This document shows, piece by piece, positions 1 through 64,000 of a stretch of 64,000 bases of DNA. This DNA comes from Lysobacter sp. 5GHs7-4. Lineage in GTDB: Bacteria > Pseudomonadota > Gammaproteobacteria > Xanthomonadales > Xanthomonadaceae. Position 1 is the first letter of the stretch; every line of letters starts with the position of its first letter. Below the pieces are notes generated by a model. The model was not told the origin of the DNA, did not search any database, and worked only from the letters and a program-made list of their open reading frames with translations. The translations under genes were made by a program, and so were the position numbers. Location: the NCBI RefSeq assembly GCF_021284765.1, contig NZ_CP089924.1, forward strand, positions 3,614,001-3,678,000, written 5' to 3'.

Positions 1-43
1 GGCCTCGAACCCCTGCCCGGCTGAGCCCAGGACCGCCCCGCCC

Positions 44-895
44 ATGTCGCCGTTGTTGAAAATCCGCGCCGAGCGCGACCGCATGTCGGCGATCGAGCGC
101 CGCATCGCCGATTTCCTGCTCGACAACGCCCACCTGCTGCGCGACTACTCGTCGCAGCAGTTGGCCAATGCGCTGGGCATCAGCCAGTCCAGCGTGGTCA
201 AGTTCAGCCAGAAGCTCGGTTTCAAGGGCTATCCCGACCTCAAGTACTCGATCGGCGAGGCGGTCGCGCGCGGCAACGGCAATGGCGAGGACCATGCGCC
301 CACCGCGGCCGGCGCCGACGATCCGCACACCGCGCTGGCCGAAGACCTGTGGCATCTCAAGGCCCTGGCCGAAGCCGAAACGCGGCTGATCAATCCGGCC
401 GACCGCATCGACGCGATCGCCGCCACCATCGAACGCGCGGGCAAGGTCTACATCATCGGCCTGGGCGAGGACGGCATTCCGGCGCGCGCGTTCGCGACGC
501 GGCTGTCGATGCTGGGCATCGTCACCGTGCATTACGTCGATGCGATGCTGATGCAGGCCGGCATCTCCAGCGCCGCCGCCGGCGACGTGCTGCTGGTGTT
601 CTCCGAGCACGGCCGGCAGCCGGCGCTGTGCCAGATCGGCCGACGTTTCCGCGAGCGCGTCGGCCAAGTCATCACCGTGACCCGCCACACGCCCAACCCG
701 CTGCGCGCGCACGCCGACACCGCGCTGGTGGTGTCGGCGCACGACGAGCGCCGGCATATCGAGCCGTTGCTGTACCAGTCGGCGCTGCAGCACCTGCTGG
801 ACCTGATCTTCGTACTGCTGTGCGACGCCAGCGACCACCGGCGCCGCCAGCTCGACCACAACCTCGAGCGCATGCAGGATCTGCTCGACAGCTGA
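44..895 (+). CDS. MurR/RpiR-family transcriptional regulator
   Basis: A 283-residue cytoplasmic DNA-binding regulator. The N-terminal third is an RpiR-type helix-turn-helix (AIERRIADFLLDN, then QSSVVKFSQKLGFKGYPDLK at about residues 48-67). The C-terminal half is a SIS sugar-phosphate-binding fold beginning near VYIIGLGEDG (about 134-143). Family members sense phosphosugars or amino-sugar phosphates and control the matching catabolic genes; the ligand cannot be read here. The gene runs 12 bp into a cell-wall L,D-transpeptidase lipoprotein and then a symporter, which would fit a peptidoglycan-recycling or amino-acid theme, but that is inference. ATG 44 gives the usual family length; ATG 83 would cut into the HTH. 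Confidence 0.88.
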   Translation: MSPLLKIRAERDRMSAIERRIADFLLDNAHLLRDYSSQQLANALGISQSSVVKFSQKLGFKGYPDLKYSIGEAVARGNGNGEDHAPTAAGADDPHTALAEDLWHLKALAEAETRLINPADRIDAIAATIERAGKVYIIGLGEDGIPARAFATRLSMLGIVTVHYVDAMLMQAGISSAAAGDVLLVFSEHGRQPALCQIGRRFRERVGQVITVTRHTPNPLRAHADTALVVSAHDERRHIEPLLYQSALQHLLDLIFVLLCDASDHRRRQLDHNLERMQDLLDS

Positions 896-907
896 TTTCG
901 AGGCCGC

Positions 908-1669
908 ATGCGCACGCCACTCCGCACCGCCCTGCTGATCACCGCCCTGCTCGCCCTGGCCGCCTGCGCCAGTCGGCCGCCGACCGCCGCCGTGCCCTGG
1001 AGCAATGCGCGCCAGCTGGTGCTGGTGACCACCGACGGCTGGGATGCGAGCCAGGGCCGCCTGCGCCGCTACGAGCGCGACGGCGGCGGCTGGCGCGAGG
1101 TCGGCACGGCGACGTCGGTGACCGTGGGACGTAACGGCAGCGCCTGGGGCCTGGGCCTGCACCCGGACCAGAACGACGGGCCGCAGAAGCGCGAAGGCGA
1201 CGGCCGCGCGCCGGCCGGCGTGTTCGCGCTGGGCACTGCGTTCGGCTACGGGGCCAGCGCGGCCACGCCCATGCCCTACCAGTCCATGGGCGCGGACGAC
1301 TATTGCATCGACGTCAACGAATCGCCGCTGTACAACCGCATCGTCGATGCCGGCGCCGTCGGCCAGGCCGCGGTGGCCGGCTCCACCGAGCCCATGCGCC
1401 GCGACCTGCACGCGGGCGGCGACCAGCGCTACCGGCTGGGCCTGGTGATCGAGCACAACCCGCAACGCCGTCCGGGCGCGGGCAGCTGCATCTTCGCCCA
1501 TCTGTGGAAGGCGCCGGGCGAGCCGACCGCGGGCTGCACCGCGATGGCCGATCCGGCCATGGAGCAATTGCTGGCCTGGCTGAGCCCAGCGCGGCATCCG
1601 GTGTTCGTGCTGTTGCCCGAGGCCGAACTGCGCCGCCTGGGCCGCGACTGGCATCTGCCGGCGCCCTGA
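908..1669 (+). CDS. L,D-transpeptidase (YkuD-like) lipoprotein
   Basis: A 253-residue exported protein. It has a short charged start, a hydrophobic core and a lipobox-like LAAC (residues 17-20), so a lipoprotein is likely. The catalytic region has His198 followed by an AGC motif with Cys210 (H-x11-C, the YkuD-type His/Cys arrangement). The family builds 3-3 peptidoglycan cross-links or attaches proteins to the wall, through an acyl-enzyme on the Cys. The motif is TAGCTAM, not the textbook S/T-HGC-hN, so this is the divergent COG3786-type branch. It lies 12 bp after the RpiR-like regulator, and a symporter follows 39 bp later; cotranscription is plausible. Confidence 0.8.
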   Translation: MRTPLRTALLITALLALAACASRPPTAAVPWSNARQLVLVTTDGWDASQGRLRRYERDGGGWREVGTATSVTVGRNGSAWGLGLHPDQNDGPQKREGDGRAPAGVFALGTAFGYGASAATPMPYQSMGADDYCIDVNESPLYNRIVDAGAVGQAAVAGSTEPMRRDLHAGGDQRYRLGLVIEHNPQRRPGAGSCIFAHLWKAPGEPTAGCTAMADPAMEQLLAWLSPARHPVFVLLPEAELRRLGRDWHLPAP

Positions 1670-1708
1670 TCCACGCTGTCCGCACTTCACGCACAGAGTC
1701 CCGTCCGC

Positions 1709-2953
1709 ATGTCGATGACCACCCGCGTCCTGCTCGCCCTGATCGCGGGCGCCGCTGCCGGCCTGATCCTGGTCGCGCTGGCGCCCGACGCCGCCCACAG
1801 CGCCGCGGCGGTGATGCAGCCGATCGGCAAGCTCTGGCTCAACGCGCTGCAGATGACGGTGGTGCCGTTGGTGGTGTCGCTGGTGGTGATCGGCGTGACC
1901 TCGGCCAGCGACGCCGCCGCCTCCGGGCGCACGGCGCGGCGCGCGATGGTGGTGTTCATCGTGCTGCTGAGCCTGGGTGCGGCCTTCGCCGCGATCGCCG
2001 CGCCGGCGCTGCTGTCGCTGCTGCCGCGCGACGCGGCCCTGGTCGATGCGTTCCGCACCGCGACCTCGGCGCCGGCCACCACGCCGCCGGCCTTGGGCGA
2101 CTGGTTCGCGGCGGTGATCCCCAGCAACGTGATCGCCGCCGCCGCGGCCAGCGCGATGCTGCCGCTGGTGGTGTTCGCGCTGTTCTTCGGCTTCGCCCTG
2201 ACGCGTATCGAGCCGGCCCGGCGCGCGCGCCTGGTCGAACTGTTTCAGGCCATCGCCGACACCATGATCGTGATCGTGCGCTGGCTGCTGTGGATCGCGC
2301 CGGTGGGCGTGTTCGCGCTGATGTTCGCCGTCTGCGCGCATGTCGGCGTGGGCATGCTGGGCGCGGTCGGCTACTACATCGCCCTGCAATGCACGTTGTA
2401 CATCTCGGTGACCTTGATGCTGTATCTGGTCGCGGCCGCCTCGGGCACACCGCTGCGGCGCTTCGCCGCCGGCGTGCTGCCGGCGCAGACCATCGCCGCC
2501 AGCACCCAATCCTCGCTGGCCTCCCTGCCGGCGATGGTCGACAGCGCGCGCGTACGCCTGGGCTATCCCCTGGAGATCGCCTCGCTGGTGCTGCCGATGG
2601 CGGTTTCGCTGTTCCGCATGACCAGCCCGATCCAGTACATCGGCGTGACGGCGTTCGTGGCCTGGATCTACGGCGTCGACCTGAGCGCGGCGCAGCTGGC
2701 CGGTTGCGCCGCGTTGGCGGTGGTGATCAGCCTGGGCTCGGTGGGCCTGCCCGGGCAGGTCAGTTTCATGGCGACCAACATGCCGGTGGTGCAGGCCGCC
2801 GGCTTGCCGGTGGAACCGATGGGCCTGCTGCTGGCGGTCGACACCATTCCGGACGTGTTCGCGACCTTGGGCAATGTCACCGGCGATATCGCGGCGACGG
2901 GCGTGGTGGCGGGGCGCGAGCGCGCCGCGACGACGAACGACGCCAAGGAATGA
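1709..2953 (+). CDS. Dicarboxylate/amino acid:cation symporter (DAACS family)
   Basis: A 414-residue inner-membrane carrier that imports acidic amino acids or C4-dicarboxylates with Na+ or H+. Hydrophobic segments fill the chain from residue 5 onward. Family signatures are visible: a Ser-rich re-entrant loop (QSSLASLP, about 269-276), MTSPIQYIGV (the NMDGT-equivalent region) and the TM8 stretch DTIPDVFATLGNVTGD, whose acidic and Asn residues bind cation and substrate in GltPh-type transporters. Length is normal for the family. It is third in a plus-strand row with the RpiR-like regulator and the L,D-transpeptidase. The exact substrate is not resolvable from sequence. Confidence 0.9.
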   Translation: MSMTTRVLLALIAGAAAGLILVALAPDAAHSAAAVMQPIGKLWLNALQMTVVPLVVSLVVIGVTSASDAAASGRTARRAMVVFIVLLSLGAAFAAIAAPALLSLLPRDAALVDAFRTATSAPATTPPALGDWFAAVIPSNVIAAAAASAMLPLVVFALFFGFALTRIEPARRARLVELFQAIADTMIVIVRWLLWIAPVGVFALMFAVCAHVGVGMLGAVGYYIALQCTLYISVTLMLYLVAAASGTPLRRFAAGVLPAQTIAASTQSSLASLPAMVDSARVRLGYPLEIASLVLPMAVSLFRMTSPIQYIGVTAFVAWIYGVDLSAAQLAGCAALAVVISLGSVGLPGQVSFMATNMPVVQAAGLPVEPMGLLLAVDTIPDVFATLGNVTGDIAATGVVAGRERAATTNDAKE

Positions 2954-2955
2954 AC

Positions 2956-2984
2956 GGCCGCGGCACGACGATCCTGCCGCGGCC
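2956..2984. terminator. Hairpin between convergent genes
   Basis: Perfect 10-bp stem GGCCGCGGCA / TGCCGCGGCC with a 9-nt loop in the 49-bp gap between the symporter (plus) and the methyltransferase (minus). There is no long T-run on either side, so termination may be weak or rely on the stem alone. Confidence 0.55.
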
Positions 2985-3002
2985 TTGGGTCGAACGCCGG
3001 AC

Positions 3003-3659
3003 TCAGCCGATCCGCATCGACAGCTCTACATCGTCGGCAAAAGGCACGGACAGATAGCCCGATCCCGGCGCGCGCACCCGCGCGAGGTAGTCGGGGCTGT
3101 AGTCGGCGTTGTCGGCCACGATCAACGCGCCCGGCCGCAAGCGGCCCTCGACCAGCGCCAGCACCTCGGGATAGAGCGATTTGGCGCCGTCCAGCAACAG
3201 CAGGTCGATCGATTCGGGCAGATCCGAGGCCAGGGTCTGCAGCGCGTCTCCGGCCCTCACCTCCACCAGGTCGAGCAGCCCGCCTTCGGCGATGTGCTGC
3301 CTGGCGCGCACGACCTTGGCCGGTTCGAACTCGGTGGTGATGATGCGGCCGCCACCGTTGTCGCGAACCGCCGCGGCCAGATGCAGCGTCGAAATGCCGA
3401 ACGAGGTGCCGAATTCGACGACCGTGCGCGCCGACGACGAACGCGCGAGCAGGTAGAGCAGACGGCCCGTCTCGCGCGAGACCGGCAGCCACAGGTCTTT
3501 CGCACGCTCGTAAAACTCCCGGTACTCGGTCTTGCTGGTCATCAGCCGCAAGCGCTCGTCGCCGGGCATTTCGGCCAGGGCGGGGCTGGTCGCCGCGTCG
3601 GCTTCGTCGAAGAGGCGGCCGATCAGGGACGCCAAGGGTTCGATGGTAAGGGTGTTCAT
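3003..3659 (-). CDS. Class I SAM-dependent O-methyltransferase (COMT-like)
   Basis: A 218-residue cytoplasmic methyltransferase. Motif I VVEFGTSFGIS (about 80-90) is the SAM-binding glycine loop; a DLLLLDGAK segment further on matches the acidic metal/SAM region of the catechol O-methyltransferase-like family. ATG 3659 is chosen because GAGG lies 7 nt upstream; an ATG at 3665 is also possible, and longer frames would run into the divergent TetR gene. It is transcribed away from the TetR-family gene with a 98-bp shared region holding palindromes, so it is a likely target of that repressor. Substrate unknown. Confidence 0.85.
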   Translation of the reverse strand: MNTLTIEPLASLIGRLFDEADAATSPALAEMPGDERLRLMTSKTEYREFYERAKDLWLPVSRETGRLLYLLARSSSARTVVEFGTSFGISTLHLAAAVRDNGGGRIITTEFEPAKVVRARQHIAEGGLLDLVEVRAGDALQTLASDLPESIDLLLLDGAKSLYPEVLALVEGRLRPGALIVADNADYSPDYLARVRAPGSGYLSVPFADDVELSMRIG

Positions 3660-3699
3660 ATGCATGCCTCGAGTGGGTGGGGTCGCGTACGTGAATCGC

Positions 3700-3738
3700 G
3701 TGTCGACACAATACGAATAATTCGTCATATTTCGTATT
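3700..3738. promoter_or_regulatory. Palindromic operators between divergent methyltransferase and tetR genes
   Basis: Three overlapping symmetrical elements occur: GTGTCGACAC (3700-3709, perfect 10-bp palindrome); ACGAAT-A-ATTCGT (3713-3725, perfect 13-bp palindrome); and AATACGAA (3710-3717) with TTCGTATT (3731-3738), 8-bp arms separated by 13 bp. The stretch is AT-rich compared with its surroundings, as expected of promoters. TetR regulators often bind such sites between themselves and the gene they control; binding here is inferred. Confidence 0.6.
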
Positions 3739-3757
3739 CGCATTGGCGGAGCGCCCC

Positions 3758-4390
3758 ATGACGACTCGCAAAACACCCAGGATTTCCTCGCGAAAACAGC
3801 CCAAACAGGCACGCTCGAATCAGCTCGTGAGCGCGGTTTTGGAAGCGGCTGCTCAGGTTTTGGCCAAGGAAGGCGCGCAGCGCTTCACCACCGCGCGCGT
3901 GGCCGAGCGGGCCGGCGTCAGCGTGGGCTCGCTGTACCAGTACTTCCCCAACAAGGCGGCCATCCTGTTCCGGCTGCAGAGCGACGAATGGCGGCAGACC
4001 ACCGACCTGCTCAGCGCGATCCTGAAAGACACCGCCAAGCCGCCGCATGAGCGCTTGCGCACCTTGGTCCACGCCTTCGTGCGTTCCGAGTGCGACGAAG
4101 CGCAGATGCGGGTCGCGCTCAACGACGCGGCGCCGCTGTATCGCGATGCGCCGGAGGCGAAGCAAGCGCGCGCCAACGGTGAACGCACATTGCAGGCGTT
4201 CATGCGCGAAGTGCTGCCGCATACGCCCAGGGCCGCCCGTCAGCGGGCCGGCGACCTGATCGGCACGACCCTGAGCAGCGTGGGTAAGCAGTTCTCGGAA
4301 TCGCCGCGCACCGCGCCGGAGATCAAGGCGTATGCGGATGCCATGTCCGACATGTTCCTGGCTTACATCGAGCGCGTCGGGCAACGATAA
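3758..4390 (+). CDS. TetR-family transcriptional repressor
   Basis: A 210-residue one-component regulator. The N-terminal HTH is clear: FTTARVAERAGVSVGSLYQY followed by FPNKAAIL (about residues 42-70), and the ligand-binding helical domain follows. A basic N-terminal tail (TTRKTPRISSRKQPKQARS) precedes the HTH. ATG 3758 is preferred over a TTG at 3743 because GGAG sits 6-7 nt upstream. Divergent to the O-methyltransferase with palindromes between, so local autoregulation and repression of the methyltransferase is the simplest reading. Ligand unknown. Confidence 0.88.
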   Translation: MTTRKTPRISSRKQPKQARSNQLVSAVLEAAAQVLAKEGAQRFTTARVAERAGVSVGSLYQYFPNKAAILFRLQSDEWRQTTDLLSAILKDTAKPPHERLRTLVHAFVRSECDEAQMRVALNDAAPLYRDAPEAKQARANGERTLQAFMREVLPHTPRAARQRAGDLIGTTLSSVGKQFSESPRTAPEIKAYADAMSDMFLAYIERVGQR

Positions 4391-4526
4391 ATCGGCATCG
4401 CCGCGGTCGCGCAAGGAACGCGGCCGGGTACGTATCGATGCCAGCTGGCTACGTCCGACTTGCAGCGGCAAGCCACAGGGCGCGCCTGCCCGAACCGTGC
4501 GCGTCCCGACCGCCGAACCTCGTCGC

Positions 4527-4562
4527 AAAAAAAAATGGCAGGGAACCCGCAGGCCCCTGCCA
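4527..4562 (-). terminator. Intrinsic terminator of ssb
   Basis: Read on the minus strand: stem TGGCAGGG / CCCTGCCA around an 11-nt loop, followed directly by a run of nine T. This is a textbook rho-independent terminator 35 bp after the ssb stop codon. The remaining 4391-4526 gap between the convergent tetR and ssb genes shows nothing else. Confidence 0.9.
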
Positions 4563-4597
4563 TCTCGACTAGCGTACCGCGCGAGCCGCGCGGCGAA

Positions 4598-5140
4598 TCA
4601 GAACGGGATGTCGTCGTCGGCGAAATCGCTGCCGAAGTCGTTGGACTTGGCCGGCGGCGCATCGCGACGCGGGCCCGAGTCCTGACGGCCACCGCCGCTG
4701 TACCCGCCGCCGCCACCGCCGCCGGATTGACGCGGGGCGCGATCGCCGCCACCACCACCGCCGCGGAATTCGCGACCGCCACCGCCGCCACCGCCGCCTT
4801 CACCGCCCGGACCGCCCAGCATCTGCATGTCGTCGGCGACGATGTCGGTGAAATACTTCTCGACGCCGTCCTGACCGGTGAACTTGTCGTAACGGATCGA
4901 GCCTTCGATATAGACCTGACGGCCCTTGCGCAGGTACTCGCCGGCGATCTCGCCGAGCTTGCCGAACAGCTTGACCCGGTGCCACTCGGTGCGCTCCTGG
5001 GTGTTGCCGTCCTTGTCCTTGCGGACGCTGGTGGTGGCCAGGCTGAGCGTGGTCACGGCCATGCCGCCCTGGGTGTACTTGGTTTCGGGGTCGTTGCCGA
5101 GGTTGCCGACCAGGATGACCTTATTGATGCCACGTGCCAT
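4598..5140 (-). CDS. ssb: Single-stranded DNA-binding protein
   Basis: A 180-residue SSB. Residues 1-110 form the OB-fold ([15 protein letters not shown] at the start, then [21 protein letters not shown]). A long glycine-rich linker follows, and the conserved acidic tail ends in DDDIPF, the docking peptide for replication and repair partners. Length matches proteobacterial SSB. It is a monocistronic unit with its own terminator. A TATACT element (minus strand, 5193-5198) lies about 50 bp upstream of the start and may be the -10 box. The gene appears intact and vertically inherited. Confidence 0.97.
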
Positions 5141-5948
5141 GAGGATGCGGGTCCTTCTTTAGTTGTCGCCGAAAGCGGGCGATAGATAGTTAAGTATACC
5201 CGCCGGCCCCTGACCGTCGGCCGGTGGCTCAGGGCCGTGTCGGAAAATGCCGCACCCAGGGGTAGGCCGGGGCCGTCGGCGCCGCCTGAAAGGCCGCTGT
5301 GGCGCGCTTTGGGGCGTTCAGGCTCCGATCCGGAGCCCGCCGACCCGGTCAATGCCGCCCGGCCCGCCCCGTCTCCGGCGGCCTTCCTTCCGCACCACCG
5401 ATACCCGCGCCGGCGAGCGTCGCCGGGCCGGGGCGCGCCGTCCCAGGCGCGACCCACGCTCGCGCCGCAACCCCTTCTCGCCCGCCCCGCCGGCTTCTCC
5501 GACCCGCGGCCACCGGTTCGATAACGGCGACTGGACGCACCGCGCGGTTGCCGACGATGCGCTCGCGAACACGGCTTCAAACACGACCTCGCGAACCACC
5601 GGGACGCGACGACGCACACCGGCTCACGCGTCGCCGCGACTCGCGCGACGATCGCCCTCGCGCCGCGATGTCGCTCGCGACTGCGCTTGCGCGCATGCGC
5701 GCTAACACGTTAGCGGCATCGTCGCAGCGCATCCCAAGGGAACGCGACGCATCATCGCGCGGTCGTACGCGCACGTTGCGCGCGTACGTAAGACCGATGC
5801 GATGCAGGACGCGCACGTACGAAGAAAATCTTTGTCCGGTCGCGCGTTCCATCGCCGTTCTCTTCCCAGTACCCCGAACCACCGACGGCCAGGCAGGCCG
5901 GCAGCGACCACGCTGTACGGGTTCGGCGACCCAGGGAAGGAGTGATGT
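5141..5948. other. 808-bp intergenic region with inverted repeats, no supported gene
   Basis: Between the divergent ssb and sigma-54 activator genes. Open frames here are Arg/Pro/Ala-rich artefacts of G+C content without ribosome sites or family resemblance. What can be seen is a 16-bp symmetrical site CGCTAAC-AC-GTTAGCG at 5700-5715, and CGTACGCGC / GCGCGTACG arms at 5764-5772 and 5780-5788 with a 7-nt spacer. These lie 150-250 bp before the activator start and could be operators. The ssb promoter must lie at the left end. No tRNA or clear small RNA was recognised. Confidence 0.5.
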
Positions 5949-6971
<1,023 letters not shown>

Positions 6972-7079
6972 TGAAGCCCGATCCGACCGCCACGGCGCCC
7001 AGCGCCGGCAACGCGCTGCGCCACGCATTCGACGCGACCGCCGTCGTGCGTGCGCCGGACACTGCCACGCGCGTCGCGC

Positions 7080-7153
7080 GCGGACCGAATCGTCCGCTCG
7101 CCAGGACAAAAACGCCCTATCGCGCGCAGCCCGTCGCAGCGCGGTTTCGCTGC
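7080..7153. promoter_or_regulatory. Candidate upstream activating sites of the sigma-54 promoter
   Basis: Two inverted repeats lie 100-175 bp upstream of the -24/-12 promoter, the usual distance for bEBP enhancers: GCGGAC-N6-GTCCGC (7080-7097) and GCAGCG-N6-CGCTGC (7136-7153). Near-direct repeats CAGGACAAA occur at about 7102 and 7172. The sequences of the two dyads differ, so only one (or neither) may be the true site. Confidence 0.35.
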
Positions 7154-7251
7154 ATCGCGACCCCAGGCACGCAGGACAAAGCGCAACCGCAGCGATCGCA
7201 GTCGCCGCTGTCGGCGCGAACGGAATCAATCACTTGCGCGTGCGAACGACT

Positions 7252-7266
7252 TGGCACGCGACTTGC
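7252..7266 (+). promoter_or_regulatory. Sigma-54 (-24/-12) promoter of the injection-system operon
   Basis: TGGCAC-N5-TTGC with exact consensus at both elements and exact spacing (TGGCAC 7252-7257, TTGC 7263-7266). Transcription would start near 7278, leaving a leader of about 14 nt before ATG 7292. An activator of the matching class is encoded immediately upstream, which strongly supports function. Confidence 0.85.
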
Positions 7267-7291
7267 GCTCTTCAGTCCAAGGCTGGGACGC

Positions 7292-7576
7292 ATGGACGAC
7301 TACCCCGAAATGCTAGCGATGGTCAGAGCGCTCGCCCGCTACCTGCGGGCGAACCCGAACAGTTCCGATACCGCGGAAGGAATCGCCACGTGGTGGTTCC
7401 GCGAGCAGACCGTGGTGGACGGACGCGCGCTGCTCGACGCACTGGATTGGATGCGCGCACGCGGCCTGGTCGAAATGCTCAGCGCCAACAGCACCGGCGA
7501 ACGCTACCGCTGCATCGCCAGCGCCGACGAGCTGGACGGCGTGCTGCATGAGCTGTCGAGGCGCCGCCTGACATGA
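7292..7576 (+). CDS. Small winged-helix-like protein, first gene of the injection-system operon
   Basis: A 94-residue acidic/basic mixed protein. The order of predicted elements (N-terminal helix through ALARYLRANP, a DTAEGIATWWF helix, a GRALLDALDWMRARGLVE helix, then a GERYRCIAS hairpin) resembles a winged-helix fold. No name can be given. It is the first gene after the -24/-12 promoter, with only a weak GGGA upstream of ATG 7292. A regulatory or assembly-timing role would fit, for example controlling the activator that lacks its own sensor domain; this is inference. Confidence 0.7.
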   Translation: MDDYPEMLAMVRALARYLRANPNSSDTAEGIATWWFREQTVVDGRALLDALDWMRARGLVEMLSANSTGERYRCIASADELDGVLHELSRRRLT

Positions 7577-7610
7577 CGCGCGCCCACGCAAGGACGCTGG
7601 AGGAACGCCC

Positions 7611-8642
7611 GTGCCGTCGCTGACGCTCGCCGCCTTCACCCAACCCGCCGGCTGGCAGGCGCTGCAGGCCGACGGCGTGACGCCGTCGGCGGCGATCGCG
7701 ATCGCCGAGGATCTGCTGGGCGCCACGCCCAGCGGCGACAGCCGCAGCCTGACGCTGACCTATTCGAACGCGTCGCTGGACCACATCGCGCGCCGCCCGC
7801 TGGCCGCGACCGACCTGGACGACTACGACGAGCTACGGCTGGTGCTGCGCGGCGAGCGCAGCTCCGCGGCGGGGTTCTACCTGGAACTGCGCCTGGGCAG
7901 CGTCGCGCTGCCGATCGGCGCGCCCGGCAACAGCTGGCACCGTCGCGTGCCGGTGAGCGGCGGCGCGGGCTGGGACGTGGTGCGGTTCTCGCTGGCCGAC
8001 CTTCCGCCGGCGGTGCGCGGCGCGGTCACGGTCGCGCAGCTGCAGTGCATCGATGCCAGTCAGGGCTACGCCATCGTCATCGACGAAGCGCTGGCGGTGC
8101 GGCCGAGCATGCTCGCCGACCTGGAGCAATCGTTGCTCGCGCGCCTGCACGAGCGCACCAGCCTGTCCGGCGCCTTGGTGCCGGCCGAGCTGGTGACGGC
8201 CGGCGGCGCCTGGCCCGCGACCACGCCCTGCATCGCGATCGTGCCGATGGACGTGCGCAACCTGCCCGAGCGCAGCGTAGGCGGCGCGCAGCGCTGCGAC
8301 TTCGTCGCCGACGGTTATCGCGTGCGCACGGCGCCGACCGCGTACGAGGCCTGCTATGCCATCGAGGCGGTCGCCGCCGACCGCGCCGATCAAGGCGCGC
8401 TGATGGATTTCCTGCTGCGCGAGATCGCCCCGCGCGGCATGTTGCGCGTGGCCGCGCACGCCTGGTCGTTCGAGACCCAGACGCCGCCCGCCTACGAGTT
8501 CAACCCCAACCTCAACCCCGCGCCGCGCCAGCGGCTGTACTGCCGCGTCTACGCGTGGCAGGACCAGGACGCGCCGGCGTCCGTGCAGCCGGTGGAAGGC
8601 CTGGTCAACCACGTCGATTGGAAGGAGTCCGGCCATGGCTGA
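7611..8642 (+). CDS. Jelly-roll (CBM-like) plus tail-terminator-like fusion protein
   Basis: A 343-residue protein with a GTG start behind GGAGG. Residues 1-170 look like a beta-sandwich of carbohydrate-binding type: a DLDDYDELRLVLRG segment, FYLELRLGS, then a strand ending in YAIVIDEALAVRPS. The remaining half has the pattern of phage/eCIS tail-terminator or cap proteins (YRVRTAPTAYEACYAIEAVA, then LMDFLLREIAPRG and LYCRVYAWQDQD). Afp16-type proteins cap the tail and recruit the last sheath ring; this is the best candidate for that job in the cluster. Fusion to a sugar-binding-like module is unusual. The function is inferred from pattern and position before the sheath. Confidence 0.55.
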   Translation: MPSLTLAAFTQPAGWQALQADGVTPSAAIAIAEDLLGATPSGDSRSLTLTYSNASLDHIARRPLAATDLDDYDELRLVLRGERSSAAGFYLELRLGSVALPIGAPGNSWHRRVPVSGGAGWDVVRFSLADLPPAVRGAVTVAQLQCIDASQGYAIVIDEALAVRPSMLADLEQSLLARLHERTSLSGALVPAELVTAGGAWPATTPCIAIVPMDVRNLPERSVGGAQRCDFVADGYRVRTAPTAYEACYAIEAVAADRADQGALMDFLLREIAPRGMLRVAAHAWSFETQTPPAYEFNPNLNPAPRQRLYCRVYAWQDQDAPASVQPVEGLVNHVDWKESGHG

Positions 8643-8943
8643 AGACAAGGCGAGCGAACGCGTGCGCCTGATCAACACGCGTTCGCAGCCGGTCGAGCTG
8701 CACCTGGGCTCGTCGGTGCACGTGCTCGCGTCGGGACAGAGCGTCGAGCTCGACACCGCCGCGCTGGCGTCGCCGCAGCTGGCCCACCTGCTCGCTCGTA
8801 AGGCGCTGGCGGTACGCAGCGCAACGCCCTCGGAGGCCGATCAGGCCGCCGCTATCGCAACCACTCCGCGCAAGCGCGGCCAGGGAGCCGCCGAAGGAAC
8901 CGCGCGGCCCCCGCAACCACCCAAGAGGAAGAAAGGATCATGA
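8635..8943 (+). CDS. Small hypothetical protein before the sheath gene
   Basis: A 102-residue protein of unknown function. Residues 1-65 form a probable small beta domain (RVRLINTRSQPVELHL...), and the tail from about 75 is basic and low-complexity, ending PKRKKGS. It overlaps the preceding gene by 8 bp and the sheath gene by an ATGA, so it is translationally coupled to both. Small proteins between cap and sheath genes occur in phage tail clusters, but no family was recognised. Confidence 0.7.
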   Translation: MAEDKASERVRLINTRSQPVELHLGSSVHVLASGQSVELDTAALASPQLAHLLARKALAVRSATPSEADQAAAIATTPRKRGQGAAEGTARPPQPPKRKKGS

Positions 8944-11048
8944 GCTTCATCGGCATCAATGTGCGGGAAGTCGACGGAACGGGCGCGCCGGTACTGGCCG
9001 CCGCGCCCACCTCCATCGCGGGCTTCAACATCCTGACCCGGCGCGGCACGCCGAATCAGGCCGTGATGGTCGATTCCTACGCTCGCTTCGTCGAGCGGTT
9101 CGGCGGCTATTTCCCGGGAGGCCTGGGCGCGTACCTCGTCAAGGGCTATTTCGACAACGGCGGCCAGGTCGCCTACGTCAACCGGGTGGTCTCCGACGAT
9201 CCCGCCACCGGCCATGCGCCGGGCACGCTGGCGCTGCGCGACACCAGTCCCGCCGACACGCTGCGGATCTCGGCCGGCTTCCGCGGCAACGAGGATCCGG
9301 GCAGTTGGGGCAACGGCTTGCAGGTGCAGGTCGCGCGTTCCACGCCGACCACCACGCGTCTGCGCGAAGCCGCCGCGGCCACCATCACCGGCACCGTGGC
9401 GCTGGTCGCGCCCGTCGACATGAGCACGCTGCCCAGCCTGACCATCCGCGTCGACGGCTCGCTGGACAACACCGTGATCACCTTCCTGCCCGCGGATTTC
9501 CCGGGCGGCGCGGCCAACGCCACGCCGGCGCAGATCCGCGACGCGATCAACGGCCGTCAGAGCCGCGTGGTCGCCTCGCTGACCGGCCCCGGCAACCTGG
9601 TGCTGACCTCGACCGGCGAAGTCGCGCGCATGAGCGACGGCTGGACCTCGATCCAGGTGATCGCCGCCAACGCCACCCTGGGCTTCGCGATCGCCGCGGC
9701 GGTGCCGGGCACCGCCAGCGCGGTCGCCACCAACGGCGCCACCCTGCGCCGCACCGAGGACTTCGACCTCGGCGACGCGATCGAAGTGTTCGACCCGACC
9801 GTGCCGGCCAACACCGCCATGGTCAAGCTGCTGTCGCGCAACCCGCTGACCGGCGCGGTCACCTGGGGCCCGCCGATCGCCGGCATCGCCGCCTGGACCG
9901 CGCAGAACATCCGCGTGCGCAACCTGCGCTTCAGCGTGACCGTCGCCGAGGGCGGCACCGAGGCCGAGAACGTGCGCGAGACCTGGTCGGACCTGTCGAT
10001 GGAAGCCGACACCCCGAACTACGCGCCGGCACGCATCAACGACGCCATCCGCGGTTCGCGCTACATCGTCGCCGAAGATCTGCTCAGCGCCAGCGCGGTC
10101 GGCGCCGATCGTCCGGCGGTGCTGGCCTGGACGCCGCTGGCGGCCGGCCGCGACGGCACGCCGACGTCGGCGCACTTCAACGGCGATCCGGCGCAGCGCA
10201 GCGGCTTGTTCGCCTTCGATCCGCACGACGTGCAGCTGCTGACCTGCGAGCGCACCGATCCGGCGATCGTCGCCGCGGCCCTGGCCTACTGCGAGAACCG
10301 CGGCGACTGCATGTACGTGGGCGCGGTGCCGGAGGGCTTCACCGAGGCCGGTCAGGCGGTCGCCTACGGCCAGTCGTTCCAGGCCAAGAAGGCCTATGGC
10401 GCGCTGTACGCGCCGTGGATCACCATCGCCGATCCGGCCGGCGTCGGCGACAACCCGCGCCGCAACATCCCGCCGGTCGGCCACGTGCTGGGCGTGTACG
10501 CGCGCGTGGAACGCACGCGCGGCGTGTGGAAGGCGCCCGCGGGCGACGAGGCCAACCTGGCCGGCGTGCTCGACGTGACCTACCGCCTCACCGACGCCGA
10601 GCACACGCAACTGGTCAAGGACGGCAGCGTCAACGGCATCCGCGCGATTCCGCGCGCCGGCATCGTCATCGATTCCTCGCGCACGCTGAGCACCGATCCG
10701 CGCTGGATGTACGTCGGCGTGCGCCTGCTCTTCAACTTCGTCAAGAGCAGCCTGAAGAACGGCCTGCGCTGGGTCCGTCAGGAACCCAACCGCCAGTCGC
10801 TGTGGAACGCGGTCAAGTTCAACGCCGTGAACCCGTTCCTGCTGGGCCTGTGGCGACAGGGCGCGTTCGGCACCGGTTCGCCGGAAGAGGTGTTCACCGT
10901 CATCTGCGACGCCTCCAACAACCCGCCGGACCAGGTCGATCAGGGCCTGCTCAACGTCGAGGTCTATTTCTATCCGTCCAAGCCGGCGGAAACCATCGTC
11001 ATCACCGTCGGCCAGCAGCCCTCCGGGGCGTCGGCGTCCGAAGGCTGA
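8940..11048 (+). CDS. Contractile tail sheath protein (Afp2-4/gp18-like)
   Basis: A 702-residue sheath subunit, long for eCIS sheaths (commonly about 350-500). The N-terminus (SFIGINVREVDGTGAP, then a VDSYARFVERFGGYFPGGLG loop) and the C-terminal domain (IPRAGIVIDSSRTLS, FNFVKSSLKNGLRWVRQEPN, then GLLNVEVYFYPSKPAE) are standard for the phage-tail-sheath family. These polymerise around the tube and contract to drive injection. The middle holds an insertion, with about residues 160-265 resembling a flagellar-hook-like decoration module (LTIRVDGS..., ATPAQIRDAIN, LVLTSTGE). Only one sheath gene is present, unlike the three in Afp/PVC. Confidence 0.95.
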   Translation: MSFIGINVREVDGTGAPVLAAAPTSIAGFNILTRRGTPNQAVMVDSYARFVERFGGYFPGGLGAYLVKGYFDNGGQVAYVNRVVSDDPATGHAPGTLALRDTSPADTLRISAGFRGNEDPGSWGNGLQVQVARSTPTTTRLREAAAATITGTVALVAPVDMSTLPSLTIRVDGSLDNTVITFLPADFPGGAANATPAQIRDAINGRQSRVVASLTGPGNLVLTSTGEVARMSDGWTSIQVIAANATLGFAIAAAVPGTASAVATNGATLRRTEDFDLGDAIEVFDPTVPANTAMVKLLSRNPLTGAVTWGPPIAGIAAWTAQNIRVRNLRFSVTVAEGGTEAENVRETWSDLSMEADTPNYAPARINDAIRGSRYIVAEDLLSASAVGADRPAVLAWTPLAAGRDGTPTSAHFNGDPAQRSGLFAFDPHDVQLLTCERTDPAIVAAALAYCENRGDCMYVGAVPEGFTEAGQAVAYGQSFQAKKAYGALYAPWITIADPAGVGDNPRRNIPPVGHVLGVYARVERTRGVWKAPAGDEANLAGVLDVTYRLTDAEHTQLVKDGSVNGIRAIPRAGIVIDSSRTLSTDPRWMYVGVRLLFNFVKSSLKNGLRWVRQEPNRQSLWNAVKFNAVNPFLLGLWRQGAFGTGSPEEVFTVICDASNNPPDQVDQGLLNVEVYFYPSKPAETIVITVGQQPSGASASEG

Positions 11049-11078
11049 ATTCATCACTAGCGCACGCAGGAGGGCGTC

Positions 11079-11549
11079 ATGCCACAAGTCGGAGACATTT
11101 GGGAAAGTTACCGCGCAAGCGAGTTCGTACTGGTGATCGACGGGCGCGAAAGCCCCGGCGTGAGCAAGATCGGCGGACTCAGCGAAGGCGAGATCGAGAC
11201 CGTGGAGCAACCGCACGGCGGTTCGTTCCGCGTGTTCAAGACCGCCGGCGCGAAGGTCAAGTTCGACTCGCTCACGATCGAGCGCTACGTCGACGGCAGT
11301 CCGGAGGACCAGCGTTTCAAGGACTGGTTCCAGGAGTGCTTCAAGCTCAATCGCGACGACCAGGGCGGCTCGGTGCCGCGCCGCGACGGAATGATCGTCA
11401 AGCGCCATAACGGCGCCGACGTGCTGACCTTCGCCTTCTACGGCGCCTGGGTGAAGTCGTCGAAGTTCACCGACCTGGAAGCCGGGTCCACCAACCACTT
11501 CAAGCAAACCATCGTCCTCGAGCACGAAGGACTGGAGCGTGTCGAATGA
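11079..11549 (+). CDS. Contractile tail tube protein (gp19/Afp1-like)
   Basis: A 156-residue inner-tube subunit of the T4 gp19-like family. The pattern ASEFVLVIDG...GVSKIGGLSEGEIE and the tail FKQTIVLEHEGLERVE are typical of Hcp/gp19 tube proteins, which stack as hexameric rings inside the sheath. A strong AGGAGG site lies 5 nt before ATG. It directly follows the sheath and overlaps the next gene by ATGA. It is the only tube gene seen; canonical eCIS carry two or three variants including the Afp5 initiator. Confidence 0.93.
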   Translation: MPQVGDIWESYRASEFVLVIDGRESPGVSKIGGLSEGEIETVEQPHGGSFRVFKTAGAKVKFDSLTIERYVDGSPEDQRFKDWFQECFKLNRDDQGGSVPRRDGMIVKRHNGADVLTFAFYGAWVKSSKFTDLEAGSTNHFKQTIVLEHEGLERVE

Positions 11550-12364
11550 GCAACCAAGCCACCGCACTGCGCGAGGTCCCGCTGGCGCCGCCGCCGAGCA
11601 CGACCCACCGCACCTACGAGTTCGAACTTCCGATCGGCGTCTACGACGACGAGGGCCGCCTGCACCGTCACGGCATGCTGCGCAAGATGACCGGACGCGA
11701 CGAGGCGATCCTGGCCGATCCGCAGAACCAGCGTAACGGCGGCAAGCTGGTCACCGAACTGCTGGCCAGCTGCATCGTCGGCCTGGGCGAACTCAAGTCC
11801 ACCGGCCCGGGCGTGGTCTCGGAGATGTACTCGGCCGACCGCAACTACCTGCTGTTGCGCCTGCGCGGCGCGACTTTCGGCAACGAGCTGCAGGCGACCT
11901 ACAAGTGCCCGTCCTGCGGCCACAGCCACGAGGTCACCGAGGAGCTCGACGCGCTGCCGGTGCGGCGCATGGGCGAAGAGGAGTCGGCCGGCGAGATCCG
12001 CATCCGCCTGGAGGACGGCTACATCGACAACCAGGGCGTCGCGCACCACGCGATGGTGATGCGCCTGCCGACCGGCGCCGACGAATCGGCGGTGGCGCCG
12101 CAGATGCGCAAGAACGCCTCGCTGGGCAAGAACGCATTGCTCGCGCGCTGCCTGAAGTCGCTGGGCGACGTACCGCAGCACCGGCTCAACGCGATCGGGC
12201 CGAAGCTGCTGGCCGAGCTGACCATGACCGACCGGCGCCTGATCGACCGGGCGCTCAACTCGGCCGCGCCCGGCGTCGACCTGATCCGCGCGCTGGAATG
12301 CCCGGCCTGCGGCCACGAGTTCAAGGCCAGCCTGGATCTGTCCCATTTTTTGGCATTGGACTGA
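11546..12364 (+). CDS. Zinc-ribbon baseplate-hub assembly chaperone-like protein (T4 gp26-like)
   Basis: A 272-residue protein carrying two zinc-knuckle pairs, CPSCGH (about 121-126) and CPACGH (about 252-257), that would form one treble-clef or ribbon. Proteins of this kind follow the tube gene in many actinobacterial and proteobacterial eCIS clusters and are annotated as T4-type baseplate-hub chaperones. The core includes GMLRKMTGRDEAILAD. It starts through an ATGA overlap with the tube gene. Near the 3' end, six consecutive T residues form a T-TTT-TTG slippery heptamer, which could shift part of the ribosomes into the next small gene. Name from pattern and context. Confidence 0.7.
   Translation: MSNQATALREVPLAPPPSTTHRTYEFELPIGVYDDEGRLHRHGMLRKMTGRDEAILADPQNQRNGGKLVTELLASCIVGLGELKSTGPGVVSEMYSADRNYLLLRLRGATFGNELQATYKCPSCGHSHEVTEELDALPVRRMGEEESAGEIRIRLEDGYIDNQGVAHHAMVMRLPTGADESAVAPQMRKNASLGKNALLARCLKSLGDVPQHRLNAIGPKLLAELTMTDRRLIDRALNSAAPGVDLIRALECPACGHEFKASLDLSHFLALD
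12346..12352 (+). other. Putative -1 frameshift heptamer T TTT TTG
   Basis: In the chaperone reading frame the bases fall as T TTT TTG, the X-XXY-YYZ pattern used for -1 ribosomal slippage, 10 nt before the stop. A -1 shift leads straight into the DUF6760-like frame, which lacks a good start codon. No stimulatory downstream structure was worked out. Confidence 0.45.
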
Positions 12365-12531
12365 CGCTCGAGGATTTGCGTCGCGAGGTGTTCTTTCTGG
12401 CGTACCACCTTCACTGGCCGCACGCCGAGTTGATGGATATGCCCACCGAGGACCGACGCAGCTTCGCGCGTCTGCTGATCGAGCAGATCGAGCGGGAAAA
12501 CGCCGAAATCGAATCGTCCAGGGGTCGCTGA
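12361..12531 (+). CDS. DUF6760-like small protein (start uncertain)
   Basis: A short frame whose conserved part reads LEDLRREVFFLAYHLHWPHAELM...RRSFARLLIEQIE, matching the small DUF6760-type proteins that follow the gp26-like gene in eCIS clusters. No ATG, GTG or TTG with a ribosome site opens the frame. Candidates are CTG at 12361 (CTGA overlap with the upstream stop), a TTG at 12376 too close to its GAGGA, or fusion to the upstream protein by -1 slippage at 12346-12352. With the CTG start it is 56 residues. The exact role is unknown; it probably helps baseplate assembly. Confidence 0.65.
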   Translation: MTLEDLRREVFFLAYHLHWPHAELMDMPTEDRRSFARLLIEQIERENAEIESSRGR

Positions 12532-12560
12532 CCCCTGCCTTCGCAACCAGGAGCGGTTGA

Positions 12561-14348
12561 ATGCCCATCGGGCTGCTACTGACATCGCTGTCGACGCCGT
12601 TGGCCGGCATGGCCACGGCGTTCGAGCGATGGAACGCGGTGCTGCGGCTGGAAGCCGTGGTGATCGACCGCGCGCGCGGTGCGTTCCTGGTGGAGTGGTT
12701 CGGTGCACGGCTGCCGCGTCTGGACAGCCGCCTGCGCGTGGTGATCAGCAACATCGTCGCGCTGGGCGAGCGGTATCGCGAGGCGCGCGCGCAATCCAAG
12801 GGGGGCCAGACCGGCCCCAATCTGCTCGAACCGCTGGCCGGCATGGCCGGCATGGCGGTGGGCATGTTCATCAGCCCCAGCGGCTCGCTGATGTATCTGT
12901 ACACCTGCCTGCGCGAATCCGCCGGCGCGATCGTCTCCAGCCTGCTCACCATTCTGTACAGCCCGATCTTCCTGGCCGAGATCACCGGCCTGGGCACCGC
13001 GGTGGCCGCGGTCGCGTTCCCGCTGGTGCTGATCGGCGGCTTCGTCGCCGGCATCGTCGCCGCGGCCTCCGGGCCGAACAGCTCGATGGTGCTGGCCTAC
13101 GAACTGCTCGGCGACGCCACCCGCGCCATCCAGGCGCTGACCCGCTTCATCAACCTGCTGATGGGCCCGCGTGAGGCGATCCGCAATCCGCTGTTGCGGG
13201 GCATCCTCGAACTGGTCGACCGCATCGCCGCACTGTTCGCGCAGCTGGTCGGCGCCGCGGCCTGGCTGGTGACCCGCTTCGGCAGGATGCTGTTGCCCAC
13301 GGCGATGCAGTTCCGCGCCCTGATCGATTTCGCCAAGGCGATCTGGGACGTGGTCGACCGCATCGGCCAGGGCACCCTGGCCGCACTGCAAGGCGCCGAT
13401 CCGGAAGCGTCGCCGCTGGCGATCCTGATGCGCCTGATCGATCACGTCATGGCCGTCGCCCGCCGCCTGATCGAGATCGCCGGCGCGATGTTGTCGGAGA
13501 TGGTGGTCTCGCTGAAGTACGGCTTCGGCTCGATCGCCGACCGTACCCGGGCCGAGATCGAGACGACCGTGTCCATGGCGCGTTCGCTGATCGAAGATCT
13601 GCCGATGATCCGGATGTTCCGCGCGACCGCGCGGATGGTGACGGTGGTGCGCGGCATCTTCGCGTCCTCGGGCATCGGGTCGTCGACGCCGCCGGCGGCG
13701 CCGCCGCCGTCCTCGGGCGGCGGTCTGGGCGGCGCGGTCAGCACCGGCGTGGGCCGCGGCCGCGCGCTCACCAGCCTGCTGGTGGTCCCGCCCACGCCCA
13801 GCCTGGACCTGGCCCGCCGCATGGTCGACACCGCGCGTGGCGGCACCGTCGTCGAGAATCCCTGGGGCCCGGACTTCGACACCGACATGGCCGCGCCGTT
13901 CGCGCTGGACCCGGCCACCGACGCGCTCGCACAGCAACTGATGGCCGAGCCGCCCAGCGTGTTCCGCGGCGAAATCCCAATGATGGTGGCCGAGTTCGGC
14001 GTGGACACGCCCGACGCCGCGTTCGACCGGCTGCGCACCGACGAGCTGCGCTATCGCGATGTGATCTACACCGTGGCCGCGCGCATCCTGCCGCCGGAAA
14101 TCCAGATCCGCATCCCGATGCTGCTGGATGCGTTCGACGCGCTGGACCGCCATATCTACGGCCGCGACGTGCCCACGCGCGACCCCGAATTCCCGGTGCG
14201 CGACCTGCCCGACAACGGCCGCCTGCGCCCGGTGGTGCGGCGGATCACCGTGCGCGCGCCCGGCGCCGATCCCGTGTCGGTGCGCAACATCGCCAACGAT
14301 CTGACCCGCCTGCTGCGCGAGCAGACCTACCTGGCGCCGGCGGAGTGA
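12561..14348 (+). CDS. Tape-measure-like hydrophobic protein 1
   Basis: A 595-residue protein of no recognised family, with a good AGGAG site before ATG. It is mostly helical in appearance. Residues about 110-185 contain strongly hydrophobic stretches (LLTILYSPIFLAEITGLG, AFPLVLIGGFVAGIVAAA), then amphipathic helices to about 370, a Pro/Gly/Ser hinge (about 375-390), and a more soluble C-terminal domain. It is the first of three neighbouring long proteins with the same overall plan, lying between the baseplate chaperone/DUF6760 pair and the Afp7-like gene. Length-determining tape measures or tube-loaded membrane-active cargo would both fit; neither is shown. Confidence 0.7.
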   Translation: MPIGLLLTSLSTPLAGMATAFERWNAVLRLEAVVIDRARGAFLVEWFGARLPRLDSRLRVVISNIVALGERYREARAQSKGGQTGPNLLEPLAGMAGMAVGMFISPSGSLMYLYTCLRESAGAIVSSLLTILYSPIFLAEITGLGTAVAAVAFPLVLIGGFVAGIVAAASGPNSSMVLAYELLGDATRAIQALTRFINLLMGPREAIRNPLLRGILELVDRIAALFAQLVGAAAWLVTRFGRMLLPTAMQFRALIDFAKAIWDVVDRIGQGTLAALQGADPEASPLAILMRLIDHVMAVARRLIEIAGAMLSEMVVSLKYGFGSIADRTRAEIETTVSMARSLIEDLPMIRMFRATARMVTVVRGIFASSGIGSSTPPAAPPPSSGGGLGGAVSTGVGRGRALTSLLVVPPTPSLDLARRMVDTARGGTVVENPWGPDFDTDMAAPFALDPATDALAQQLMAEPPSVFRGEIPMMVAEFGVDTPDAAFDRLRTDELRYRDVIYTVAARILPPEIQIRIPMLLDAFDALDRHIYGRDVPTRDPEFPVRDLPDNGRLRPVVRRITVRAPGADPVSVRNIANDLTRLLREQTYLAPAE

Positions 14349-14353
14349 CGGAC

Positions 14354-16357
14354 ATGCCGATCGACTTCCTGCCCATCACCTCCGACTGGTTCGCCGATTT
14401 CGACAACCAGCGCCGCCGCATCGGCGGGCTGTCGGCGGCGTTGCAACGCTGGCTGACCGAACGCCTGAGCCGCATGAGCGAACTCGAGCGGCGCACCCGC
14501 GCGTTCCCGATCTTCGCCTTCGAAGGCCGCGCGCTGTCGCTGGCCATCGACCCGCAGCAGCACGGCGCGCTGCGCCCCTACCGCAACGCCGGCCAGGCCT
14601 GGGCGGCGCCGTTCGTCGCCTTCGGCCGCGGCTTCACCCGCATACCGCAGGCGGTCGAGGACGAGATGGTGCTGCCGAACCTGATCGGCATGGTCGAGAA
14701 CATCGTGTCCGGCATCGCCGGCTCGATCGAGCGCCTGATCGAGCCGCGGCCGACCAGCTTCGATCCGCGCAACGCGCGCGCCGGCGATCTGTTCGGCCTG
14801 CTGGCCATGGCCTGGCGCGGCCTGACCACCAGCACCGGCCAGTTGCGCATCATGGTCGGCGACATGGGCAAGGCGATGGCGCTGTTCGCGACGCCGGCGG
14901 CCGCCCACGACGGCCCGGCCGCGCCGGCCACGCCCGCCGAGGCCGTGGCGACCCGCGCCGACACCGCCGGCCCGGGCTTCGGCAGCGACCCGATGGACCT
15001 GGTGTTGCGCGGCATGACCGCGGCGATGCTGGTGCTGCCGATCATTCCCGGCTGGATTCGCACCCTCGCCACCGCGCTGTGGCTGCGCCTGCGCCTGACC
15101 GTGGTGGAGGTGCTGCGCAGGATCGAGGCGCGGGTGTTCCGGGCGCGCCGCGAGGTGCTGTCGTTCTTCTTCGAGACGCTGCCGACGATGTTGCGCGAAG
15201 TGCCGGCGCTGGTCGGCGCGCTGGGCACGATGCTGCAATGGAGCATCAACTATTTCTCGGCGATCGCGCGCATCTACCTGGAAACGGTGCTGTTCTCGCT
15301 GACCGTGTTCCTGCGTGACCTGCAGCGCCAGGTCAACGAAGTCATCATCATCATCGACTACGTGCTCGCCGCGATCGACGCGATCATGAACTTCGATCTG
15401 CTGGAGCTGATCAAGCCCTTCCTGGGCCCGACCGCGATGCTGATCGACATGATCGGGATCAAGCTGCCGGTCAGGCAGGTGCTGGATCTGACCGGCGCGG
15501 CCCTCAACACGGCGCTGTACCTGTCGCTCAAGGCCGCCATCCTGGCCGCGCGCGGCACCATCGTGTCCAGCGATTTCCTGCCGGTGATCAACGACCTGCC
15601 TTGGGTCGGCTCCAAGCTCGATGCGCTGCGCGCGAGCCTGCTGCACAACCTGGGGCTGATCGAGGAAATCGTCGACGCGCTGTTCCGCAACACCGGCGGC
15701 CCCATGCGGGAGACCGCGCGCCCGCGCATTCCGCGCATGCCCAACTTCTACGACATGCTGATCGGCGTGCGGCCGGGCGAACTGGGCCGGGAAATGGGCA
15801 GTTTCGGCCGCGCCCTGGGATTGAACGTGCGCGGCCTGTTCGAGAACATCTCGCGCACGCTGGCGCATCTGGGCGAGGTGTTCTCGCGCACCGCCACCGA
15901 TTTCGCTCGCACCGGACCGGCCGGACGCATGCGCCGCTTCGCGCGCGAATCGGCCGAACTGGCCAACGGACTGTACGACGGCCAGCTGCGCGCGCTGGGC
16001 GACCGCGTCCGCGTCACGCCGATCGGCGCCTGGGAGCGCTGGCTGGCCGGCAACGGCTTCCAGCTGATCGGCGCGGCGATCCCGATGTACGTCGCGCAGA
16101 TGCGGCAGTGGTGGCGCGATCGCGCCATGGCCGGCGAAGAGAACTACGTGGAATTCACCCCGACCTCGCCGCACATTCTGGCGCGCCGCGCGCGCCTGGG
16201 CCGCGTGCGCGTGCCGCGCCTGACCCTGCACGCGCAGGGCCGCGCCCACGACGAACCGCTGGTGCGCGAACTGGCCCAGCGTTTCCGCGAAGCGGTGGGC
16301 GAGGCCTACGCCGAAGGCCGGCGCCAGTTCGACCAGATCGCGGCGGGAGCGCACTGA
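14354..16357 (+). CDS. Tape-measure-like hydrophobic protein 2
   Basis: A 667-residue protein with no family match I can name. ATG 14354 follows GGAG by 8 nt; GTG 14345, overlapping the upstream stop, is an alternative. Hydrophobic or amphipathic helices occupy about residues 210-390 (MLVLPIIPGWI, YLETVLFSLTVFL, VIIIIDYVLAAIDAI, LNTALYLSLKAAILAA). The C-terminal part has basic helices and a WERWLAGNGF motif (about 563) that recurs as YEQWLAGSGL in the third protein, evidence that they are related. Same operon, 3 bp before the next gene. Tape-measure, chaperone or cargo roles are all open. Confidence 0.7.
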   Translation: MPIDFLPITSDWFADFDNQRRRIGGLSAALQRWLTERLSRMSELERRTRAFPIFAFEGRALSLAIDPQQHGALRPYRNAGQAWAAPFVAFGRGFTRIPQAVEDEMVLPNLIGMVENIVSGIAGSIERLIEPRPTSFDPRNARAGDLFGLLAMAWRGLTTSTGQLRIMVGDMGKAMALFATPAAAHDGPAAPATPAEAVATRADTAGPGFGSDPMDLVLRGMTAAMLVLPIIPGWIRTLATALWLRLRLTVVEVLRRIEARVFRARREVLSFFFETLPTMLREVPALVGALGTMLQWSINYFSAIARIYLETVLFSLTVFLRDLQRQVNEVIIIIDYVLAAIDAIMNFDLLELIKPFLGPTAMLIDMIGIKLPVRQVLDLTGAALNTALYLSLKAAILAARGTIVSSDFLPVINDLPWVGSKLDALRASLLHNLGLIEEIVDALFRNTGGPMRETARPRIPRMPNFYDMLIGVRPGELGREMGSFGRALGLNVRGLFENISRTLAHLGEVFSRTATDFARTGPAGRMRRFARESAELANGLYDGQLRALGDRVRVTPIGAWERWLAGNGFQLIGAAIPMYVAQMRQWWRDRAMAGEENYVEFTPTSPHILARRARLGRVRVPRLTLHAQGRAHDEPLVRELAQRFREAVGEAYAEGRRQFDQIAAGAH

Positions 16358-16360
16358 GCC

Positions 16361-18286
16361 ATGGCCGACGACGACGTCCGCGACGAGATCGTGACCCAGA
16401 TGGGCCTGATGCTGACCCAGATGAAGGGCCTGCGCGGCACGCTGGATCAGGTCGCCCAGGCGACCACGCGCTACGCCGGCTTCGCGTTCGCCGAAGCGTT
16501 CACGCCCGGCGGCCGCTTCGGCGCGCCGCCGATGCGCGGCGGCGCCTTGCTGGTGCACGTCAGCAACTTGCGCGACCTGGTCGCCAGCAGCGGCATCGGC
16601 GGCTTCTTCGAAGGCCTGCTGGGCGGCATCGGCCGCTTCTTCGGCGGCCTGTTCGGAGGATTGATCGGCGGCACCATCGCCGGCGTGACGCTGCCGCTGA
16701 TGATCTGGAAGATCGAATCCATCGTCTCCAAGCTGCAGGACATCCTGGTCCGGCTGGGCATAGGCGGGAAAAAACCCGACACGGGCAAGAAAGGCAAAGG
16801 CAAGGCGACCACGCCGACCGAAGCCGTCAGCGAACCCGACCCTACCGCGACGGTCGCCGGCGCGCCGCTCACCGATCAGATCGGCGAACTGCGCGACATC
16901 CTGGACCTGCTGACCGGCCTGTTCGAAGCCGCGGGCAGCGGCGGCGGCGGCGGCGGCACGCGCGCCCAGGAACGCCTGCAAGCCTCGCTGACTCCGCAGC
17001 AGGAGCGCTGGATGGCGCTGCTGCGCTCGGTCGAGAACATCGTCGGCGGCGTCACCCGCATCGTCAACGGCCTGATCATCCTGGTGCCGATGGTGGTGGG
17101 CAGCCTGGCGCTGCTGTTCGACAAGCTGGATACGTTCAAGCTGGCCATCGTCGAGATCCTGCAGTTCCTGGTGCGCAACGTATTGCTGTTGCGCGGCGTG
17201 GTGCTGGTGACGGTGTTCGACCTGCTGGGCGTGGTCGCGCGCCTGGCCGCGGGTCTGGCCCAGGTCATAGGCGAAATGCTGCAGGGCATTCTGACCAGCC
17301 TGTTCGACATCGCCGGCACGGTGCTGGAGGGCGCGCTGGCGGTGTTCCAGTTCCTCGCCGGCGGCCTGCAACGCGTCGTCAACGGCATGCTGCGCTGGCT
17401 GGTGGACACCTTGTTCATCGCCCTGGCGCGCTTCGGCGACCTGCGCGTGTTCCGCCTGATCACCCACCTGATCCAGGTGATGCCGGCGGTGCTGCCGCCG
17501 CTGTACGAACTGCTGCGCAACAAGGACATCGACCCCGCCACCGGCTCGCCGATCAGCGCGCCGCTTACCTCCACCCAGTTGTCCGACCTCAGCGCCGCCG
17601 CGCGCTTGCCGCTGCCGCCACCGGTCACCGCGTCCACGGCGCTGCCTTCGTCGCTGCTGCCGGCCATGCCCGATCCGGCCGCGCTGGTCGCGCCGCCGGC
17701 GGCGCTGGCGACCTTGCGCGCGCAGATGAACGACCTGCGCACCGGCCTGCTGGACGGCGTGCAGGCGCTCACCGGCAGCGTCGCCACCGGTTTCGCCGCC
17801 TTGTCGGCGCGCTTCGACTCGATGATCTCCACCGAGCTGGACCGCAGCCGCAGCGACTACGCCGCCAACCTGGAAGCGGTGCGCGCGCGCTCGACCGAGT
17901 TCGCCGCCGCCTTCGCCGAAGCCGAACGCGCGGTGCGCGAACGCCCCGAAACCGGCATGGAGGCGATCGCGACCGCGTACGAGCAATGGCTCGCCGGCAG
18001 CGGTTTGCGCACCCTGCTGGACCAGATCACCGCGCAGTTCTCCTCCACCGCGGCCACCGCCGGCGACTCGATCCCCGGCCGCATCGTCGGCGAGGCGGTC
18101 GACCGCCCGCGCGCCTCGATCGAAATCCAGGAAGTGATCATCGACCTGACCGCCGCCACCGTCGCCACCGGCGACGACGCGGTCGCGGCGCTGCCCGCGC
18201 CGGAAGTGCTGTACGCGCAGTTGCTGGCCTACCAGCGCGAGCTGGCCCAGCGCGGCTCCGACGACCCCGCCCTGATCACCGCCTGA
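16361..18286 (+). CDS. Tape-measure-like hydrophobic protein 3 with glycine-zipper segment
   Basis: A 641-residue protein. After about 75 soluble residues comes a glycine-zipper hydrophobic stretch (IGGFFEGLLGGIGRFFGG, then LFGGLIGGTIAGV; about 79-109) of the kind that inserts into membranes. A Lys-rich linker, a poly-Gly run (about 195) and long hydrophobic helices (about 230-350: LIILVPMVVGSLALLF, VLLLRGVVLVTVFDLLGVVA) follow, then a Pro-rich hinge and coiled-coil-like C-terminal helices. YEQWLAGSGL is shared with the preceding protein. It ends 24 bp before the Afp7-like gene. The best guess is a tube-packed membrane-active or length-control protein; unproven. Confidence 0.7.
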   Translation: MADDDVRDEIVTQMGLMLTQMKGLRGTLDQVAQATTRYAGFAFAEAFTPGGRFGAPPMRGGALLVHVSNLRDLVASSGIGGFFEGLLGGIGRFFGGLFGGLIGGTIAGVTLPLMIWKIESIVSKLQDILVRLGIGGKKPDTGKKGKGKATTPTEAVSEPDPTATVAGAPLTDQIGELRDILDLLTGLFEAAGSGGGGGGTRAQERLQASLTPQQERWMALLRSVENIVGGVTRIVNGLIILVPMVVGSLALLFDKLDTFKLAIVEILQFLVRNVLLLRGVVLVTVFDLLGVVARLAAGLAQVIGEMLQGILTSLFDIAGTVLEGALAVFQFLAGGLQRVVNGMLRWLVDTLFIALARFGDLRVFRLITHLIQVMPAVLPPLYELLRNKDIDPATGSPISAPLTSTQLSDLSAAARLPLPPPVTASTALPSSLLPAMPDPAALVAPPAALATLRAQMNDLRTGLLDGVQALTGSVATGFAALSARFDSMISTELDRSRSDYAANLEAVRARSTEFAAAFAEAERAVRERPETGMEAIATAYEQWLAGSGLRTLLDQITAQFSSTAATAGDSIPGRIVGEAVDRPRASIEIQEVIIDLTAATVATGDDAVAALPAPEVLYAQLLAYQRELAQRGSDDPALITA

Positions 18287-18309
18287 GCCCACGGAACCGG
18301 AGACGCGCC

Positions 18310-19053
18310 ATGGCCTACGGATACCTCGCCTGCTGGAACAGCCTGCCGCCGCTGGTGTTCCGCTTCCAGTTCAATCCCGAGTCGCTGACCGAGAAGCGCG
18401 GCTACAAGTACACCGACGTCGAAAACTTCGGCAACTGGGCCTTCGACAAGACCTCGGCCGCGCTCAGCGCCAGCCAACCCTGGTACGTGAAGCTGGCCAC
18501 CGCGCCGGCCGGCGCATTGGAGGACTTGAAGGAATTCGGTCCGCAGCTGGTGCGCACGCATCCGCTGGAAGCCGGCTGCGGCGAGCCGCGCACCTTCGCC
18601 CTGGACTTCGTGCTCGACGGCGCGGTGCGCCCGGAAGGCGCGACCTCCGACGTGGGCAACCTTTACGACGGCGACATCTCGCCCGATCTGGCCCTGCTGC
18701 GCTCCTTCGTCAATCCCGGCGTGGACGTGGGCAGCCTGGTCGAATGGATCAGCAGCGGCTTCGAGAAAACCTTCTCGCCGCCGCTGTGCACGCTGATCTA
18801 CGGCGGCATCAACACCGACTGCGTGATGGAAAACCTCAGCATCAAGATCACCCGCTTCAACGCCGACACCTCGCCGGCGCGCGCGGAGATCAGCGTCAGC
18901 CTCAAGCAGCAGACCAAGGCGATCTCGCCGCTGGTGGAAACCATCGAACGCTACGTCAACGTCGCCCGCACCATGGGCCGCTCCGGCTACGGCATGGACT
19001 ACGTCAACGTGCTGCCGGGCGCGTCCGTCATCAAACACATCTTCGATCTCTGA
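18310..19053 (+). CDS. CIS tube/baseplate protein (Afp7-like)
   Basis: A 247-residue protein; ATG 18310 follows GGAG by 7 nt. The opening pattern, LVFRFQFNPESLTEKRGYKY, is the hallmark of the contractile-injection-system tube protein (Afp7 N-terminal domain) that links tube to baseplate hub, usually paired with a LysM domain. Here the LysM part is a separate gene 13 bp downstream, so the common Afp7 fusion is split into two reading frames. Further motifs such as ARAEISVSLKQQTKA fit the family. Confidence 0.88.
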   Translation: MAYGYLACWNSLPPLVFRFQFNPESLTEKRGYKYTDVENFGNWAFDKTSAALSASQPWYVKLATAPAGALEDLKEFGPQLVRTHPLEAGCGEPRTFALDFVLDGAVRPEGATSDVGNLYDGDISPDLALLRSFVNPGVDVGSLVEWISSGFEKTFSPPLCTLIYGGINTDCVMENLSIKITRFNADTSPARAEISVSLKQQTKAISPLVETIERYVNVARTMGRSGYGMDYVNVLPGASVIKHIFDL

Positions 19054-19066
19054 GGAGCAAGCGCGC

Positions 19067-19387
19067 ATGCCCGTTTCCGCACGATCGCGTTACGCCCGAA
19101 TGGCGCCGATGCAGGCCCCCGACGCCGACGGCGAGCCGCGCACCGCGCTGCCGATCCGCCGCCACGAGGGCGTGCCGGCCAGTTCGGCGCGTTACGCGCA
19201 CCTGGTCACCGGCGCCGAATCGCTGGAATACCTGGCCTGGCGTTACCAGGGCTCCAGCGAAGGCTGGTGGCGTCTGGCCGACGCCAATCCGCTGCGCTTC
19301 CCGCTGGAATGGCGCCCGGGCGACAAGCTCGACGTCGCTTCCGGCGGCAGCGCGCCGGGCCTGGTCGAACGCGACCGTCGCTTCTGA
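19067..19387 (+). CDS. LysM-domain baseplate protein
   Basis: A 106-residue protein behind GAGGAG. Residues 45-90 are LysM-like (LVTGAESLEYLAWRYQGSS, WWRLADANPLRFPLEWRPGDKL), matching the tail LysM domains (gpX, Afp7 C-terminus) that sit on the hub of contractile tails rather than wall-binding LysM. It follows the Afp7-like gene by 13 bp and precedes the gpD-like hub by 9 bp, the canonical order. Confidence 0.88.
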   Translation: MPVSARSRYARMAPMQAPDADGEPRTALPIRRHEGVPASSARYAHLVTGAESLEYLAWRYQGSSEGWWRLADANPLRFPLEWRPGDKLDVASGGSAPGLVERDRRF

Positions 19388-19396
19388 GGACCGGTC

Positions 19397-20518
19397 ATGA
19401 GCGACAGCCGCCAGCCGTACAAGCGCGTGCACCTGCAGGGCATCGACATCAGCGCCAACGTGCGCAGTGCCGAGGTCGAGGACAACGATCGCCTGATCGA
19501 CAAGGCGGTGGTGGTGCTCAACGACCCCAACGGCAGCGGCAGCGAAGCGCCGCGCGAGGGCAACACGCTGCTGGTGGACCTGGGCTGGGGCGAGAATCAC
19601 GCGGTCATGTTCGAGGGCGAGGTCACCCAGATCGCCAACGCGGCCGCCGGCTGCAATCCCAAGCAGCTGACCATCACCGCGCTGGACCTGTCGTACCGGA
19701 TCCGCAAGCGTCCGTTCCGCGCCACCCATCACGTCGGCTCGCTGAGCTCGATCCTGCGCACCATCGTCACCCGCGAGCCCACCACCGGCATCGCCGTAGG
19801 CCAGATCGAACCCAGCCCGGACCCGGAGTTCACCGAGGCCGCGCCGTTGCGCCAGACCACGCAGAACGACTGGGATTTCATCGTGCTGCTGGCGCGGCGC
19901 TACAACTGCCGCGCCTTCGTCGAGTACAACGGCGGTGCGTCCAAGTTCTACTTCATTCCGATCGCGCGCCTTACCGAGGGCGAGGCCATGGGCACCCTGG
20001 CCGCCACCGGCATGGCCGGGCGCATCACCCGCTTCTCCTACGAGCGCACCGCCAGCTCGGCCTCGCCGCGACGCACCACCGCGGCGGTGGACCCGCTGAC
20101 CGGCGACACCGTCACCACCACCGCGCCGCCGGCGCCCGCCGAACCCGCGCACGCGCCCAGCGAGACCGTGGCCGAAGCCGGCGGCGCGCCGCTGGACAGC
20201 GCCTTGAGCGTCGCCGCCGAAGCCACCGAAACGCCGCAGAGCCAGCGCCCGGAAACCTTCACCCCCGGCACGCCCTCCAGCGCCGCGCGCGCCACCAGCG
20301 ACGCCGCCCAGGACCCGACCATGGCGCTGGGCTTCACTGCCCGCGGCGCCTGCGTGGGCACGGTGATGTTGCGCGCCAAGGGCGCGGTCGACGTCACCGG
20401 CATCAGCGGCTGGGGCGCGGGCCGCTGGTACGTGCGCAAGGTCAAGCACACGGTGCGCACCTCGTCCGGCGGCGGCATGTCGCCGGGCTACACCTCCGAA
20501 TTCGAGCTCACCCGTTAG
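19397..20518 (+). CDS. gpD/VgrG-N-like baseplate hub protein (Afp8 N-terminal part)
   Basis: A 373-residue hub protein of the phage late-control-D family. It has KRVHLQGIDISANVRSAEVED at the start, LTITALDLSYRIRKRPF in the middle and NDWDFIVLLARRYNCRAFVEYN, a stretch typical of gp27/gpD/VgrG. A low-complexity Thr/Ala/Pro/Glu linker (about 215-300) separates this from a final strand-rich segment. gpD trimers form the base of the spike on which gpV/VgrG sits; here the spike is the next gene, so Afp8 is split in two. Confidence 0.85.
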   Translation: MSDSRQPYKRVHLQGIDISANVRSAEVEDNDRLIDKAVVVLNDPNGSGSEAPREGNTLLVDLGWGENHAVMFEGEVTQIANAAAGCNPKQLTITALDLSYRIRKRPFRATHHVGSLSSILRTIVTREPTTGIAVGQIEPSPDPEFTEAAPLRQTTQNDWDFIVLLARRYNCRAFVEYNGGASKFYFIPIARLTEGEAMGTLAATGMAGRITRFSYERTASSASPRRTTAAVDPLTGDTVTTTAPPAPAEPAHAPSETVAEAGGAPLDSALSVAAEATETPQSQRPETFTPGTPSSAARATSDAAQDPTMALGFTARGACVGTVMLRAKGAVDVTGISGWGAGRWYVRKVKHTVRTSSGGGMSPGYTSEFELTR

Positions 20519-20525
20519 GACCCGC

Positions 20526-21320
20526 ATGAACGCCATTCACCGCCACGCCGAACGCTGGTACGGCAAGTACAGCGGCACCGTCACCGCCAACGAAGACGAC
20601 GACCAGCAAGGCTGCGTCATGGTCACGGTGCCCAGCATTTTCGGCGCCGAACTGGCGGTCAAGGCGCGGCCCTGCTTCCCGTACGGCCACTTCTTCGTGC
20701 CGCCGGTGGGGGCCAAGGTGTGGGTCGAGTTCGAAGGCGGCGACCCCGAGTTTCCGATCTGGGTCGGCACCTGGTACCCGAAGACGGCGACGCCGCAGGA
20801 GAGCCGCGTGTCGCCGCCGGACAACCGCGTGATCCAGACCGCCAGCGGCCACACCATCGAGCTCAACGACACCGACGACAAAGCGCGCGTGGTGATCCGC
20901 CACAAGGACAACTCCTTCCTCGCCATCGACGACAAGGGCAGCGTGGTGGTGTCCAACAAGAGCGGTTCGACGCTCTACCTCAACGCCGACAAGGGCGAGG
21001 CCTCGCTGATGTCCGAGCAGGGCCACGTGCTGGCGATGAACGCCGACGGCGTGGTGCTGATGAACAAGGACGGCGCCAGCCTCGACCTCACCGGCGACAC
21101 CGTGCGCATCACCGCCGCCAACATCCTGCTGGAAGGCACCACGGTGTCGGTGGGCAGCGGCGCCAGCGAACCGACCTTGCTGGCCAAGCAGTTCGACATC
21201 CTGTGGAAGCAGTTCATGTTCCACACCCACCCTTCGGCGATGGGCCCGACCGGTCCGGCCACGCCGCCGGCCTTGCTGGTGCCGCAGCAGCACTTCAGCG
21301 CTTCGGTGCTGGTGAAGTGA
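20526..21320 (+). CDS. gpV/VgrG-like spike protein with OB-fold
   Basis: A 264-residue baseplate-V-type protein. The OB-fold is near residues 15-85 (YSGTVTANEDDDQQGCVMVTVP, FVPPVGAKVWVEFEGGDPEF, IWVGTWYPK). A repetitive beta-helix region follows (IELNDTDDKARVVIRH, LYLNADKGEASL, VVLMNKDGASLDLTGD) that would form the trimeric spike. The C-terminus carries a HTHPSAMGPTGPA motif of the gp5/baseplate type. It sits on the gpD hub (gene 7 bp upstream). No lysozyme domain is seen. Confidence 0.9.
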   Translation: MNAIHRHAERWYGKYSGTVTANEDDDQQGCVMVTVPSIFGAELAVKARPCFPYGHFFVPPVGAKVWVEFEGGDPEFPIWVGTWYPKTATPQESRVSPPDNRVIQTASGHTIELNDTDDKARVVIRHKDNSFLAIDDKGSVVVSNKSGSTLYLNADKGEASLMSEQGHVLAMNADGVVLMNKDGASLDLTGDTVRITAANILLEGTTVSVGSGASEPTLLAKQFDILWKQFMFHTHPSAMGPTGPATPPALLVPQQHFSASVLVK

Positions 21321-21333
21321 GGAGCGCGCACGC

Positions 21334-21690
21334 ATGAGCCGTTGCACCTTCCCCGAGCTGCCGATCCCGCTGTCGCTGCCGCCGTTGCCGCCGCTGCCGG
21401 TGCCGCCGTCGCTGCCGAGCATGCCCGCGCTGCCGGCCTTGCCGTCGTTGCCGGGCCTGACCCTGCCGACGCTGCCGATCGCGATCAGCTTGCCGCCGCT
21501 GCCGCCGTTGCCGGTGCCGCCGTCGCTGCCGTCGCTGCCGGAACTGCCGGCCTTGCCCGATCTGCCGGGCCTGACCCTGCCGACGCTGCCGATCGCGATC
21601 ACTTTGCCGCCGTTGCCGCCGTTGCCGATTCCGCCCGCGCTGCCTGCGCTGCCGGCCCTGCCCACCCTGCCGCCCTGCCCCCTGGACTGA
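21334..21690 (+). CDS. Proline/leucine tandem-repeat protein in the spike-tip position
   Basis: A 118-residue protein of almost only Leu and Pro with period-3 motifs (LPxLPPLP). Three copies of a roughly 38-residue unit can be seen, each with an LP-P-L-PPLPPLP core and, in copies 2 and 3, a GLTLPTLPIAI lead-in. Single Cys residues lie near each end (MSRC..., ...PPCPLD). GAGGAG lies 9 nt before ATG. It occupies the place between spike (gpV) and gp25 where eCIS usually encode the PAAR tip. A polyproline-II, three-sided rod capping or extending the spike is a plausible guess; no family is known to me. Confidence 0.75.
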   Translation: MSRCTFPELPIPLSLPPLPPLPVPPSLPSMPALPALPSLPGLTLPTLPIAISLPPLPPLPVPPSLPSLPELPALPDLPGLTLPTLPIAITLPPLPPLPIPPALPALPALPTLPPCPLD

Positions 21691-21694
21691 CGCC

Positions 21695-21940
21695 ATGGCC
21701 CTGGACCGCAACACGCTGGAATCGACGCTGGCCGCCACGCTGCGCACCAATTTCCAAAAGGGCGTGAACGAGGAATGGAGCGGCGACGACGCCGCCAACG
21801 CGATGGCCAAGGCGATCGCCGATGTGGTGCACGCCTACGTCAGCGCCGCGCGCGTGACCGGTGTGGCTTCGCAAGTACGTGATAACGGCAACGCGGTCAT
21901 AGGAACCGCCACCCAGACCGGCGATGTCGGACTGAGCTGA
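21695..21940 (+). CDS. Small hypothetical baseplate-region protein
   Basis: An 81-residue protein, ATG 4 bp after the Pro/Leu gene stop, with no obvious Shine-Dalgarno, suggesting translational coupling. It starts with helices (LESTLAATLRTNF) and ends with strand-like AARVTGVASQVRDNGNAVIG. Small proteins of this shape accompany spike and gp25 genes in phage-like baseplates, but I cannot name the family. Confidence 0.7.
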   Translation: MALDRNTLESTLAATLRTNFQKGVNEEWSGDDAANAMAKAIADVVHAYVSAARVTGVASQVRDNGNAVIGTATQTGDVGLS

Positions 21941-21954
21941 GGAGCATCGACGAC

Positions 21955-22314
21955 ATGGACAACGTCATGGGTTTCGCTTTTCCTTTCGCCCTGAGCGATG
22001 GCGGCGTGCAGCGCGCCAACGGCCAGGACAAGATCCGCCAGAACATCCGCGCGCTGCTGGCCACGCGTTTCGGCGAGCGCGTGATGTTGCGCGAATACGG
22101 CACCCGCATCCATTCGCTGGTGCACGACCCCAACGACGAGGTCATGGCCACCCTGGTCAAGCGCCAGTTGCAGGAATGCCTGCTGGCCTGGGAACCGCGC
22201 GTGCTGGTCACCAACGTTTCCTTCGAACGCCGCGAGGCCGAGCTGTACGTGCGCCTCGACTACACCCACACCAGCGAACCCAGCACGGATTCCCTGCTGG
22301 TTCCGCTGGCCTGA
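21955..22314 (+). CDS. gp25/GPW baseplate wedge protein (Afp9-like)
   Basis: A 119-residue lysozyme-related baseplate protein of the GPW/gp25 family: FPFALSDGG near the N-terminus, DKIRQNIRALLATRFGERVMLREYG (the family core, here quoted in part) and LLVPLA at the end. It nucleates sheath assembly at the baseplate in T4, T6SS and eCIS. It is preceded by GAGGAG and followed 17 bp later by baseplate J, the standard order. Confidence 0.93.
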   Translation: MDNVMGFAFPFALSDGGVQRANGQDKIRQNIRALLATRFGERVMLREYGTRIHSLVHDPNDEVMATLVKRQLQECLLAWEPRVLVTNVSFERREAELYVRLDYTHTSEPSTDSLLVPLA

Positions 22315-22331
22315 GCAAGGAGCGTCCGATC

Positions 22332-23936
22332 ATGGCCGTCACCGATCCCTCGCCCCCGGCGATCGACTACACCAACAAGGACTACGCATCGCTGCGTCGC
22401 GCCATGCTCGACCTGGCGCGCCTGCGCCTGCCGGAATGGACCGACCACACGCCGTCCGACCTGGGCGTGGTGCTCACCGACATGGTCGCCTATGTCGGCG
22501 ACGTGATCCTGTACTACCAGGACCGCATCGCCAGCGAACTGTTTCCGGGCACCGCGCGCGAACGCCGCAGCGTGCTGCAGCTGCTGCGTCTGGTCGGCTA
22601 CGACCCGACGCCGCCGCTGCCGGCGCGCGCCGATCTGCTGCTGACCTTCTCGGTGCCGGTGGGCCCGGCGGTGATCGTGATCCCCAGCGGCGCGCAGTTC
22701 ATCGCCAGCCAGCCCAGCGACGATCCGCCGACCTTCGAATACCTCGGCCCGGCGCTGTCGATCGATCTGCACTCGGATCAGGTGCTGCCCGGCGCGGTCG
22801 CGGGCCAGGCCCAGTTCGTGCTGCCGGTGTCGCACAGCCGCAGCCTGCCGCCGACCTTGCTGGGCTCGTCCAGCGGCGAGCCCAACCAGAGCTTCCGCCT
22901 GCCGCACAAGCCGCCGATCCTGGAAAGCCTGATCGTCGAAGTCGACGAAGGCGCGGGCTGGGTGCGTTGGGACCGGCGCGACAACTTCCTCTACAGCACC
23001 GGCCCCGACGGCCGCACCCTGCTGTCCACGCGCGACTCGCGCGACTACATCTGCCAGTTCGACGAGAACGACGCCTGCAGCATCTTGTTCGGCGACAACG
23101 TGTTCGGACGCGTGCCGCCGCGCGGAACCAACAACGTGCGCGCCACCTGCCGTGTCGGCGGCGGCGTGCGCGCAAACGTCGGCGCCAACACCATCACCCG
23201 CGCGGTGACGGTGCTGCCCAACCTGCTGGCGGTGACCAACCCGGCCCCGGCCGCGGGCGGCAGCGAGGCGGAGAGCAGCGAGATCGCGGTGCGCAACGGG
23301 CCCATGGTCTACCGCAGCGGCCGCCGCGCGGTCACGCCCGACGACTGCGTCGCGCTGGCCCATCACGCCGGCGGCGTGGCCAAGGCGCGCGCGCGCAGCC
23401 GCAACTGGAACCAGATCGACTTGATCGTCGCCCCGCAGGGCGACAGCTGGCGGCCGGTGCCCGAAGCGCTGCGCACCGCCTTGCTGGCCTACTTCGAGGA
23501 CAAGCGCATGGCCGGCACGCAGCTGCGCGTGCTCGACGCCAGCCCGGCACCGGTGGCGATCGCCATGACGGTGCGCTACGACGCGCGCTACCAGGCCGAT
23601 CCGCTGCGCCAGCAGATCGCCGACACCGTCGCGCGCTACCTCGCCTACGACGCCGTCGACTTTGGCCAGGCGCTGTACCCCAGCGATCTGTTCGCGCTGA
23701 TCGAAGCCATACCCGGCGTGCTGTCGCTGGACATCTACCGCTTCAACCGCGCCGACCAGCCGGCCTCCACCCTGGACGAGGACCTGCGCCGTTACGACCT
23801 GCCGTCGATGGCCGAGCTGCCCGACTTCATCCGCAACGCGCTGATCTCGCGCAGCGCGGTCGCCAGCCGCGTCGATGTCGGTCCTTACGAGCTGCCGGTG
23901 CTGTCGCAGCTCGAACTCAGCCTGCAGATAGGTTGA
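22332..23936 (+). CDS. Baseplate J/gp6-like assembly protein (Afp11-like)
   Basis: A 534-residue wedge protein; ATG 22332 follows AAGGAG. The start IDYTNKDYASLRRAMLDLAR and WTDHTPSDLGVVLTDMVAYV are diagnostic of putative baseplate-assembly proteins of eCIS. DACSILFGDNVFGRVPPRG and the C-terminal YQADPLRQQIADTVARYLAY match the baseplate-J core that forms the wedge with gpI and gp25. Length is in the normal range. Confidence 0.92.
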   Translation: MAVTDPSPPAIDYTNKDYASLRRAMLDLARLRLPEWTDHTPSDLGVVLTDMVAYVGDVILYYQDRIASELFPGTARERRSVLQLLRLVGYDPTPPLPARADLLLTFSVPVGPAVIVIPSGAQFIASQPSDDPPTFEYLGPALSIDLHSDQVLPGAVAGQAQFVLPVSHSRSLPPTLLGSSSGEPNQSFRLPHKPPILESLIVEVDEGAGWVRWDRRDNFLYSTGPDGRTLLSTRDSRDYICQFDENDACSILFGDNVFGRVPPRGTNNVRATCRVGGGVRANVGANTITRAVTVLPNLLAVTNPAPAAGGSEAESSEIAVRNGPMVYRSGRRAVTPDDCVALAHHAGGVAKARARSRNWNQIDLIVAPQGDSWRPVPEALRTALLAYFEDKRMAGTQLRVLDASPAPVAIAMTVRYDARYQADPLRQQIADTVARYLAYDAVDFGQALYPSDLFALIEAIPGVLSLDIYRFNRADQPASTLDEDLRRYDLPSMAELPDFIRNALISRSAVASRVDVGPYELPVLSQLELSLQIG

Positions 23937-23946
23937 GGAGACCGGC

Positions 23947-26900
23947 GTGATCATCGACCGCTTCAACGCAGAATCCGACCTGGTCGCCCGCCGCGTGCGG
24001 GTGGCCTGGACGTTGACGCCGGGACCGGGCGAGACGCTGGCCGACGCGCCGCGGCAGACCCTGCGGCGCAAGACGCGCGACTTCGAATTCCCGCAACCTC
24101 CGCTGGCGCCGGACCCGTACCTGGTCTACGACAGCGCCGCGTTCCCGCCGATCCCCGGCGGCGGCATCAGCGTGATCGACCTGCCGCCGTGGGAAGAGCG
24201 CGACGGCGCCGAACGCATCGTCTACGAAGCGATCAGCGTCGCCCAGGACGTCGGCGGCCAACCGCTGGAGCGCATGCGCCGCATCGTCGCCACTTACTAC
24301 GGCAGCGACGGCCAGCCGTTGCGGCGCCAGATCGAGATCGTCGATGGCGGCGACGCGCCGCTGTCGCTGACGCCGGGCGACGCCTGCTACTACCAATTGT
24401 TCAGCGCCGCCTTCGACCCGGTCGAGGCGCAGCGCCATCGCGCGATCGCCACGCCGGCCGCGCCGCACGGCCTCAACCGCAGCATGTACGACCTGCTGCC
24501 GGCGGTGCATCGCCAGTTCGACGTCAACCTGCGTCCGACCACGCCGGGCTCCGACGCGATTCCGGAAATGGCCGCGCGCTCGGGCCAGCTGCGGCGCCTG
24601 CTGGACGTCTACGGCTCGGCCATGGACAGCGCGCGCAGTTCGGCCGAGAACTTGTGGGACCTGCACGACATCGACCGCGTCGACGGCCGCCGTCTGCCGC
24701 AGCTCGCCGGTTGGCTGGGCTGGCGCCTGGGCGATGCCGACGCGCTGCCGCTGGCGCGCAACGAACTCAAGGCCACACCGCGTTTGTACGAATCGGTGGG
24801 CACGGTGACCGCGGTCGGCGCCCTGGTCACGCGCTACACCGGCTGGACCACGCGCACCGCCGAATTCGTGCAGCACCTGGCGCGCAGCAATCATGCGCCG
24901 CGCTATCAACTGCATGTCAGCGTGCCGGCCGGCGCGGGCTGGCGCTCGCCGCTGGATGCCGCCGCGCTGCTCGGCTTCGGCGCCGGCAACGACGAGGCCT
25001 TCGGCATCGGTCCGGCCCCCGCGACCCTGGTCGGCAACATCGCCGGCCCGTATGCGATCTTTGCCGGTGCCGAGCTCAGCATCGCCGTCGATGGCGGCGC
25101 GGCGTTCCGCGTGCGCCTGGGCGCAGCCAGCTTCGCCAATCCGGCCGCGGCCACCGCGGCCGAAGTCGCGGCGGCGATCGCCGCGGTCGCCAGCGACATC
25201 GTCGCCGACGCCGTCGGCGGCCAGGTGCGCCTGCGCACGCGCAGCGTCGGGCCGGACGCGCAGATCAGCGTCGGCGCGCGCGAGAGCGAAGCGCTGACCT
25301 TGGATGCCGCCGGCGCCGATCGCATCGCCGCCGCGGCCGATGCGCTGGGACGCGTGCGCGTGTTCGCCAGCGACGCCGCATCGGCGCCCGATCCCGACCA
25401 GCGCGAGGGCGAACGCGCGCCCTACGGCGGCCTGGTCTGCAAGACCTGGGACGCCGGCCAGTGGCGCGGCGCCACGCGGCTGTTGGCCACGCGCCCTGGC
25501 GACGATGCCGCGGTCGCGCATCCGGCCGCGGCGACGCTGGCCGACGGCCGTGTGTTCCTGGCCCGCGTGGAAGCCGCCGAAAGCGCGAACGCGCGCGTGC
25601 GCTGGAGCCTGGGCAGCTCGCGCCCGCGCCTGCCCGCGATGCTGCAGGGCCGGCAACTGCCGCGCTTCCGCCTGACGGTCGGCACGCGCATGACCCTGCG
25701 CACCGCCGGCGCCAACGACGTGTTCCAGGTCAACGCGATCGACTACGCCAACCCCGCGCTGGCGACCACCGCCGAGGTCGTGGCGGCCATGAACGCGCAG
25801 CTCACCCAAGCCGTCGCCAGCCCCGCCGGCGACGGCTCGATCCGCCTCACCAGCACCGCGCTGGGACCGACCGCGCGCCTGTCGGTGGATCTGTCCCTGT
25901 CCAGCTGCGCGCGCGCCTTGGGCTTCGCCCACGCCACCGCGCCCAGCTTCGGCAGTTGGGACGACACGCTGGACCTGACGCCCACGCAAACCATTCCCGC
26001 TCTCACGCCAGGCCGGCCCACAGAGCTGAGCGCGCTCGCGTCCGGCGACGGCGCGGTGCTGGCCTGGAGCGAACACGCGGACGGGCGCTGGCGCCTGCGC
26101 GCGAGCGCGTGGCTGGGCGCGGTCGATCCGATCGCGACCGCCGCCGGCCTGGCCTTGCGCGGCGAGAACGGCGCGATCAACGTGCTCGACAGCGCCGACG
26201 GCCTGCCCAGCGACGACGTGCGCCACGCGCTGGTCGGCGGCTTGGGCGCGCTGTGGGTGGCCACCGATGCCGGCGTCGCGCGGCGTCGCGGCGATCTGAC
26301 CTGGCAGAGTTTCGACACCGGCGACGGCCTGTCCAGCAACGACTGCCGCCGCCTGCTGCAGACCGGCGACGGCGCGGTTTGGGTGGCCACCGACAACGGC
26401 CTGTCGCGCGTGGCCGCCAACGGCGCGGTCACCACGTTCGACAACGGCGACGGCCTGGCCGACAACGACGTGCGCGCGCTCGCGCTCGCCGCCGACGGCG
26501 CGCTGTGGATCGCGACCGCGGCCGGTCTCAGCCGTCTCGATCGCGACGGCAACGTCGCCAACACGTTCGCACCCGACCTGCCCAGCGACGACGTGCGCGA
26601 CGTCGCGCTCGCCGCCGACGGCCGCGTCTGGGTCGCGACCGCGGCCGGCATCGGCGAACGCAACGCGGCCGGCGTCTGGTCGACGCTGGCGCCGCCGCTG
26701 GCGATCGGCAACGACGTGCGCGGCCTGGCCCACGCCGACAACGCGCTGTGGATCGCCGCCGCCAGCGGCGTGTGGCGGCGCGCGGCCGACGGCGCCTGGC
26801 GTGGCTGGACCCTGGCCGACGGACTGCCCAGCGTCGACGCGCGCCAGATCGGCGTGGACGGCGGCGGCCAGGCCTGGGTCGCCACCGCTGCCGGCGCCGC

Positions 26901-28020
26901 GCGCATCGACCGCAACGATGCCGTGCTCGCGGTGCGCAGCGCGCAAGGCCTGCCCAGCAACGACGTCAACGCCTGGTCGTCGCCATGGTCGGGTGCGGTC
27001 GCGCTCAGCGACGGCGGCGCGCGCGGCGATCGCGACCCCTGCCTGTTGCGCGAAGCGGGCGGCAGCGTGCTGCTGCTGTGGTCGCGTTGGCTGGCCGGCG
27101 CGGCCGGCGAAGACCGGCGCGCGCTGCGTGCGCGCCGTTACGACCCGGTGGCGATGAGCTGGGGCGCGATCGTCGACGTCACCACGCCGCCCGCGCCCGG
27201 CGCGGCCGACGTGCAACCCTCGGCGCTGGCGCTGGGCGGCGGCGGCGCGCGCGTGTTCTTCAGCAGCGACCGCAACGGCGGCCGCAGTCTGTGGGAAGTG
27301 TCCTTGAACGCGGCGCTGGTGCCGACCGTACCGCTGGCCCTGCCCTGGGACGAAACCGCGCGCGTCGCGCCCCTGCCCTTGCTGCTGCCCACCGCCGGAT
27401 TGACCCTGCTGCACCGCTGCGACGCGTCCGTGGCCCTGGACCAGCTCGCGCCGATCCTGGCCGGCGCCGCGCCCACCGCCGCGCCCACGCGCGTGCCGGA
27501 AGCCGCGACGCTGCGCCGGCACTGCAATACCATCACGCCGCGCATGGCCGAAACCGCGCGCAACAGCCGCCACCACCAATGGGGCGATCTGCTCGCGTAC
27601 ACACCGCATCGCCCGCTGGGCGGCGACGACGAACCGCCGCTGTCGCCCAACGAGTTCTACACGCGCGGCACGCTCGGCCTGTACGTCACCCGCGGCCGCT
27701 TCGGCCAGGCATTGACCGCGACCAATGCCGCGCGTCTGAAACAACTGCTGGCCGAATTCCTGCCGATCAACCTGCGCGCGGTGATCGTGCTGGCGCCGTC
27801 GCTGACCACCGAAGTGCTGTACGCGCCCGGCGCGGATCTGACCGATTCGTACCTGGACGACTACCCCTTCGTCGAACAGTTCCTCGACCTGGCCGACTCC
27901 ACCGCCGCGGCATTGCCGGACTGGGTGGTGCTGCTGAGCAATCAGGTCGCCGGCGTCAGCGCCGATCCGACCAACTTGAACACCCTGCGCCGCCGCACCT
28001 ACTTCCCGCCGCCGATCTGA
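23947..28020 (+). CDS. Tail protein I (gpI/Afp12-like) with inserted decoration modules and beta-propeller
   Basis: A 1,357-residue protein with a GTG start behind GAGGAG. About residues 174-320 are gpI-like (MYDLLPAVHRQFDVNLRP, LPQLAGWLGWRLGD, RLYESVGTVTAVGALVTRYTG). About 342-458 and 572-668 are two hook-like modules (ATAAEVAAAIA, NPALATTAEVVAAMNAQL, ALGFAHA). About 748-1008 are six or seven two-component-regulator-type propeller repeats (DGLPSDDVR...LWVATDAGVARR). The C-terminal 170 residues (LPINLRAVIVLAPS, ending YFPPPI) are a separate domain. gpI is normally about 200-300 residues, so this is a large chimera likely displaying target-binding domains on the baseplate. Confidence 0.8.
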   Translation: MIIDRFNAESDLVARRVRVAWTLTPGPGETLADAPRQTLRRKTRDFEFPQPPLAPDPYLVYDSAAFPPIPGGGISVIDLPPWEERDGAERIVYEAISVAQDVGGQPLERMRRIVATYYGSDGQPLRRQIEIVDGGDAPLSLTPGDACYYQLFSAAFDPVEAQRHRAIATPAAPHGLNRSMYDLLPAVHRQFDVNLRPTTPGSDAIPEMAARSGQLRRLLDVYGSAMDSARSSAENLWDLHDIDRVDGRRLPQLAGWLGWRLGDADALPLARNELKATPRLYESVGTVTAVGALVTRYTGWTTRTAEFVQHLARSNHAPRYQLHVSVPAGAGWRSPLDAAALLGFGAGNDEAFGIGPAPATLVGNIAGPYAIFAGAELSIAVDGGAAFRVRLGAASFANPAAATAAEVAAAIAAVASDIVADAVGGQVRLRTRSVGPDAQISVGARESEALTLDAAGADRIAAAADALGRVRVFASDAASAPDPDQREGERAPYGGLVCKTWDAGQWRGATRLLATRPGDDAAVAHPAAATLADGRVFLARVEAAESANARVRWSLGSSRPRLPAMLQGRQLPRFRLTVGTRMTLRTAGANDVFQVNAIDYANPALATTAEVVAAMNAQLTQAVASPAGDGSIRLTSTALGPTARLSVDLSLSSCARALGFAHATAPSFGSWDDTLDLTPTQTIPALTPGRPTELSALASGDGAVLAWSEHADGRWRLRASAWLGAVDPIATAAGLALRGENGAINVLDSADGLPSDDVRHALVGGLGALWVATDAGVARRRGDLTWQSFDTGDGLSSNDCRRLLQTGDGAVWVATDNGLSRVAANGAVTTFDNGDGLADNDVRALALAADGALWIATAAGLSRLDRDGNVANTFAPDLPSDDVRDVALAADGRVWVATAAGIGERNAAGVWSTLAPPLAIGNDVRGLAHADNALWIAAASGVWRRAADGAWRGWTLADGLPSVDARQIGVDGGGQAWVATAAGAARIDRNDAVLAVRSAQGLPSNDVNAWSSPWSGAVALSDGGARGDRDPCLLREAGGSVLLLWSRWLAGAAGEDRRALRARRYDPVAMSWGAIVDVTTPPAPGAADVQPSALALGGGGARVFFSSDRNGGRSLWEVSLNAALVPTVPLALPWDETARVAPLPLLLPTAGLTLLHRCDASVALDQLAPILAGAAPTAAPTRVPEAATLRRHCNTITPRMAETARNSRHHQWGDLLAYTPHRPLGGDDEPPLSPNEFYTRGTLGLYVTRGRFGQALTATNAARLKQLLAEFLPINLRAVIVLAPSLTTEVLYAPGADLTDSYLDDYPFVEQFLDLADSTAAALPDWVVLLSNQVAGVSADPTNLNTLRRRTYFPPPI

Positions 28021-28073
28021 TCGGCTCCGCACGCACACCTTTCAACGAACACGTTCATCGAAGGAACCGAACT

Positions 28074-28613
28074 ATGGACACGGACACCCGCATGCCCCTG
28101 CCGCAAGGCATGTACCGCGACGTGCTGCGCGACGCCGACGGGCGCGTGATCTGGGACCGCGGCTGGGCCAAGAACGCGATCCTCACCGATTGCCGGCGCC
28201 TGCTGGCCGCGTTCATGGGCGGCACGCCCGGCGCCACGCTCGGCATCCAGGGCCTGGCGGTGGGCGCCGGCCTGGCGTCCTGGGACCAGGTGCCGCCCCC
28301 GCCGCCGACCGGCAACGAAACCGGCCTCACCGATCCGTCGCCGTTCGTGGTGCCCGGCGCGGCGCTGGACTTCACCTTCATGGACGGACCGGTGCCGTCG
28401 GCCACGCCGACCAACCGCCTGCAGATAGTCGCCACGCTCGGGCCCAACGTACCGCCCTGGCCGAACGGCAGCCACGCCAGCGGCAACCTGCGCGAGTTCG
28501 GGCTGATCGCCCAACTCGGCGGCGCGCCGACGCAGATCAATCTCGTGCGCCACCCGGTAGTCGCCAAGGACCCGGCCAGCACGCTCGAACGCACCATCTG
28601 GCTCGTGTTCTGA
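28074..28613 (+). CDS. Tail-fibre/collar-like hypothetical protein
   Basis: A 179-residue protein; GAAGGAAC before ATG 28074. The pattern WAKNAILTDCRRLLAAFMGG, then LGIQGLAVGAGLASWD, then LREFGLIAQLG and a closing TLERTIWLVF resembles small phage tail-fibre or assembly proteins with a repeated beta-sandwich. It lies between the gpI-propeller and DUF6519 genes. No specific family assigned. Confidence 0.6.
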   Translation: MDTDTRMPLPQGMYRDVLRDADGRVIWDRGWAKNAILTDCRRLLAAFMGGTPGATLGIQGLAVGAGLASWDQVPPPPPTGNETGLTDPSPFVVPGAALDFTFMDGPVPSATPTNRLQIVATLGPNVPPWPNGSHASGNLREFGLIAQLGGAPTQINLVRHPVVAKDPASTLERTIWLVF

Positions 28614-28638
28614 CACGACCACACGACGGGGACACGCC

Positions 28639-30369
28639 ATGGCCATCATTTCGCCCAACACTTTCGATCCGATCCGCCGCTACGTCAGCGTGCGCCTGGC
28701 CCAGGGCGTGCCCCTGGCCGACGCCGACTGGAACGAAGGCGACGACATGCGCCGCTACGAGCTGCGCGCCTTCCTACGCTGGTTCGTCGGCGACGGCGTG
28801 CCGGTCGGCAACGACGGCTTCCGCATCGCCGCGATCAACTCCGCGACCAGCTTCACCATCGTCGGCGGCGGCGGCCCGCAACCGCTGCAGGCCGGCCGCA
28901 TGCTGGTCGACGGCCTGGAGGCGTTCATCACCGCCGACGTCGGCTTCAGCGCGCAGCCGCTGCACGCCAGCCAGGGCGGCGCCGCCGCGTTGGCCGCGAG
29001 CTGGGGCGTGCCGGTGATCGCGGCGTTGCCGGCGCCGCCGGTCGCGCCGGCCACGCGCACGCTCACCGTCTATCTCGACGTCTGGGAACGCCTGGTCACG
29101 CTGGCCGAGGATCCCGCGCTGGTGCTGCCGGGCCTGGGCACCGAGACCTGCTCGCGCCTGCGCCGCGAATGGGCGGTGCGCGTGCGCACCGGCGCCGCGC
29201 CGCCGGTCAACGGCGATCCGGACTTCATCGCCGGCCACAGCTATTCCGCGCTGGCCACGATCACCCAGACCTCGGCCGGCATCATCGACGCCGCCGCCGT
29301 GGTCGACCGCCGCCGCCGCGGCATCTCGCTGCCGTCGCAAATGGATTTCAACCAGGTCCTGTCCGACACCTTCGGCGGCGGCTACGCGGTCAACGGCAGC
29401 GGCGTGCCGCAGCTGCCGTATCCGATGCGCGACGTGATCAACGCGATGCTGCGCGAACGGCCAGCCGCGGTCGGTCCGACCACGGTGCTCAACGCCGGCC
29501 CCTACAACACGCCCACCGCGGTGATCGATTCCACCGGCGTGCCCTGGGTGTTCTGGGTGCGCGTGGCCGGACCCAACCGCTTCCTGTCCTTCAGCCGCCG
29601 CATCGCCGGCGTGTGGACCGCGGCCGCCGATGCGTTCCAGTTCACCGGCGTGCTCAGCGTCAGCAGCCTGGCCGCGGCCGCGCAGTCCAACGGCACCATC
29701 CGGGTGTTCTACTCCGCGCTGTCGGGCAACAACCGCATCTTCAGCCGCGCCTTCACCGGCGTGTGGGGCGCGGAGGAGCTGGTCGATTCGATCGATCAGA
29801 ACAGCCGCGTCAGCGCGGTCACCGATACCACCGGCACCATCATCGCCGTCTGGCAGCGCGACACCGCCGGCGTGCTCACCGCGCAGAGCGTGCGCTATCC
29901 GCTGGGCGGCGCCGCCGGTGCGGTCACCAACGCCGGCACCATGGTGCGTCCGGGCGATCACGCGATCACCATCGATCCCACTGGCGCGCCGCAACTGGTG
30001 TACGTGCAGGAGCCCAATCCGATCGGGCCGAACTGGGCGGTATTCACCAAGCGCTACATCGCCGGCGTCTGGGAAGCCAACTTCACCGACAGCACCCTGA
30101 CCGTGCCGGTCACCACCTTCATCGACCTGGCCGTGGGCTACACCGCCGACAGTTCGCTGTGGTTGTTCTATTCCACCGTCAGCACGCCCGGCTTCAGCAC
30201 ACTGCGCGCGCGCAGGCTGGTGCTGGGCGTGACCGAAACCCGCGAACTGCTGCCGCCGCAGCAGACCGCGCGCTTCCCCAGCCTCGCGGTCGACGCGGCC
30301 GGCAACGCCGGCCTCTACATCCAAAACGGCGCCCTGCTGCAGCAGGTCGGCCTGGTCCAGCACATCTGA
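28639..30369 (+). CDS. DUF6519-like protein fused to a beta-propeller
   Basis: A 576-residue protein. The first 70 residues (NTFDPIRRYVSVRLAQGVPL, ADADWNEGDDMRRYELRAFL) match the DUF6519-type N-terminus (FDP..H...V..QQG...LDADWNE) found at the end of many eCIS baseplate operons. From about 290 onward, sialidase-like blades recur (TAVIDSTGVPWVFWVR, AAAAQSNGTIRVFYSA, TDTTGTIIAVWQRD, ITIDPTGAPQLVYVQE), suggesting a five- to six-bladed propeller. Role inferred: tail-associated host-recognition or adaptor component. Confidence 0.75.
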   Translation: MAIISPNTFDPIRRYVSVRLAQGVPLADADWNEGDDMRRYELRAFLRWFVGDGVPVGNDGFRIAAINSATSFTIVGGGGPQPLQAGRMLVDGLEAFITADVGFSAQPLHASQGGAAALAASWGVPVIAALPAPPVAPATRTLTVYLDVWERLVTLAEDPALVLPGLGTETCSRLRREWAVRVRTGAAPPVNGDPDFIAGHSYSALATITQTSAGIIDAAAVVDRRRRGISLPSQMDFNQVLSDTFGGGYAVNGSGVPQLPYPMRDVINAMLRERPAAVGPTTVLNAGPYNTPTAVIDSTGVPWVFWVRVAGPNRFLSFSRRIAGVWTAAADAFQFTGVLSVSSLAAAAQSNGTIRVFYSALSGNNRIFSRAFTGVWGAEELVDSIDQNSRVSAVTDTTGTIIAVWQRDTAGVLTAQSVRYPLGGAAGAVTNAGTMVRPGDHAITIDPTGAPQLVYVQEPNPIGPNWAVFTKRYIAGVWEANFTDSTLTVPVTTFIDLAVGYTADSSLWLFYSTVSTPGFSTLRARRLVLGVTETRELLPPQQTARFPSLAVDAAGNAGLYIQNGALLQQVGLVQHI

Positions 30370-30386
30370 GCGAAAGGAGCTCCTCA

Positions 30387-32903
30387 ATGAAACCTCAACT
30401 TCCGCTATGGCGACTCGGGGCGATGCTGCTCGCCCTGTTCGTCGGCACCGACGCGGTGGCGGCCACGGCCAGCCCCAACGTCACCGCAGCCAGCACCTCC
30501 GAGCCCAAGCTCAACGGCACCGGCGATGCCTGGGCGCCGTTCGGCAACGCGCTGGGATTCCCCAACTCCAGCAAGTCCATCAAGGTGTTCTACCTGTCCG
30601 ACGATCTGGCGGTGTATCCGCTCAACGGCGCGGGCGCGACCGTGCAGTTGCGCCCCAAGGGCGGCGGCCCGATGATCAACTGCACGTTCAACGCCGGCGT
30701 GCCGGTGATGAGCGGCACCAACGGCGGCACCTGCACCTTCCGCATGAGCAACACCGCCGGGCAGATCGACACCCTGGAGGTGTTCCACCTGGGCATGCTG
30801 TCGGGCGACATCCGCCTCACCGCCACTGGCATCACCGCCAGCGGCGGCGGCAACACCGTCGATGCCTACGACAGCGACACCGTGATTCCCGGCACGCCGC
30901 CGGCACCGGCCGTGGGTCCGCCGCTGTCGCGGCTGCCGGCGCGCCTGGTGCTGGTGTTCGACAAGTCCGGCAGCATGGCGTGGTCGTCCAAGCTCAACGG
31001 CGACCCGGTCTGCGGCGCGCTGTACGCGCCCAATCCCGACTGCCAGCGCTGGAGGGTGCTGCGGCGCGCGACCGAGCAGATGATCTCGGTGGCCAAGGCC
31101 TATCAGCTGCCCACCGACAAGCTTGGCGTGGTGTTCTTCGATCACGACGCGACCAACACCGGCGGCATCGCCGCGATGAGCAGCGTCAATCTGGACGCGG
31201 TGCTGAGCGAAATCGACAAGCCGGCCCACCAGCCTAGCGGCGGCACCTCGATCGGCGACGGCATCGAGAACCTGCAAAGCGCGCTGGTCGGCGGCGACAA
31301 CGCCAGCTTCAACAACACCATGCTGCTGTTCACCGACGGCGCCCAGAACACCAGCAAGTTCGTGGTCTGGGACGGCCTGGACCTGCGCCTCAACGCCACC
31401 AACAGCCCGATCGGCGGCGAGCTGGTGCGTCCGGCCGGCAAGCAGCTGAGCCTGTGCCCGTTCCGCCTGCGCCTGGACGATCCCAGCGATCCGGATTCCA
31501 GCTCGCTGCTGCAGAACATCGCCAACTACAGTGGCTGCGGCGCGCTCAACATCGAGACCACGCTGGACAATCCGCCCGCCGGCGCGATCCAGTATTTCCT
31601 GCAGGTGCTGGCCGACACCCTGATCGGCGACAAGCTGGAACTGTTGCACACCGCCAAGGGCGCGCAGGCCGATCCGGGCGGCCGCGAGGGCCCGCCGATC
31701 GACATGGCGTTCAAGACCAGCAAGAAGGATCTGGCCTTCACCGTGCTGCTGGGCTGGGACAAGGCCTTCCAGGCCGATGGCCGTCCCAACATCAAGCTGA
31801 GCAAGGACGGCGTCGATTTCGACCCGCTGCATAACCCGCGCTTCACCATCAGCGGCGGCAACGGCCACATCGCGCTGACCCTGCGTGCGCCGTTCTGCGA
31901 TGCGCACGGCAAGTGCGTGTCGCCCGATGGCGATTGGAAGATGCAGGTGAACAGCACCCTGGCGCGCGGTCCCAGCCATTGGAACCTGTTCGTCATCGCC
32001 GACAACGCCAGCATCTACTCACGCTACGCGGTGAGCCAGAACAAGGCCGGTATCGGCGAGCCGCTGCAGCTCAAGGCCACCCTGACCGAAGGCGGCAAGC
32101 CGCTGACCGGACTGGCCGCCGGCACGGTGCGCGCCTTCATCTCCGGCCCGGCCGAAAGCTTGGGCAACATCCTCGCCGCCGGCAAGGCCAAGGCCGGCGA
32201 CGCGCCGCAGGGCGACGCGCTCAGCGCGGCCGGCCTGAAAGCGCAGGCCATGCTCAACGACCCGGCGCAGCGCGACAAGCTGCTCGCCGCGCTGGAACTG
32301 GGTGCGGAAAAGGGCATCGAGCTGAAGGAAACCAGCCCCGGCGTGTACACCGGCGAATACCCGGCCACCCTGGCCGAGGGCGTGTATCAGGTCACCTACC
32401 GTATCGACAGCAGCAGCCCCGACAACGGCGGCTTCACCCGCGTCTACACCACCGACCACTACGTGCAAGTGGCGCCCGATGCGGCCGCCACCGCCAAGAC
32501 CATCAAGCACGAGCCCGCGCGCGCCTGCCCGTCCACGTTCGCTGGCGGCTGCGTACAGGTGACGCTGAAGCCGGTCGACGCCAAGGGCAACCTGGTCGGC
32601 CCCGGCAAGGGCGCCAGCGTCCAACTGGTGCAGCCGTTCGAAGGCGGCCTGGTCGGCGACGTGATCGACAATCTCGATGGCAGCTACCGCATCGTGATCG
32701 GCTACAACAAGAAGGGCATGGCCCCGCCGGTGCTGCGCATCGACGGACTCGAACTGAAACTGCCCGACGCGGTCGGCACCGGCGGCAAGGGCGGCGGCAG
32801 CATCGTCGACAGCGGCGACAAGCCGATCTGGATGCAGTGGTGGGTGTGGCTGATCGCCCTGCTGGTGCTGTTGATCCTGATCCTGCTGATGCGTCGCAAG
32901 TGA
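30387..32903 (+). CDS. Membrane-anchored von Willebrand factor A (VWA) protein
   Basis: An 838-residue exported protein behind AAAGGAG. It has a signal peptide (LGAMLLALFVGTDAVAA), a beta-rich N-terminal domain, a VWA domain whose metal site is VFDKSGSM (about residues 190-197) with the downstream partners GGTSIGDG and LLFTDGAQN, Ig-like domains (about 550-780), and a C-terminal membrane helix WVWLIALLVLLILILLMRRK. The topology places almost all of it in the periplasm, anchored in the inner membrane. It is the last gene of the injection-system operon, 17 bp after the DUF6519 gene. VWA proteins bind other proteins through Mg2+; anchoring or docking the apparatus is one idea. Confidence 0.85.
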   Translation: MKPQLPLWRLGAMLLALFVGTDAVAATASPNVTAASTSEPKLNGTGDAWAPFGNALGFPNSSKSIKVFYLSDDLAVYPLNGAGATVQLRPKGGGPMINCTFNAGVPVMSGTNGGTCTFRMSNTAGQIDTLEVFHLGMLSGDIRLTATGITASGGGNTVDAYDSDTVIPGTPPAPAVGPPLSRLPARLVLVFDKSGSMAWSSKLNGDPVCGALYAPNPDCQRWRVLRRATEQMISVAKAYQLPTDKLGVVFFDHDATNTGGIAAMSSVNLDAVLSEIDKPAHQPSGGTSIGDGIENLQSALVGGDNASFNNTMLLFTDGAQNTSKFVVWDGLDLRLNATNSPIGGELVRPAGKQLSLCPFRLRLDDPSDPDSSSLLQNIANYSGCGALNIETTLDNPPAGAIQYFLQVLADTLIGDKLELLHTAKGAQADPGGREGPPIDMAFKTSKKDLAFTVLLGWDKAFQADGRPNIKLSKDGVDFDPLHNPRFTISGGNGHIALTLRAPFCDAHGKCVSPDGDWKMQVNSTLARGPSHWNLFVIADNASIYSRYAVSQNKAGIGEPLQLKATLTEGGKPLTGLAAGTVRAFISGPAESLGNILAAGKAKAGDAPQGDALSAAGLKAQAMLNDPAQRDKLLAALELGAEKGIELKETSPGVYTGEYPATLAEGVYQVTYRIDSSSPDNGGFTRVYTTDHYVQVAPDAAATAKTIKHEPARACPSTFAGGCVQVTLKPVDAKGNLVGPGKGASVQLVQPFEGGLVGDVIDNLDGSYRIVIGYNKKGMAPPVLRIDGLELKLPDAVGTGGKGGGSIVDSGDKPIWMQWWVWLIALLVLLILILLMRRK

Positions 32904-32930
32904 TCTGAGGCAACGGCCACCGGCCAACGG

Positions 32931-32957
32931 AAACGCCGCGAGTGATCGCGGCGTTTT
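32931..32957. terminator. Bidirectional terminator at the end of the injection-system operon
   Basis: Perfect 11-bp stem AAACGCCGCGA / TCGCGGCGTTT with a 4-nt loop GTGA; T-rich on both strands after the stem (TTTTCG to the right, GTTTCC on the minus strand). It lies 27 bp after the VWA stop and 31 bp before the end of the convergent Cys-rich gene. Confidence 0.88.
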
Positions 32958-32988
32958 CGTTTATGCGCGCAGCGGTCGGACACGCACG

Positions 32989-33444
32989 TCATTGGTCGGG
33001 CGGCGGCAGCATGGTCTCGCCGCATACGCAGCGTCCGTTCCACAACATCATCTCGAAGCCCGGCGAGCACTTCAGGAATTGCTTGCAGGTGTCCACGCCG
33101 CCCAGGCTGTCCAAGGGACCGGGACTGCGGTCGGTGCGCGGCAGTCGGTCGCCCGGCACGGGCTCGGGCGTGCTCAGATCGCGGCAGCCGCAGTCCGGCC
33201 ACTCGCCAACGCCGATCTGGTTGCCGTCGGCGCAGCCGAAGTTGTTCTCGCACGTCAACGGCATGCGCGGCGGCGGCGCTTCTTCGCACGCGCATTGCGG
33301 CGGCTCGCCCACCGGCGCGGCGCCGCGCGGGCAGGTGACGATCTCCGCGCAACTGCGCTGCGCGTGCGCGGGCGCGCTCGCCGACAGCGTGGTCCATGCC
33401 AACACCAGCGCGAGCATCGCCCGCGCACGCGTCTGCGCTTTCAT
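32989..33444 (-). CDS. Secreted cysteine-rich protein with three C-C-CxC modules
   Basis: A 151-residue exported protein of unknown function. The signal peptide ends near AHAQ (about residue 29). The mature part holds 12 Cys in three similar modules: SCAEIVTC...CAC, TCENNFGC...CGC and TCKQFLKC...CVC, that is C-x5-C-x(12-15)-CxC. Such spacing suggests three small disulfide-bonded knots. The linker is Pro-rich. GGAGG lies before ATG. It is convergent with the injection-system operon and separated by a terminator, so a functional link is only a matter of position. Confidence 0.75.
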   Translation of the reverse strand: MKAQTRARAMLALVLAWTTLSASAPAHAQRSCAEIVTCPRGAAPVGEPPQCACEEAPPPRMPLTCENNFGCADGNQIGVGEWPDCGCRDLSTPEPVPGDRLPRTDRSPGPLDSLGGVDTCKQFLKCSPGFEMMLWNGRCVCGETMLPPPDQ

Positions 33445-33549
33445 GCCTGACCTCCTTGTGGGCGGATGCGAACGGCATCCGGCCGCCTAAGGCGACCACG
33501 GACGGCAGGCCCGCACGCTACCGCTCGTCGGCGGCGCGGGCCTTGCGGC

Positions 33550-33909
33550 TCAGGCCTGGCGGCGCACTTCGCGCCAGACCAGCCACAGCGGGGTCAGGAA
33601 CACCAGTAGGGCCGCGCCCGCATAGATCAGCGCCACCATTACGTTGCCCTGCAGCGCCCACACCAGCGCCGGCAGCACCACCATGGGCACGCCCAGCGGC
33701 CGGCGCCGGGTGAGCAGGTAGGCGCCCACCGCGACCAGCAGCCATAACAGCGCCTGGCCCATCGAGGCGAAGGACGACACCGGCGCGGCGCGTGCGCCTT
33801 CCGGACCGGGGCCCACGAACAGCACCGCGACCACGGCCAGCACCGCGGCCGTCAGCAACATCCAGGCGCACAGGTCGGACAGACCGAATAGGAACTTGGT
33901 AAGACGCAC
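33550..33909 (-). CDS. Small integral membrane protein
   Basis: A 119-residue inner-membrane protein with about four hydrophobic segments (LLTAAVLAVVAVLFVG, ALLWLLVAVGAYLL, PMVVLPALVWALQG, ALIYAGAALLVFLTPLWLVW) and a basic C-terminus. No family recognised. Confidence 0.65.
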   Translation of the reverse strand: MRLTKFLFGLSDLCAWMLLTAAVLAVVAVLFVGPGPEGARAAPVSSFASMGQALLWLLVAVGAYLLTRRRPLGVPMVVLPALVWALQGNVMVALIYAGAALLVFLTPLWLVWREVRRQA

Positions 33910-34044
33910 CCGTCAGCGCTCCGTCGTATCGACATAGAAACTCGATGATGGCCCCCACCCGCTTCGGTGGAACGGCGCATCGCGGGCGACAGTTTACCGT
34001 CTCGCCGTCCGACGCCGGTTCGACACCGGACCGCCGGCTCCGCC

Positions 34045-34395
34045 TCAGCTCGGCCGCTGGGCCTCGTACGCCGCGAACGGTCCGAAAAACACCCATTCCG
34101 GCGCCGCCAAGCCGGCCAGCACTTCGGCCTGACTGGGGAAATGGTTCGGAAACTCCGGCCAGGCCTGGACCACGTGGTGCTGCCACTTCATCGGATCCAG
34201 CTGATGGACCACGCCGTCGGACAGATCCAGGAACTCGTAGCCGCGCGCCTGAATCTGCGCCACGGCCTGTACCAATGCGGCTTCGTGATCGCCGGCCGCC
34301 ACGTAGACGGGCACGAAGGCGCCGACCAGATGCGACGGCATCTCGCAATTGCTGCCGCGTCCCACCTGGAGATTCATCAGGAACAGCAGATTCAT
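34045..34395 (-). CDS. Hypothetical protein coupled to a DUF1801 gene
   Basis: A 116-residue soluble protein starting MNLLFLMNLQVGRG. Features include YEFLDLSDGVVHQLDPMKWQ and PEWVFFGPFAAYEAQ. ATG overlaps the upstream DUF1801 stop as ATGA, so it is translated in the same operon. Function unknown. Confidence 0.7.
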   Translation of the reverse strand: MNLLFLMNLQVGRGSNCEMPSHLVGAFVPVYVAAGDHEAALVQAVAQIQARGYEFLDLSDGVVHQLDPMKWQHHVVQAWPEFPNHFPSQAEVLAGLAAPEWVFFGPFAAYEAQRPS

Positions 34396-34793
34396 CGCAC
34401 CGCTTCCGCCGCGCGCTTGCCCGTGGGATCGCCGACGCTGCGGTTCAACGCCACCGCCTCCCTGGTCAGCCGGCGCACCACCGCGGTCGCGATCGTCATG
34501 CCCTCGCGCAAGTCCAGCGTGGCCAGCTCGAACTTGCCGCCGGGCTTGAGCCTGGGCTCGATCTCCAGCAAGCGCTTGCCGCGCCAGAAGCCGAACAACA
34601 CCCGCTGCGCCTCGGCGCGGATCAGCAGCACCGGGCCGTTGCTGAAGTACACCAGGTGGCCCCACTTGATCTTCTCGTCCAGCTTCGCCGCCGCCAGCAC
34701 GTCGGCGCGCAATTGCTCGACCAGGTCGCGCCGCCATCCGTCCAAGGCGGCGACATAGGCATCGGGATTCGCGGCGGGCGGTGTCTTCTGCAT
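34392..34793 (-). CDS. DUF1801-domain protein (YdhG-like)
   Basis: A 133-residue cytoplasmic protein. LDEKIKWGHLVYFSNGPVLL followed by FGFWRGKRLL and a C-terminal REGMTIATAVVRRL match the DUF1801 pattern (conserved Trp-Gly before a beta-sheet of the SufE/YdhG type). Biochemical role not established in general. First gene of a two-gene unit with the 116-residue protein. Confidence 0.85.
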   Translation of the reverse strand: MQKTPPAANPDAYVAALDGWRRDLVEQLRADVLAAAKLDEKIKWGHLVYFSNGPVLLIRAEAQRVLFGFWRGKRLLEIEPRLKPGGKFELATLDLREGMTIATAVVRRLTREAVALNRSVGDPTGKRAAEAVR

Positions 34794-34863
34794 GACGGGC
34801 TCCCGGATACGTCAGGATCGAACGGCGCAGGGCCATGCTACCGGACGCGCGCAGCCGCGCCGC

Positions 34864-35334
34864 TCAACCGGTGTACGGGCCTTTGACTTCGCCCCAGCCC
34901 CACTTCGGCATCGGCGCGCCGGCCTCGACGCTGGCGCCGGGCTGGGAATTGATCACCGCCAGGCGCGAACCCCATTCCAGATAGCCGACCAGCGCCGAGC
35001 GGAATTCCGGGTCGTCGGGCAACGCCAGTTCGTCGGCCGTCTCCAGCAGCAGGCTCACCCAGCGTCGCCGCTGCTCCTGGCTCAGATGCCGGTTGAGATG
35101 ATGGCGGATCATCTGCGGATGCCCGCCATGCGCGCGCGAGTACAGCTCGGGGCCGCCCAGCACTTCGGCCAGGAACGCCGCCACGTGCGCGGGATGGTCG
35201 TCGCTCATGTGCGCGAACACCTCGCCCAGCAGCGCGTCTGCGCGCACGTGCTGGTAGAAGCGCACGGTCAGGCGCTGCAGCGCGTCGATGCCGCCCAGCC
35301 ATTCGTACAGGGTCGGAACGCCGTCGTTGTGCAT
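34864..35334 (-). CDS. Group II truncated haemoglobin
   Basis: A 156-residue haem protein. [20 protein letters not shown] starts the globin fold (2/2 type), then LGEVFAHMSDDHPAHVAAFL, HGGHPQMIRHH (His-rich F region) and RRRWVSLLLE with the G-helix Trp typical of group II. Such proteins bind O2/NO and are linked with nitrosative stress. ATG 35334 lies inside the end of the upstream DUF6506 gene (67-bp overlap), so the two are coupled. Confidence 0.9.
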   Translation of the reverse strand: MHNDGVPTLYEWLGGIDALQRLTVRFYQHVRADALLGEVFAHMSDDHPAHVAAFLAEVLGGPELYSRAHGGHPQMIRHHLNRHLSQEQRRRWVSLLLETADELALPDDPEFRSALVGYLEWGSRLAVINSQPGASVEAGAPMPKWGWGEVKGPYTG

Positions 35335-35579
35335 GCTCGTATCGCGTCGAACACGCGCCCCGCCCACACCGGCTCGAAGCCGCCGCACAACTCGATGAAC
35401 TGGGCGCCGTCCTCGACCAGCGCGACCGCGACGTCCACCACGGCTGCTTGCTCCGGCACGCCGACGATCGTGGTGCGCACGCCGCCGCGCTCGATCACCA
35501 TGCGGTCCACCGCCGGATCCATCTGCGGCGCTTCGAATATGAAAGCCCAACTGATCAATGCCGCCTCTCCGTCGCTCAT
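35268..35579 (-). CDS. DUF6506-like protein with shortened or altered C-terminus
   Basis: A 103-residue protein. Residues 6-80 ([53 protein letters not shown]) match DUF6506. After AGRVFDAI the chain becomes [11 protein letters not shown]..., which is encoded over the start of the globin gene. I recall most relatives ending in a short PVG-Y-G-like tail instead, so the end may be altered by a frameshift or by the overlap. Function unknown; co-occurrence with haem proteins is suggestive only. Confidence 0.65.
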
Positions 35580-35770
35580 GTCGGATTCGCCAGGCAGGCG
35601 CGCGCGCCTTAGGCCTCGGATACAGCTCGACGCATTGCACCGGCCTTGTTCATGCGCCGCAAGTGCCGCTGCCGGCCTGTGCCGGCCCGGCAGCGGAACC
35701 GTCGCATCCGTCACGTCTTACTGGCCGGCCTTGCGCTACAAACCAAGACGCACTCGCCGGAGACTCCCCC

Positions 35771-37072
35771 ATGAACAGGTCACTGACGACTTTGTCCGCG
35801 TTGGCGCTGCTGGCCGCCTGTACTCCCAGCGCCGGCCAGCTGACGGGCAGCCCATCGAAGCAGACGGATGATCAGGCGCCCGCCAATTTCATCATGGTCG
35901 CCAAATCCACGCCGGACACGCCGCCGGCCGCGCAAACGCCGCAGCCGGCGAGCGCGCCCGCCGCGCAGCCGTTGGCCGAGCCGCCGGTACCGAAAGGCGG
36001 CCCAAACCGCCCCTCGGCCGAACCGGATCCGCCGTTCGTCGCCAGCGAGTTCGGACGCTTCAACGAGCCCTGGGCGATGACCTTCCTGCCCGACGGCCGC
36101 CTGCTGGTCACCGAGAAGGGCGCGCGTCTGCGCCTGTTCAATCCGGCCACGCGCCAGACCAGCGAGATCACCGGCCTGCCCTCCGTGGCCTACGGCGGTC
36201 AGGGCGGCTTGGGCGACGTGGTTCTGCATCCGCAGTTCGCGAGCAATCGCTACGTCTATTTCAGCTACGCCGAAACCGGACCCAACAGCACCCGCGGCGC
36301 GGTGGTCTCGCGCGCGCTGCTCACGCTCAACGGCAATGGCGTCGGCGGCAGCCTGTCGGGCATGCAGGTGCTGTGGCGGCAGACGCCCAAGGTCACCGGC
36401 GAGGGCCACTACAGCCACCGCATCGCTTTCGGTGGCGACGGCAAGTTGTGGATCACCTCCGGCGACCGGCAGAAGTTCGATCCGGCGCAGGACCTGCAGC
36501 AGAACCTGGGCAAGGTGATCCGCCTCAACGACGACGGATCGGTCCCCGCCGACAATCCCTTCGCCGCCACCGGCGGTGTCGCCGCGCAGGTGTGGACCCT
36601 GGGCCATCGCAACCTGCTGGGCATCGCCTTCGACGCCTCGGGGCGCTTGTGGACGCACGAGATGGGACCGGCCGGCGGCGACGAGCTCAACCTGATCGAA
36701 CGCGGCACGAACTACGGCTGGCCCATCGTCTCCAACGGCGACCATTACGACGGCAAACCTATTCCCGACCACCCGACCCGCCCGGAATTCAACGCGCCGG
36801 AAGCCTGGTGGTCGCCGGTGATCGCGCCGGCCGGCTTCATCATCTACAGCGGCGACCTGTTCCCGTACTTCCGCGGCCAGGGCTTCATCGGCGGCCTCGC
36901 CTCGCAGGCGCTGGTGCGCATCCAGTTCGACGGCGTCACAGCGCGCGAATCCAAGCGCTATCCCATGGGCGCGCGCATCCGCGAAGTCGAGCAAGGGCCC
37001 GACGGCGCGATCTGGGTGCTGGAAGACGGCAGCAATGCGCGGCTGCTCAAGCTGACGCCAACGCCCTACTGA
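35771..37072 (+). CDS. PQQ-type aldose/sorbosone dehydrogenase lipoprotein (YliI-like)
   Basis: A 433-residue periplasmic or envelope enzyme. It starts at ATG 35771 with a lipoprotein signal ([11 protein letters not shown]) and a Pro/Ala-rich linker (about 40-85), then the six-bladed soluble-glucose-dehydrogenase propeller: [92 protein letters not shown], ending [15 protein letters not shown]. His, Asp and Arg residues at PQQ/Ca2+ sites appear in place. Family members oxidise aldose sugars with PQQ. Apparently monocistronic; divergent from the DUF6506-globin pair. Confidence 0.88.
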
Positions 37073-37097
37073 CGGCGCCGGCTTCGCCCGCCACCGC

Positions 37098-37123
37098 ACC
37101 CGTGGACGCGACCGCCCACGGGT
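37098..37123. terminator. Hairpin between convergent genes
   Basis: ACCCGTGG / CCACGGGT stem with a 10-nt loop in the 63-bp gap between the aldose dehydrogenase and serine-hydrolase genes. There is no T-run, so it is a weak candidate. Confidence 0.4.
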
Positions 37124-37135
37124 CGGGGACGGCGC

Positions 37136-38338
37136 CTACTTCTTGCAGGCAGTCGCGGCGTCTGCGTGGGCCAGGTCCGCGCCCCACAGACACACGACGC
37201 GGTCCAGTGCGAGTCCGCTGCGCGAATTGCTGAAGAACACGATGCCGTCGCCGGTCGTCGGCCGCATCAGGAACTTGGCGCGGAACCCTGCCTGGTTGCG
37301 TCCGTCGTGACCGACCGCGGTGCTGCCGTCGGGCAGGCGCTCGATGAAGTGGCCCAGGCCATAGACCATGTCGCCGGGCGCGCTCGGCGCGCTGAGCTTT
37401 GCCGGCGTGTACATCAGATCCAGTTGCTGCTGAGTCAGCGGGCCTTGCGTGGTGCGGTACTTGGCCGCCATGCCGGCGGTCATCCAGCGCGCGAAGTCGT
37501 TGACGGTCGTGGTCAGCGTCGACGGCGCCTGTTCTACGTAGTACCGCATCGGCACCGCGGCACCGTCGTCGCCATGCCCTTGCGCCGCATCGGCGATGAT
37601 CTGCGGCGTCATGGCGACGCTGGTGTGGGTCATGCCCAACGGACGGAACACCAGCTCCTGCGCCAGATCCGCGTACTTGCGTCCGGTCTCGCGCTCGATC
37701 GCCAACTGCATCAGCGTGTAGCCGCCGCCGGAGTACTGGAACTTCTCGCCGACCGGCGCGAACAGCTCGACCGCACCGCGGCCGTTGGTCTTGCCCGCCA
37801 GCGACTCCTCAAGGGTCGGCAGTTCCTGGTAGTCCAGCCAGCCCTGGTAGCCGCCCAGCGTGGTGCCCGCGGTATGCGACAGCAGGTAGCGGATCGTGAC
37901 GCGCCGGTAGTCGTACTGATTGATCGCCAGCGGCCAAGGCGACACCACCTCGGCGACCGGGCGGTCCAGATCGATGCGTCCCTGCGCGGCCAGCCCCATC
38001 GTCACCCAACTGGCGATCGGCTTGGACAGCGACGCCGCTACGAACACCGTGTCGGGCGTCACCGCCTGGGTGCCGGCGTGATCGGCGTAACCGAAGCCGC
38101 GGGCGTAGACCAATTTTCCCTTTACGATCAATCCCACCGCGACGCCTTTGATGTTCGCTTCCTTCATCAATGCCGGCACTTCGCGTTCGATGACGCTGAC
38201 GAATGCCGCGTGAGGATTGGATGGCGCTGCGCCGTAGGCCTGCGCGCTTAGCGGCGCGGCGGTTGCGAGCAAGGAGGCAAACGTAGCAACGGCGGCGCCG
38301 ACCTGGTGACGGCGAAAGCGAAGGCGTTGGTGATTCAT
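37136..38338 (-). CDS. Serine hydrolase of the class C beta-lactamase/PBP4 family
   Basis: A 400-residue exported protein. The signal peptide (VATFASLLATAAPLSAQA) ends about residue 34. Ser103-Leu-Ser-Lys106 in VFVAASLSKPIA is the SxxK nucleophile/general-base motif. YSGGGY (about 229) stands at the YxN position and HDGRNQAGF (about 347) at the KTG/HxG position. Relatives include beta-lactamases, D-aminopeptidases and esterases; the altered Y-S-G and H-D-G motifs favour an esterase or peptidase role over antibiotic resistance. ATG 38338 excludes an upstream non-signal-like extension. Confidence 0.85.
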   Translation of the reverse strand: MNHQRLRFRRHQVGAAVATFASLLATAAPLSAQAYGAAPSNPHAAFVSVIEREVPALMKEANIKGVAVGLIVKGKLVYARGFGYADHAGTQAVTPDTVFVAASLSKPIASWVTMGLAAQGRIDLDRPVAEVVSPWPLAINQYDYRRVTIRYLLSHTAGTTLGGYQGWLDYQELPTLEESLAGKTNGRGAVELFAPVGEKFQYSGGGYTLMQLAIERETGRKYADLAQELVFRPLGMTHTSVAMTPQIIADAAQGHGDDGAAVPMRYYVEQAPSTLTTTVNDFARWMTAGMAAKYRTTQGPLTQQQLDLMYTPAKLSAPSAPGDMVYGLGHFIERLPDGSTAVGHDGRNQAGFRAKFLMRPTTGDGIVFFSNSRSGLALDRVVCLWGADLAHADAATACKK

Positions 38339-38519
38339 GAGATCCCGATTGGATTGGATGGCGGAGTCCGCTGTAGGCACGGCGACGACGATGCGCACGC
38401 CGGCCCGAGAGGCATGGACGAAGATCACGCGATCCATTCGCGGCATCCCCCGCCGCGACCTGTCCATGCGCAGCTGAGATGCCGAATTTGCCGGCCGGGT
38501 TTAGAGGACTGCGCGGGGC

Positions 38520-38921
38520 TCAGCGCCCGACCACCGCCCGCGCGCCCGTCGCACGCATGCTGACGAGCACGGCGATCGCCGCGATGCCGACGCCGGTGAT
38601 CGCGATCGGCGTGCGCCACAGCCACAAGACAACGCAGGCGCACAAGGCCGCGGCGGCGAACACATAGGCGGCCGCGCGCGAACGCGCGCCCAGCATCACC
38701 GCACCGATCGTCAGGAACGCCACCGCGCCGACGGTCGCCAGCAGCGCGAGGACGCTGATGTCGCCGGTGCTGGCCAGCTGGTAACCCGTCGCGATATTGA
38801 ACACGTATAGGCAGGCTTGAATCGCCACCAGCGCCAGGCAGCTGCGCCGCCAACCCGCGAACGGCGTCGCCACCACGGCGGTGTCCGCGGCGGGCGGGCG
38901 GTAGGGGTCGTGTTGATCCAT
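38520..38921 (-). CDS. Small membrane protein
   Basis: A 133-residue protein. A soluble Pro-rich N-terminus (MDQHDPYRPPAADTAV) is followed by four hydrophobic segments (CLALVAIQACLYVFNIATG, VLALLATVGAVAFLTIGAVML, AAYVFAAAALCACVVLWLW, IAITGVGIAAIAVLV). The start pattern DPYRPP is common in small xanthomonad membrane proteins. No function assigned. Confidence 0.7.
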   Translation of the reverse strand: MDQHDPYRPPAADTAVVATPFAGWRRSCLALVAIQACLYVFNIATGYQLASTGDISVLALLATVGAVAFLTIGAVMLGARSRAAAYVFAAAALCACVVLWLWRTPIAITGVGIAAIAVLVSMRATGARAVVGR

Positions 38922-39046
38922 GGGGCAGCGGCCGGTGTCGACTGGCCGCTATCGTGCACCCTTCCACGCCGGCACAGTAGCCACCCTAGTGGCCGGTGCG
39001 CAGCGGGCGGCGCCGCGACGCCGCCCGCATCGTCGTGCAGGCGGCC

Positions 39047-39739
39047 TTATGCCCGCGCGCTTGCGGCCTCGTCGATCAGCGCGGCCACTTGCGCCGGCTG
39101 CGACGCCAGCGAGGCGTGGCCGGCGTCCAGGGTAATGACTTTGCGCGCGCCCAGGCGGTCGGACATGCGCTGCTGGTTTTCCGGCGCAATCATGCGGTCC
39201 TGGTTGGATATCTGGTACCAGGACGGTTTGTGCTTCCACGCCGGGTCGGAAATCGCATCGCCGAAGGTGCTGGCCAGTGGCGCCTTCTGCGTCACGCCCA
39301 TCGCGTAGCCTTCGTCCTCGCTCAAGTCCTGGCAGAAACTCTCGTGGAATTTGTCGGCCTTGACCCAGAGATAGCCGTCGCTGTCGGGCGCCAGATTGGG
39401 CACCGCCACCGGCGGATGCTCCTGGGTGATGCCGCCGGGGCTTTCGCCGGCATCGGGCGCGAACGCGGCGATGTAGACCAGGCCGACCACGTTGTCCTGG
39501 TTGCCGGCCTGGGTGATCACGGCGCCGCCGTAGGAATGCCCGACCAACAACACCGGGCCGTCGACCTGCGCCACCATCTTGCGGGTGCGCTCGGCATCGT
39601 CGGCCAGCGAGGTCAGCGGCAGTTCGACCGCACGCATCGCGGTGTGGCCCAGGCGCTTGAGTTCCAGGATCACCTTGTTCCAATGGGCCGCGCCGCCCCA
39701 GAAACCATGCACCAGGACCACCGTAGGCTTGTTGCTCAT
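39047..39739 (-). CDS. Alpha/beta hydrolase
   Basis: A 230-residue hydrolase. The oxyanion region is LVHGFWGGAAHW (9-20), the nucleophile elbow is GHSYGG (Ser69), NQDRMIAPE carries the likely catalytic Asp and DAGHASL the His. It belongs to the salicylate-esterase/EstC-like group. GGAG lies 8 nt before ATG 39739. Substrate unknown. Confidence 0.88.
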   Translation of the reverse strand: MSNKPTVVLVHGFWGGAAHWNKVILELKRLGHTAMRAVELPLTSLADDAERTRKMVAQVDGPVLLVGHSYGGAVITQAGNQDNVVGLVYIAAFAPDAGESPGGITQEHPPVAVPNLAPDSDGYLWVKADKFHESFCQDLSEDEGYAMGVTQKAPLASTFGDAISDPAWKHKPSWYQISNQDRMIAPENQQRMSDRLGARKVITLDAGHASLASQPAQVAALIDEAASARA

Positions 39740-39944
39740 CTTGGCTGCTCCATAAACGGGCCGAGTCGCCGACACGAAGACGCCGCAACCGGTCGGCTCG
39801 GCTGCGTGCGGGAACCCTGGGCGGTGACTGCCACGAGCGCCTATCAGGCTGCGACGTGGACTGTGATGCGCTTGTGGACGCTTTGTGACGAACCGACCGG
39901 CTTCGGGTGCCCAGCGAATCGAACGCCGTGCCGGGCGCGCGCGC

Positions 39945-40430
39945 TCACGGCGAGGACACCGTGACGGAACAGGCCGGGCTCAGGCCATGCCGGTCGACCC
40001 GTTGCACGTCCAGCCGCGTGGATCCGCCCTGCTCCGCATAAGTCAGGCCGACCAGAAAGATTTGCGAGCGGAACCTGCGAAACGCGATATGCGGATATTC
40101 GGCGGTGTAGCTCTGGCCGGTCGCGGACAATGTCAGGCGCGCCCGCATCGGGTCCGAGGGAACCCGGCTGGGCGACGCACCGCGGTACAGCAGGATCGAA
40201 TCGCCGACATCGTCGCCGTCGAGATCGACGTTGGGAATGCGCAAGTTCCACGTCGCATCGTCGGCCGCTGTCAGGTCCATGGTTTCCAGCACCTGCCCCA
40301 CGCGTCCATGCGCTTCGGACACGCCCCGCAACGCGGCGCATAAGGCGGGTTCTGCGGCGGCCGCGACGCTTGCCGTGCCGATCAGCGGCAGCAGGCAGGC
40401 GCATAGGAGCCAGCCTCGGTCCTTCTTCAT
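39945..40430 (-). CDS. Secreted hypothetical protein
   Basis: A 161-residue protein with a signal peptide (LLCACLLPLIGTASVAAAA) and a beta-rich mature part (WNLRIPNVDLDGDDVGDSIL has a DxDxDD-like acidic loop; FLVGLTYAEQGGSTRLDVQR). GGAGA lies 7 nt before ATG 40430. Three Cys outside the signal. No family recognised; the acidic loop might bind Ca2+. Confidence 0.7.
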   Translation of the reverse strand: MKKDRGWLLCACLLPLIGTASVAAAAEPALCAALRGVSEAHGRVGQVLETMDLTAADDATWNLRIPNVDLDGDDVGDSILLYRGASPSRVPSDPMRARLTLSATGQSYTAEYPHIAFRRFRSQIFLVGLTYAEQGGSTRLDVQRVDRHGLSPACSVTVSSP

Positions 40431-40528
40431 GAACAGTCTCCGGCAGTCCTGGTCCTCGACCGCACCAGCATAGGCGAATCCGTACGCGGCAAATGGTGCC
40501 GGCGCCCCGTCCCGGCGCAGCGTCCGGC

Positions 40529-40897
40529 TCAAGCCGGAAGGTTCTGCCCGATGCGCCACAGCACGCCGGTCGGATCGCTCATGGGAAAGTCGCGCAGGCC
40601 CCAGGGCCGGTCCTGCGGCGTCTCGGCGAACACCCCGAAGCGTTCGACCACGCGCGCCTCCACGACCTGCCGGTACCAATCGTCCACGTTCTCGACCAGC
40701 AAGTGCATCATGAAATTGTCCGCATGCTCGCGCACGTAGAACTTCTGCAACAGGAAACTGGTCGTGCCATGGCGCACGTAAGCCATATCCTCGGACCACC
40801 ACGGCACCTCGAAGCCCAGCGCTTCGTAGAACGCCTTGGAGACGTCCAGGTCGCGGGCCGGGACGAAGGCCTTGATCTCGACGGCGGTCAGATTCAT
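40529..40897 (-). CDS. VOC (glyoxalase/bleomycin-resistance) superfamily protein
   Basis: A 122-residue protein: KAFVPARDLDVSKAFYEALG at the start, VRHGTTSFLLQKFYVREHADNF in the middle and FPMSDPTGVLWRIGQNLPA at the end are the VOC beta-alpha-beta-beta-beta signature. AAGGAAG precedes ATG. It follows the upstream gene by 10 bp on the same strand. Reaction unknown. Confidence 0.88.
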   Translation of the reverse strand: MNLTAVEIKAFVPARDLDVSKAFYEALGFEVPWWSEDMAYVRHGTTSFLLQKFYVREHADNFMMHLLVENVDDWYRQVVEARVVERFGVFAETPQDRPWGLRDFPMSDPTGVLWRIGQNLPA

Positions 40898-40907
40898 CGC
40901 ATCTTCC

Positions 40908-41381
40908 TTATGGGGCTCGGGCCAGATGCTGCTCCGCCAGCGCCGTCCAGTCGCGCTCGGGAGAGAATCCGGCGCTTTTCACCACCTCGGCCAGCGCCGG
41001 GTACAGGGCCCACGGCGGACCCACATCGGCGCCGTCCCACTTCACCTGCGAGCACTTGAAGCAGATCGCCATGGTGCTGAGCAACGCGTCGCCAGCGTAG
41101 AAGCGCAGGGTGTGGTGCGGTTCGAAGATGCAAGCGGTGACGGCGTTCTGCGTCTGCGGATCCAGGCCATCGATCGAGGACAGGAAGCGATCGCGCAGCG
41201 CGGCGCTGAATTCGCAACGCCCGTAGACGACCTCGTCCGGAATCCGCGAGCGGCCGCGGCCGCTGTCGTAGACGTCCAGCGGGCAGGAATGCTCGGTCAG
41301 CACGATGCGATCCGAACGCCTTATCGTCTCGGCCAGCCGGGCCCGGTACTCCAGTCCATGGTGGGCGGTGTTCACGGGCAC
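40908..41381 (-). CDS. Hypothetical protein upstream of the VOC gene (start uncertain)
   Basis: A protein of about 157 residues if translation starts at GTG 41381 (AGGA 9 nt upstream); the frame stays open to 41594 but that part looks like Arg-rich non-coding sequence. Notable segments are CIFEPHHTLRFYAGD, ICFKCSQVKWDG and a C-terminal helix. The HH and C-F-K-C groups could bind metal. Probably cotranscribed with the VOC gene. Confidence 0.55.
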   Translation of the reverse strand: MPVNTAHHGLEYRARLAETIRRSDRIVLTEHSCPLDVYDSGRGRSRIPDEVVYGRCEFSAALRDRFLSSIDGLDPQTQNAVTACIFEPHHTLRFYAGDALLSTMAICFKCSQVKWDGADVGPPWALYPALAEVVKSAGFSPERDWTALAEQHLARAP

Positions 41382-41675
41382 GGACGACGTTCCTAGCGCG
41401 GGCGGTATTGGCGCGGCGCCGGATCCACAGCCCTTGGCCGCGAACACCGTTCGCCTGCATGGATAGCGCACGCAGCCTCTCCGCGATGCCGCATTCGCTT
41501 CGCCAGGATGGTCGGATGCACCGATGGAGAAGTCAACGCGGCGCGGCTGCGGCGAGCGGCGGACCGCTGCGTTGCGCTTGAACGACGGCGACACACGCCT
41601 GGGTCACGGCCTTCGTTCGGGCGCCGCGCGGGCTACCATGATTCTCGCCCCGTTGCTGCTCGGCCGGAAACACGC

Positions 41676-42479
41676 ATGACCTCGGCATCGCCCCAAGACC
41701 ATTGGATCGCCACCCCGCAGGGTCGGCTCTTCGCCCGCCGCTGGCCCACGCCCGTAGGACGCGCGGCGTCAACGCCTATCGTGTTGTTCCACGATTCGCT
41801 GGGGTGCGTCGAACTGTGGCGCGACTACCCCGAACGACTCGCGTCCGCGAGCGGGCGCGAGGTCGTCGCCTACGACCGTCTGGGTTACGGCCGCTCGGAC
41901 GCACACCCGGACCGCCTGCGCACCGACTTCATACACGACGAGGCCCATACCGGTTTTGCGCACGTGCGCGAGCAATTGGCCATCGACGACTTCATCGCCC
42001 TCGGCCACAGCGTCGGCGGCGGCATGGCCGTGGGCTGCGCGGCCGCCTACCCTGAGCGCTGTCGCGCGTTGATCACCGAGTCGGCGCAGGCCTTCGTTGA
42101 AGACCGCACGCTGGCGGGCATCCGTGCGGCGAAGCTCGCTTTCGCGCAACCGGGTCAGCTCGAACGCCTGCAGCGCTACCACGGCGACAAGGCGGCCTGG
42201 GCGCTGAGCGCGTGGATCGACACCTGGCTGGCGCCGGAGTTCGCGGACTGGACGCTGGACGACGACCTGCGCCGCCTGCGCTGCCCCGTGCTGGTGCTGC
42301 ATGGCGACCACGACGAGTTCGGATCGGCGCGGCATCCCGAACGCATTGCGACATCGAGCGCGGGGCTTGGCACCATGCACCTGCTGGAAGGCTGCGGGCA
42401 TGTCCCTCACCGCGAGCAGGCCGATGGGGTGCTCGATATCGTCGTGCAGTGGCTGAGCGCGTCGGTGCCGGGCGGCTGA
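41676..42479 (+). CDS. Alpha/beta hydrolase
   Basis: A 267-residue alpha/beta-fold hydrolase. VLFHDSLGCVELW (oxyanion region), GHSVGGG with nucleophile Ser112, VLVLHGDHDEFG carrying the acid and LLEGCGHVPHREQ carrying the His. WARNING for the start: the frame extends upstream to 41508, but ATG 41676 begins the family-like sequence (WIATPQGRLFARRW). The cap domain lies around 130-200. Substrate unknown. Confidence 0.88.
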   Translation: MTSASPQDHWIATPQGRLFARRWPTPVGRAASTPIVLFHDSLGCVELWRDYPERLASASGREVVAYDRLGYGRSDAHPDRLRTDFIHDEAHTGFAHVREQLAIDDFIALGHSVGGGMAVGCAAAYPERCRALITESAQAFVEDRTLAGIRAAKLAFAQPGQLERLQRYHGDKAAWALSAWIDTWLAPEFADWTLDDDLRRLRCPVLVLHGDHDEFGSARHPERIATSSAGLGTMHLLEGCGHVPHREQADGVLDIVVQWLSASVPGG

Positions 42480-42531
42480 TCGCTGAGCGTTGGCGCCGGC
42501 ACGGTGCTTACGCTGGCGGCTTAGGCGGCGC

Positions 42532-42551
42532 GGTCGCGGCTTGCGCCGCGC
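42532..42551. repeat. Degenerate copy of the GGTCGCGGCTT-type palindromic repeat
   Basis: GGTCGCGGCTTGCGCCGC, close to the copies near 46.2 kb, lies in the 77-bp gap between two convergent genes. An imperfect internal GCGGC...GCCGC-type dyad would fold as a hairpin and could also serve as a terminator. Confidence 0.5.
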
Positions 42552-42556
42552 GCAGA

Positions 42557-43246
42557 CTACGACAAGCCCAGACTCGCCGACCAACCGTGCCGCTGATGGC
42601 CCACCAGACGGTCGAAGTACCACAGGTAGACCGCCGCCGCATCCCGAAACTCGGCGCCCTTCGGCAGCGGCGTCGCGCCGCTGAGCACGCCTGCGGAGAT
42701 TTCCATCCATCCGCTGGTGTCGTCGGCCTCCAGGCCCAGGCGCTGCGCGGCCTGCACCACTGCCGGCGACGGATCCCCGTCAGGCCACTGGCTGTTCACT
42801 TCCAACAAGTAATACAGATGCTCCGGCAGCACGATGCCGGACAACGCCCGTGTCGTGGCCGTATCGCGGCGCAGGTCCGCCACGGCCGCCTTGAGCGGCG
42901 CCAAGGCGATGACTTGGCCCTGGGCGTCGGTGAGATCGGACTCGGCGATCGCGCGATGCGCCATGCCCGACCAGAACGCCGCATCGTGGCGGCCGTCGGT
43001 CTGCGCCATGTGCGTCGCCGCGTGTTCGGCGATGGCGCCTTCGCGGGTGAACAACGGCGTCAGCACGCGGTCGTCGCGATGGCTGTAGCCGAAGAAGTAA
43101 CGCCGCCCATCGACGACGATGGACTCGATCCCGCCTACCGCGCCGGCGTCGAGAGACGGAAGCCCGGTTTGCCTATCGCAAGCGCCCACCAGCAGCGTTG
43201 CCGCGACCAAGACCAGCGAGGCGAACCACAGCAGCAAACGCTCCAT
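42557..43246 (-). CDS. Hypothetical lipoprotein
   Basis: A 229-residue protein with a signal peptide and lipobox-like LVGAC (about 19-23). The mature domain includes VDGRRYFFGYSHRDDRVLTP, SGIVLPEHLYYLLEVNSQWPDGD and AAAVYLWYFDRLVGHQRHG. No family recognised. It is followed, upstream on the same strand, by the DUF2277 gene 19 bp away. Confidence 0.7.
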   Translation of the reverse strand: MERLLLWFASLVLVAATLLVGACDRQTGLPSLDAGAVGGIESIVVDGRRYFFGYSHRDDRVLTPLFTREGAIAEHAATHMAQTDGRHDAAFWSGMAHRAIAESDLTDAQGQVIALAPLKAAVADLRRDTATTRALSGIVLPEHLYYLLEVNSQWPDGDPSPAVVQAAQRLGLEADDTSGWMEISAGVLSGATPLPKGAEFRDAAAVYLWYFDRLVGHQRHGWSASLGLS

Positions 43247-43265
43247 GCCACGCTACTCCAGGCCT

Positions 43266-43580
43266 TCAGCCGCGTTGCGCCTTGGGCTTGGATGACTGGC
43301 CCGAACCCGCGGGCCGGCCGAAACGCTTGGCCGAAAGCTCCGCGGCCTTGGCGCGTTCGACGTCGCGGTTCTTGGGCGGACTGAACGTGGTCAGCGAATT
43401 GATGAGCGTGGTCGCCGCCTCGCTGACCTGCTTCACGGCCAGATCGAACGCGGCCTGATTGGCCTGCGACGGCGCGTTGAAACCGCTGAGCTTGCGTACG
43501 AACTGCAACGCCGACGCGCGCACCTCGTCGGCCGTCGCCGGCGGCTCGAAGTTGTACAGGGTCCGGATGTTTCGGCACAT
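43266..43580 (-). CDS. DUF2277-family protein
   Basis: A 104-residue protein starting MCRNIRTLYNFEPPATADEV, the conserved DUF2277 N-terminus, followed by RASALQFVRKLSGFNAPSQAN and a basic C-terminal tail. GGGAGG precedes ATG 43580. The family occurs widely in Proteobacteria and Actinobacteria; function unknown. Confidence 0.9.
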   Translation of the reverse strand: MCRNIRTLYNFEPPATADEVRASALQFVRKLSGFNAPSQANQAAFDLAVKQVSEAATTLINSLTTFSPPKNRDVERAKAAELSAKRFGRPAGSGQSSKPKAQRG

Positions 43581-43731
43581 AGCGCCTCCCGAGCTGGGGT
43601 GCGACCGATCGCGGCGACCGGTCGCGCTTGTTTGCGAACGAGTGTCGTGCGGCCGTTCCAGCGCTGTCAACGCGGCCATGTCGTGCCGGCGACTCGGCCG
43701 GAGAAGCTCTGATCTTCGCGAGCATCCCGGC

Positions 43732-43762
43732 TTGACAAATCCAATATTTCCATAATACTGGA
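43732..43762 (+). promoter_or_regulatory. arsR promoter and ArsR operator
   Basis: TTGACA (43732-43737) and a TAATAC-like -10 (43753-43758, 15-bp gap; ATACTG would give 17). An imperfect inverted repeat TCCAATATT (43740-43748) / AATACTGGA (43754-43762), differing at one base pair, spans the core promoter, where an ArsR-family dimer would block polymerase. The start would fall at or next to the A of ATG 43766, so the mRNA may be leaderless. The stretch is AT-rich against its surroundings. Confidence 0.7.
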
Positions 43763-43765
43763 ACT

Positions 43766-44101
43766 ATGGAAGAATCAACCGCCCTGGCCGCGCTCGGCGC
43801 CCTAAGCCACGAATCCCGGCTGGCCGCGTTCCGCCAACTCGTGCAAGCCGGCCCCGAGGGTATGTCGGTGGGCGAGCTTCGAGAGCGCCTGGACCTACCG
43901 CCCGCCACCCTCACCGCTCACCTCAATGTGCTGCGCAATGCCGGCTTGGTGCACGACCAACGCGAGGGCCGGGTGATCCGGGTCCGCGCCCATTACGTGC
44001 AGATGAACGCGCTGCTGGCCTACCTCACCGAAAACTGCTGCGGCGGCGTCGAAACCTGCGCGCCCGCTTGCGCCCCTCGCCCGAAAGGAGCCTCACGATG
44101 A
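43766..44101 (+). CDS. arsR: ArsR-family arsenite-responsive repressor
   Basis: A 111-residue winged-helix repressor. The HTH is MSVGELRERLDLPPATLTAHLNVLRNAGLV. A C-terminal Cys set (Cys91-Cys92 and Cys98, also Cys102) resembles the C-terminal As(III) site of the Acidithiobacillus ferrooxidans type, not the CVC box of E. coli ArsR. Metalloid binding would release the operator at 43740-43762 and induce the operon. No Shine-Dalgarno precedes ATG. Its stop overlaps the next start (ATGA). Confidence 0.92.
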   Translation: MEESTALAALGALSHESRLAAFRQLVQAGPEGMSVGELRERLDLPPATLTAHLNVLRNAGLVHDQREGRVIRVRAHYVQMNALLAYLTENCCGGVETCAPACAPRPKGASR

Positions 44102-44583
44102 ATCGCTTCCATGTGCATCTGAACGTCGCCGACCTCTCCGCCAGCATCCGCTTCTACAACGAACTGTTCGCCATGCCGCCGACCGTGCAGAAAGCGGACT
44201 ACGCCAAATGGATGCTGGACGACCCGCGCATCAATTTCGCCATCTCCCATACCGGCCGCGCGCCGGGCATCGACCACCTGGGGCTGCAAGTCGATAGCGG
44301 CGACGAACTCAGCGCCTTGGGCCAGCGCCTGGACGCGGCCGGCGGCACCGTCGTCCCCGAGGAAGCGGCCGTGTGCTGTTACGCGCAGGCCGACAAGCTG
44401 TGGACCGCCGACCCGCAGGGCACGCGTTGGGAAACCTTCCACACGTTCGGCGAAGCCACCACCTACTACGACCCGGACGTGGGGTGCGCCGGCGAAGGCG
44501 CGGCCGCCTGCGCGCCCAGCCCGCCGATAGCCGCGAAACCGGTAGCCGCCGGTTGCTGCGCCACATCCGCCAGCTGTGGCTGA
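44098..44583 (+). CDS. arsI: ArsI/CadI-family VOC protein (arsenic resistance)
   Basis: A 161-residue protein of the ArsI/CadI branch of the VOC superfamily, whose characterised members cleave the C-As bond of trivalent organoarsenicals with Fe(II). The vicinal Cys93-Cys94 in AAVCCYAQADKLW, plus His/Glu candidates (His5, His60, Glu112), match that group. ATG 44098 follows AAAGGAG by 8 nt. The last 25 residues form an added Cys/Ala/Pro-rich tail (ACAPSPP, then GCCATSASCG), an extra thiol cluster. Enzyme activity is inferred. Confidence 0.82.
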   Translation: MNRFHVHLNVADLSASIRFYNELFAMPPTVQKADYAKWMLDDPRINFAISHTGRAPGIDHLGLQVDSGDELSALGQRLDAAGGTVVPEEAAVCCYAQADKLWTADPQGTRWETFHTFGEATTYYDPDVGCAGEGAAACAPSPPIAAKPVAAGCCATSASCG

Positions 44584-44593
44584 GGTTGGCGCC

Positions 44594-45025
44594 ATGCAGG
44601 TGCGCATCGCCCTCCCCTCAGAACACGCGGCTATCCGTCAATTGCTGACAGCCAGCGCGCTGCCTGTGCAGGACCTCGATACAGCCGCAGTCGCCTTTCT
44701 AGTGGCGGACGACGACCGCGTGCTGGCCGGCGTGGTCGGGGTGCAAGCGTTCGGCGACGTCGGCTTGTTGCGCTCGCTGGCGGTAAGTCCCGAGTACCGC
44801 CGCACCGGCATCGGCGACCGTCTGGTCGCCGCGGCCGAGCGCGACGCGCAGGCGCGCGGCCTGCGCCAGTTGGTCCTGCTGACGCAGACCGCCGCCGACT
44901 TCTTCAGCAAGCGCGGTTACAGGCCCATCGAACGTGCGCAGGCGCCGACCGGCGTGCAAGCCAGCGCCGAATTCCAATCGCTGTGCCCGGCGTCGGCGGC
45001 ATGCCTGAGCAAACAGATCGAATAG
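44594..45025 (+). CDS. GNAT acetyltransferase of the ArsN2 type
   Basis: A 143-residue GNAT protein. The acetyl-CoA loop is LLRSLAVSPEYRRTGIGDRLV (quoted in part: RRTGIG) and the later TQTAADFFSKRGY motif matches ArsN-type N-acetyltransferases, which acetylate arsenic-containing amino acids or antibiotics such as arsinothricin (known for ArsN1). A start at ATG 44594 follows GAGG by 8 nt; GTG 44576 would overlap arsI. Position inside an ars operon supports the name; the exact substrate is unknown. Confidence 0.78.
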   Translation: MQVRIALPSEHAAIRQLLTASALPVQDLDTAAVAFLVADDDRVLAGVVGVQAFGDVGLLRSLAVSPEYRRTGIGDRLVAAAERDAQARGLRQLVLLTQTAADFFSKRGYRPIERAQAPTGVQASAEFQSLCPASAACLSKQIE

Positions 45026-45084
45026 GCATCGGCACATCGCCGACGCTTCGCGATCGCCGCACCCTCCAGCCCTTCAATCCTCCT

Positions 45085-45480
45085 ATGACCACCAAGCCAC
45101 GCGTCCTGTTCGTCTGCGTCGAAAACGCCAACCGCAGCCAGATGGCCGAAGCCTTCGCCCGCCTTCATGGCGGCGACCGCGTCGAGGCCCACAGCGCCGG
45201 CTCCGCGCCGTCCGGCCGCATCAACCCCAAGGCCATTCATTACATGGCCGAGTTGGGTTACGACCTGAGCGCGCACGCGTCCAAGTCGCTGGACGAGATC
45301 GACGGCGCATTCGACGCCGTGATCACCATGGGGTGCGGCGACAACTGTCCTTGGGTGCCAGCGCGGGTGCGCGAGGATTGGGCGCTGCCCGATCCCAAGC
45401 ACCTGGACGGCGATGCCTACCGCGCCGTGCGCGACGACATTTCGGCGCGCGTGCGCGCGCTGCTGGCCTCGTTGCAGTGA
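45085..45480 (+). CDS. arsC: Arsenate reductase (thioredoxin-coupled, low-Mr phosphatase type)
   Basis: A 131-residue enzyme reducing arsenate to arsenite. Cys11-x5-Arg17-Ser18 (CVENANRS) is the P-loop; Cys84 and Cys88 in TMGCGDNC supply the disulfide cascade regenerated by thioredoxin; DPKHLDGD holds the acid. Length is normal. The stop overlaps the aquaporin start as GTGA. The arsenite produced must leave through the aquaporin or an unlinked pump. Confidence 0.94.
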   Translation: MTTKPRVLFVCVENANRSQMAEAFARLHGGDRVEAHSAGSAPSGRINPKAIHYMAELGYDLSAHASKSLDEIDGAFDAVITMGCGDNCPWVPARVREDWALPDPKHLDGDAYRAVRDDISARVRALLASLQ

Positions 45481-46142
45481 GCTTGCCGCGCAAGCTGTTG
45501 GCCGAGTTCATCGGTACCGCCCTGCTGCTGGCCACGGTGGTCGGCTCCGGCGTGATGGGCACGGCCTTGTCCGGCGGCAACGCCGCCATCGCCTTGCTCG
45601 CCAACGCCGCCGCGACCGCCGGCATGCTGTACGTGCTGATCGTGCTGCTGGGGCCGGTGTCGGGCGCGCATTTCAACCCGGCGGTCACGCTGGCCCTACG
45701 CCTGCGCGGAGCGCTGGACACCCGCGAAGCGCTGGCCTACGTCGGCGTGCAGATCGCCGCTGCGGTGGCTGGCGTGCTGCTCGCGCACGCCATGTTCGAA
45801 CTGCCGCTGTGGCAGCCCGGCGTCCGCGTGCGCAGCGGCGCGGCGCAATGGTTGAGCGAAGCCGTGGCCACGTTCGGGCTATTGCTCACGATACTGCTGG
45901 GCGCGCGCCACCGCCCGACCGCCCTGCCCGCCTTGGTGGCCAGCTATATTTTCGCCGCGTACTGGTTCACCGCCAGCACGTCCTTCGCCAACCCCGCGGT
46001 CACGCTGGCGCGCTCGCTGACGCAGACGTTCGCGGGCATCCGCCCAGCCGATGCGGGCGGCTTCGTGTTGGCGCAGCTGGCCGGCGCGGCCTTGGCGGTG
46101 TGGACCGCGCCGAAGCTGATGCTGCGTGACGCCACGCCTTAA
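45477..46142 (+). CDS. MIP-family aquaporin of the arsenic operon (AqpS-like)
   Basis: A 221-residue aquaporin. GTG 45477 overlaps the arsC stop. Two NPA boxes, HFNPAVT and SFANPAVT, and about six hydrophobic segments are seen. In Sinorhizobium meliloti AqpS acts with ArsC to let arsenite flow out down its gradient; the same layout arsR-arsC-aqp here suggests the same job. No Acr3 or ArsB gene is present in the window. It is the last gene of the operon. Confidence 0.88.
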   Translation: MSLPRKLLAEFIGTALLLATVVGSGVMGTALSGGNAAIALLANAAATAGMLYVLIVLLGPVSGAHFNPAVTLALRLRGALDTREALAYVGVQIAAAVAGVLLAHAMFELPLWQPGVRVRSGAAQWLSEAVATFGLLLTILLGARHRPTALPALVASYIFAAYWFTASTSFANPAVTLARSLTQTFAGIRPADAGGFVLAQLAGAALAVWTAPKLMLRDATP

Positions 46143-46540
46143 GGCCGCCCACGACGGGCCTTGGGATAGCAGCGGCGCAAGCCGCGACCCGCGCAAGTGG
46201 CCGAAGGTTCGCGGTCGCGGCTTACGCCGCTCCTACCCCAAAGCTTGCTGTTGCGCGGGGACGCCACCGCCCTAATGCAATCGCTTGCTAGCCGGATGGC
46301 AGCACTGAAACCGGGCGTGCCAAGTAGCGGCAGCGGATCGTGGAAGGCATCGCCGACACGTGGCGATTCGTGACGGTGATGGGGCTTTGGAGTAGGAGTG
46401 GCGTAGGCCGCGGCCGCGCCCTACGGCCACCCGCGTGGGTCGCAGCTACACCTCTGCGATCCGCCCCTACCCTAAGGAGGACCGCAAAAGAAAACGCCGC
46501 GGAGGCCGCGGCGTTTTGGCGTAGCGTTGAACCCGGCTGA
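46143..46540. repeat. Intergenic region with REP-like palindromic repeats
   Basis: Holds at least three copies of a GGAGCGGCG-TAA-GCCGCGACC-like unit with an internal GCGGC/GCCGC dyad: 46168-46189 and 46392-46415 on the plus strand and 46213-46238 inverted. The first two face each other and could fold into a larger hairpin. A fourth diverged match lies near 46437-46475. Such repeats are common in extragenic DNA of Lysobacter and Xanthomonas (general knowledge). No gene is supported here. Confidence 0.6.
46491..46517. terminator. Bidirectional terminator
   Basis: 12-bp perfect stem AAAACGCCGCGG / CCGCGGCGTTTT around AGG, with A/T tracts on both sides. It lies 24 bp after the stop of the minus-strand outer-membrane gene and would end that operon; it may also stop read-through from the ars operon. 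Confidence 0.88.
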
Positions 46541-49500
46541 TCAGTAGTAACCCGCCAGATTCAAGAACCACCCCTTATTGTCGTACTTCAAATCCGTCAG
46601 GTCGTCGCTGAAGTCGGTGAAGTTGTAGCCCACGCCGACCTTGAAGTTGTCGCCGAGCTGGCGGTCCAGGCCGATCAGCCAACCGCGGCGGTCGCCGCCG
46701 TCCTTGACCTGCAGCCAGCGGTACTCGGCGAGGCCTTCCCACTTGCCGATCAGGTGGTAGCGCAGCTGGCCGGCGACGAAGTCGGCGCGGCTGTCCAGCC
46801 ACTGGCCTTCGCCGCGACCGATGCGGTAGTCGCCCCAACGGCTGGCGAGCTTGCCGGCCACTTCCCACTTGTCGTCGATGCGGTAGACGCCTTCGAACGA
46901 CAGCACCTGCGAGCGCTGGTCGTAGGTGGCGCCGCCGTCCTGGCCGAGGGTGGCCAGGTCGTACAGGTAGGTGTACTTGCCGAACAGGCCCCAGCGGGTG
47001 TTGTCGTGCGGGCGGTAGGCGAAGCCGAGGTTGGCTTCGGCCAGCTTGGCGCTTTCCAGCGGGTTGAGGTCGTCCTGGGTGTCGGCGTAGTTGGCGCGCA
47101 GGGCCAGGCGCAGGTCTTCGTTGACCTTGTAGAACAGGCGGTTGGTGGTGACCCACTGCTCGCGCTGCTCGGCGCCGGTGTCCTTGCGGTACTCCAGCTT
47201 GCTGCTCCACTGGGCGATTTCGTCGGTGCGGCCGCCGCTGACGCTGTAGGCGCGGCGGTCGACGCGGCCGGTGGCGGCATCCAGTTCGCCGTCCATGATG
47301 GTGAAGCCGATGTTCCAGCCTTCGGACGGATAGAAGTCCATGCCGTAGGTGTGGACGATGCCCTGGCTGTTGTCGCTGGGGTCCTTGAGGAACTGGCTTT
47401 CGTTGAACAGGTTGACCTGGTTGCTCAGGCGCCAGCGCTGGCCGAGGGTCCAGCCGTTCTGCAGGTCGCGGTTGAACAGCGGGTCGGTGGCGGTGGTGTC
47501 GGTGCTGTAGCTGTAGGCGCCGTAGAGCGTGTGGTCGGGCTTGATGCGGTACTCGGCCTCGACCTTGCCGCCGTGGCCGCGGCTGCCGCCGCTGACTTCG
47601 GCGCCGACGCTGGAACGGTCGCCGAACAGGTACTTGGCGCCCAGCGTGGCCAGGTTGTTGCGGTCGTAAGCACCGTTATCGTCATCGGCGGTGATCTGGC
47701 CGACGCCGTACACCTCCAGCGAGGAGCCGAAGCGGCGGCGGTAGCTCACGGCCGCCAACAAGGCGTCGGCGGTGCCGCTGAGACGCTCCTCGCGGACGCG
47801 GCGCAGCTCGGCGCCCAGCTGGGTGTCGTTGGTGATGCGCCAATCGGCGGTCAGCTGGCTCTGTTCCAGCGCCTCGTTACCGCGCTCGGCGCGCGAGTAC
47901 TTGCCGTACAGGCTGAAGTTCTCGGTGAAGTAGCCCAGGAACTCGGCGCCGTACTCCTCGATGTCCAGACCGGTGTCGGCACGCGAGACCGAGAAGCCGG
48001 CATCGACGTCGCGCCACCAGGCGCCCACGCTCCAGTCGCGGTCGGTCCAGCCCAGCTCCTTGAAGTTGGCGCGCGCTTCCACCGCGCGGGCTTCGCCGCT
48101 GCGCGCGCCGCTGGTCGGGTTGCGCTGGATGAAGCTCAGGCCGCCGTTGTCGGAGTAGAAGATCGGCGCGACGGTGGACTCGCTGCGGGTCTGCTCCAGC
48201 TTCAGGTAGGTGCCGCGACCGGCCTGCAGGGTCAGGTCGGCGCCCTTGAGGGTGTAGTCGTCGCCTCGACGGTTCTCGTCGATGTAGGTGCCGCCCACCG
48301 CGACGTGCTCGCCGAACCACTGCTTGCCACGGAAACCGGCGCTGACGTCGTCGGCGTCGAAACCGACCGGCACGTATTCGTAGTCGACCAGCAGCAGTTG
48401 GGTGTAGCCGTCCAGCGGGTTGTCGCGGGTCAGGGTGCGCACGTTCTCGCGCGTGACCTGGGCCAGCGGACGGGTCAGGATCAGTCGGCCTTGCAGCTCG
48501 TCGATCTCGTAATCGGCGCCGCGCTGCAGGTCCACGCGGCTTTCGGTGCGGCCGGTGGTGCGGTCGCGGATTTCCAGGGTGACCTTGTCCGAACCCGGCA
48601 GCACGTCGGTGTGCTTGAGGTAGTACAGGCTGCCGCCGGTGCCGAGGAATTCGGTGTGGCCGTAGGCGCTCTGCGCCTCGGAACCGAACGCGCGCACCTC
48701 GCTCTTGGGCGCGCCCAGCTGGGTGGTGCCGCGCGAACGCCAGGACAGCGCCGCGCCGTACAGCGAGCGGTCGTACTGGCCGTACTCGGTGCCGGTGATG
48801 CCGGTGTTGAAGTTGCCCCACAGCGCCTGGTTCTGGTCCCAGTCCACGCGCACGTACAAACGGCCCTGGGTATCGACGTCGCGGTAGGTGCTGGAGTCGT
48901 CGCCGTAGACCGGGTAGTACAGGTCGGGGTCGAGGCGGCGGAACACGTCCTGCGCATCGGCGTCGAAGAAGCCGTTGAACAGCTGCTTGATCTCGCGCTC
49001 GCGGGTGTCGGCCTGGGCGGTGATCAGGTACTTGCCCTTGACCTTGCCCTTCAAATAGAACGCCAGGCGGCCTTCGCTGATGAAGTCCTTGTCGTAGCGC
49101 TCGTCGCCGGCCAGCGGTTCGATGTTGCCGCTGACGTTGTTCTCCGACACGGTGACGTCGGCCAGCGCGACCAGGAACGCGTACTTGCCGGTGACGTCGA
49201 CGTCCAGGCGGTGTTCCAGCGGCGCGCCGCCGCGCGGCTTGATCGCCACGTCGTAGCCGTGACGGCCGATCGGCTCCAGGAACTCGGCCACGAACTTGCG
49301 CTCGAGGTCGATCGGGAAGGTCTCGCCGTTGATGGTCAGCTGCGTGTCGCGCGGGATGTCGCGGCCGTAGATGCGCACGCGCGAGCCATAGATCGGGATG
49401 TTCTGGATGCGCAGCGAGCTGCGGCCGTAGATCGCGTTCTCGATGCCTTGCGATTCGGCCTCGTCGCCGTCCAGCAGCTTGCCCAGCGAGCGCTGGTTCT

Positions 49501-50227
49501 CGTCGCGCAGCACCTGGATGCCGCGCTCGTAGTCTTCCGGACGCACCAGCTGCACGCGGTTGCCGACGGTTTCGTCGAAGCTGCCGTCCTTGCCGTAGGC
49601 GCGGGCGACATAGATCAGCTCGTCGCCGGGCTGCAGGTTGAGGCCCTCGGGCAGCGTGCCGTCCCAGGTCTGGTCGGTGACGTTGGCCACCGGCAGATCG
49701 ATCTTGGCCAGCGGCGTGACCAGGTCGGTGTCGCTGCCGCGGTAGACGGTGACTTCCCAGCGCTCGATGAACGAGGCGTAGTTGGTGTAACCGTGGAAGC
49801 GCAGCGGCTTGGCGATGCGGCCGTTCTCGAACGGCACGGTGGAACCGCCCTGCACGTCCAGCACCGGGCGGCCCAGGGTGGGATCTTCGGTCGCCCAGAT
49901 CACACCGCCGTTGGGCAGGTCGATGCTGAAGCGGCCGGCGATCTTGGCGCTGCCGGGCAGCACGTCCTCGCGCACCACGTCGACGCGACGGTTGCGCTGC
50001 AGGGCGTCGGCGTCGTCGCCTTGCGCGACCGGGCGTTCCTCGCCGCGGGTGCGGACGCGGAACAGCAGGCCTTCGTCGCTGCGGCACTCGCTGCCTCCGC
50101 AACGCGCACCGCCCTCGCCTTCGGCCTTGGGCGCCGCGTCCTGAGCCAGCGACGGGCCGGCGACACCGGCCGAGAGCAGGCCGATCAGGGTCATGTCCAG
50201 AAGCTTCATCTTCATCTTCATGGCCAT
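46541..50227 (-). CDS. Outer-membrane beta-barrel-like partner of the giant repeat protein
   Basis: A 1,228-residue exported protein. Signal peptide: basic MKMKMKLLDMTLIGLL then AGPSLAQ (about residue 29). The N-terminal half is soluble, beta-rich, with regions such as GENAIYGRSSLRIQNIP and QPGDELIYVARAYGKDG resembling Ig or POTRA-like folds. From about 600 to the end, alternating aromatic strands (LRYHLIGKWEGLAEYRWLQV, FKVGVGYNFTDFSDDL) end in FLNLAGYY, with a terminal aromatic residue typical of beta-barrel proteins. It is 4 bp downstream of the giant protein, so one operon. A role in anchoring, exporting or displaying that protein is plausible, not shown. Confidence 0.75.
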   Translation of the reverse strand: MAMKMKMKLLDMTLIGLLSAGVAGPSLAQDAAPKAEGEGGARCGGSECRSDEGLLFRVRTRGEERPVAQGDDADALQRNRRVDVVREDVLPGSAKIAGRFSIDLPNGGVIWATEDPTLGRPVLDVQGGSTVPFENGRIAKPLRFHGYTNYASFIERWEVTVYRGSDTDLVTPLAKIDLPVANVTDQTWDGTLPEGLNLQPGDELIYVARAYGKDGSFDETVGNRVQLVRPEDYERGIQVLRDENQRSLGKLLDGDEAESQGIENAIYGRSSLRIQNIPIYGSRVRIYGRDIPRDTQLTINGETFPIDLERKFVAEFLEPIGRHGYDVAIKPRGGAPLEHRLDVDVTGKYAFLVALADVTVSENNVSGNIEPLAGDERYDKDFISEGRLAFYLKGKVKGKYLITAQADTREREIKQLFNGFFDADAQDVFRRLDPDLYYPVYGDDSSTYRDVDTQGRLYVRVDWDQNQALWGNFNTGITGTEYGQYDRSLYGAALSWRSRGTTQLGAPKSEVRAFGSEAQSAYGHTEFLGTGGSLYYLKHTDVLPGSDKVTLEIRDRTTGRTESRVDLQRGADYEIDELQGRLILTRPLAQVTRENVRTLTRDNPLDGYTQLLLVDYEYVPVGFDADDVSAGFRGKQWFGEHVAVGGTYIDENRRGDDYTLKGADLTLQAGRGTYLKLEQTRSESTVAPIFYSDNGGLSFIQRNPTSGARSGEARAVEARANFKELGWTDRDWSVGAWWRDVDAGFSVSRADTGLDIEEYGAEFLGYFTENFSLYGKYSRAERGNEALEQSQLTADWRITNDTQLGAELRRVREERLSGTADALLAAVSYRRRFGSSLEVYGVGQITADDDNGAYDRNNLATLGAKYLFGDRSSVGAEVSGGSRGHGGKVEAEYRIKPDHTLYGAYSYSTDTTATDPLFNRDLQNGWTLGQRWRLSNQVNLFNESQFLKDPSDNSQGIVHTYGMDFYPSEGWNIGFTIMDGELDAATGRVDRRAYSVSGGRTDEIAQWSSKLEYRKDTGAEQREQWVTTNRLFYKVNEDLRLALRANYADTQDDLNPLESAKLAEANLGFAYRPHDNTRWGLFGKYTYLYDLATLGQDGGATYDQRSQVLSFEGVYRIDDKWEVAGKLASRWGDYRIGRGEGQWLDSRADFVAGQLRYHLIGKWEGLAEYRWLQVKDGGDRRGWLIGLDRQLGDNFKVGVGYNFTDFSDDLTDLKYDNKGWFLNLAGYY

Positions 50228-50231
50228 GTCC

Positions 50232-53200
50232 TCAGCGGCCGCCCACGCCGACGGGGGCGTTGGTATCGTCAGTTATGTCCACTCGCACCTTCTGTCTCAC
50301 CTTCGGCTCGAGTTCGGCCGATATCGCCTCGAACACGGCCTTGGCGCGGCGCAGGCCGAGCTGGACGTTGTAGGCGTTGGCGCCGCGCGGATCGGCGCGG
50401 CCGACGATACCGATCACACCGCGGCCTTCGCGGTTGAGGGTCTTGGCGATTTCCGAGATCAGGCCGCGGTATTGCGGACGGATCGTGTCTTTGTCGGTGT
50501 CGAACAGCACTTCGCCCAGCTTGATGGCCTGGTCCAAACCAGGTTGATTCAGGCTCACCAGCGTGGCGTCGGTACCCGCCACCACGTCGATGCGGACCTT
50601 GGCGGCCAGCGCCGGCTCCAGTTCCTTGCTCAGCGCGGCCTGCACCGCATGGGCGCGGGCGAAGGCCAGGGCCTCGCCTTCGGCCTGCGCGGTGATCGTC
50701 ACGCTGCCGCCGTCGGCGTCGCGCAGGCGCTGGGCGATCTTGCCGAACATCGGCGCGTAGTCGCCCTTCACCTGGTCGCTGCCGGCGTCGAACATCACCT
50801 CGCCCAGCTCGACGTCGGTCTGGCTGCTGCCGCCGCGGATCTCGCCGGCGGGCAGCTTGACGCCGAAGTCGAAGCGGGTCGGCACGCCCTGGGTCACGCG
50901 GCGCACGCGCGGGTTTTCAGTGGTGAACACCGAGCCCGGCGGCAGCGTGGCCTGGTCGACCTTGAGGATGAAGTTGCGGCCGCGCGCGGCGTCGCCACCG
51001 TGGATGCCTTCCAGGTGGTAACGGCCGTAGGCGTCGGTCTGCATGATCAGGCCTTCCACCGACGCGATACGCACGCCGGGGATGCCGCGCTCGTCGACGC
51101 CTTCGTTGCGGATCGTGTAGGACACCTCGTAGCCGTCGGCGAGCTGGCTGACCTGGCGCGTGACCTGCAGGTCCTGCGCGGTCAGGCCCTTGGCCGCATC
51201 GCCGCGAGTGCGTTCGACCGTGGTCTGGCCGGCGGCGTTCATGCGCACGGTGCTGCCCTCTTCGGTGGTCAGGACGAAGTCGTCGCTGAAGTCGAGCGAG
51301 CGCAGGGTCTGACGCACGACGACCTGATGGCGCTGGGCGCTGTCGGCGTTGGAGCCGCGGCCGGCGATGTCGCCGATCGCGATGCCGTGCAGCAGCGGCG
51401 CGCTGGCGTCGGGCTCCGGCTGCGGGCCGGCACCGCGGTCGACCGTGGTCGAACCTGCGACGTAGGCGCCCGGGGCGAAGCCGCCCTGCACGCGAACGCC
51501 ACCGGCCTTGGCCGGATCCTGCCAGCCGTCGCCGTCGCGGTCGTCGTAGACCGAACCCATGATCAGGCTGTCTTCCAGCAGCGGATCGCCAGCCATATCG
51601 ACATCGGCGGTGGCGACGTTACTGATGGAGGTGCCGGTGACGTCCAGCGCGGTGACGCTGTTGGTGTGCACGCCCTTGCCCACGCCGGCGCCGACGCGCA
51701 GGAAGTAGACGATGGTGGCGCGCTGACCGATGGCGACATCGATGCCGTTGATGCGCAGCGGACTGGTACCGCCGACGGTGGCCGCGTCGTCCTCGTCGTT
51801 CACGCTCAGCGAGCCGTCGACGTAGGTGAAGCCCGCGGGCAGCGTATCGACCAGGGTCGCGTTGCGTGCCGGCGAGTCGCCCACGTTCTCGGCGATCACG
51901 GTGTAGCGGACCAGGTCGCCGACCTTGACCGAGCGCGTGGCCGCCTGCTTGCTCAGGCGCAGCACCGGCGCGTTGGCGTTCACCGTGATGGTGACCACGG
52001 CGGTGTCGCAGACCGGGGTCGGGACGGAGGTGTCGCAGACGCGGTAGGTGAAGCTGTCGGTACCGGCGAAGAACTGGTTCGGGGTGTAGGTGCACACGCC
52101 CGCGGCGCAGCTCACGGTGCCGTTGGCCGGCGGCACGGTCACGGCGACCGACGCCGGATCCAGCGGGGCGCTGGTCACGGTGTCGTTGCCGAGCACGCTG
52201 ATCGCCACCGGAGTCTGCTGGTTGGTGGTGGTCACGTCGTCGGTGGCTACGACCACGTTCGGCTGCACCAGCACCGTGACGGTGGCGGTGGCGCAGTTGG
52301 TCGGGTTGAGCTTCTCGCAGATCGTGTAGGTGTAGCTGTCGTTGCCGCTGAAGTTCGGGTTGGGCGTGTAGGTCACGGTGCCGTCGCTGTTGACCACGAC
52401 CGTACCGTTGGCCGGGTTGGTGGCGATGGTGACGTTGACCAGGGCCGGATCGATCGCGGCACCGTTGAGGGTGTCGTTGCCCAGCACGTTGGTGACCAGC
52501 GGGGTGTTCTGCGGGGTCACGCCGTTGCCGCCGCCGACCAGATCGTCGACCGCGGTGATCGCCGGAGCGACCACGGTGACCGTGACCACGGCCGTGTCGC
52601 AGTTGCTCGGGTTCAGCACCTCGCAGATGCGGTAGGTCACGGTGTAGGTACCGGCCGGGGTGTTCGGCGCGACATCGACCGTGCCGTTGGCATTGACCGT
52701 CAGCGGGCCGTTGGTGACCGGCGTCAGGGTGACGTCGGCCGGGTTCAGCGTGCTGCCGTTGAGGGTGTCGTTGCCCAGCACGTTGATGACGCCCGTACCG
52801 CCGGCGCTGCCGTTGACCGGCGTGGCGACGGTGTCGTCGACCGCGTCGATCGGCGCGGCGTTGACCGTCACGGTGACCGTCGCGGTGTCGCAGTTGCTCG
52901 GGTTCAGCACCTCGCAGATGCGATAGACCACGGTGTAGGTGCCGGCCGGGGTATTCGGCGCGACATCGACCGTGCCGTTGGCATTGACCGTCAGCGGGCC
53001 GCTGGTGACCGGCGCCAGGGTGACGGTGGTCGTGGTGGCGGCGATACCGTTGAGGGTGTCGTTGCCCAGCACGTTGACCACACCGGTCGCACCGGTGCTG
53101 CCGTTGACCGGCGTCGCCACCGGGTCGTCGACCGCGTCGATCGGGGCGGCGTTGACCACCACGGTGATCGAGGCCGTATCGCAATTGCTCGGACGCGCGG

Positions 53201-56200
53201 TCTCGCACAGCTGGTACGGGATCACATAGGTGCCCGCCGGAGTGCCCGCCGCGACCGAGATCGTGCCGTCGCTCGCGACCGACACGCCATCGCCCGGGTT
53301 CGGGTCGTTGACGGTGAAGGTCACGAAGGCCAGGTCGATCGCGCCGCCGTTGAGGCTGTCGTTGGTCAGCGCGTTGCCGACGTTGGCCGCGCCGGTGCCG
53401 CCGTTGACCGGCGTGCCGCTGTAGTCGTCGTCGTTGGCGACGATCACCGCTTGCGCCACGGTGATCGTGGCGGTCGCATCGGCGCAGACCGGGGTCGGCG
53501 TGGACACGTCGCAGACGCGGTAGACGAAGCTGACCACGCCGCTGAAGCCGGTGCTCGGCGTGTAGGTGCACAGACCGGCGGCATCGCAGGTCACGGTGCT
53601 GGTGGTCGGCGGCGTGACGATGCTGACCGAGGCCGGGTTGAGCGGCGCACCGGTGGTGGTGTCGTTACCGATCACATTGACGACCACCGGGGTGTTCTGC
53701 GGCGTGCTGGCGCTGTCGTCGACCGCGGTGACGGTGTTGCCGCCGACGGTGATCGACACGGTCGCGGTGTCGCAGACCGAACCGTTCGGCGCCGGCAGGC
53801 ACAGGCGGTAGCTGAAGCTGTCCGGACCGCTGTAGTTGGCGTTCGGCGTGTAGGTGTAGGTGCCGTCGCTGTTGAGGGTCAGGGTGCCGTTGCTGGTGCC
53901 GGTGACCAGGGCGTAGGTCGAGCCCACCGGCGCGCTGTCACCGCCGGTGGCGGTGCCGTTGAGCGCGGTGTTCTGCGGCGTGGTGGCGGTGTCGTCCACG
54001 GCATCCGGGCCGACCACGACCGGCACGCTGGCATCGTCGCAGGTGGCCGGCGTGGTGCCCGGCAGCGTGCAGATGCGGTAGGTGACGGTGTAGGCGCCCG
54101 GGGTCGAGCCGGCCGGCACGGTGAAGCTGCCGTCCGGGTTCGCGACCAGACCGGTCAGGCCGCCGTCGCTGACGATGGTCGGCGCGGTGGCGTTGACGCC
54201 GATGACCACGGCGACGCCGTTGGTGGTGTCGTTGACGGTCACGTTGGGCACGGTGCCGCCGGCGAACGGCAGCACGGTGGCCGCATCGTCCACGGCATCG
54301 ATGGTGATCGAGACCGGGGTGGTTTCGGTGTCGCTGTCGTTGCCGTTGTTCGGGTCGCTGGTGGCGCTGGCGACGCTGGCGGTGTTGCTGATCGTGGAAG
54401 CGCCGGCGTAGTTGGACGGCACCGACAGGGTCAGCGTGATCGCGGCATTGGCGCCCGCAGCCAGGGTCGGACGCGAGCACTCGACGGTGCCGGCGTTATT
54501 GACGCAGCTCCAGCCGGCGCCGCTGGCGCTGACGAAGCCCAGGCCGGCCGGGATCGCGTCGCTGACGACGATCGCAGACGCCGCCGACGGACCGGCATTG
54601 GCGACGGTGATCGTGTAGACCACGTTGTTGCCCGGCACCACGGTGGCGCCGGCGTCGTCCTTGTCGATCGACAGGTCGGCCGAGGCCACGGGCGTGGTGG
54701 TGGCGGTGCCGGTGTTGTTGGTGGTGGTCGGGTCGCTGGTCGTGGCGCTGACCGTCGCGGTGTTGAGGTAGGTACCCGTCGCGTTGACCGTCGCGGTGAT
54801 CTGCAGCGAGGCGCTGGCACCGTTGGCGAGGTTACCGATCGTCCACACGCCGGTGCCGGACACGTACGCGCCCGCACCATTGTCGGAGACGTAGGTGTAG
54901 CCGTTGGGCAGCAGGTCGGCGACCGAGACGCCGGCCGAATCCGACGGACCGTTGTTGGTCACCGTCAGGGTGAAGACGACGTTGGTGCCGACGGTCGGGG
55001 TGGCGTTGTCGACCGACTTCGCCATGACCAGATCGGCCGACGCGACCGGCGTGGTCGTGGCGGTGCCGGTGTTGTTGGTCGTGGTCGGGTCGTTGGTCGT
55101 AGCGCTGACCGTCGCGGTGTTGAGGTAGGTACCGGTCGCGTTAACCGTCGCGGTGATCTGCAACGAGGCGCTGGCGCCGTTGGCCAGGCTGCCGATGGTC
55201 CACACGCCGGTGCCCGACACGTAGGCGCCCGCACCGTTGTCAGAGACGTAGGTGTAGCCGTTGGGCAGCAGGTCGGCGACCGAGACGCCAGCCGAGGCCG
55301 ACGGACCGTTGTTGGTCACCGTCAGGGTGAACACGACGTTCGTGCCCACGGTCGGGGTCGCGTTGCCCACCGACTTCGCCATCACCAGATCGGCCGAGGC
55401 CACAGGCGCGGTCGTGGCGGTGCCGGTGTTGTTGGTCGTGGTCGGGTCGTTGGTCGTGGCGCTGACCGTCGCGGTGTTGAGGTAGGTGCCCGTCGCGTTG
55501 ACCAGCGCGGTGATCTGCAACGAGGCCGACGCGCCGTTGGCCAGGTTGCCAATGGTCCACACGCCCGTGCCGGACACGTAGGCGCCTGCACCGTTGTCGG
55601 AGACGTAGGTGTAGCCGTTGGGCAGCAGGTCGGCGACCGAGACGCCGGCCGAATCCGACGGACCGTTGTTGGTCACCGTCAACGTGAACACCACGTTCGT
55701 ACCGACCGTCGGCGTCGCATTGTCCACCGACTTGGCCATGACCAGATCGGCCGACGCGACCGGCGTGGTCGTGGCGGTGCCGGTGTTGTTGGTCGTGGTC
55801 GGGTCGTTGGTCGTAGCGCTGACCGTCGCGGTGTTGAGGTAGGTGCCCGTCGCGTTGACCAGCGCGGTGATCTGCAGCGAGGCAGACGCACCGTTGGTCA
55901 GGCTGCCGATGGTCCACACGCCGGTGCCGGACACGTAGGCGCCTGCACCGTTGTCGGAGACGTAGGTGTAGCCGTTCGGCAGCAGGTCGGCGACCGACAC
56001 GCCAGCCGAATCCGATGGACCGTTGTTGGTCACCGTCAACGTGAACACCACGTTCGTACCGACCGTCGGCGTCGCGTTGTCAACCGACTTCGCCATCACC
56101 AGATCGGCCGAGGCCACAGGCGCGGTCGTGGCGGTGCCGGTGTTGTTGGTCGTGGTCGGGTCGTTGGTGGTCGACGACACGGTGGCGCTGTTGAGGTAGG

Positions 56201-59200
56201 TGCCGCCGGCATTGACCAGCGCGGTGATCTGCAGCGAAGCAGACGCGCCGTTGGCCAGGTTGCCGATGGTCCACACGCCGGTGCCAGGCACATAGGCACC
56301 CGCACCGTTGTCGGACACATAGGTGTAGCCGTTGGGCAGCAGGTCGGCGACCGAGACGCCGGCCGAAGCCGACGGACCGTTGTTGGTCACGTTCAGCGTG
56401 AACACCACGTTCGTACCGACCGTCGGGGTGGCGTTGTCCACCGACTTCGCCATCACCAGATCGGCCGAGGCGACAGGCGCGGTCGTGGCGGTGCCGGTGT
56501 TGTTGGTCGTGGTCGGGTCGTTGGTGGTCGACGACACGGTGGCGCTGTTGAGGTAGGTGCCCGTCGCGTTGACCGTCGCGGTGATCTGCAGCGATGCAGA
56601 GGCGCCGTTGGCCAGATTACCGATGGTCCACACGCCGGTGCCGGACACGTAGGCGCCTGCACCGTTGTCGGAGACGTAGGCATAGCCGTTCGGCAGCAGG
56701 TCGGCGACCGACACGCCAGCCGAATCCGACGGACCGTTATTGGTCACCGTCAGCGTGAACACGACGTTCGTGCCCACGGTCGGGGTCGCGTTGTCCACCG
56801 ACTTGGCCATGACCAGATCGGCCGACGCGACCGGCGTGGTCGTGGCGGTGCCGGTGTTGTTCGTCGTGGTCGGGTCGTTGGTGGTCGACGACACGGTGGC
56901 GCTGTTGAGGTAGGTGCCACCAGCATTGACCAGCGCGGTGACCTGCAGCGATGCAGAGGCGCCGTTGGCCAGACTACCGATGGTCCACACGCCGGTGCCA
57001 GGCACATAGGCGCCCGCACCGTTGTCGGACACGTAGGTGTAGCCGCTGGGCAGCAGGTCGGCGACCGAGACGCCAGCCGAGGCCGACGGACCGTTGTTGG
57101 TCACCGTCAGGGTGAACACGACGTTGGTGCCGACGGTCGGGGTGGCGTTGTCGACCGACTTCGCCATCGCCAGGTCGGCCGAAGCTACCGGGGTGGTCGT
57201 GGCAGTACCGGTGTTGTTGCCCGGCGTCGGGTCGCTGGTCGTGGAGCTGACCGTCGCGGTGTTGAGGTAAGTGCCCGTCGCGTTGACCGTCGCAGTGATC
57301 TGCAAGGAAGCCGACGCACCGTTGGCCAGACTACCGATCGTCCACACGCCGGTGCCGGAGACGTAGGCGCCCGCACCGTTGTCAGAGACGTAGGTGTAGC
57401 CGTTCGGCAGCAGGTCGGCAACCGACACGCCAGCCGAAGCCGACGGGCCATTGTTGGTGACCGTCAGGGTGAAGACGACGTTGGTGCCGACGGTCGGGGT
57501 GGCGTTGTCGACCGACTTCGCCATCGCCAGGTCGGCCGAAGCTACCGGGGTGGTCGTGGCAGTACCGGTGTTGTTGCCCGGCGTCGGGTCGCTGGTCGTG
57601 GAGCTGACCGTCGCGGTGTTGAGGTAGGTGCCCGTCGCGTTGACCGTCGCGGTGATCTGCAACGAAGCGTTGGCGCCATTGGCAAGGTTACCGATCGTCC
57701 AGACGCCGGTGCCCGGGACGTAAGCACCCGCGCCGTTATCCGACACGTAGGCGTAGCCATTGGGCAGCAGGTCGGCGACGGACACGCCAGCCGAATCCGA
57801 AGGACCGTTGTTCGTGACCGTCAGCGTGAACACCACGTTCGTACCGACCGTCGGCGTCGCATTGTCCACCGACTTGGCCACCGCCAGATCGGCCGAAGCC
57901 ACCGGCGCGGTCGTGGCGGTACCGGTGTTATTGCCCGGCGTCGGGTCGTTGGTGGTGGAGCTGACCGTCGCGGTGTTGAGGTAGGTGCCCGTTGCGTTGA
58001 CCGTCGCGGTGATCTGCAACGAGGTGGACGCACCGTTGGACAGGCTGCCGATCGTCCACACGCCGGTGCCGGACACATAGGCGCCCGCACCGTTGTCGGA
58101 GACGTAGGTGTAGCCGTTAGGCAGCAGGTCGGCGACCGACACCGCCGCCGCGGGCGACGGGCCGTTGTTGGTGACCGTCAGGGTGAAGACGACATTGGTG
58201 CCCACCGTCGGATTGGCGTTGGACACGCCCTTGACGATGGCCAGGTCGGCCGTCGGCACCGGGCCCGGCGTCGAGGTCGAGGTGTTGTTGCCCGGCGTCG
58301 GATCGTTGGTCGGCGAGCTCACCGTCGCGGTGTTGGCGTACGGGCCGGCCGCATTGACGGTGACGGAGATCTGCAGCACCGCGGTGGCGCCGTTGGCCAG
58401 GTTGCCGATGGTCCACACGCCGGTGCCGGGCACATAGGCGCCCGCGCCGTTGTCGGACACATAGGTATAGCCGGCCGGCAACTGGTCCAGCACCGACACC
58501 GCCGTGGCGGCGGACGGGCCGTTGTTGGTCACCGACAGAGTGAAGGTGATGCTGTCGCCCACGTTCGGGCTGGCGTTCGAGACGCTCTTGACCATCTCCA
58601 GGTCGGCCGACGCCACCGGCGTCGGCGTCGAGGTCGAGGTGTTGTTGCCCGGGGTCGGGTCGCTGGTGGTCGAGCTGACCGTCGCGGTGTTGGCGTAGGT
58701 GCCCGTAGCCAGCACGGTCGCGGTGATCTGCAACGAAGCCGACGCACCGTTGGCCAGGCTGCCGATGGTCCACACGCCGGTGCCGGACACATAAGCGCCC
58801 GCACCGTTGTCGGACACGTAGGTGTAGCCGCTGGGCAGCAGGTCGGCGACCGAGACGCCGGCCGAAGCCGACGGGCCGTTGTTGGTCACCGTCAGGGTGA
58901 ACACGACGTTGGTGCCGACGGTCGGGGTCGCGTTATCGACCGACTTCGCCATCGCCAGGTCGGCCGAAGCCACCGGCGTCGGCGTCGACGTCGAGGTGTT
59001 GTTGCCCGGCGTCGGATCGGTCGTGGTCGAGCTGACCGTCGCCGTGTTGGCGTAAGTGCCGGTGGCCAGCACGGTCGCGGTGATCTGCAGCGAAGCGGAA
59101 GCGCCGTTGGCGACGGTGCCGACGGTCCACACGCCGGTGCCGGGCACGTAGGCGCCCGCACCGTTGTCGGACACGTAGCTGTAGCCGTTCGGCAGCAGGT

Positions 59201-62200
59201 CGGCAACCGAGACCGCCGCCGCGTCGGACGGACCGTTGTTGGTGACCGTCAGCGTGAACACGACGTTGGTGCCGACGGTCGGGGTCGAATTGTCGACCGA
59301 CTTCGCCATCACCAGATCGGCCTGCGCCACGATGACGGTGTTGGCCGAGCTGCTGTTGTTGCCCGGCGTCGGGTCGGTCGTGCCGGCCGTCGCGGTGACC
59401 GTCGCGGTGTTGGTGATCGAACCCGGGGTCGTCGCGGTACCGGTCACGGTGATGGTGACGAACGCGGTGTTGGGCTCGTTCGTCACGCCGCCGTCGATCG
59501 GCAGGTCGACGCTCAGGTTGGGATCGCCGGTGCCGCTGGCGCTGGCGCAGTTCGCGCCCACGCCGGTGCCGACGCAGGTCCAGCTGACCGCGGTCAGGTT
59601 GGTCGGGACGATATCGACGATGTTCGCGCCGGTCGCCACGCTGGGGCCGTTGTTCCAGACGTAGATCTGGTAGGTGACGGTGCCGCCCTGGTTGACGGTT
59701 GCGGGGCCGGACTTGGCGATCGCCAGGTCGGTGGACGCCGTCGGTGCCGGGGTCGAGGTGGACGTGTTGTTGCCCGGCGTCGGATCGTTGGTGGTCGACG
59801 ATACGGTCGCGGTGTTCGCGTAGGTGCCGGTCGCGTTGACCGTGGCGGTGATTTGCAGCGAAACCGAAGCGCCGTTGGCGAGCGTGCCGATGGTCCACAC
59901 GCCGGTGCCGGACACATAGGCGCCCGTGCCGTTGTCGGACACATAGGTGTAGCCACTGGGCAGCAGGTCGGCGACCGAGACGGCGGTCGCGGCCGACGGG
60001 CCGTTGTTGGTCACCGTCAGGGTGAACACGACGTTGGTGCCGACCGTCGGGGACGAATTATCGACCGACTTCGCTATCGCCAGATCGGCCGAAGCCACCG
60101 GAGCCGGCGTCGACGTCGAGGTGTTGTTGCCCGGGGTCGGATCGTTGGTGGTCGACGACACGGTCGCGGTGTTCGCGTAGGTGCCGGTCGCATTGACCGT
60201 CGCGGTGATCTGCAGCGAAGCGCTGGCGCCGTTGGCCAGGCTGCCGATGGTCCACACGCCGGTGCCGGACACGTACGCGCCCGCACCGTTGTCGGAGACG
60301 TAGGTGTAGCCGCTGGGCAGCAGGTCGGCGACCGACACAGCGGCCGCGGCCGACGGGCCGTTATTGGTGACCGTCAGGGTGAAGGTGACGTTGGTGCCCA
60401 CCGTCGGCGTGCTGTTCGACACGCCCTTGACGATGGCCAGGTCCGCCGACGCCGTCGGTACCGGCGTCGAGGTGCTGGTGTTGTTGCCCGGCGTCGGATC
60501 GTTGGTGGTCGACGACACGGTCGCAGTGTTCGCGTACGGACCGGCGGCGTTGACCGTCGCGGTGATCTGCAACGAAGCCGACGCGCCGTTGGCCAGGCTG
60601 CCGATGGTCCAGGCGCCGGTGCCGGGCACATACGCGCCGGCGCCGTTGTCGGAGACGTAGGTGTAGCCGGCCGGCAGCAGGTCGGCGACCGACACAGCGG
60701 CCGCGGCCGACGGGCCGTTGTTGGTGACCGTCAGGGTGAAGGTGACGTTGGTGCCGATCACCGGGGTGCTGTTCGACACGCCCTTGACGATCGCCAGATC
60801 GGCGGACGCCACCGGCGTCGGCGTCGAGGTGCTGGTGTTGTTGCCGGGGGTCGGATCGTTCGAGGTCGACGTGACCGTGGCGGTGTTGGCGTAGGTGCCG
60901 GTCGCGTTGACCGTTGCGGTGATCTGCAGCGAAGCCGACGCGCCGTTGGCGAGGCTGCCGATGGTCCAGGCGCCCGTGCCCGGCACGTAAGCGCCCGCAC
61001 CGTTATCGGATACATAGGTGTAGCCGCTGGGCAGCAGGTCGGCGACCGCGACGCCGGTCGCACCCGACGGGCCGTTGTTGGTGACCGTCAGCGTGAAGGT
61101 GACATTGGTGCCCACGGTCGGCGTGCTGTTCGACACGCCCTTGACGATGGACAGGTCGGACGCGACCACCGGCGTCGGGGTCGACGTCGAGGTGTTGTTG
61201 CCCGGGGTCGGATCGTTGGTGGTCGACGACACGGTCGCGGTGTTCGCGTACGGACCGGCGGCGTTGACCGTCGCGGTGATCTGCAGCGAAGCCGACGCGC
61301 CGTTGGCCAGGCCGCCGATGGTCCAGGCGCCGGTGCCGGGCACATAAGCGCCCGCGCCGTTGTCGGAAACGTAGGTGTAGCCGGCCGGCAGCAGGTCGGC
61401 GACGGACACGCCGGCGGCGGCGGACGGACCGTTGTTGGTGACCGTCAGCGTGAAGGTGACGTTGGTGCCCACCGTCGGCGTGCTGTTGGACACGCCCTTG
61501 ACGATGGACAGGTCGGACGAGGCCACCGGCGTCGGCGTCGACGTCGAGGTGTTGTTGCCCGGCGTCGGATCGTTGGTGGTCGACGACACGGTCGCTGTGT
61601 TGGCGTAGGTCCCGGTCGCGCGCACGGTGGCGACGATCTGCAGCGAGGCCGACGCGCCGTTGGCGAGATTGCCGATGGTCCAGGCGCCGGTGCCGGGCAC
61701 ATAAGCGCCCGCGCCGTTGTCGGACACATAGGTGTAGCCATTCGGCAGCAGGTCGGCGACCGACACCGCCGCCGCAGCGGACGGGCCGTTGTTGGTGACC
61801 GTCAGCGTGAAGGTGACGTTGGTGCCCACGGTCGGCGTGCTGTTCGACACGCCCTTAACGATGGACAGGTCGGACGAGGCCACCGGCGTCGGCGTCGACG
61901 TCGAGGTGTTGTTGCCCGGGGTCGGGTCGTTGGTGGTCGACGACACGGTCGCCGTGTTGGCGTAGGTCCCGGTCGCGCGCACGGTGGCGACGATCTGCAG
62001 CGAGGCCGACGCGCCGTTGGCGAGATTGCCGATGGTCCAGGCGCCGGTGCCGGGCACATAAGCGCCCGCGCCGTTGTCGGACACATAGGTGTAGCCATTC
62101 GGCAGCAGGTCGGCGACGGCAACGCCGGTCGCGGCGCTGGGACCGTTGTTGGTGACCGTCAGCGTGAAGGTGACGTTGGTGCCCACGGTCGGCGTGCTGT

Positions 62201-64000
62201 TCGACACGCCCTTGACGATGGACAGGTCGGACGAGGCCACCGGCGTCGGGGTCGACGTCGAGGTGTTGTTGCCCGGGGTCGGATCGCTGGTCGTCGACGA
62301 TACTGTCGCGGTGTTGGCGTAGGTGCCGGTGGCGCGCACGGTGGCCACGATCTGCAGCGAGGCCGAAGCGCCGTTGGCCAGCGCACCGATGGTCCACACG
62401 CCGGTACCGGACACATAAGCGCCCGCGCCGTTGTCGGACACATAGGTGTAGCCGTTGGGCAGCAGGTCGGCGACCGACACCGCCGCCGCAGCGGACGGGC
62501 CGTTGTTGGTGACCGTCAGGGTGAAGGTGACATTGGTGCCCACGGTCGGCGTGCTGTTGGACACGCCCTTGACGATGGACAGATCCGCCGAGGCCACCGG
62601 CGTCGGGGTCGACGTCGACGTGTTGTTGCCCGGGGTCGGATCGCCGGTGGTGGACGACACGGTCGCGGTGTTGGCGTAAGTGCCGGTCGCGCGCACGGTG
62701 GCGACGATCTGCAGCGAGGCGCTGGCGCCGTTGGCCAGGCTGCCGATGGTCCACACGCCGGTGCCGGACACGTAGGCGCCCGCGCCGTTGTCGGACACAT
62801 AGGTGTAGCCGTTGGGCAGCAGGTCGGCGACCGACACCGCCGCCGCAGCGGACGGGCCGTTGTTGGTGACCGTCAGGGTGAAGGTGACGTTGGTGCCCAC
62901 CGTCGGCGTGCTGTTCGACACACCCTTGACGATGGACAGGTCGGCCTGCGCCGCGATGGTGGTGTTGGCGGTGCTGCTGTTGTTGCCGGCGGTCGGGTCG
63001 CTGGTGCCCGCGGGCGCGGCGACGGTGGCGGTGTTGGCGATCGCGCCCGGGGTGGTCGCGGTGCCGGTCACGGTGACGGTGACGAAGCTGGTGTCGGCCG
63101 AGGTGGCCGCGCCGGTATCGACCGGCAGGTTGGCAGTCAGCGCGATCGCGTTGCCGGTGCCGCTGGCCGCGCTGCAGGTCGAGCCCGCGCCGGTGCCGGC
63201 GCAGGTCCAGCTGACCGAAGTCAGGTTGGCCGGCACGGTGTCGGCGATGCTCGCACCGGTCACGGCGCTGGGACCGTTGTTCCACACGCGGATGGTGTAG
63301 GTGACGGTGCCGCCCTGGTTCACCGTGGCGGTACCGGTCTTGCTGATCGCCAGGTCGTTGAGCGCCGTGATGGTGGTGTTGGCGGTGCTGCTGTTGTTGC
63401 CGGCGGTCGGGTCGCTGGTGCCCGCGGGCGCGGCGACGGTGGCGGTGTTGGCGATCGCGCCCGGAGTGGTCGCGGTGCCGGTGACGGTGACGGTGACGAA
63501 GCTGGTGTCGGCCGACGTGGCCGCACCGGTATCGACCGGCAGGTTCGCGGTCAGCGCGATCGCGTTGCCGGTGCCGCTGGCCGCGCTGCAGGTCGAGCCC
63601 GCGCCGGTGCCGGCGCAGGTCCAGCTGACCGCGGTCAGATTGGCCGGCACGGTGTCGGCGATGCTCGCGCCGGTGACCGCGGCCGGGCCGTTGTTCCACA
63701 CGCGGAGGGTGTAGGTGACGGTGCCGCCCTGATTGACGGTGGCGGTACCGGTCTTGCTGATCGCCAGGTCGTTGAGCGCGGTGATGGTGGTGTTGGCGGT
63801 GCTGCTGTTGTTGCCCGGCGTCGGGTCGGTGGCGCCAGCCGGCGCTGCCACGGTGGCGGTGTTGGCGATCGCGCCCGGGGTGGTCGCGGTGCCGGTGACG
63901 GTGATGGTGACGAACGCGGTGTCGGCCGTGGTGGCCGCGCCGGTATCGACCGGCAGGTTCGCGGTCAGCGCGATCGTGTTGCCGGTGCCGCTGGCCGCGC
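50232..64000 (-). CDS. Giant DUF11-repeat/OmpA-like surface protein (5' end outside window)
   Basis: Open to the right edge, so N-terminus and signal are missing; at least 4,588 residues are in view. Order from N to C: about 26 DUF11-type repeats, mainly 119 residues (VGTNVVFTLTVTNNGPSASA, then VADLLPNGYTYVSDNGAG), then about seven cadherin/Big-like repeats with PQNTPL, NVLGNDTLNG and FSYRLC motifs, one further DUF11, a GSVYDDRDGDGWQD Ca2+-like loop, and two OmpA-like domains. The second OmpA-like domain has the peptidoglycan motif NVQLGLRRAKAV; the first lacks it. This is a probable long extracellular adhesin or stalk anchored through peptidoglycan. Repeats differ only slightly, so length may vary by recombination. 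Confidence 0.85.
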   Translation of the reverse strand, partial: AASGTGNTIALTANLPVDTGAATTADTAFVTITVTGTATTPGAIANTATVAAPAGATDPTPGNNSSTANTTITALNDLAISKTGTATVNQGGTVTYTLRVWNNGPAAVTGASIADTVPANLTAVSWTCAGTGAGSTCSAASGTGNAIALTANLPVDTGAATSADTSFVTVTVTGTATTPGAIANTATVAAPAGTSDPTAGNNSSTANTTITALNDLAISKTGTATVNQGGTVTYTIRVWNNGPSAVTGASIADTVPANLTSVSWTCAGTGAGSTCSAASGTGNAIALTANLPVDTGAATSADTSFVTVTVTGTATTPGAIANTATVAAPAGTSDPTAGNNSSTANTTIAAQADLSIVKGVSNSTPTVGTNVTFTLTVTNNGPSAAAAVSVADLLPNGYTYVSDNGAGAYVSGTGVWTIGSLANGASASLQIVATVRATGTYANTATVSSTTGDPTPGNNTSTSTPTPVASADLSIVKGVSNSTPTVGTNVTFTLTVTNNGPSAAAAVSVADLLPNGYTYVSDNGAGAYVSGTGVWTIGALANGASASLQIVATVRATGTYANTATVSSTTSDPTPGNNTSTSTPTPVASSDLSIVKGVSNSTPTVGTNVTFTLTVTNNGPSAATGVAVADLLPNGYTYVSDNGAGAYVPGTGAWTIGNLANGASASLQIVATVRATGTYANTATVSSTTNDPTPGNNTSTSTPTPVASSDLSIVKGVSNSTPTVGTNVTFTLTVTNNGPSAAAAVSVADLLPNGYTYVSDNGAGAYVPGTGAWTIGNLANGASASLQIVATVRATGTYANTATVSSTTNDPTPGNNTSTSTPTPVASSDLSIVKGVSNSTPTVGTNVTFTLTVTNNGPSAAAGVSVADLLPAGYTYVSDNGAGAYVPGTGAWTIGGLANGASASLQITATVNAAGPYANTATVSSTTNDPTPGNNTSTSTPTPVVASDLSIVKGVSNSTPTVGTNVTFTLTVTNNGPSGATGVAVADLLPSGYTYVSDNGAGAYVPGTGAWTIGSLANGASASLQITATVNATGTYANTATVTSTSNDPTPGNNTSTSTPTPVASADLAIVKGVSNSTPVIGTNVTFTLTVTNNGPSAAAAVSVADLLPAGYTYVSDNGAGAYVPGTGAWTIGSLANGASASLQITATVNAAGPYANTATVSSTTNDPTPGNNTSTSTPVPTASADLAIVKGVSNSTPTVGTNVTFTLTVTNNGPSAAAAVSVADLLPSGYTYVSDNGAGAYVSGTGVWTIGSLANGASASLQITATVNATGTYANTATVSSTTNDPTPGNNTSTSTPAPVASADLAIAKSVDNSSPTVGTNVVFTLTVTNNGPSAATAVSVADLLPSGYTYVSDNGTGAYVSGTGVWTIGTLANGASVSLQITATVNATGTYANTATVSSTTNDPTPGNNTSTSTPAPTASTDLAIAKSGPATVNQGGTVTYQIYVWNNGPSVATGANIVDIVPTNLTAVSWTCVGTGVGANCASASGTGDPNLSVDLPIDGGVTNEPNTAFVTITVTGTATTPGSITNTATVTATAGTTDPTPGNNSSSANTVIVAQADLVMAKSVDNSTPTVGTNVVFTLTVTNNGPSDAAAVSVADLLPNGYSYVSDNGAGAYVPGTGVWTVGTVANGASASLQITATVLATGTYANTATVSSTTTDPTPGNNTSTSTPTPVASADLAMAKSVDNATPTVGTNVVFTLTVTNNGPSASAGVSVADLLPSGYTYVSDNGAGAYVSGTGVWTIGSLANGASASLQITATVLATGTYANTATVSSTTSDPTPGNNTSTSTPTPVASADLEMVKSVSNASPNVGDSITFTLSVTNNGPSAATAVSVLDQLPAGYTYVSDNGAGAYVPGTGVWTIGNLANGATAVLQISVTVNAAGPYANTATVSSPTNDPTPGNNTSTSTPGPVPTADLAIVKGVSNANPTVGTNVVFTLTVTNNGPSPAAAVSVADLLPNGYTYVSDNGAGAYVSGTGVWTIGSLSNGASTSLQITATVNATGTYLNTATVSSTTNDPTPGNNTGTATTAPVASADLAVAKSVDNATPTVGTNVVFTLTVTNNGPSDSAGVSVADLLPNGYAYVSDNGAGAYVPGTGVWTIGNLANGANASLQITATVNATGTYLNTATVSSTTSDPTPGNNTGTATTTPVASADLAMAKSVDNATPTVGTNVVFTLTVTNNGPSASAGVSVADLLPNGYTYVSDNGAGAYVSGTGVWTIGSLANGASASLQITATVNATGTYLNTATVSSTTSDPTPGNNTGTATTTPVASADLAMAKSVDNATPTVGTNVVFTLTVTNNGPSASAGVSVADLLPSGYTYVSDNGAGAYVPGTGVWTIGSLANGASASLQVTALVNAGGTYLNSATVSSTTNDPTTTNNTGTATTTPVASADLVMAKSVDNATPTVGTNVVFTLTVTNNGPSDSAGVSVADLLPNGYAYVSDNGAGAYVSGTGVWTIGNLANGASASLQITATVNATGTYLNSATVSSTTNDPTTTNNTGTATTAPVASADLVMAKSVDNATPTVGTNVVFTLNVTNNGPSASAGVSVADLLPNGYTYVSDNGAGAYVPGTGVWTIGNLANGASASLQITALVNAGGTYLNSATVSSTTNDPTTTNNTGTATTAPVASADLVMAKSVDNATPTVGTNVVFTLTVTNNGPSDSAGVSVADLLPNGYTYVSDNGAGAYVSGTGVWTIGSLTNGASASLQITALVNATGTYLNTATVSATTNDPTTTNNTGTATTTPVASADLVMAKSVDNATPTVGTNVVFTLTVTNNGPSDSAGVSVADLLPNGYTYVSDNGAGAYVSGTGVWTIGNLANGASASLQITALVNATGTYLNTATVSATTNDPTTTNNTGTATTAPVASADLVMAKSVGNATPTVGTNVVFTLTVTNNGPSASAGVSVADLLPNGYTYVSDNGAGAYVSGTGVWTIGSLANGASASLQITATVNATGTYLNTATVSATTNDPTTTNNTGTATTTPVASADLVMAKSVDNATPTVGTNVVFTLTVTNNGPSDSAGVSVADLLPNGYTYVSDNGAGAYVSGTGVWTIGNLANGASASLQITATVNATGTYLNTATVSATTSDPTTTNNTGTATTTPVASADLSIDKDDAGATVVPGNNVVYTITVANAGPSAASAIVVSDAIPAGLGFVSASGAGWSCVNNAGTVECSRPTLAAGANAAITLTLSVPSNYAGASTISNTASVASATSDPNNGNDSDTETTPVSITIDAVDDAATVLPFAGGTVPNVTVNDTTNGVAVVIGVNATAPTIVSDGGLTGLVANPDGSFTVPAGSTPGAYTVTYRICTLPGTTPATCDDASVPVVVGPDAVDDTATTPQNTALNGTATGGDSAPVGSTYALVTGTSNGTLTLNSDGTYTYTPNANYSGPDSFSYRLCLPAPNGSVCDTATVSITVGGNTVTAVDDSASTPQNTPVVVNVIGNDTTTGAPLNPASVSIVTPPTTSTVTCDAAGLCTYTPSTGFSGVVSFVYRVCDVSTPTPVCADATATITVAQAVIVANDDDYSGTPVNGGTGAANVGNALTNDSLNGGAIDLAFVTFTVNDPNPGDGVSVASDGTISVAAGTPAGTYVIPYQLCETARPSNCDTASITVVVNAAPIDAVDDPVATPVNGSTGATGVVNVLGNDTLNGIAATTTTVTLAPVTSGPLTVNANGTVDVAPNTPAGTYTVVYRICEVLNPSNCDTATVTVTVNAAPIDAVDDTVATPVNGSAGGTGVINVLGNDTLNGSTLNPADVTLTPVTNGPLTVNANGTVDVAPNTPAGTYTVTYRICEVLNPSNCDTAVVTVTVVAPAITAVDDLVGGGNGVTPQNTPLVTNVLGNDTLNGAAIDPALVNVTIATNPANGTVVVNSDGTVTYTPNPNFSGNDSYTYTICEKLNPTNCATATVTVLVQPNVVVATDDVTTTNQQTPVAISVLGNDTVTSAPLDPASVAVTVPPANGTVSCAAGVCTYTPNQFFAGTDSFTYRVCDTSVPTPVCDTAVVTITVNANAPVLRLSKQAATRSVKVGDLVRYTVIAENVGDSPARNATLVDTLPAGFTYVDGSLSVNDEDDAATVGGTSPLRINGIDVAIGQRATIVYFLRVGAGVGKGVHTNSVTALDVTGTSISNVATADVDMAGDPLLEDSLIMGSVYDDRDGDGWQDPAKAGGVRVQGGFAPGAYVAGSTTVDRGAGPQPEPDASAPLLHGIAIGDIAGRGSNADSAQRHQVVVRQTLRSLDFSDDFVLTTEEGSTVRMNAAGQTTVERTRGDAAKGLTAQDLQVTRQVSQLADGYEVSYTIRNEGVDERGIPGVRIASVEGLIMQTDAYGRYHLEGIHGGDAARGRNFILKVDQATLPPGSVFTTENPRVRRVTQGVPTRFDFGVKLPAGEIRGGSSQTDVELGEVMFDAGSDQVKGDYAPMFGKIAQRLRDADGGSVTITAQAEGEALAFARAHAVQAALSKELEPALAAKVRIDVVAGTDATLVSLNQPGLDQAIKLGEVLFDTDKDTIRPQYRGLISEIAKTLNREGRGVIGIVGRADPRGANAYNVQLGLRRAKAVFEAISAELEPKVRQKVRVDITDDTNAPVGVGGR
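54660..64000 (-). repeat. 357-bp tandem repeat array (DUF11-coding)
   Basis: Landmarks such as GGCGACCGAGACGCC and GGTCGGGGT recur every 357 bp (for example 54904, 55261, 55618, 56332 for the same in-repeat position, the last two being two periods apart). Three sub-families sit in blocks: TTNN-type linkers (54.7-57.0 kb), PGNN-T-G linkers (57.2-58.0 kb), and PGNN-T-S linkers (58.2-62.6 kb). Longer (about 134-residue) units with a WNNGPSAVTG core stand at about 59.3, 63.0, 63.4 and, partial, 63.8 kb. Confidence 0.85.

Follow-up and report, generated by a model that had tools for sequence, protein, structure and literature searches.

A contractile-tail gene cluster of Lysobacter with a CIS-like shell, predicted phage-like assembly and no Afp15-type ATPase

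How an injection tail could be assembled and loaded without a dedicated ATPase is the question raised by a locus of the soil bacterium Lysobacter sp. 5GHs7-4 (GCF_021284765.1, NZ_CP089924.1, positions 3,614,001-3,678,000, forward strand). Within this stretch of 64,000 nt, hereafter the window, 21 genes at positions 7292..32903 form a cluster that the initial annotation described as an eCIS-type particle without an AAA+ ATPase and unlike the Afp, PVC, MAC and Streptomyces lineages. Judged by its genes, the locus is a real contractile-tail cluster and encodes no Afp15, so that this part of the description stands. Its unusualness, however, was partly misread: a missing ATPase, one tube gene, separate gpD and gpV, and hydrophobic proteins all belong to the make-up of a phage-type tail module. 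We consider it likely that the locus is an operon for a domesticated, ATPase-free contractile tail whose sheath and cap are eCIS-like, with phage-like assembly, a frameshifted chaperone and a ruler made from the proteins H1-H3. It probably belongs to an old domesticated lineage that joins a CIS-like shell to such assembly.

Gene content, control and boundaries

The features are given below with their evidence. Pfam was run on 20 of the 21 cluster proteins together and on the 81-aa protein separately. The comparison covered 11 loci (the window, L002-L005, L011, L012 and L052-L055), made up of five Lysobacter, two Sphingomonas-like and four divergent records, and the gene order from sheath to J recurs in all of them.

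5949..6971, +, sigma-54 activator, AAA+ enhancer-binding protein, 340 aa (PF00158 209.5 bits, AAA_lid_14 85.3 bits)
7252..7267, +, candidate sigma-54 -24/-12 promoter, TGGCAC-N5-TTGC (motif scan)
7292..7576, +, 94-aa small protein, first after the promoter, winged-helix-like by eye (no Pfam match; 90-91% in L002-L004; weak match in L055, E 0.003)
7611..8642, +, cap/terminator-like protein with CBM-like domain, 343 aa (AF2 pLDDT 84.6; Foldseek PDB)
8635..8943, +, 102-aa small conserved protein (79-84% in L002-L004; short matches in L052-L055)
8940..11048, +, tail sheath, 702 aa (PF04984 35.3 bits, PF17482)
11079..11549, +, tail tube (PF06841 51.8 bits; TIGR02241 50.3 bits, below its cut-off)
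11546..12364, +, tail-assembly-chaperone-like protein, zero-frame product (PF12322 56.8 bits)
12346..12352, +, slippery heptamer T TTT TTG, in phase
12352..12531, +, -1-frame extension DUF6760, 59 codons and stop (PF20546 29.9 bits, cut-off 27)
12561..14348, +, H1, tape-measure-slot protein, 595 aa (weak PHROG tape-measure matches, E 0.011-0.038)
14354..16357, +, H2, tape-measure-slot protein, 667 aa (profile match to H3, prob 98.9, E 1.8e-17; no PHROG match)
16361..18286, +, H3, tape-measure-slot protein, 641 aa (PHROG tape-measure matches, E 0.057-0.088)
18310..19053, +, CIS_tube/Afp7-like hub adaptor (PF19266 40.9 bits)
19067..19387, +, small baseplate protein, presumably LysM/gpX-like from its position (no Pfam match; phrog_7145 'baseplate wedge subunit' 9e-4; 33% to phage gp94, 4e-8)
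19397..20518, +, gpD-like hub (NF033848 VgrG-related 8e-8, below its cut-off; phrog_52 2.7e-8)
20526..21320, +, gpV-like spike (PF04717 56 bits; structure matches VgrG, 7aef and 7b5h chains)
21334..21690, +, Pro/Leu repeat protein with Cys near both ends (54% in L055)
21695..21940, +, 81-aa small conserved protein (no Pfam match; relatives in L005, L012, L053, L055)
21955..22314, +, gp25/sheath initiator (PF04965 74.5 bits)
22326..23936, +, baseplate J (PF04865; TIGR02243 229.5 bits, cut-off 155.8)
23947..28020, +, gpI-like protein with beta-propeller region, 1357 aa (TIGR02242 29.9 bits, below its cut-off; Reg_prop 51.2 bits)
28074..28613, +, 179-aa tail-fibre-region protein (phrog_5417, unknown function, 5.7e-5; 94-99% in L077-L079)
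28639..30369, +, DUF6519 protein (PF20129 41.3 bits)
30387..32903, +, VWA protein with N-terminal signal-like and C-terminal TM-like segments (PF13519 30.8 bits; hydropathy; 47% match in the Sphingomonas locus)

Most of the gene assignments made initially were borne out, by Pfam for the sheath, tube, PF12322, CIS_tube, gpV OB (PF04717), gp25 and J genes and by the matches listed above for gpD, J and gpI; the three hydrophobic proteins, the Pro/Leu protein and the putatively membrane-anchored VWA protein are likewise present. The sheath is indeed single, with one PF04984 match in the complete 4.71 Mb genome. The gene list was nevertheless incomplete: the small gene at 21695-21940 had been overlooked, the gap at 12364-12561 holds the -1-frame DUF6760 extension, and the role of the 343-aa gene at 7611 had been missed. 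The model of this last protein matches, in Foldseek searches of the PDB, CBM11 (4.1e-7), the Streptomyces CIS cap 9gts (1.1e-5), the Anabaena cap 7b5i (3.2e-5), and Algoriphagus 7adz and the PVC terminator 6j0f (2.1e-4). Four CIS cap/terminator chains stand among the 50 matches listed, most of the others being carbohydrate-binding modules or carbohydrate-active enzymes. The protein has no Pfam match to DUF4255, and its modelled fold resembles a cap/terminator of the eCIS kind (Afp16/DUF4255).

The absence of an AAA+ ATPase holds for Afp15 within the cluster and not for its surroundings, as the sigma-54 activator is encoded immediately upstream, outside the coordinates considered at first. Its Fis-type HTH scored below the cut-off (HTH_8 18.7 bits, cut-off 22) and no N-terminal sensor domain was found. 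AAA matches and ORFs occupy the corresponding place in L002-L004, G062 holds an 88% match and L057 a relative (2052-3464); none was detected in G688, a Streptomyces-like record, or in the 3.1 kb that precede the Sphingomonas MAG cluster. For the upstream promoter claimed earlier, a sigma-54-type candidate exists at 7252, the sole match in the window with at most one mismatch, where 1.99 would be expected by chance on both strands. The motif recurs at the same place in L002, L003 (0 mismatches), L004 (1) and L080 (0), and with one mismatch at position 3709 of the distant L057. For the proposed downstream terminator, positions 32850-33600 yielded two weak, overlapping and unconvincing terminator-like hits at 33218-33239, against 0.6 expected in shuffles. 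In the Sphingomonas locus, matches to window genes end with VWA.

None of the 21 cluster genes matches PAAR or AAA at E<=0.1, as had been stated for both, and the sigma-54 activator accounts for the only PF00004 match in the window. A genome-wide search with an Afp15 query from cluster G674 returned three partial AAA matches, none full-length, which by their size presumably resemble FtsH, ClpX and a Ycf46-like protein. Among records that may be fragments, G688, G689, G690, G692 and G693 contain no PF00004-type AAA, and in G691 the AAA match is the sigma-54 activator alone. Scans of 20 cluster proteins and of 14 ORFs nearby (some possibly chance frames) found no capsid, portal, terminase or integrase, and the scanned cluster proteins included no TssJLM/VipB of type VI secretion; gp25 matches TssE below its cut-off, and the sole VipB match of the genome sits at 2.709 Mb. 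As predicted from its genes, the particle has the sheath, tube, hub, spike, gp25 and J of an eCIS without head genes, and lacks both Afp15/Cis15 and the PAAR tip (Afp10). A figure legend of PMC8213781 counts 'AAA' among the known core domains of eCIS. The missing PAAR is not decisive, because of two Streptomyces clusters only that of S. venezuelae has Cis10 PAAR, according to the available part of PMC10066040.

The chaperone-like gene and the tape-measure slot

Near its end, the chaperone-like gene carries, in phase, a heptamer of the canonical form X XXY YYZ, followed by a conserved -1 ORF between the tube gene and the tape-measure slot. T TTT TTR is present in 11/11 loci, its T6 is invariant among the 10 that could be aligned, and in all 11 the -1 frame is open from the heptamer onward without a conserved start codon. 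TTTTTTR occurs once on the + strand of the window, and T TTT TTG is the sole in-phase T-run heptamer across the 21 cluster genes; TTT accounts for 7/232 Phe codons in the window and 2/154 in L052. DUF6760 scores above its cut-off in the window and in L055. In the distant cluster G463, a gp26-like gene ends in an in-phase GGGAAAG, a lambda-type heptamer, followed by a -1 DUF6760 ORF (70.7 bits). RNA 3' of the slippery site has a consensus of -6.5 kcal/mol and no strong conserved structure. Chaperone and extension would correspond to the gpG/gpGT arrangement of phages, a zero-frame/-1 pair described in the available part of PMC5009743, with the frameshift being predicted from the genes. As in gpG/gpGT and its P2 counterparts, the pair lies between tube and tape-measure slot, whereas the heptamer and the DUF6760 extension differ. 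A literature search retrieved no paper linking a frameshifted tail-assembly chaperone to CIS.

The best PHROG match of the chaperone-like protein is annotated 'baseplate hub' (phrog_150, 7.9e-17), ahead of 'tail assembly chaperone' (phrog_508, 3e-7), which counts against reading it as a chaperone. Translation of the DUF6760 ORF as a separate gene by re-initiation is very doubtful: in the distant cluster G549 DUF6760 (45.9 bits) does start at a separate ATG, which overlaps the stop codon of the chaperone, and some loci have GTG near the junction, but the start codon there is not conserved (CTG in the window, GTA in L053 and L055), in contrast to the heptamer.

Because the predicted frameshifting chaperone directly precedes H1, and by comparison with a phage tail described below, we regard the positions of H1-H3 as the tape-measure slot. 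Their slot makes tape measures the best reading of these proteins, and the predicted helices fit; they follow the chaperone, are long and appear helical, helicity having been modelled for H3 alone (long helices, among them 213-360, at an overall AF2 pLDDT of 60, low confidence). The H3 model has no match among BFVD viral folds at E<=0.001. H1 is linked weakly to H2 and H3 by profile comparison (prob 62-64), and matches of the H3 and H1 profiles to PDB apolipoproteins (1.3e-6) and designed helical bundles (4.9e-8) reflect helix composition only. No further tape-measure candidate is visible in the cluster. The initial annotation had named as refuting its view the finding that the hydrophobic proteins are well-known Afp14-type tape measures; that they are tape measures is largely borne out by position and by the predicted frameshifting chaperone, and the predicted helices are compatible, yet no sequence link to Afp14 or any tape measure was established, and there are three instead of one. 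In known tails the tape measure is a single-gene trimer.

In the model that we favour, gene identity, gene order, slippery site and promoter match are supported by sequence; regulation, particle, length, heteromeric ruler, contraction and target are deduced from the genes. The adjoining activator would start transcription of the operon at the 7252 promoter. Most translation would yield the chaperone, with some ribosomes slipping -1 at T TTT TTG to add DUF6760 as a 'T' domain, and the pair would cover the tape measure and bring in tube subunits like lambda gpG/gpGT. With H1, H2 and H3 in the tape-measure slot, the tube would reach ~90-100 nm, capped by the 343-aa protein and seated on a baseplate of hub, spike, gp25, J and I. 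As no Afp15 is encoded, any cargo would have to be loaded by another route, or the hydrophobic tape measures themselves would act on the target membrane.

Relation to known systems and alternative readings

The tail module of the BRock-type Streptomyces phage LuckySocke has the same order as the cluster. Sequence links the sheath (29%), tube (35%), PF12322-like gp90 (26%), gp94 (33%), gp25 (21%) and J (31%), all at E<=2e-4; position and inspection by eye pair the DUF6760-like gp91, ruler-slot gp92, adaptor gp93, hub gp95 and spike gp96. LuckySocke differs in being an infectious phage, in having its small ORF (gp91) in the other shifted frame, and in placing a single 1,054-aa gp92 in the ruler slot, which neither the H1 nor the H2 profile matches.

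Kinship with CIS is seen in the shell. The nearest solved sheaths are 8bky (2.7e-56) and 8bl4/9gts (1.1e-55), 9gts being a Streptomyces coelicolor CIS entry (CIS IId) that is also among the best cap matches, and eCIS (Afp, PVC, MAC, AlgoCIS) share the sheath, tube, hub, spike, gp25, J and cap families, with the AlgoCIS spike 7aef and PVC terminator 6j0f matching cluster proteins. These likenesses, with CIS_tube and the TIGR0224x families, could indicate a true eCIS lineage, kin to the Streptomyces CIS, that lost its ATPase and in which H1-H3 serve as anchors in a membrane or are injected to form pores, the particle then acting inside the producer or at its membrane. Each of H1-H3 has 2-5 TM-like stretches by hydropathy. 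Five Lysobacter genomes and the Sphingomonas MAG also have, linked to the cluster, a VWA protein with TM-like segments. We nevertheless judge this reading unlikely: the predicted frameshifting chaperone and LuckySocke mark a tape-measure slot, and TM stretches also occur in phage tape measures (PMC11948020, available part). The cluster differs from eCIS in lacking Afp15, in its one sheath and one tube plus CIS_tube, and, relative to the Afp gene order, in having the ruler slot directly after the chaperone. From Streptomyces CIS, compared through sheath, cap and published description, it appears to be set apart by three ruler-slot proteins, separate gpD and gpV, the sigma-54 activator and perhaps the absence of an Afp15-type ATPase. 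Streptomyces CIS have neither an Afp13-type fibre nor a typical Afp14, in the available part of PMC10066040.

R-type tailocins are also headless contractile tails without Cis15 (PMC12210884, in the part available). A tailocin that is freed by lysis and then kills related strains would suit the phage-like gene order, missing Afp15 and lack of head genes among the scanned ORFs; it is quite improbable, as Pfam, NCBIfam and PHROGs recognised no lysis genes (holin/endolysin cassette) in the cluster, in line with the earlier claim, the sheath is most CIS-like, with phage sheath matches of 25-32% identity among those listed (15 of 526 records), and H3 and J relatives spread over several phyla. Tailocins are under SOS-type control, in whose place the cluster has a sigma-54 activator. 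A decaying or satellite prophage tail, for which the phage-like module and the classing of relatives as viral contigs in IMG/VR could speak, is scarcely credible given that sheath-to-J genes other than H1-H3 match 88-100% over their length in L002-L004 and L011, that SSB, TetR and GSDH genes flank the cluster with no integrase or capsid family in the 14 neighbouring ORFs scanned, and that H2 is unmatched in 50,697 phage records.

The domesticated-tail reading, if confirmed, would be new in its three ruler-slot genes, its sigma-54 control and a programmed frameshift in a CIS-like cluster. It would bring programmed frameshifting into CIS biology, assign a role to the unnamed Pfam family DUF6760, and open a direct way to learn whether assembly and loading of an injection tail require the ATPase. 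We further entertain, as a tentative proposal, that H1-H3 are diverged copies in one hetero-oligomeric (1:1:1) ruler, that DUF6760 is the general 'T' domain of the frameshifted tail-assembly chaperones of CIS, and that the cluster represents an ATPase-independent, sigma-54-controlled CIS lineage in several phyla that survey filters may remove. A 2025 survey, in its available part, excludes clusters having Cis13 and Cis14 without Cis15, and the lineage would drop out provided that its genes for ruler and fibre were identified correctly. The locus would offer a natural system in which to study how one ruler could be built from three distinct proteins; H1-H3 lengths over 9/11 loci show no consistent covariation (r -0.19, 0.51, 0.68). 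Among 8000 candidates scored, 607 are J relatives at E<=1e-20, not necessarily all of this lineage.

Composition and shell of the cluster

The complete 4.71 Mb genome of Lysobacter sp. 5GHs7-4 carries, on the plus strand of the window (7292-32903), a predicted contractile-tail operon in which we placed 21 genes plus one -1-frame extension. Searches with Pfam, NCBIfam and PHROGs recognised the sheath, tube, PF12322, CIS_tube, gpD-like hub, gpV, gp25, baseplate J (TIGR02243, 229.5 bits), DUF6519 and VWA families, as well as a gpI-like protein that contains a propeller. The genes discussed below are as follows:

11546-12364, plus strand: PF12322 chaperone-like gene
12561-14348, plus strand: first hydrophobic protein, H1
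14354-16357, plus strand: second hydrophobic protein, H2
16361-18286, plus strand: third hydrophobic protein, H3
20526-21320, plus strand: spike
21334-21690, plus strand: Pro/Leu repeat protein
22326-23936, plus strand: baseplate J
23947-28020, plus strand: gpI-like baseplate protein

The closest solved sheaths to that of the window are 8bky and 8bl4/9gts, and the spike matches best to VgrG, 7aef and 7b5h chains. By these sheath and spike matches, the shell is CIS-like. The logic of ruler and chaperone is phage-like, and the gene order matches that of Streptomyces phage LuckySocke, which, however, has a single 1054-aa protein in the slot occupied here by H1-H3.

A prophage reading was rejected, as head genes are absent from the ORFs scanned, and no second sheath cluster was found by PF04984, the sheath family, which has a single match across the 4.71 Mb. 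An origin from a type VI secretion system was likewise rejected, since the VipB sheath gene of this genome sits elsewhere (G000:C1:2708956-2709864); on account of that gene, the genome probably encodes a separate type VI secretion system. No Rfam family reached its gathering score in the window.

The first structural gene encodes a 343-aa protein whose predicted model is good (pLDDT 84.6). In a fold search it matches carbohydrate-binding modules best; the best 50 of 102 matches (E≤0.001) also include caps or terminators of the CIS of Streptomyces, Anabaena and Algoriphagus and of PVC. Residues 65-143 match CIA30 (E 0.047) and residues 203-262 weakly match phage gp87 (probability 30), from which we infer a putative carbohydrate-binding-module-like first half and a cap as second half.

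The spike ends in a His-Thr-His motif reminiscent of iron-binding phage spike tips, and this end could account for the missing PAAR. The adjoining Pro/Leu repeat protein has a conserved Cys near both ends and sits roughly at the eCIS PAAR-tip position. Its relatives are present in the Lysobacter locus L002, the Sphingomonas-like L005 and L012, and the divergent records L053 and L055; it is apparently missing from the divergent L052, where the space does not suffice for it and the 81-aa gene. The propeller of the gpI-like protein is of the two-component-regulator type (Reg_prop), to our knowledge unusual in a tail protein.

Predicted frameshift and tape-measure slot

The PF12322 gene ends in CAT TTT TTG GCA TTG GAC TGA, and the -1 frame is open from the heptamer to 12528. 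This -1 ORF is kept in 11/11 loci sharing the gene order, and so is the in-phase heptamer T TTT TTR; a start codon for the ORF is not conserved, and in the divergent records L053 and L054 the -1 frame is closed by a stop within ~30 codons 5' of the heptamer. The codons concerned are rare: among selected ORFs, the share of TTT in Phe codons is 3% for the window and 1.3% for L052, and that of TTA plus TTG in Leu codons 7.9% and 3.3%, respectively. Multiplied over six lineages (the window, L005 and L052-L055), these shares give about 4e-14, with the sites themselves counted in. TTTTTTR occurs once on the plus strand of the window. RNA structure downstream of the slippery site is weak.

The extension passes the cut-off for DUF6760 in two loci, the window and L055, and falls short of it in L052. 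DUF6760 is found in 7 of 398 genomes, three of them above the cut-off, and its connection to the chaperone-like gene varies: one genome or record (G463, 70.7 bits) has the pair with an in-phase GGGAAAG, another (G549, 45.9 bits) joins it by a stop/ATG overlap, and two below the cut-off of 27 have, by eye, an in-frame fusion (G395, 22.2 bits) and a -1 extension (G310, 21.5 bits). The best PHROG of the chaperone-like protein is 'baseplate hub'. In phage lambda, gpG binds the tape measure together with gpGT, its -1 product, and the two bring in tube subunits, an arrangement widely conserved in long-tailed phages, T4 excepted (PMC5009743); the title of one reference suggests that in T4-like phages no frameshift is needed to make these chaperones. 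In LuckySocke, the annotated 51-aa hypothetical gp91 (L096, 7430-7585) resembles DUF6760 by eye and follows gp90 in the alternative shifted frame, so that gp90/gp91 is possibly a differently decoded chaperone. The literature searched, which lacks most subscription papers, yielded neither a CIS with a programmed frameshift nor this cluster, and no paper on DUF6760 or on a CIS, tape measure and sigma-54 together.

H1-H3 lie directly 3' of the chaperone-like gene. As determined by profile comparison, H2 and H3 are related (probability 98.9, E 1.8e-17 over 475 columns; 95.6 with shallower profiles). H1 weakly matches the C-terminal end of H2 (62.5) and a short stretch of H3 (64), links that fall to 5.7 and 0.6 with shallower profiles; all these scores may be inflated by hydrophobic composition. 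The predicted H3 model contains helices of 148 and 81 residues at low overall confidence (pLDDT 60), and a fold search with it gave no useful match. Searching the PDB with the H3 and H1 profiles returned apolipoproteins and designed helical bundles, which were set aside, and no similarity was found between H1 or H2 and LuckySocke gp92. Length covariation among H1-H3 is inconsistent across nine of the 11 loci (L052 and L054 were excluded for unclear starts). Given the position of the three proteins, the kinship of H2 and H3, the single protein in the LuckySocke slot and the tape-measure trimer described for the phiCD508 phage structure (PMC11948020), we infer, boldly, that H1, H2 and H3 together may form a single hetero-trimeric ruler, about 90-100 nm long at 0.15 nm per residue.

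Sigma-54 elements and AAA proteins

A -24/-12 sigma-54 match lies at 7252-7267, 24 bases upstream of the first ATG. It is the sole window match with at most one mismatch, and alone it is of little meaning because about two are expected by chance on both strands. The match is found again at the corresponding position in L002 and L003 (0 mismatches), L004 (1), L080 (0) and the distant L057 (1), where it is the only plus-strand match in that 8 kb; the background is 45 matches in 1.0 Mb of plus-strand sequence, with overlapping loci and recurring sites counted in.

The initial annotation described a particle without an Afp15-like AAA+ ATPase. Its claim on Afp15 is upheld genome-wide: an Afp15-type query (a 699-aa protein of G674, AAA 100.2 bits) found three partial AAA matches and nothing full-length. 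The wider claim of no AAA+ protein holds within 7292-32903 and fails immediately upstream, where the only PF00004 match inside the window, in a search of 11 genomes or records, is a sigma-54 activator by Pfam (5949-6971). PADLOC, run on six proteins, matched this activator alone, over its AAA-HTH part. An AAA match stands at the corresponding place in L002-L004, the genome G062 has an 88% relative of the activator, and the cluster of the distant record G691 has ahead of it a homologue that carries additional N-terminal sequence. No PF00004 match was found in records G688, G689, G690, G692 and G693, which may be fragments.

One of the partial matches, remote from the cluster (at about G000:C1:511441-513000), is an AAA ATPase of some 520-554 aa that resembles Ycf46; the genomes of L002-L004 have AAA matches with similar open-frame length.

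In one eCIS survey, AAA is a core eCIS domain and at least 10 core genes including Afp12, 13, 14 or 16 are required (PMC8213781); the word Lysobacter is absent from its main text. Another removed clusters that have Cis13 and Cis14 and lack Cis15 (PMC12210884). Whether such surveys catch or miss this lineage would turn on the scoring of its divergent genes.

Conservation and spread

The order from sheath to J is common to 11 loci: the window, three Lysobacter loci, a Sphingomonas MAG and six IMG/VR records (L011, L012, L052-L055). These are not all independent, five being Lysobacter strains; L011 is apparently the strain of G062, as the identities are the same. L052 owes the label Streptomyces-like to its H3, which nearly equals P0091 of a Streptomyces. 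Past J, the order is kept through VWA in L002-L004 (genomes G015, G229 and G190 by contig positions) and the Sphingomonas MAG, and in L054 the DUF6519 gene and the 179-aa gene have exchanged places. In L002-L004 and L011, identity to the window is 88-100% for sheath-to-J genes outside H1-H3 (leaving aside the Pro/Leu and 81-aa genes) and 59-86% for H1-H3. The nearest named loci belong to Lysobacter sp. cf310, Root916 and Root76, and the nearest named H3 protein (92%) to Lysobacter sp. Root667.

Among 297 genomes of the family, five have H3, each from the genus of the window; among 398 genomes spread across the phylum, one does, the window's own. Protein databases contain 71 H3 relatives, including proteins of Corallococcus, Planctomycetota, Pyrinomonadaceae and Streptomyces, and 607 J relatives at E 1e-20. 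Phage records gave six J matches, in Streptomyces phages (27-31%), and none for H2; plasmid records gave none for H3 or J. Such a distribution suggests an old module that may have spread horizontally. The VWA gene is 85-100% identical in the five same-genus genomes having the cluster, and the identity in the Sphingomonas MAG is 47%; among six other genomes or records, distant relatives occur in two genomes of the same genus, and the remaining four (one genome and three record fragments) have none.

The accompanying data sets comprise 20 of 21 H2 proteins, the window's own excluded (A1), 12 of those plus four loci (A8), 28 of 71 H3 proteins (A5) and 21 of 120 J proteins among the matches listed (A6); A7, A9 and A10 omit L003, a near-copy of L002, and A9 also L012, where the gene is off the record.

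Elsewhere in the window, a 1228-aa ORF without Pfam match (46541-50227, minus strand) follows, on the same strand, a 4539-aa ORF (50232-63851) with DUF11/CARDB-type repeats, 27 DUF11 stretches and an OmpA domain near its end, which is a putative giant surface-type protein.
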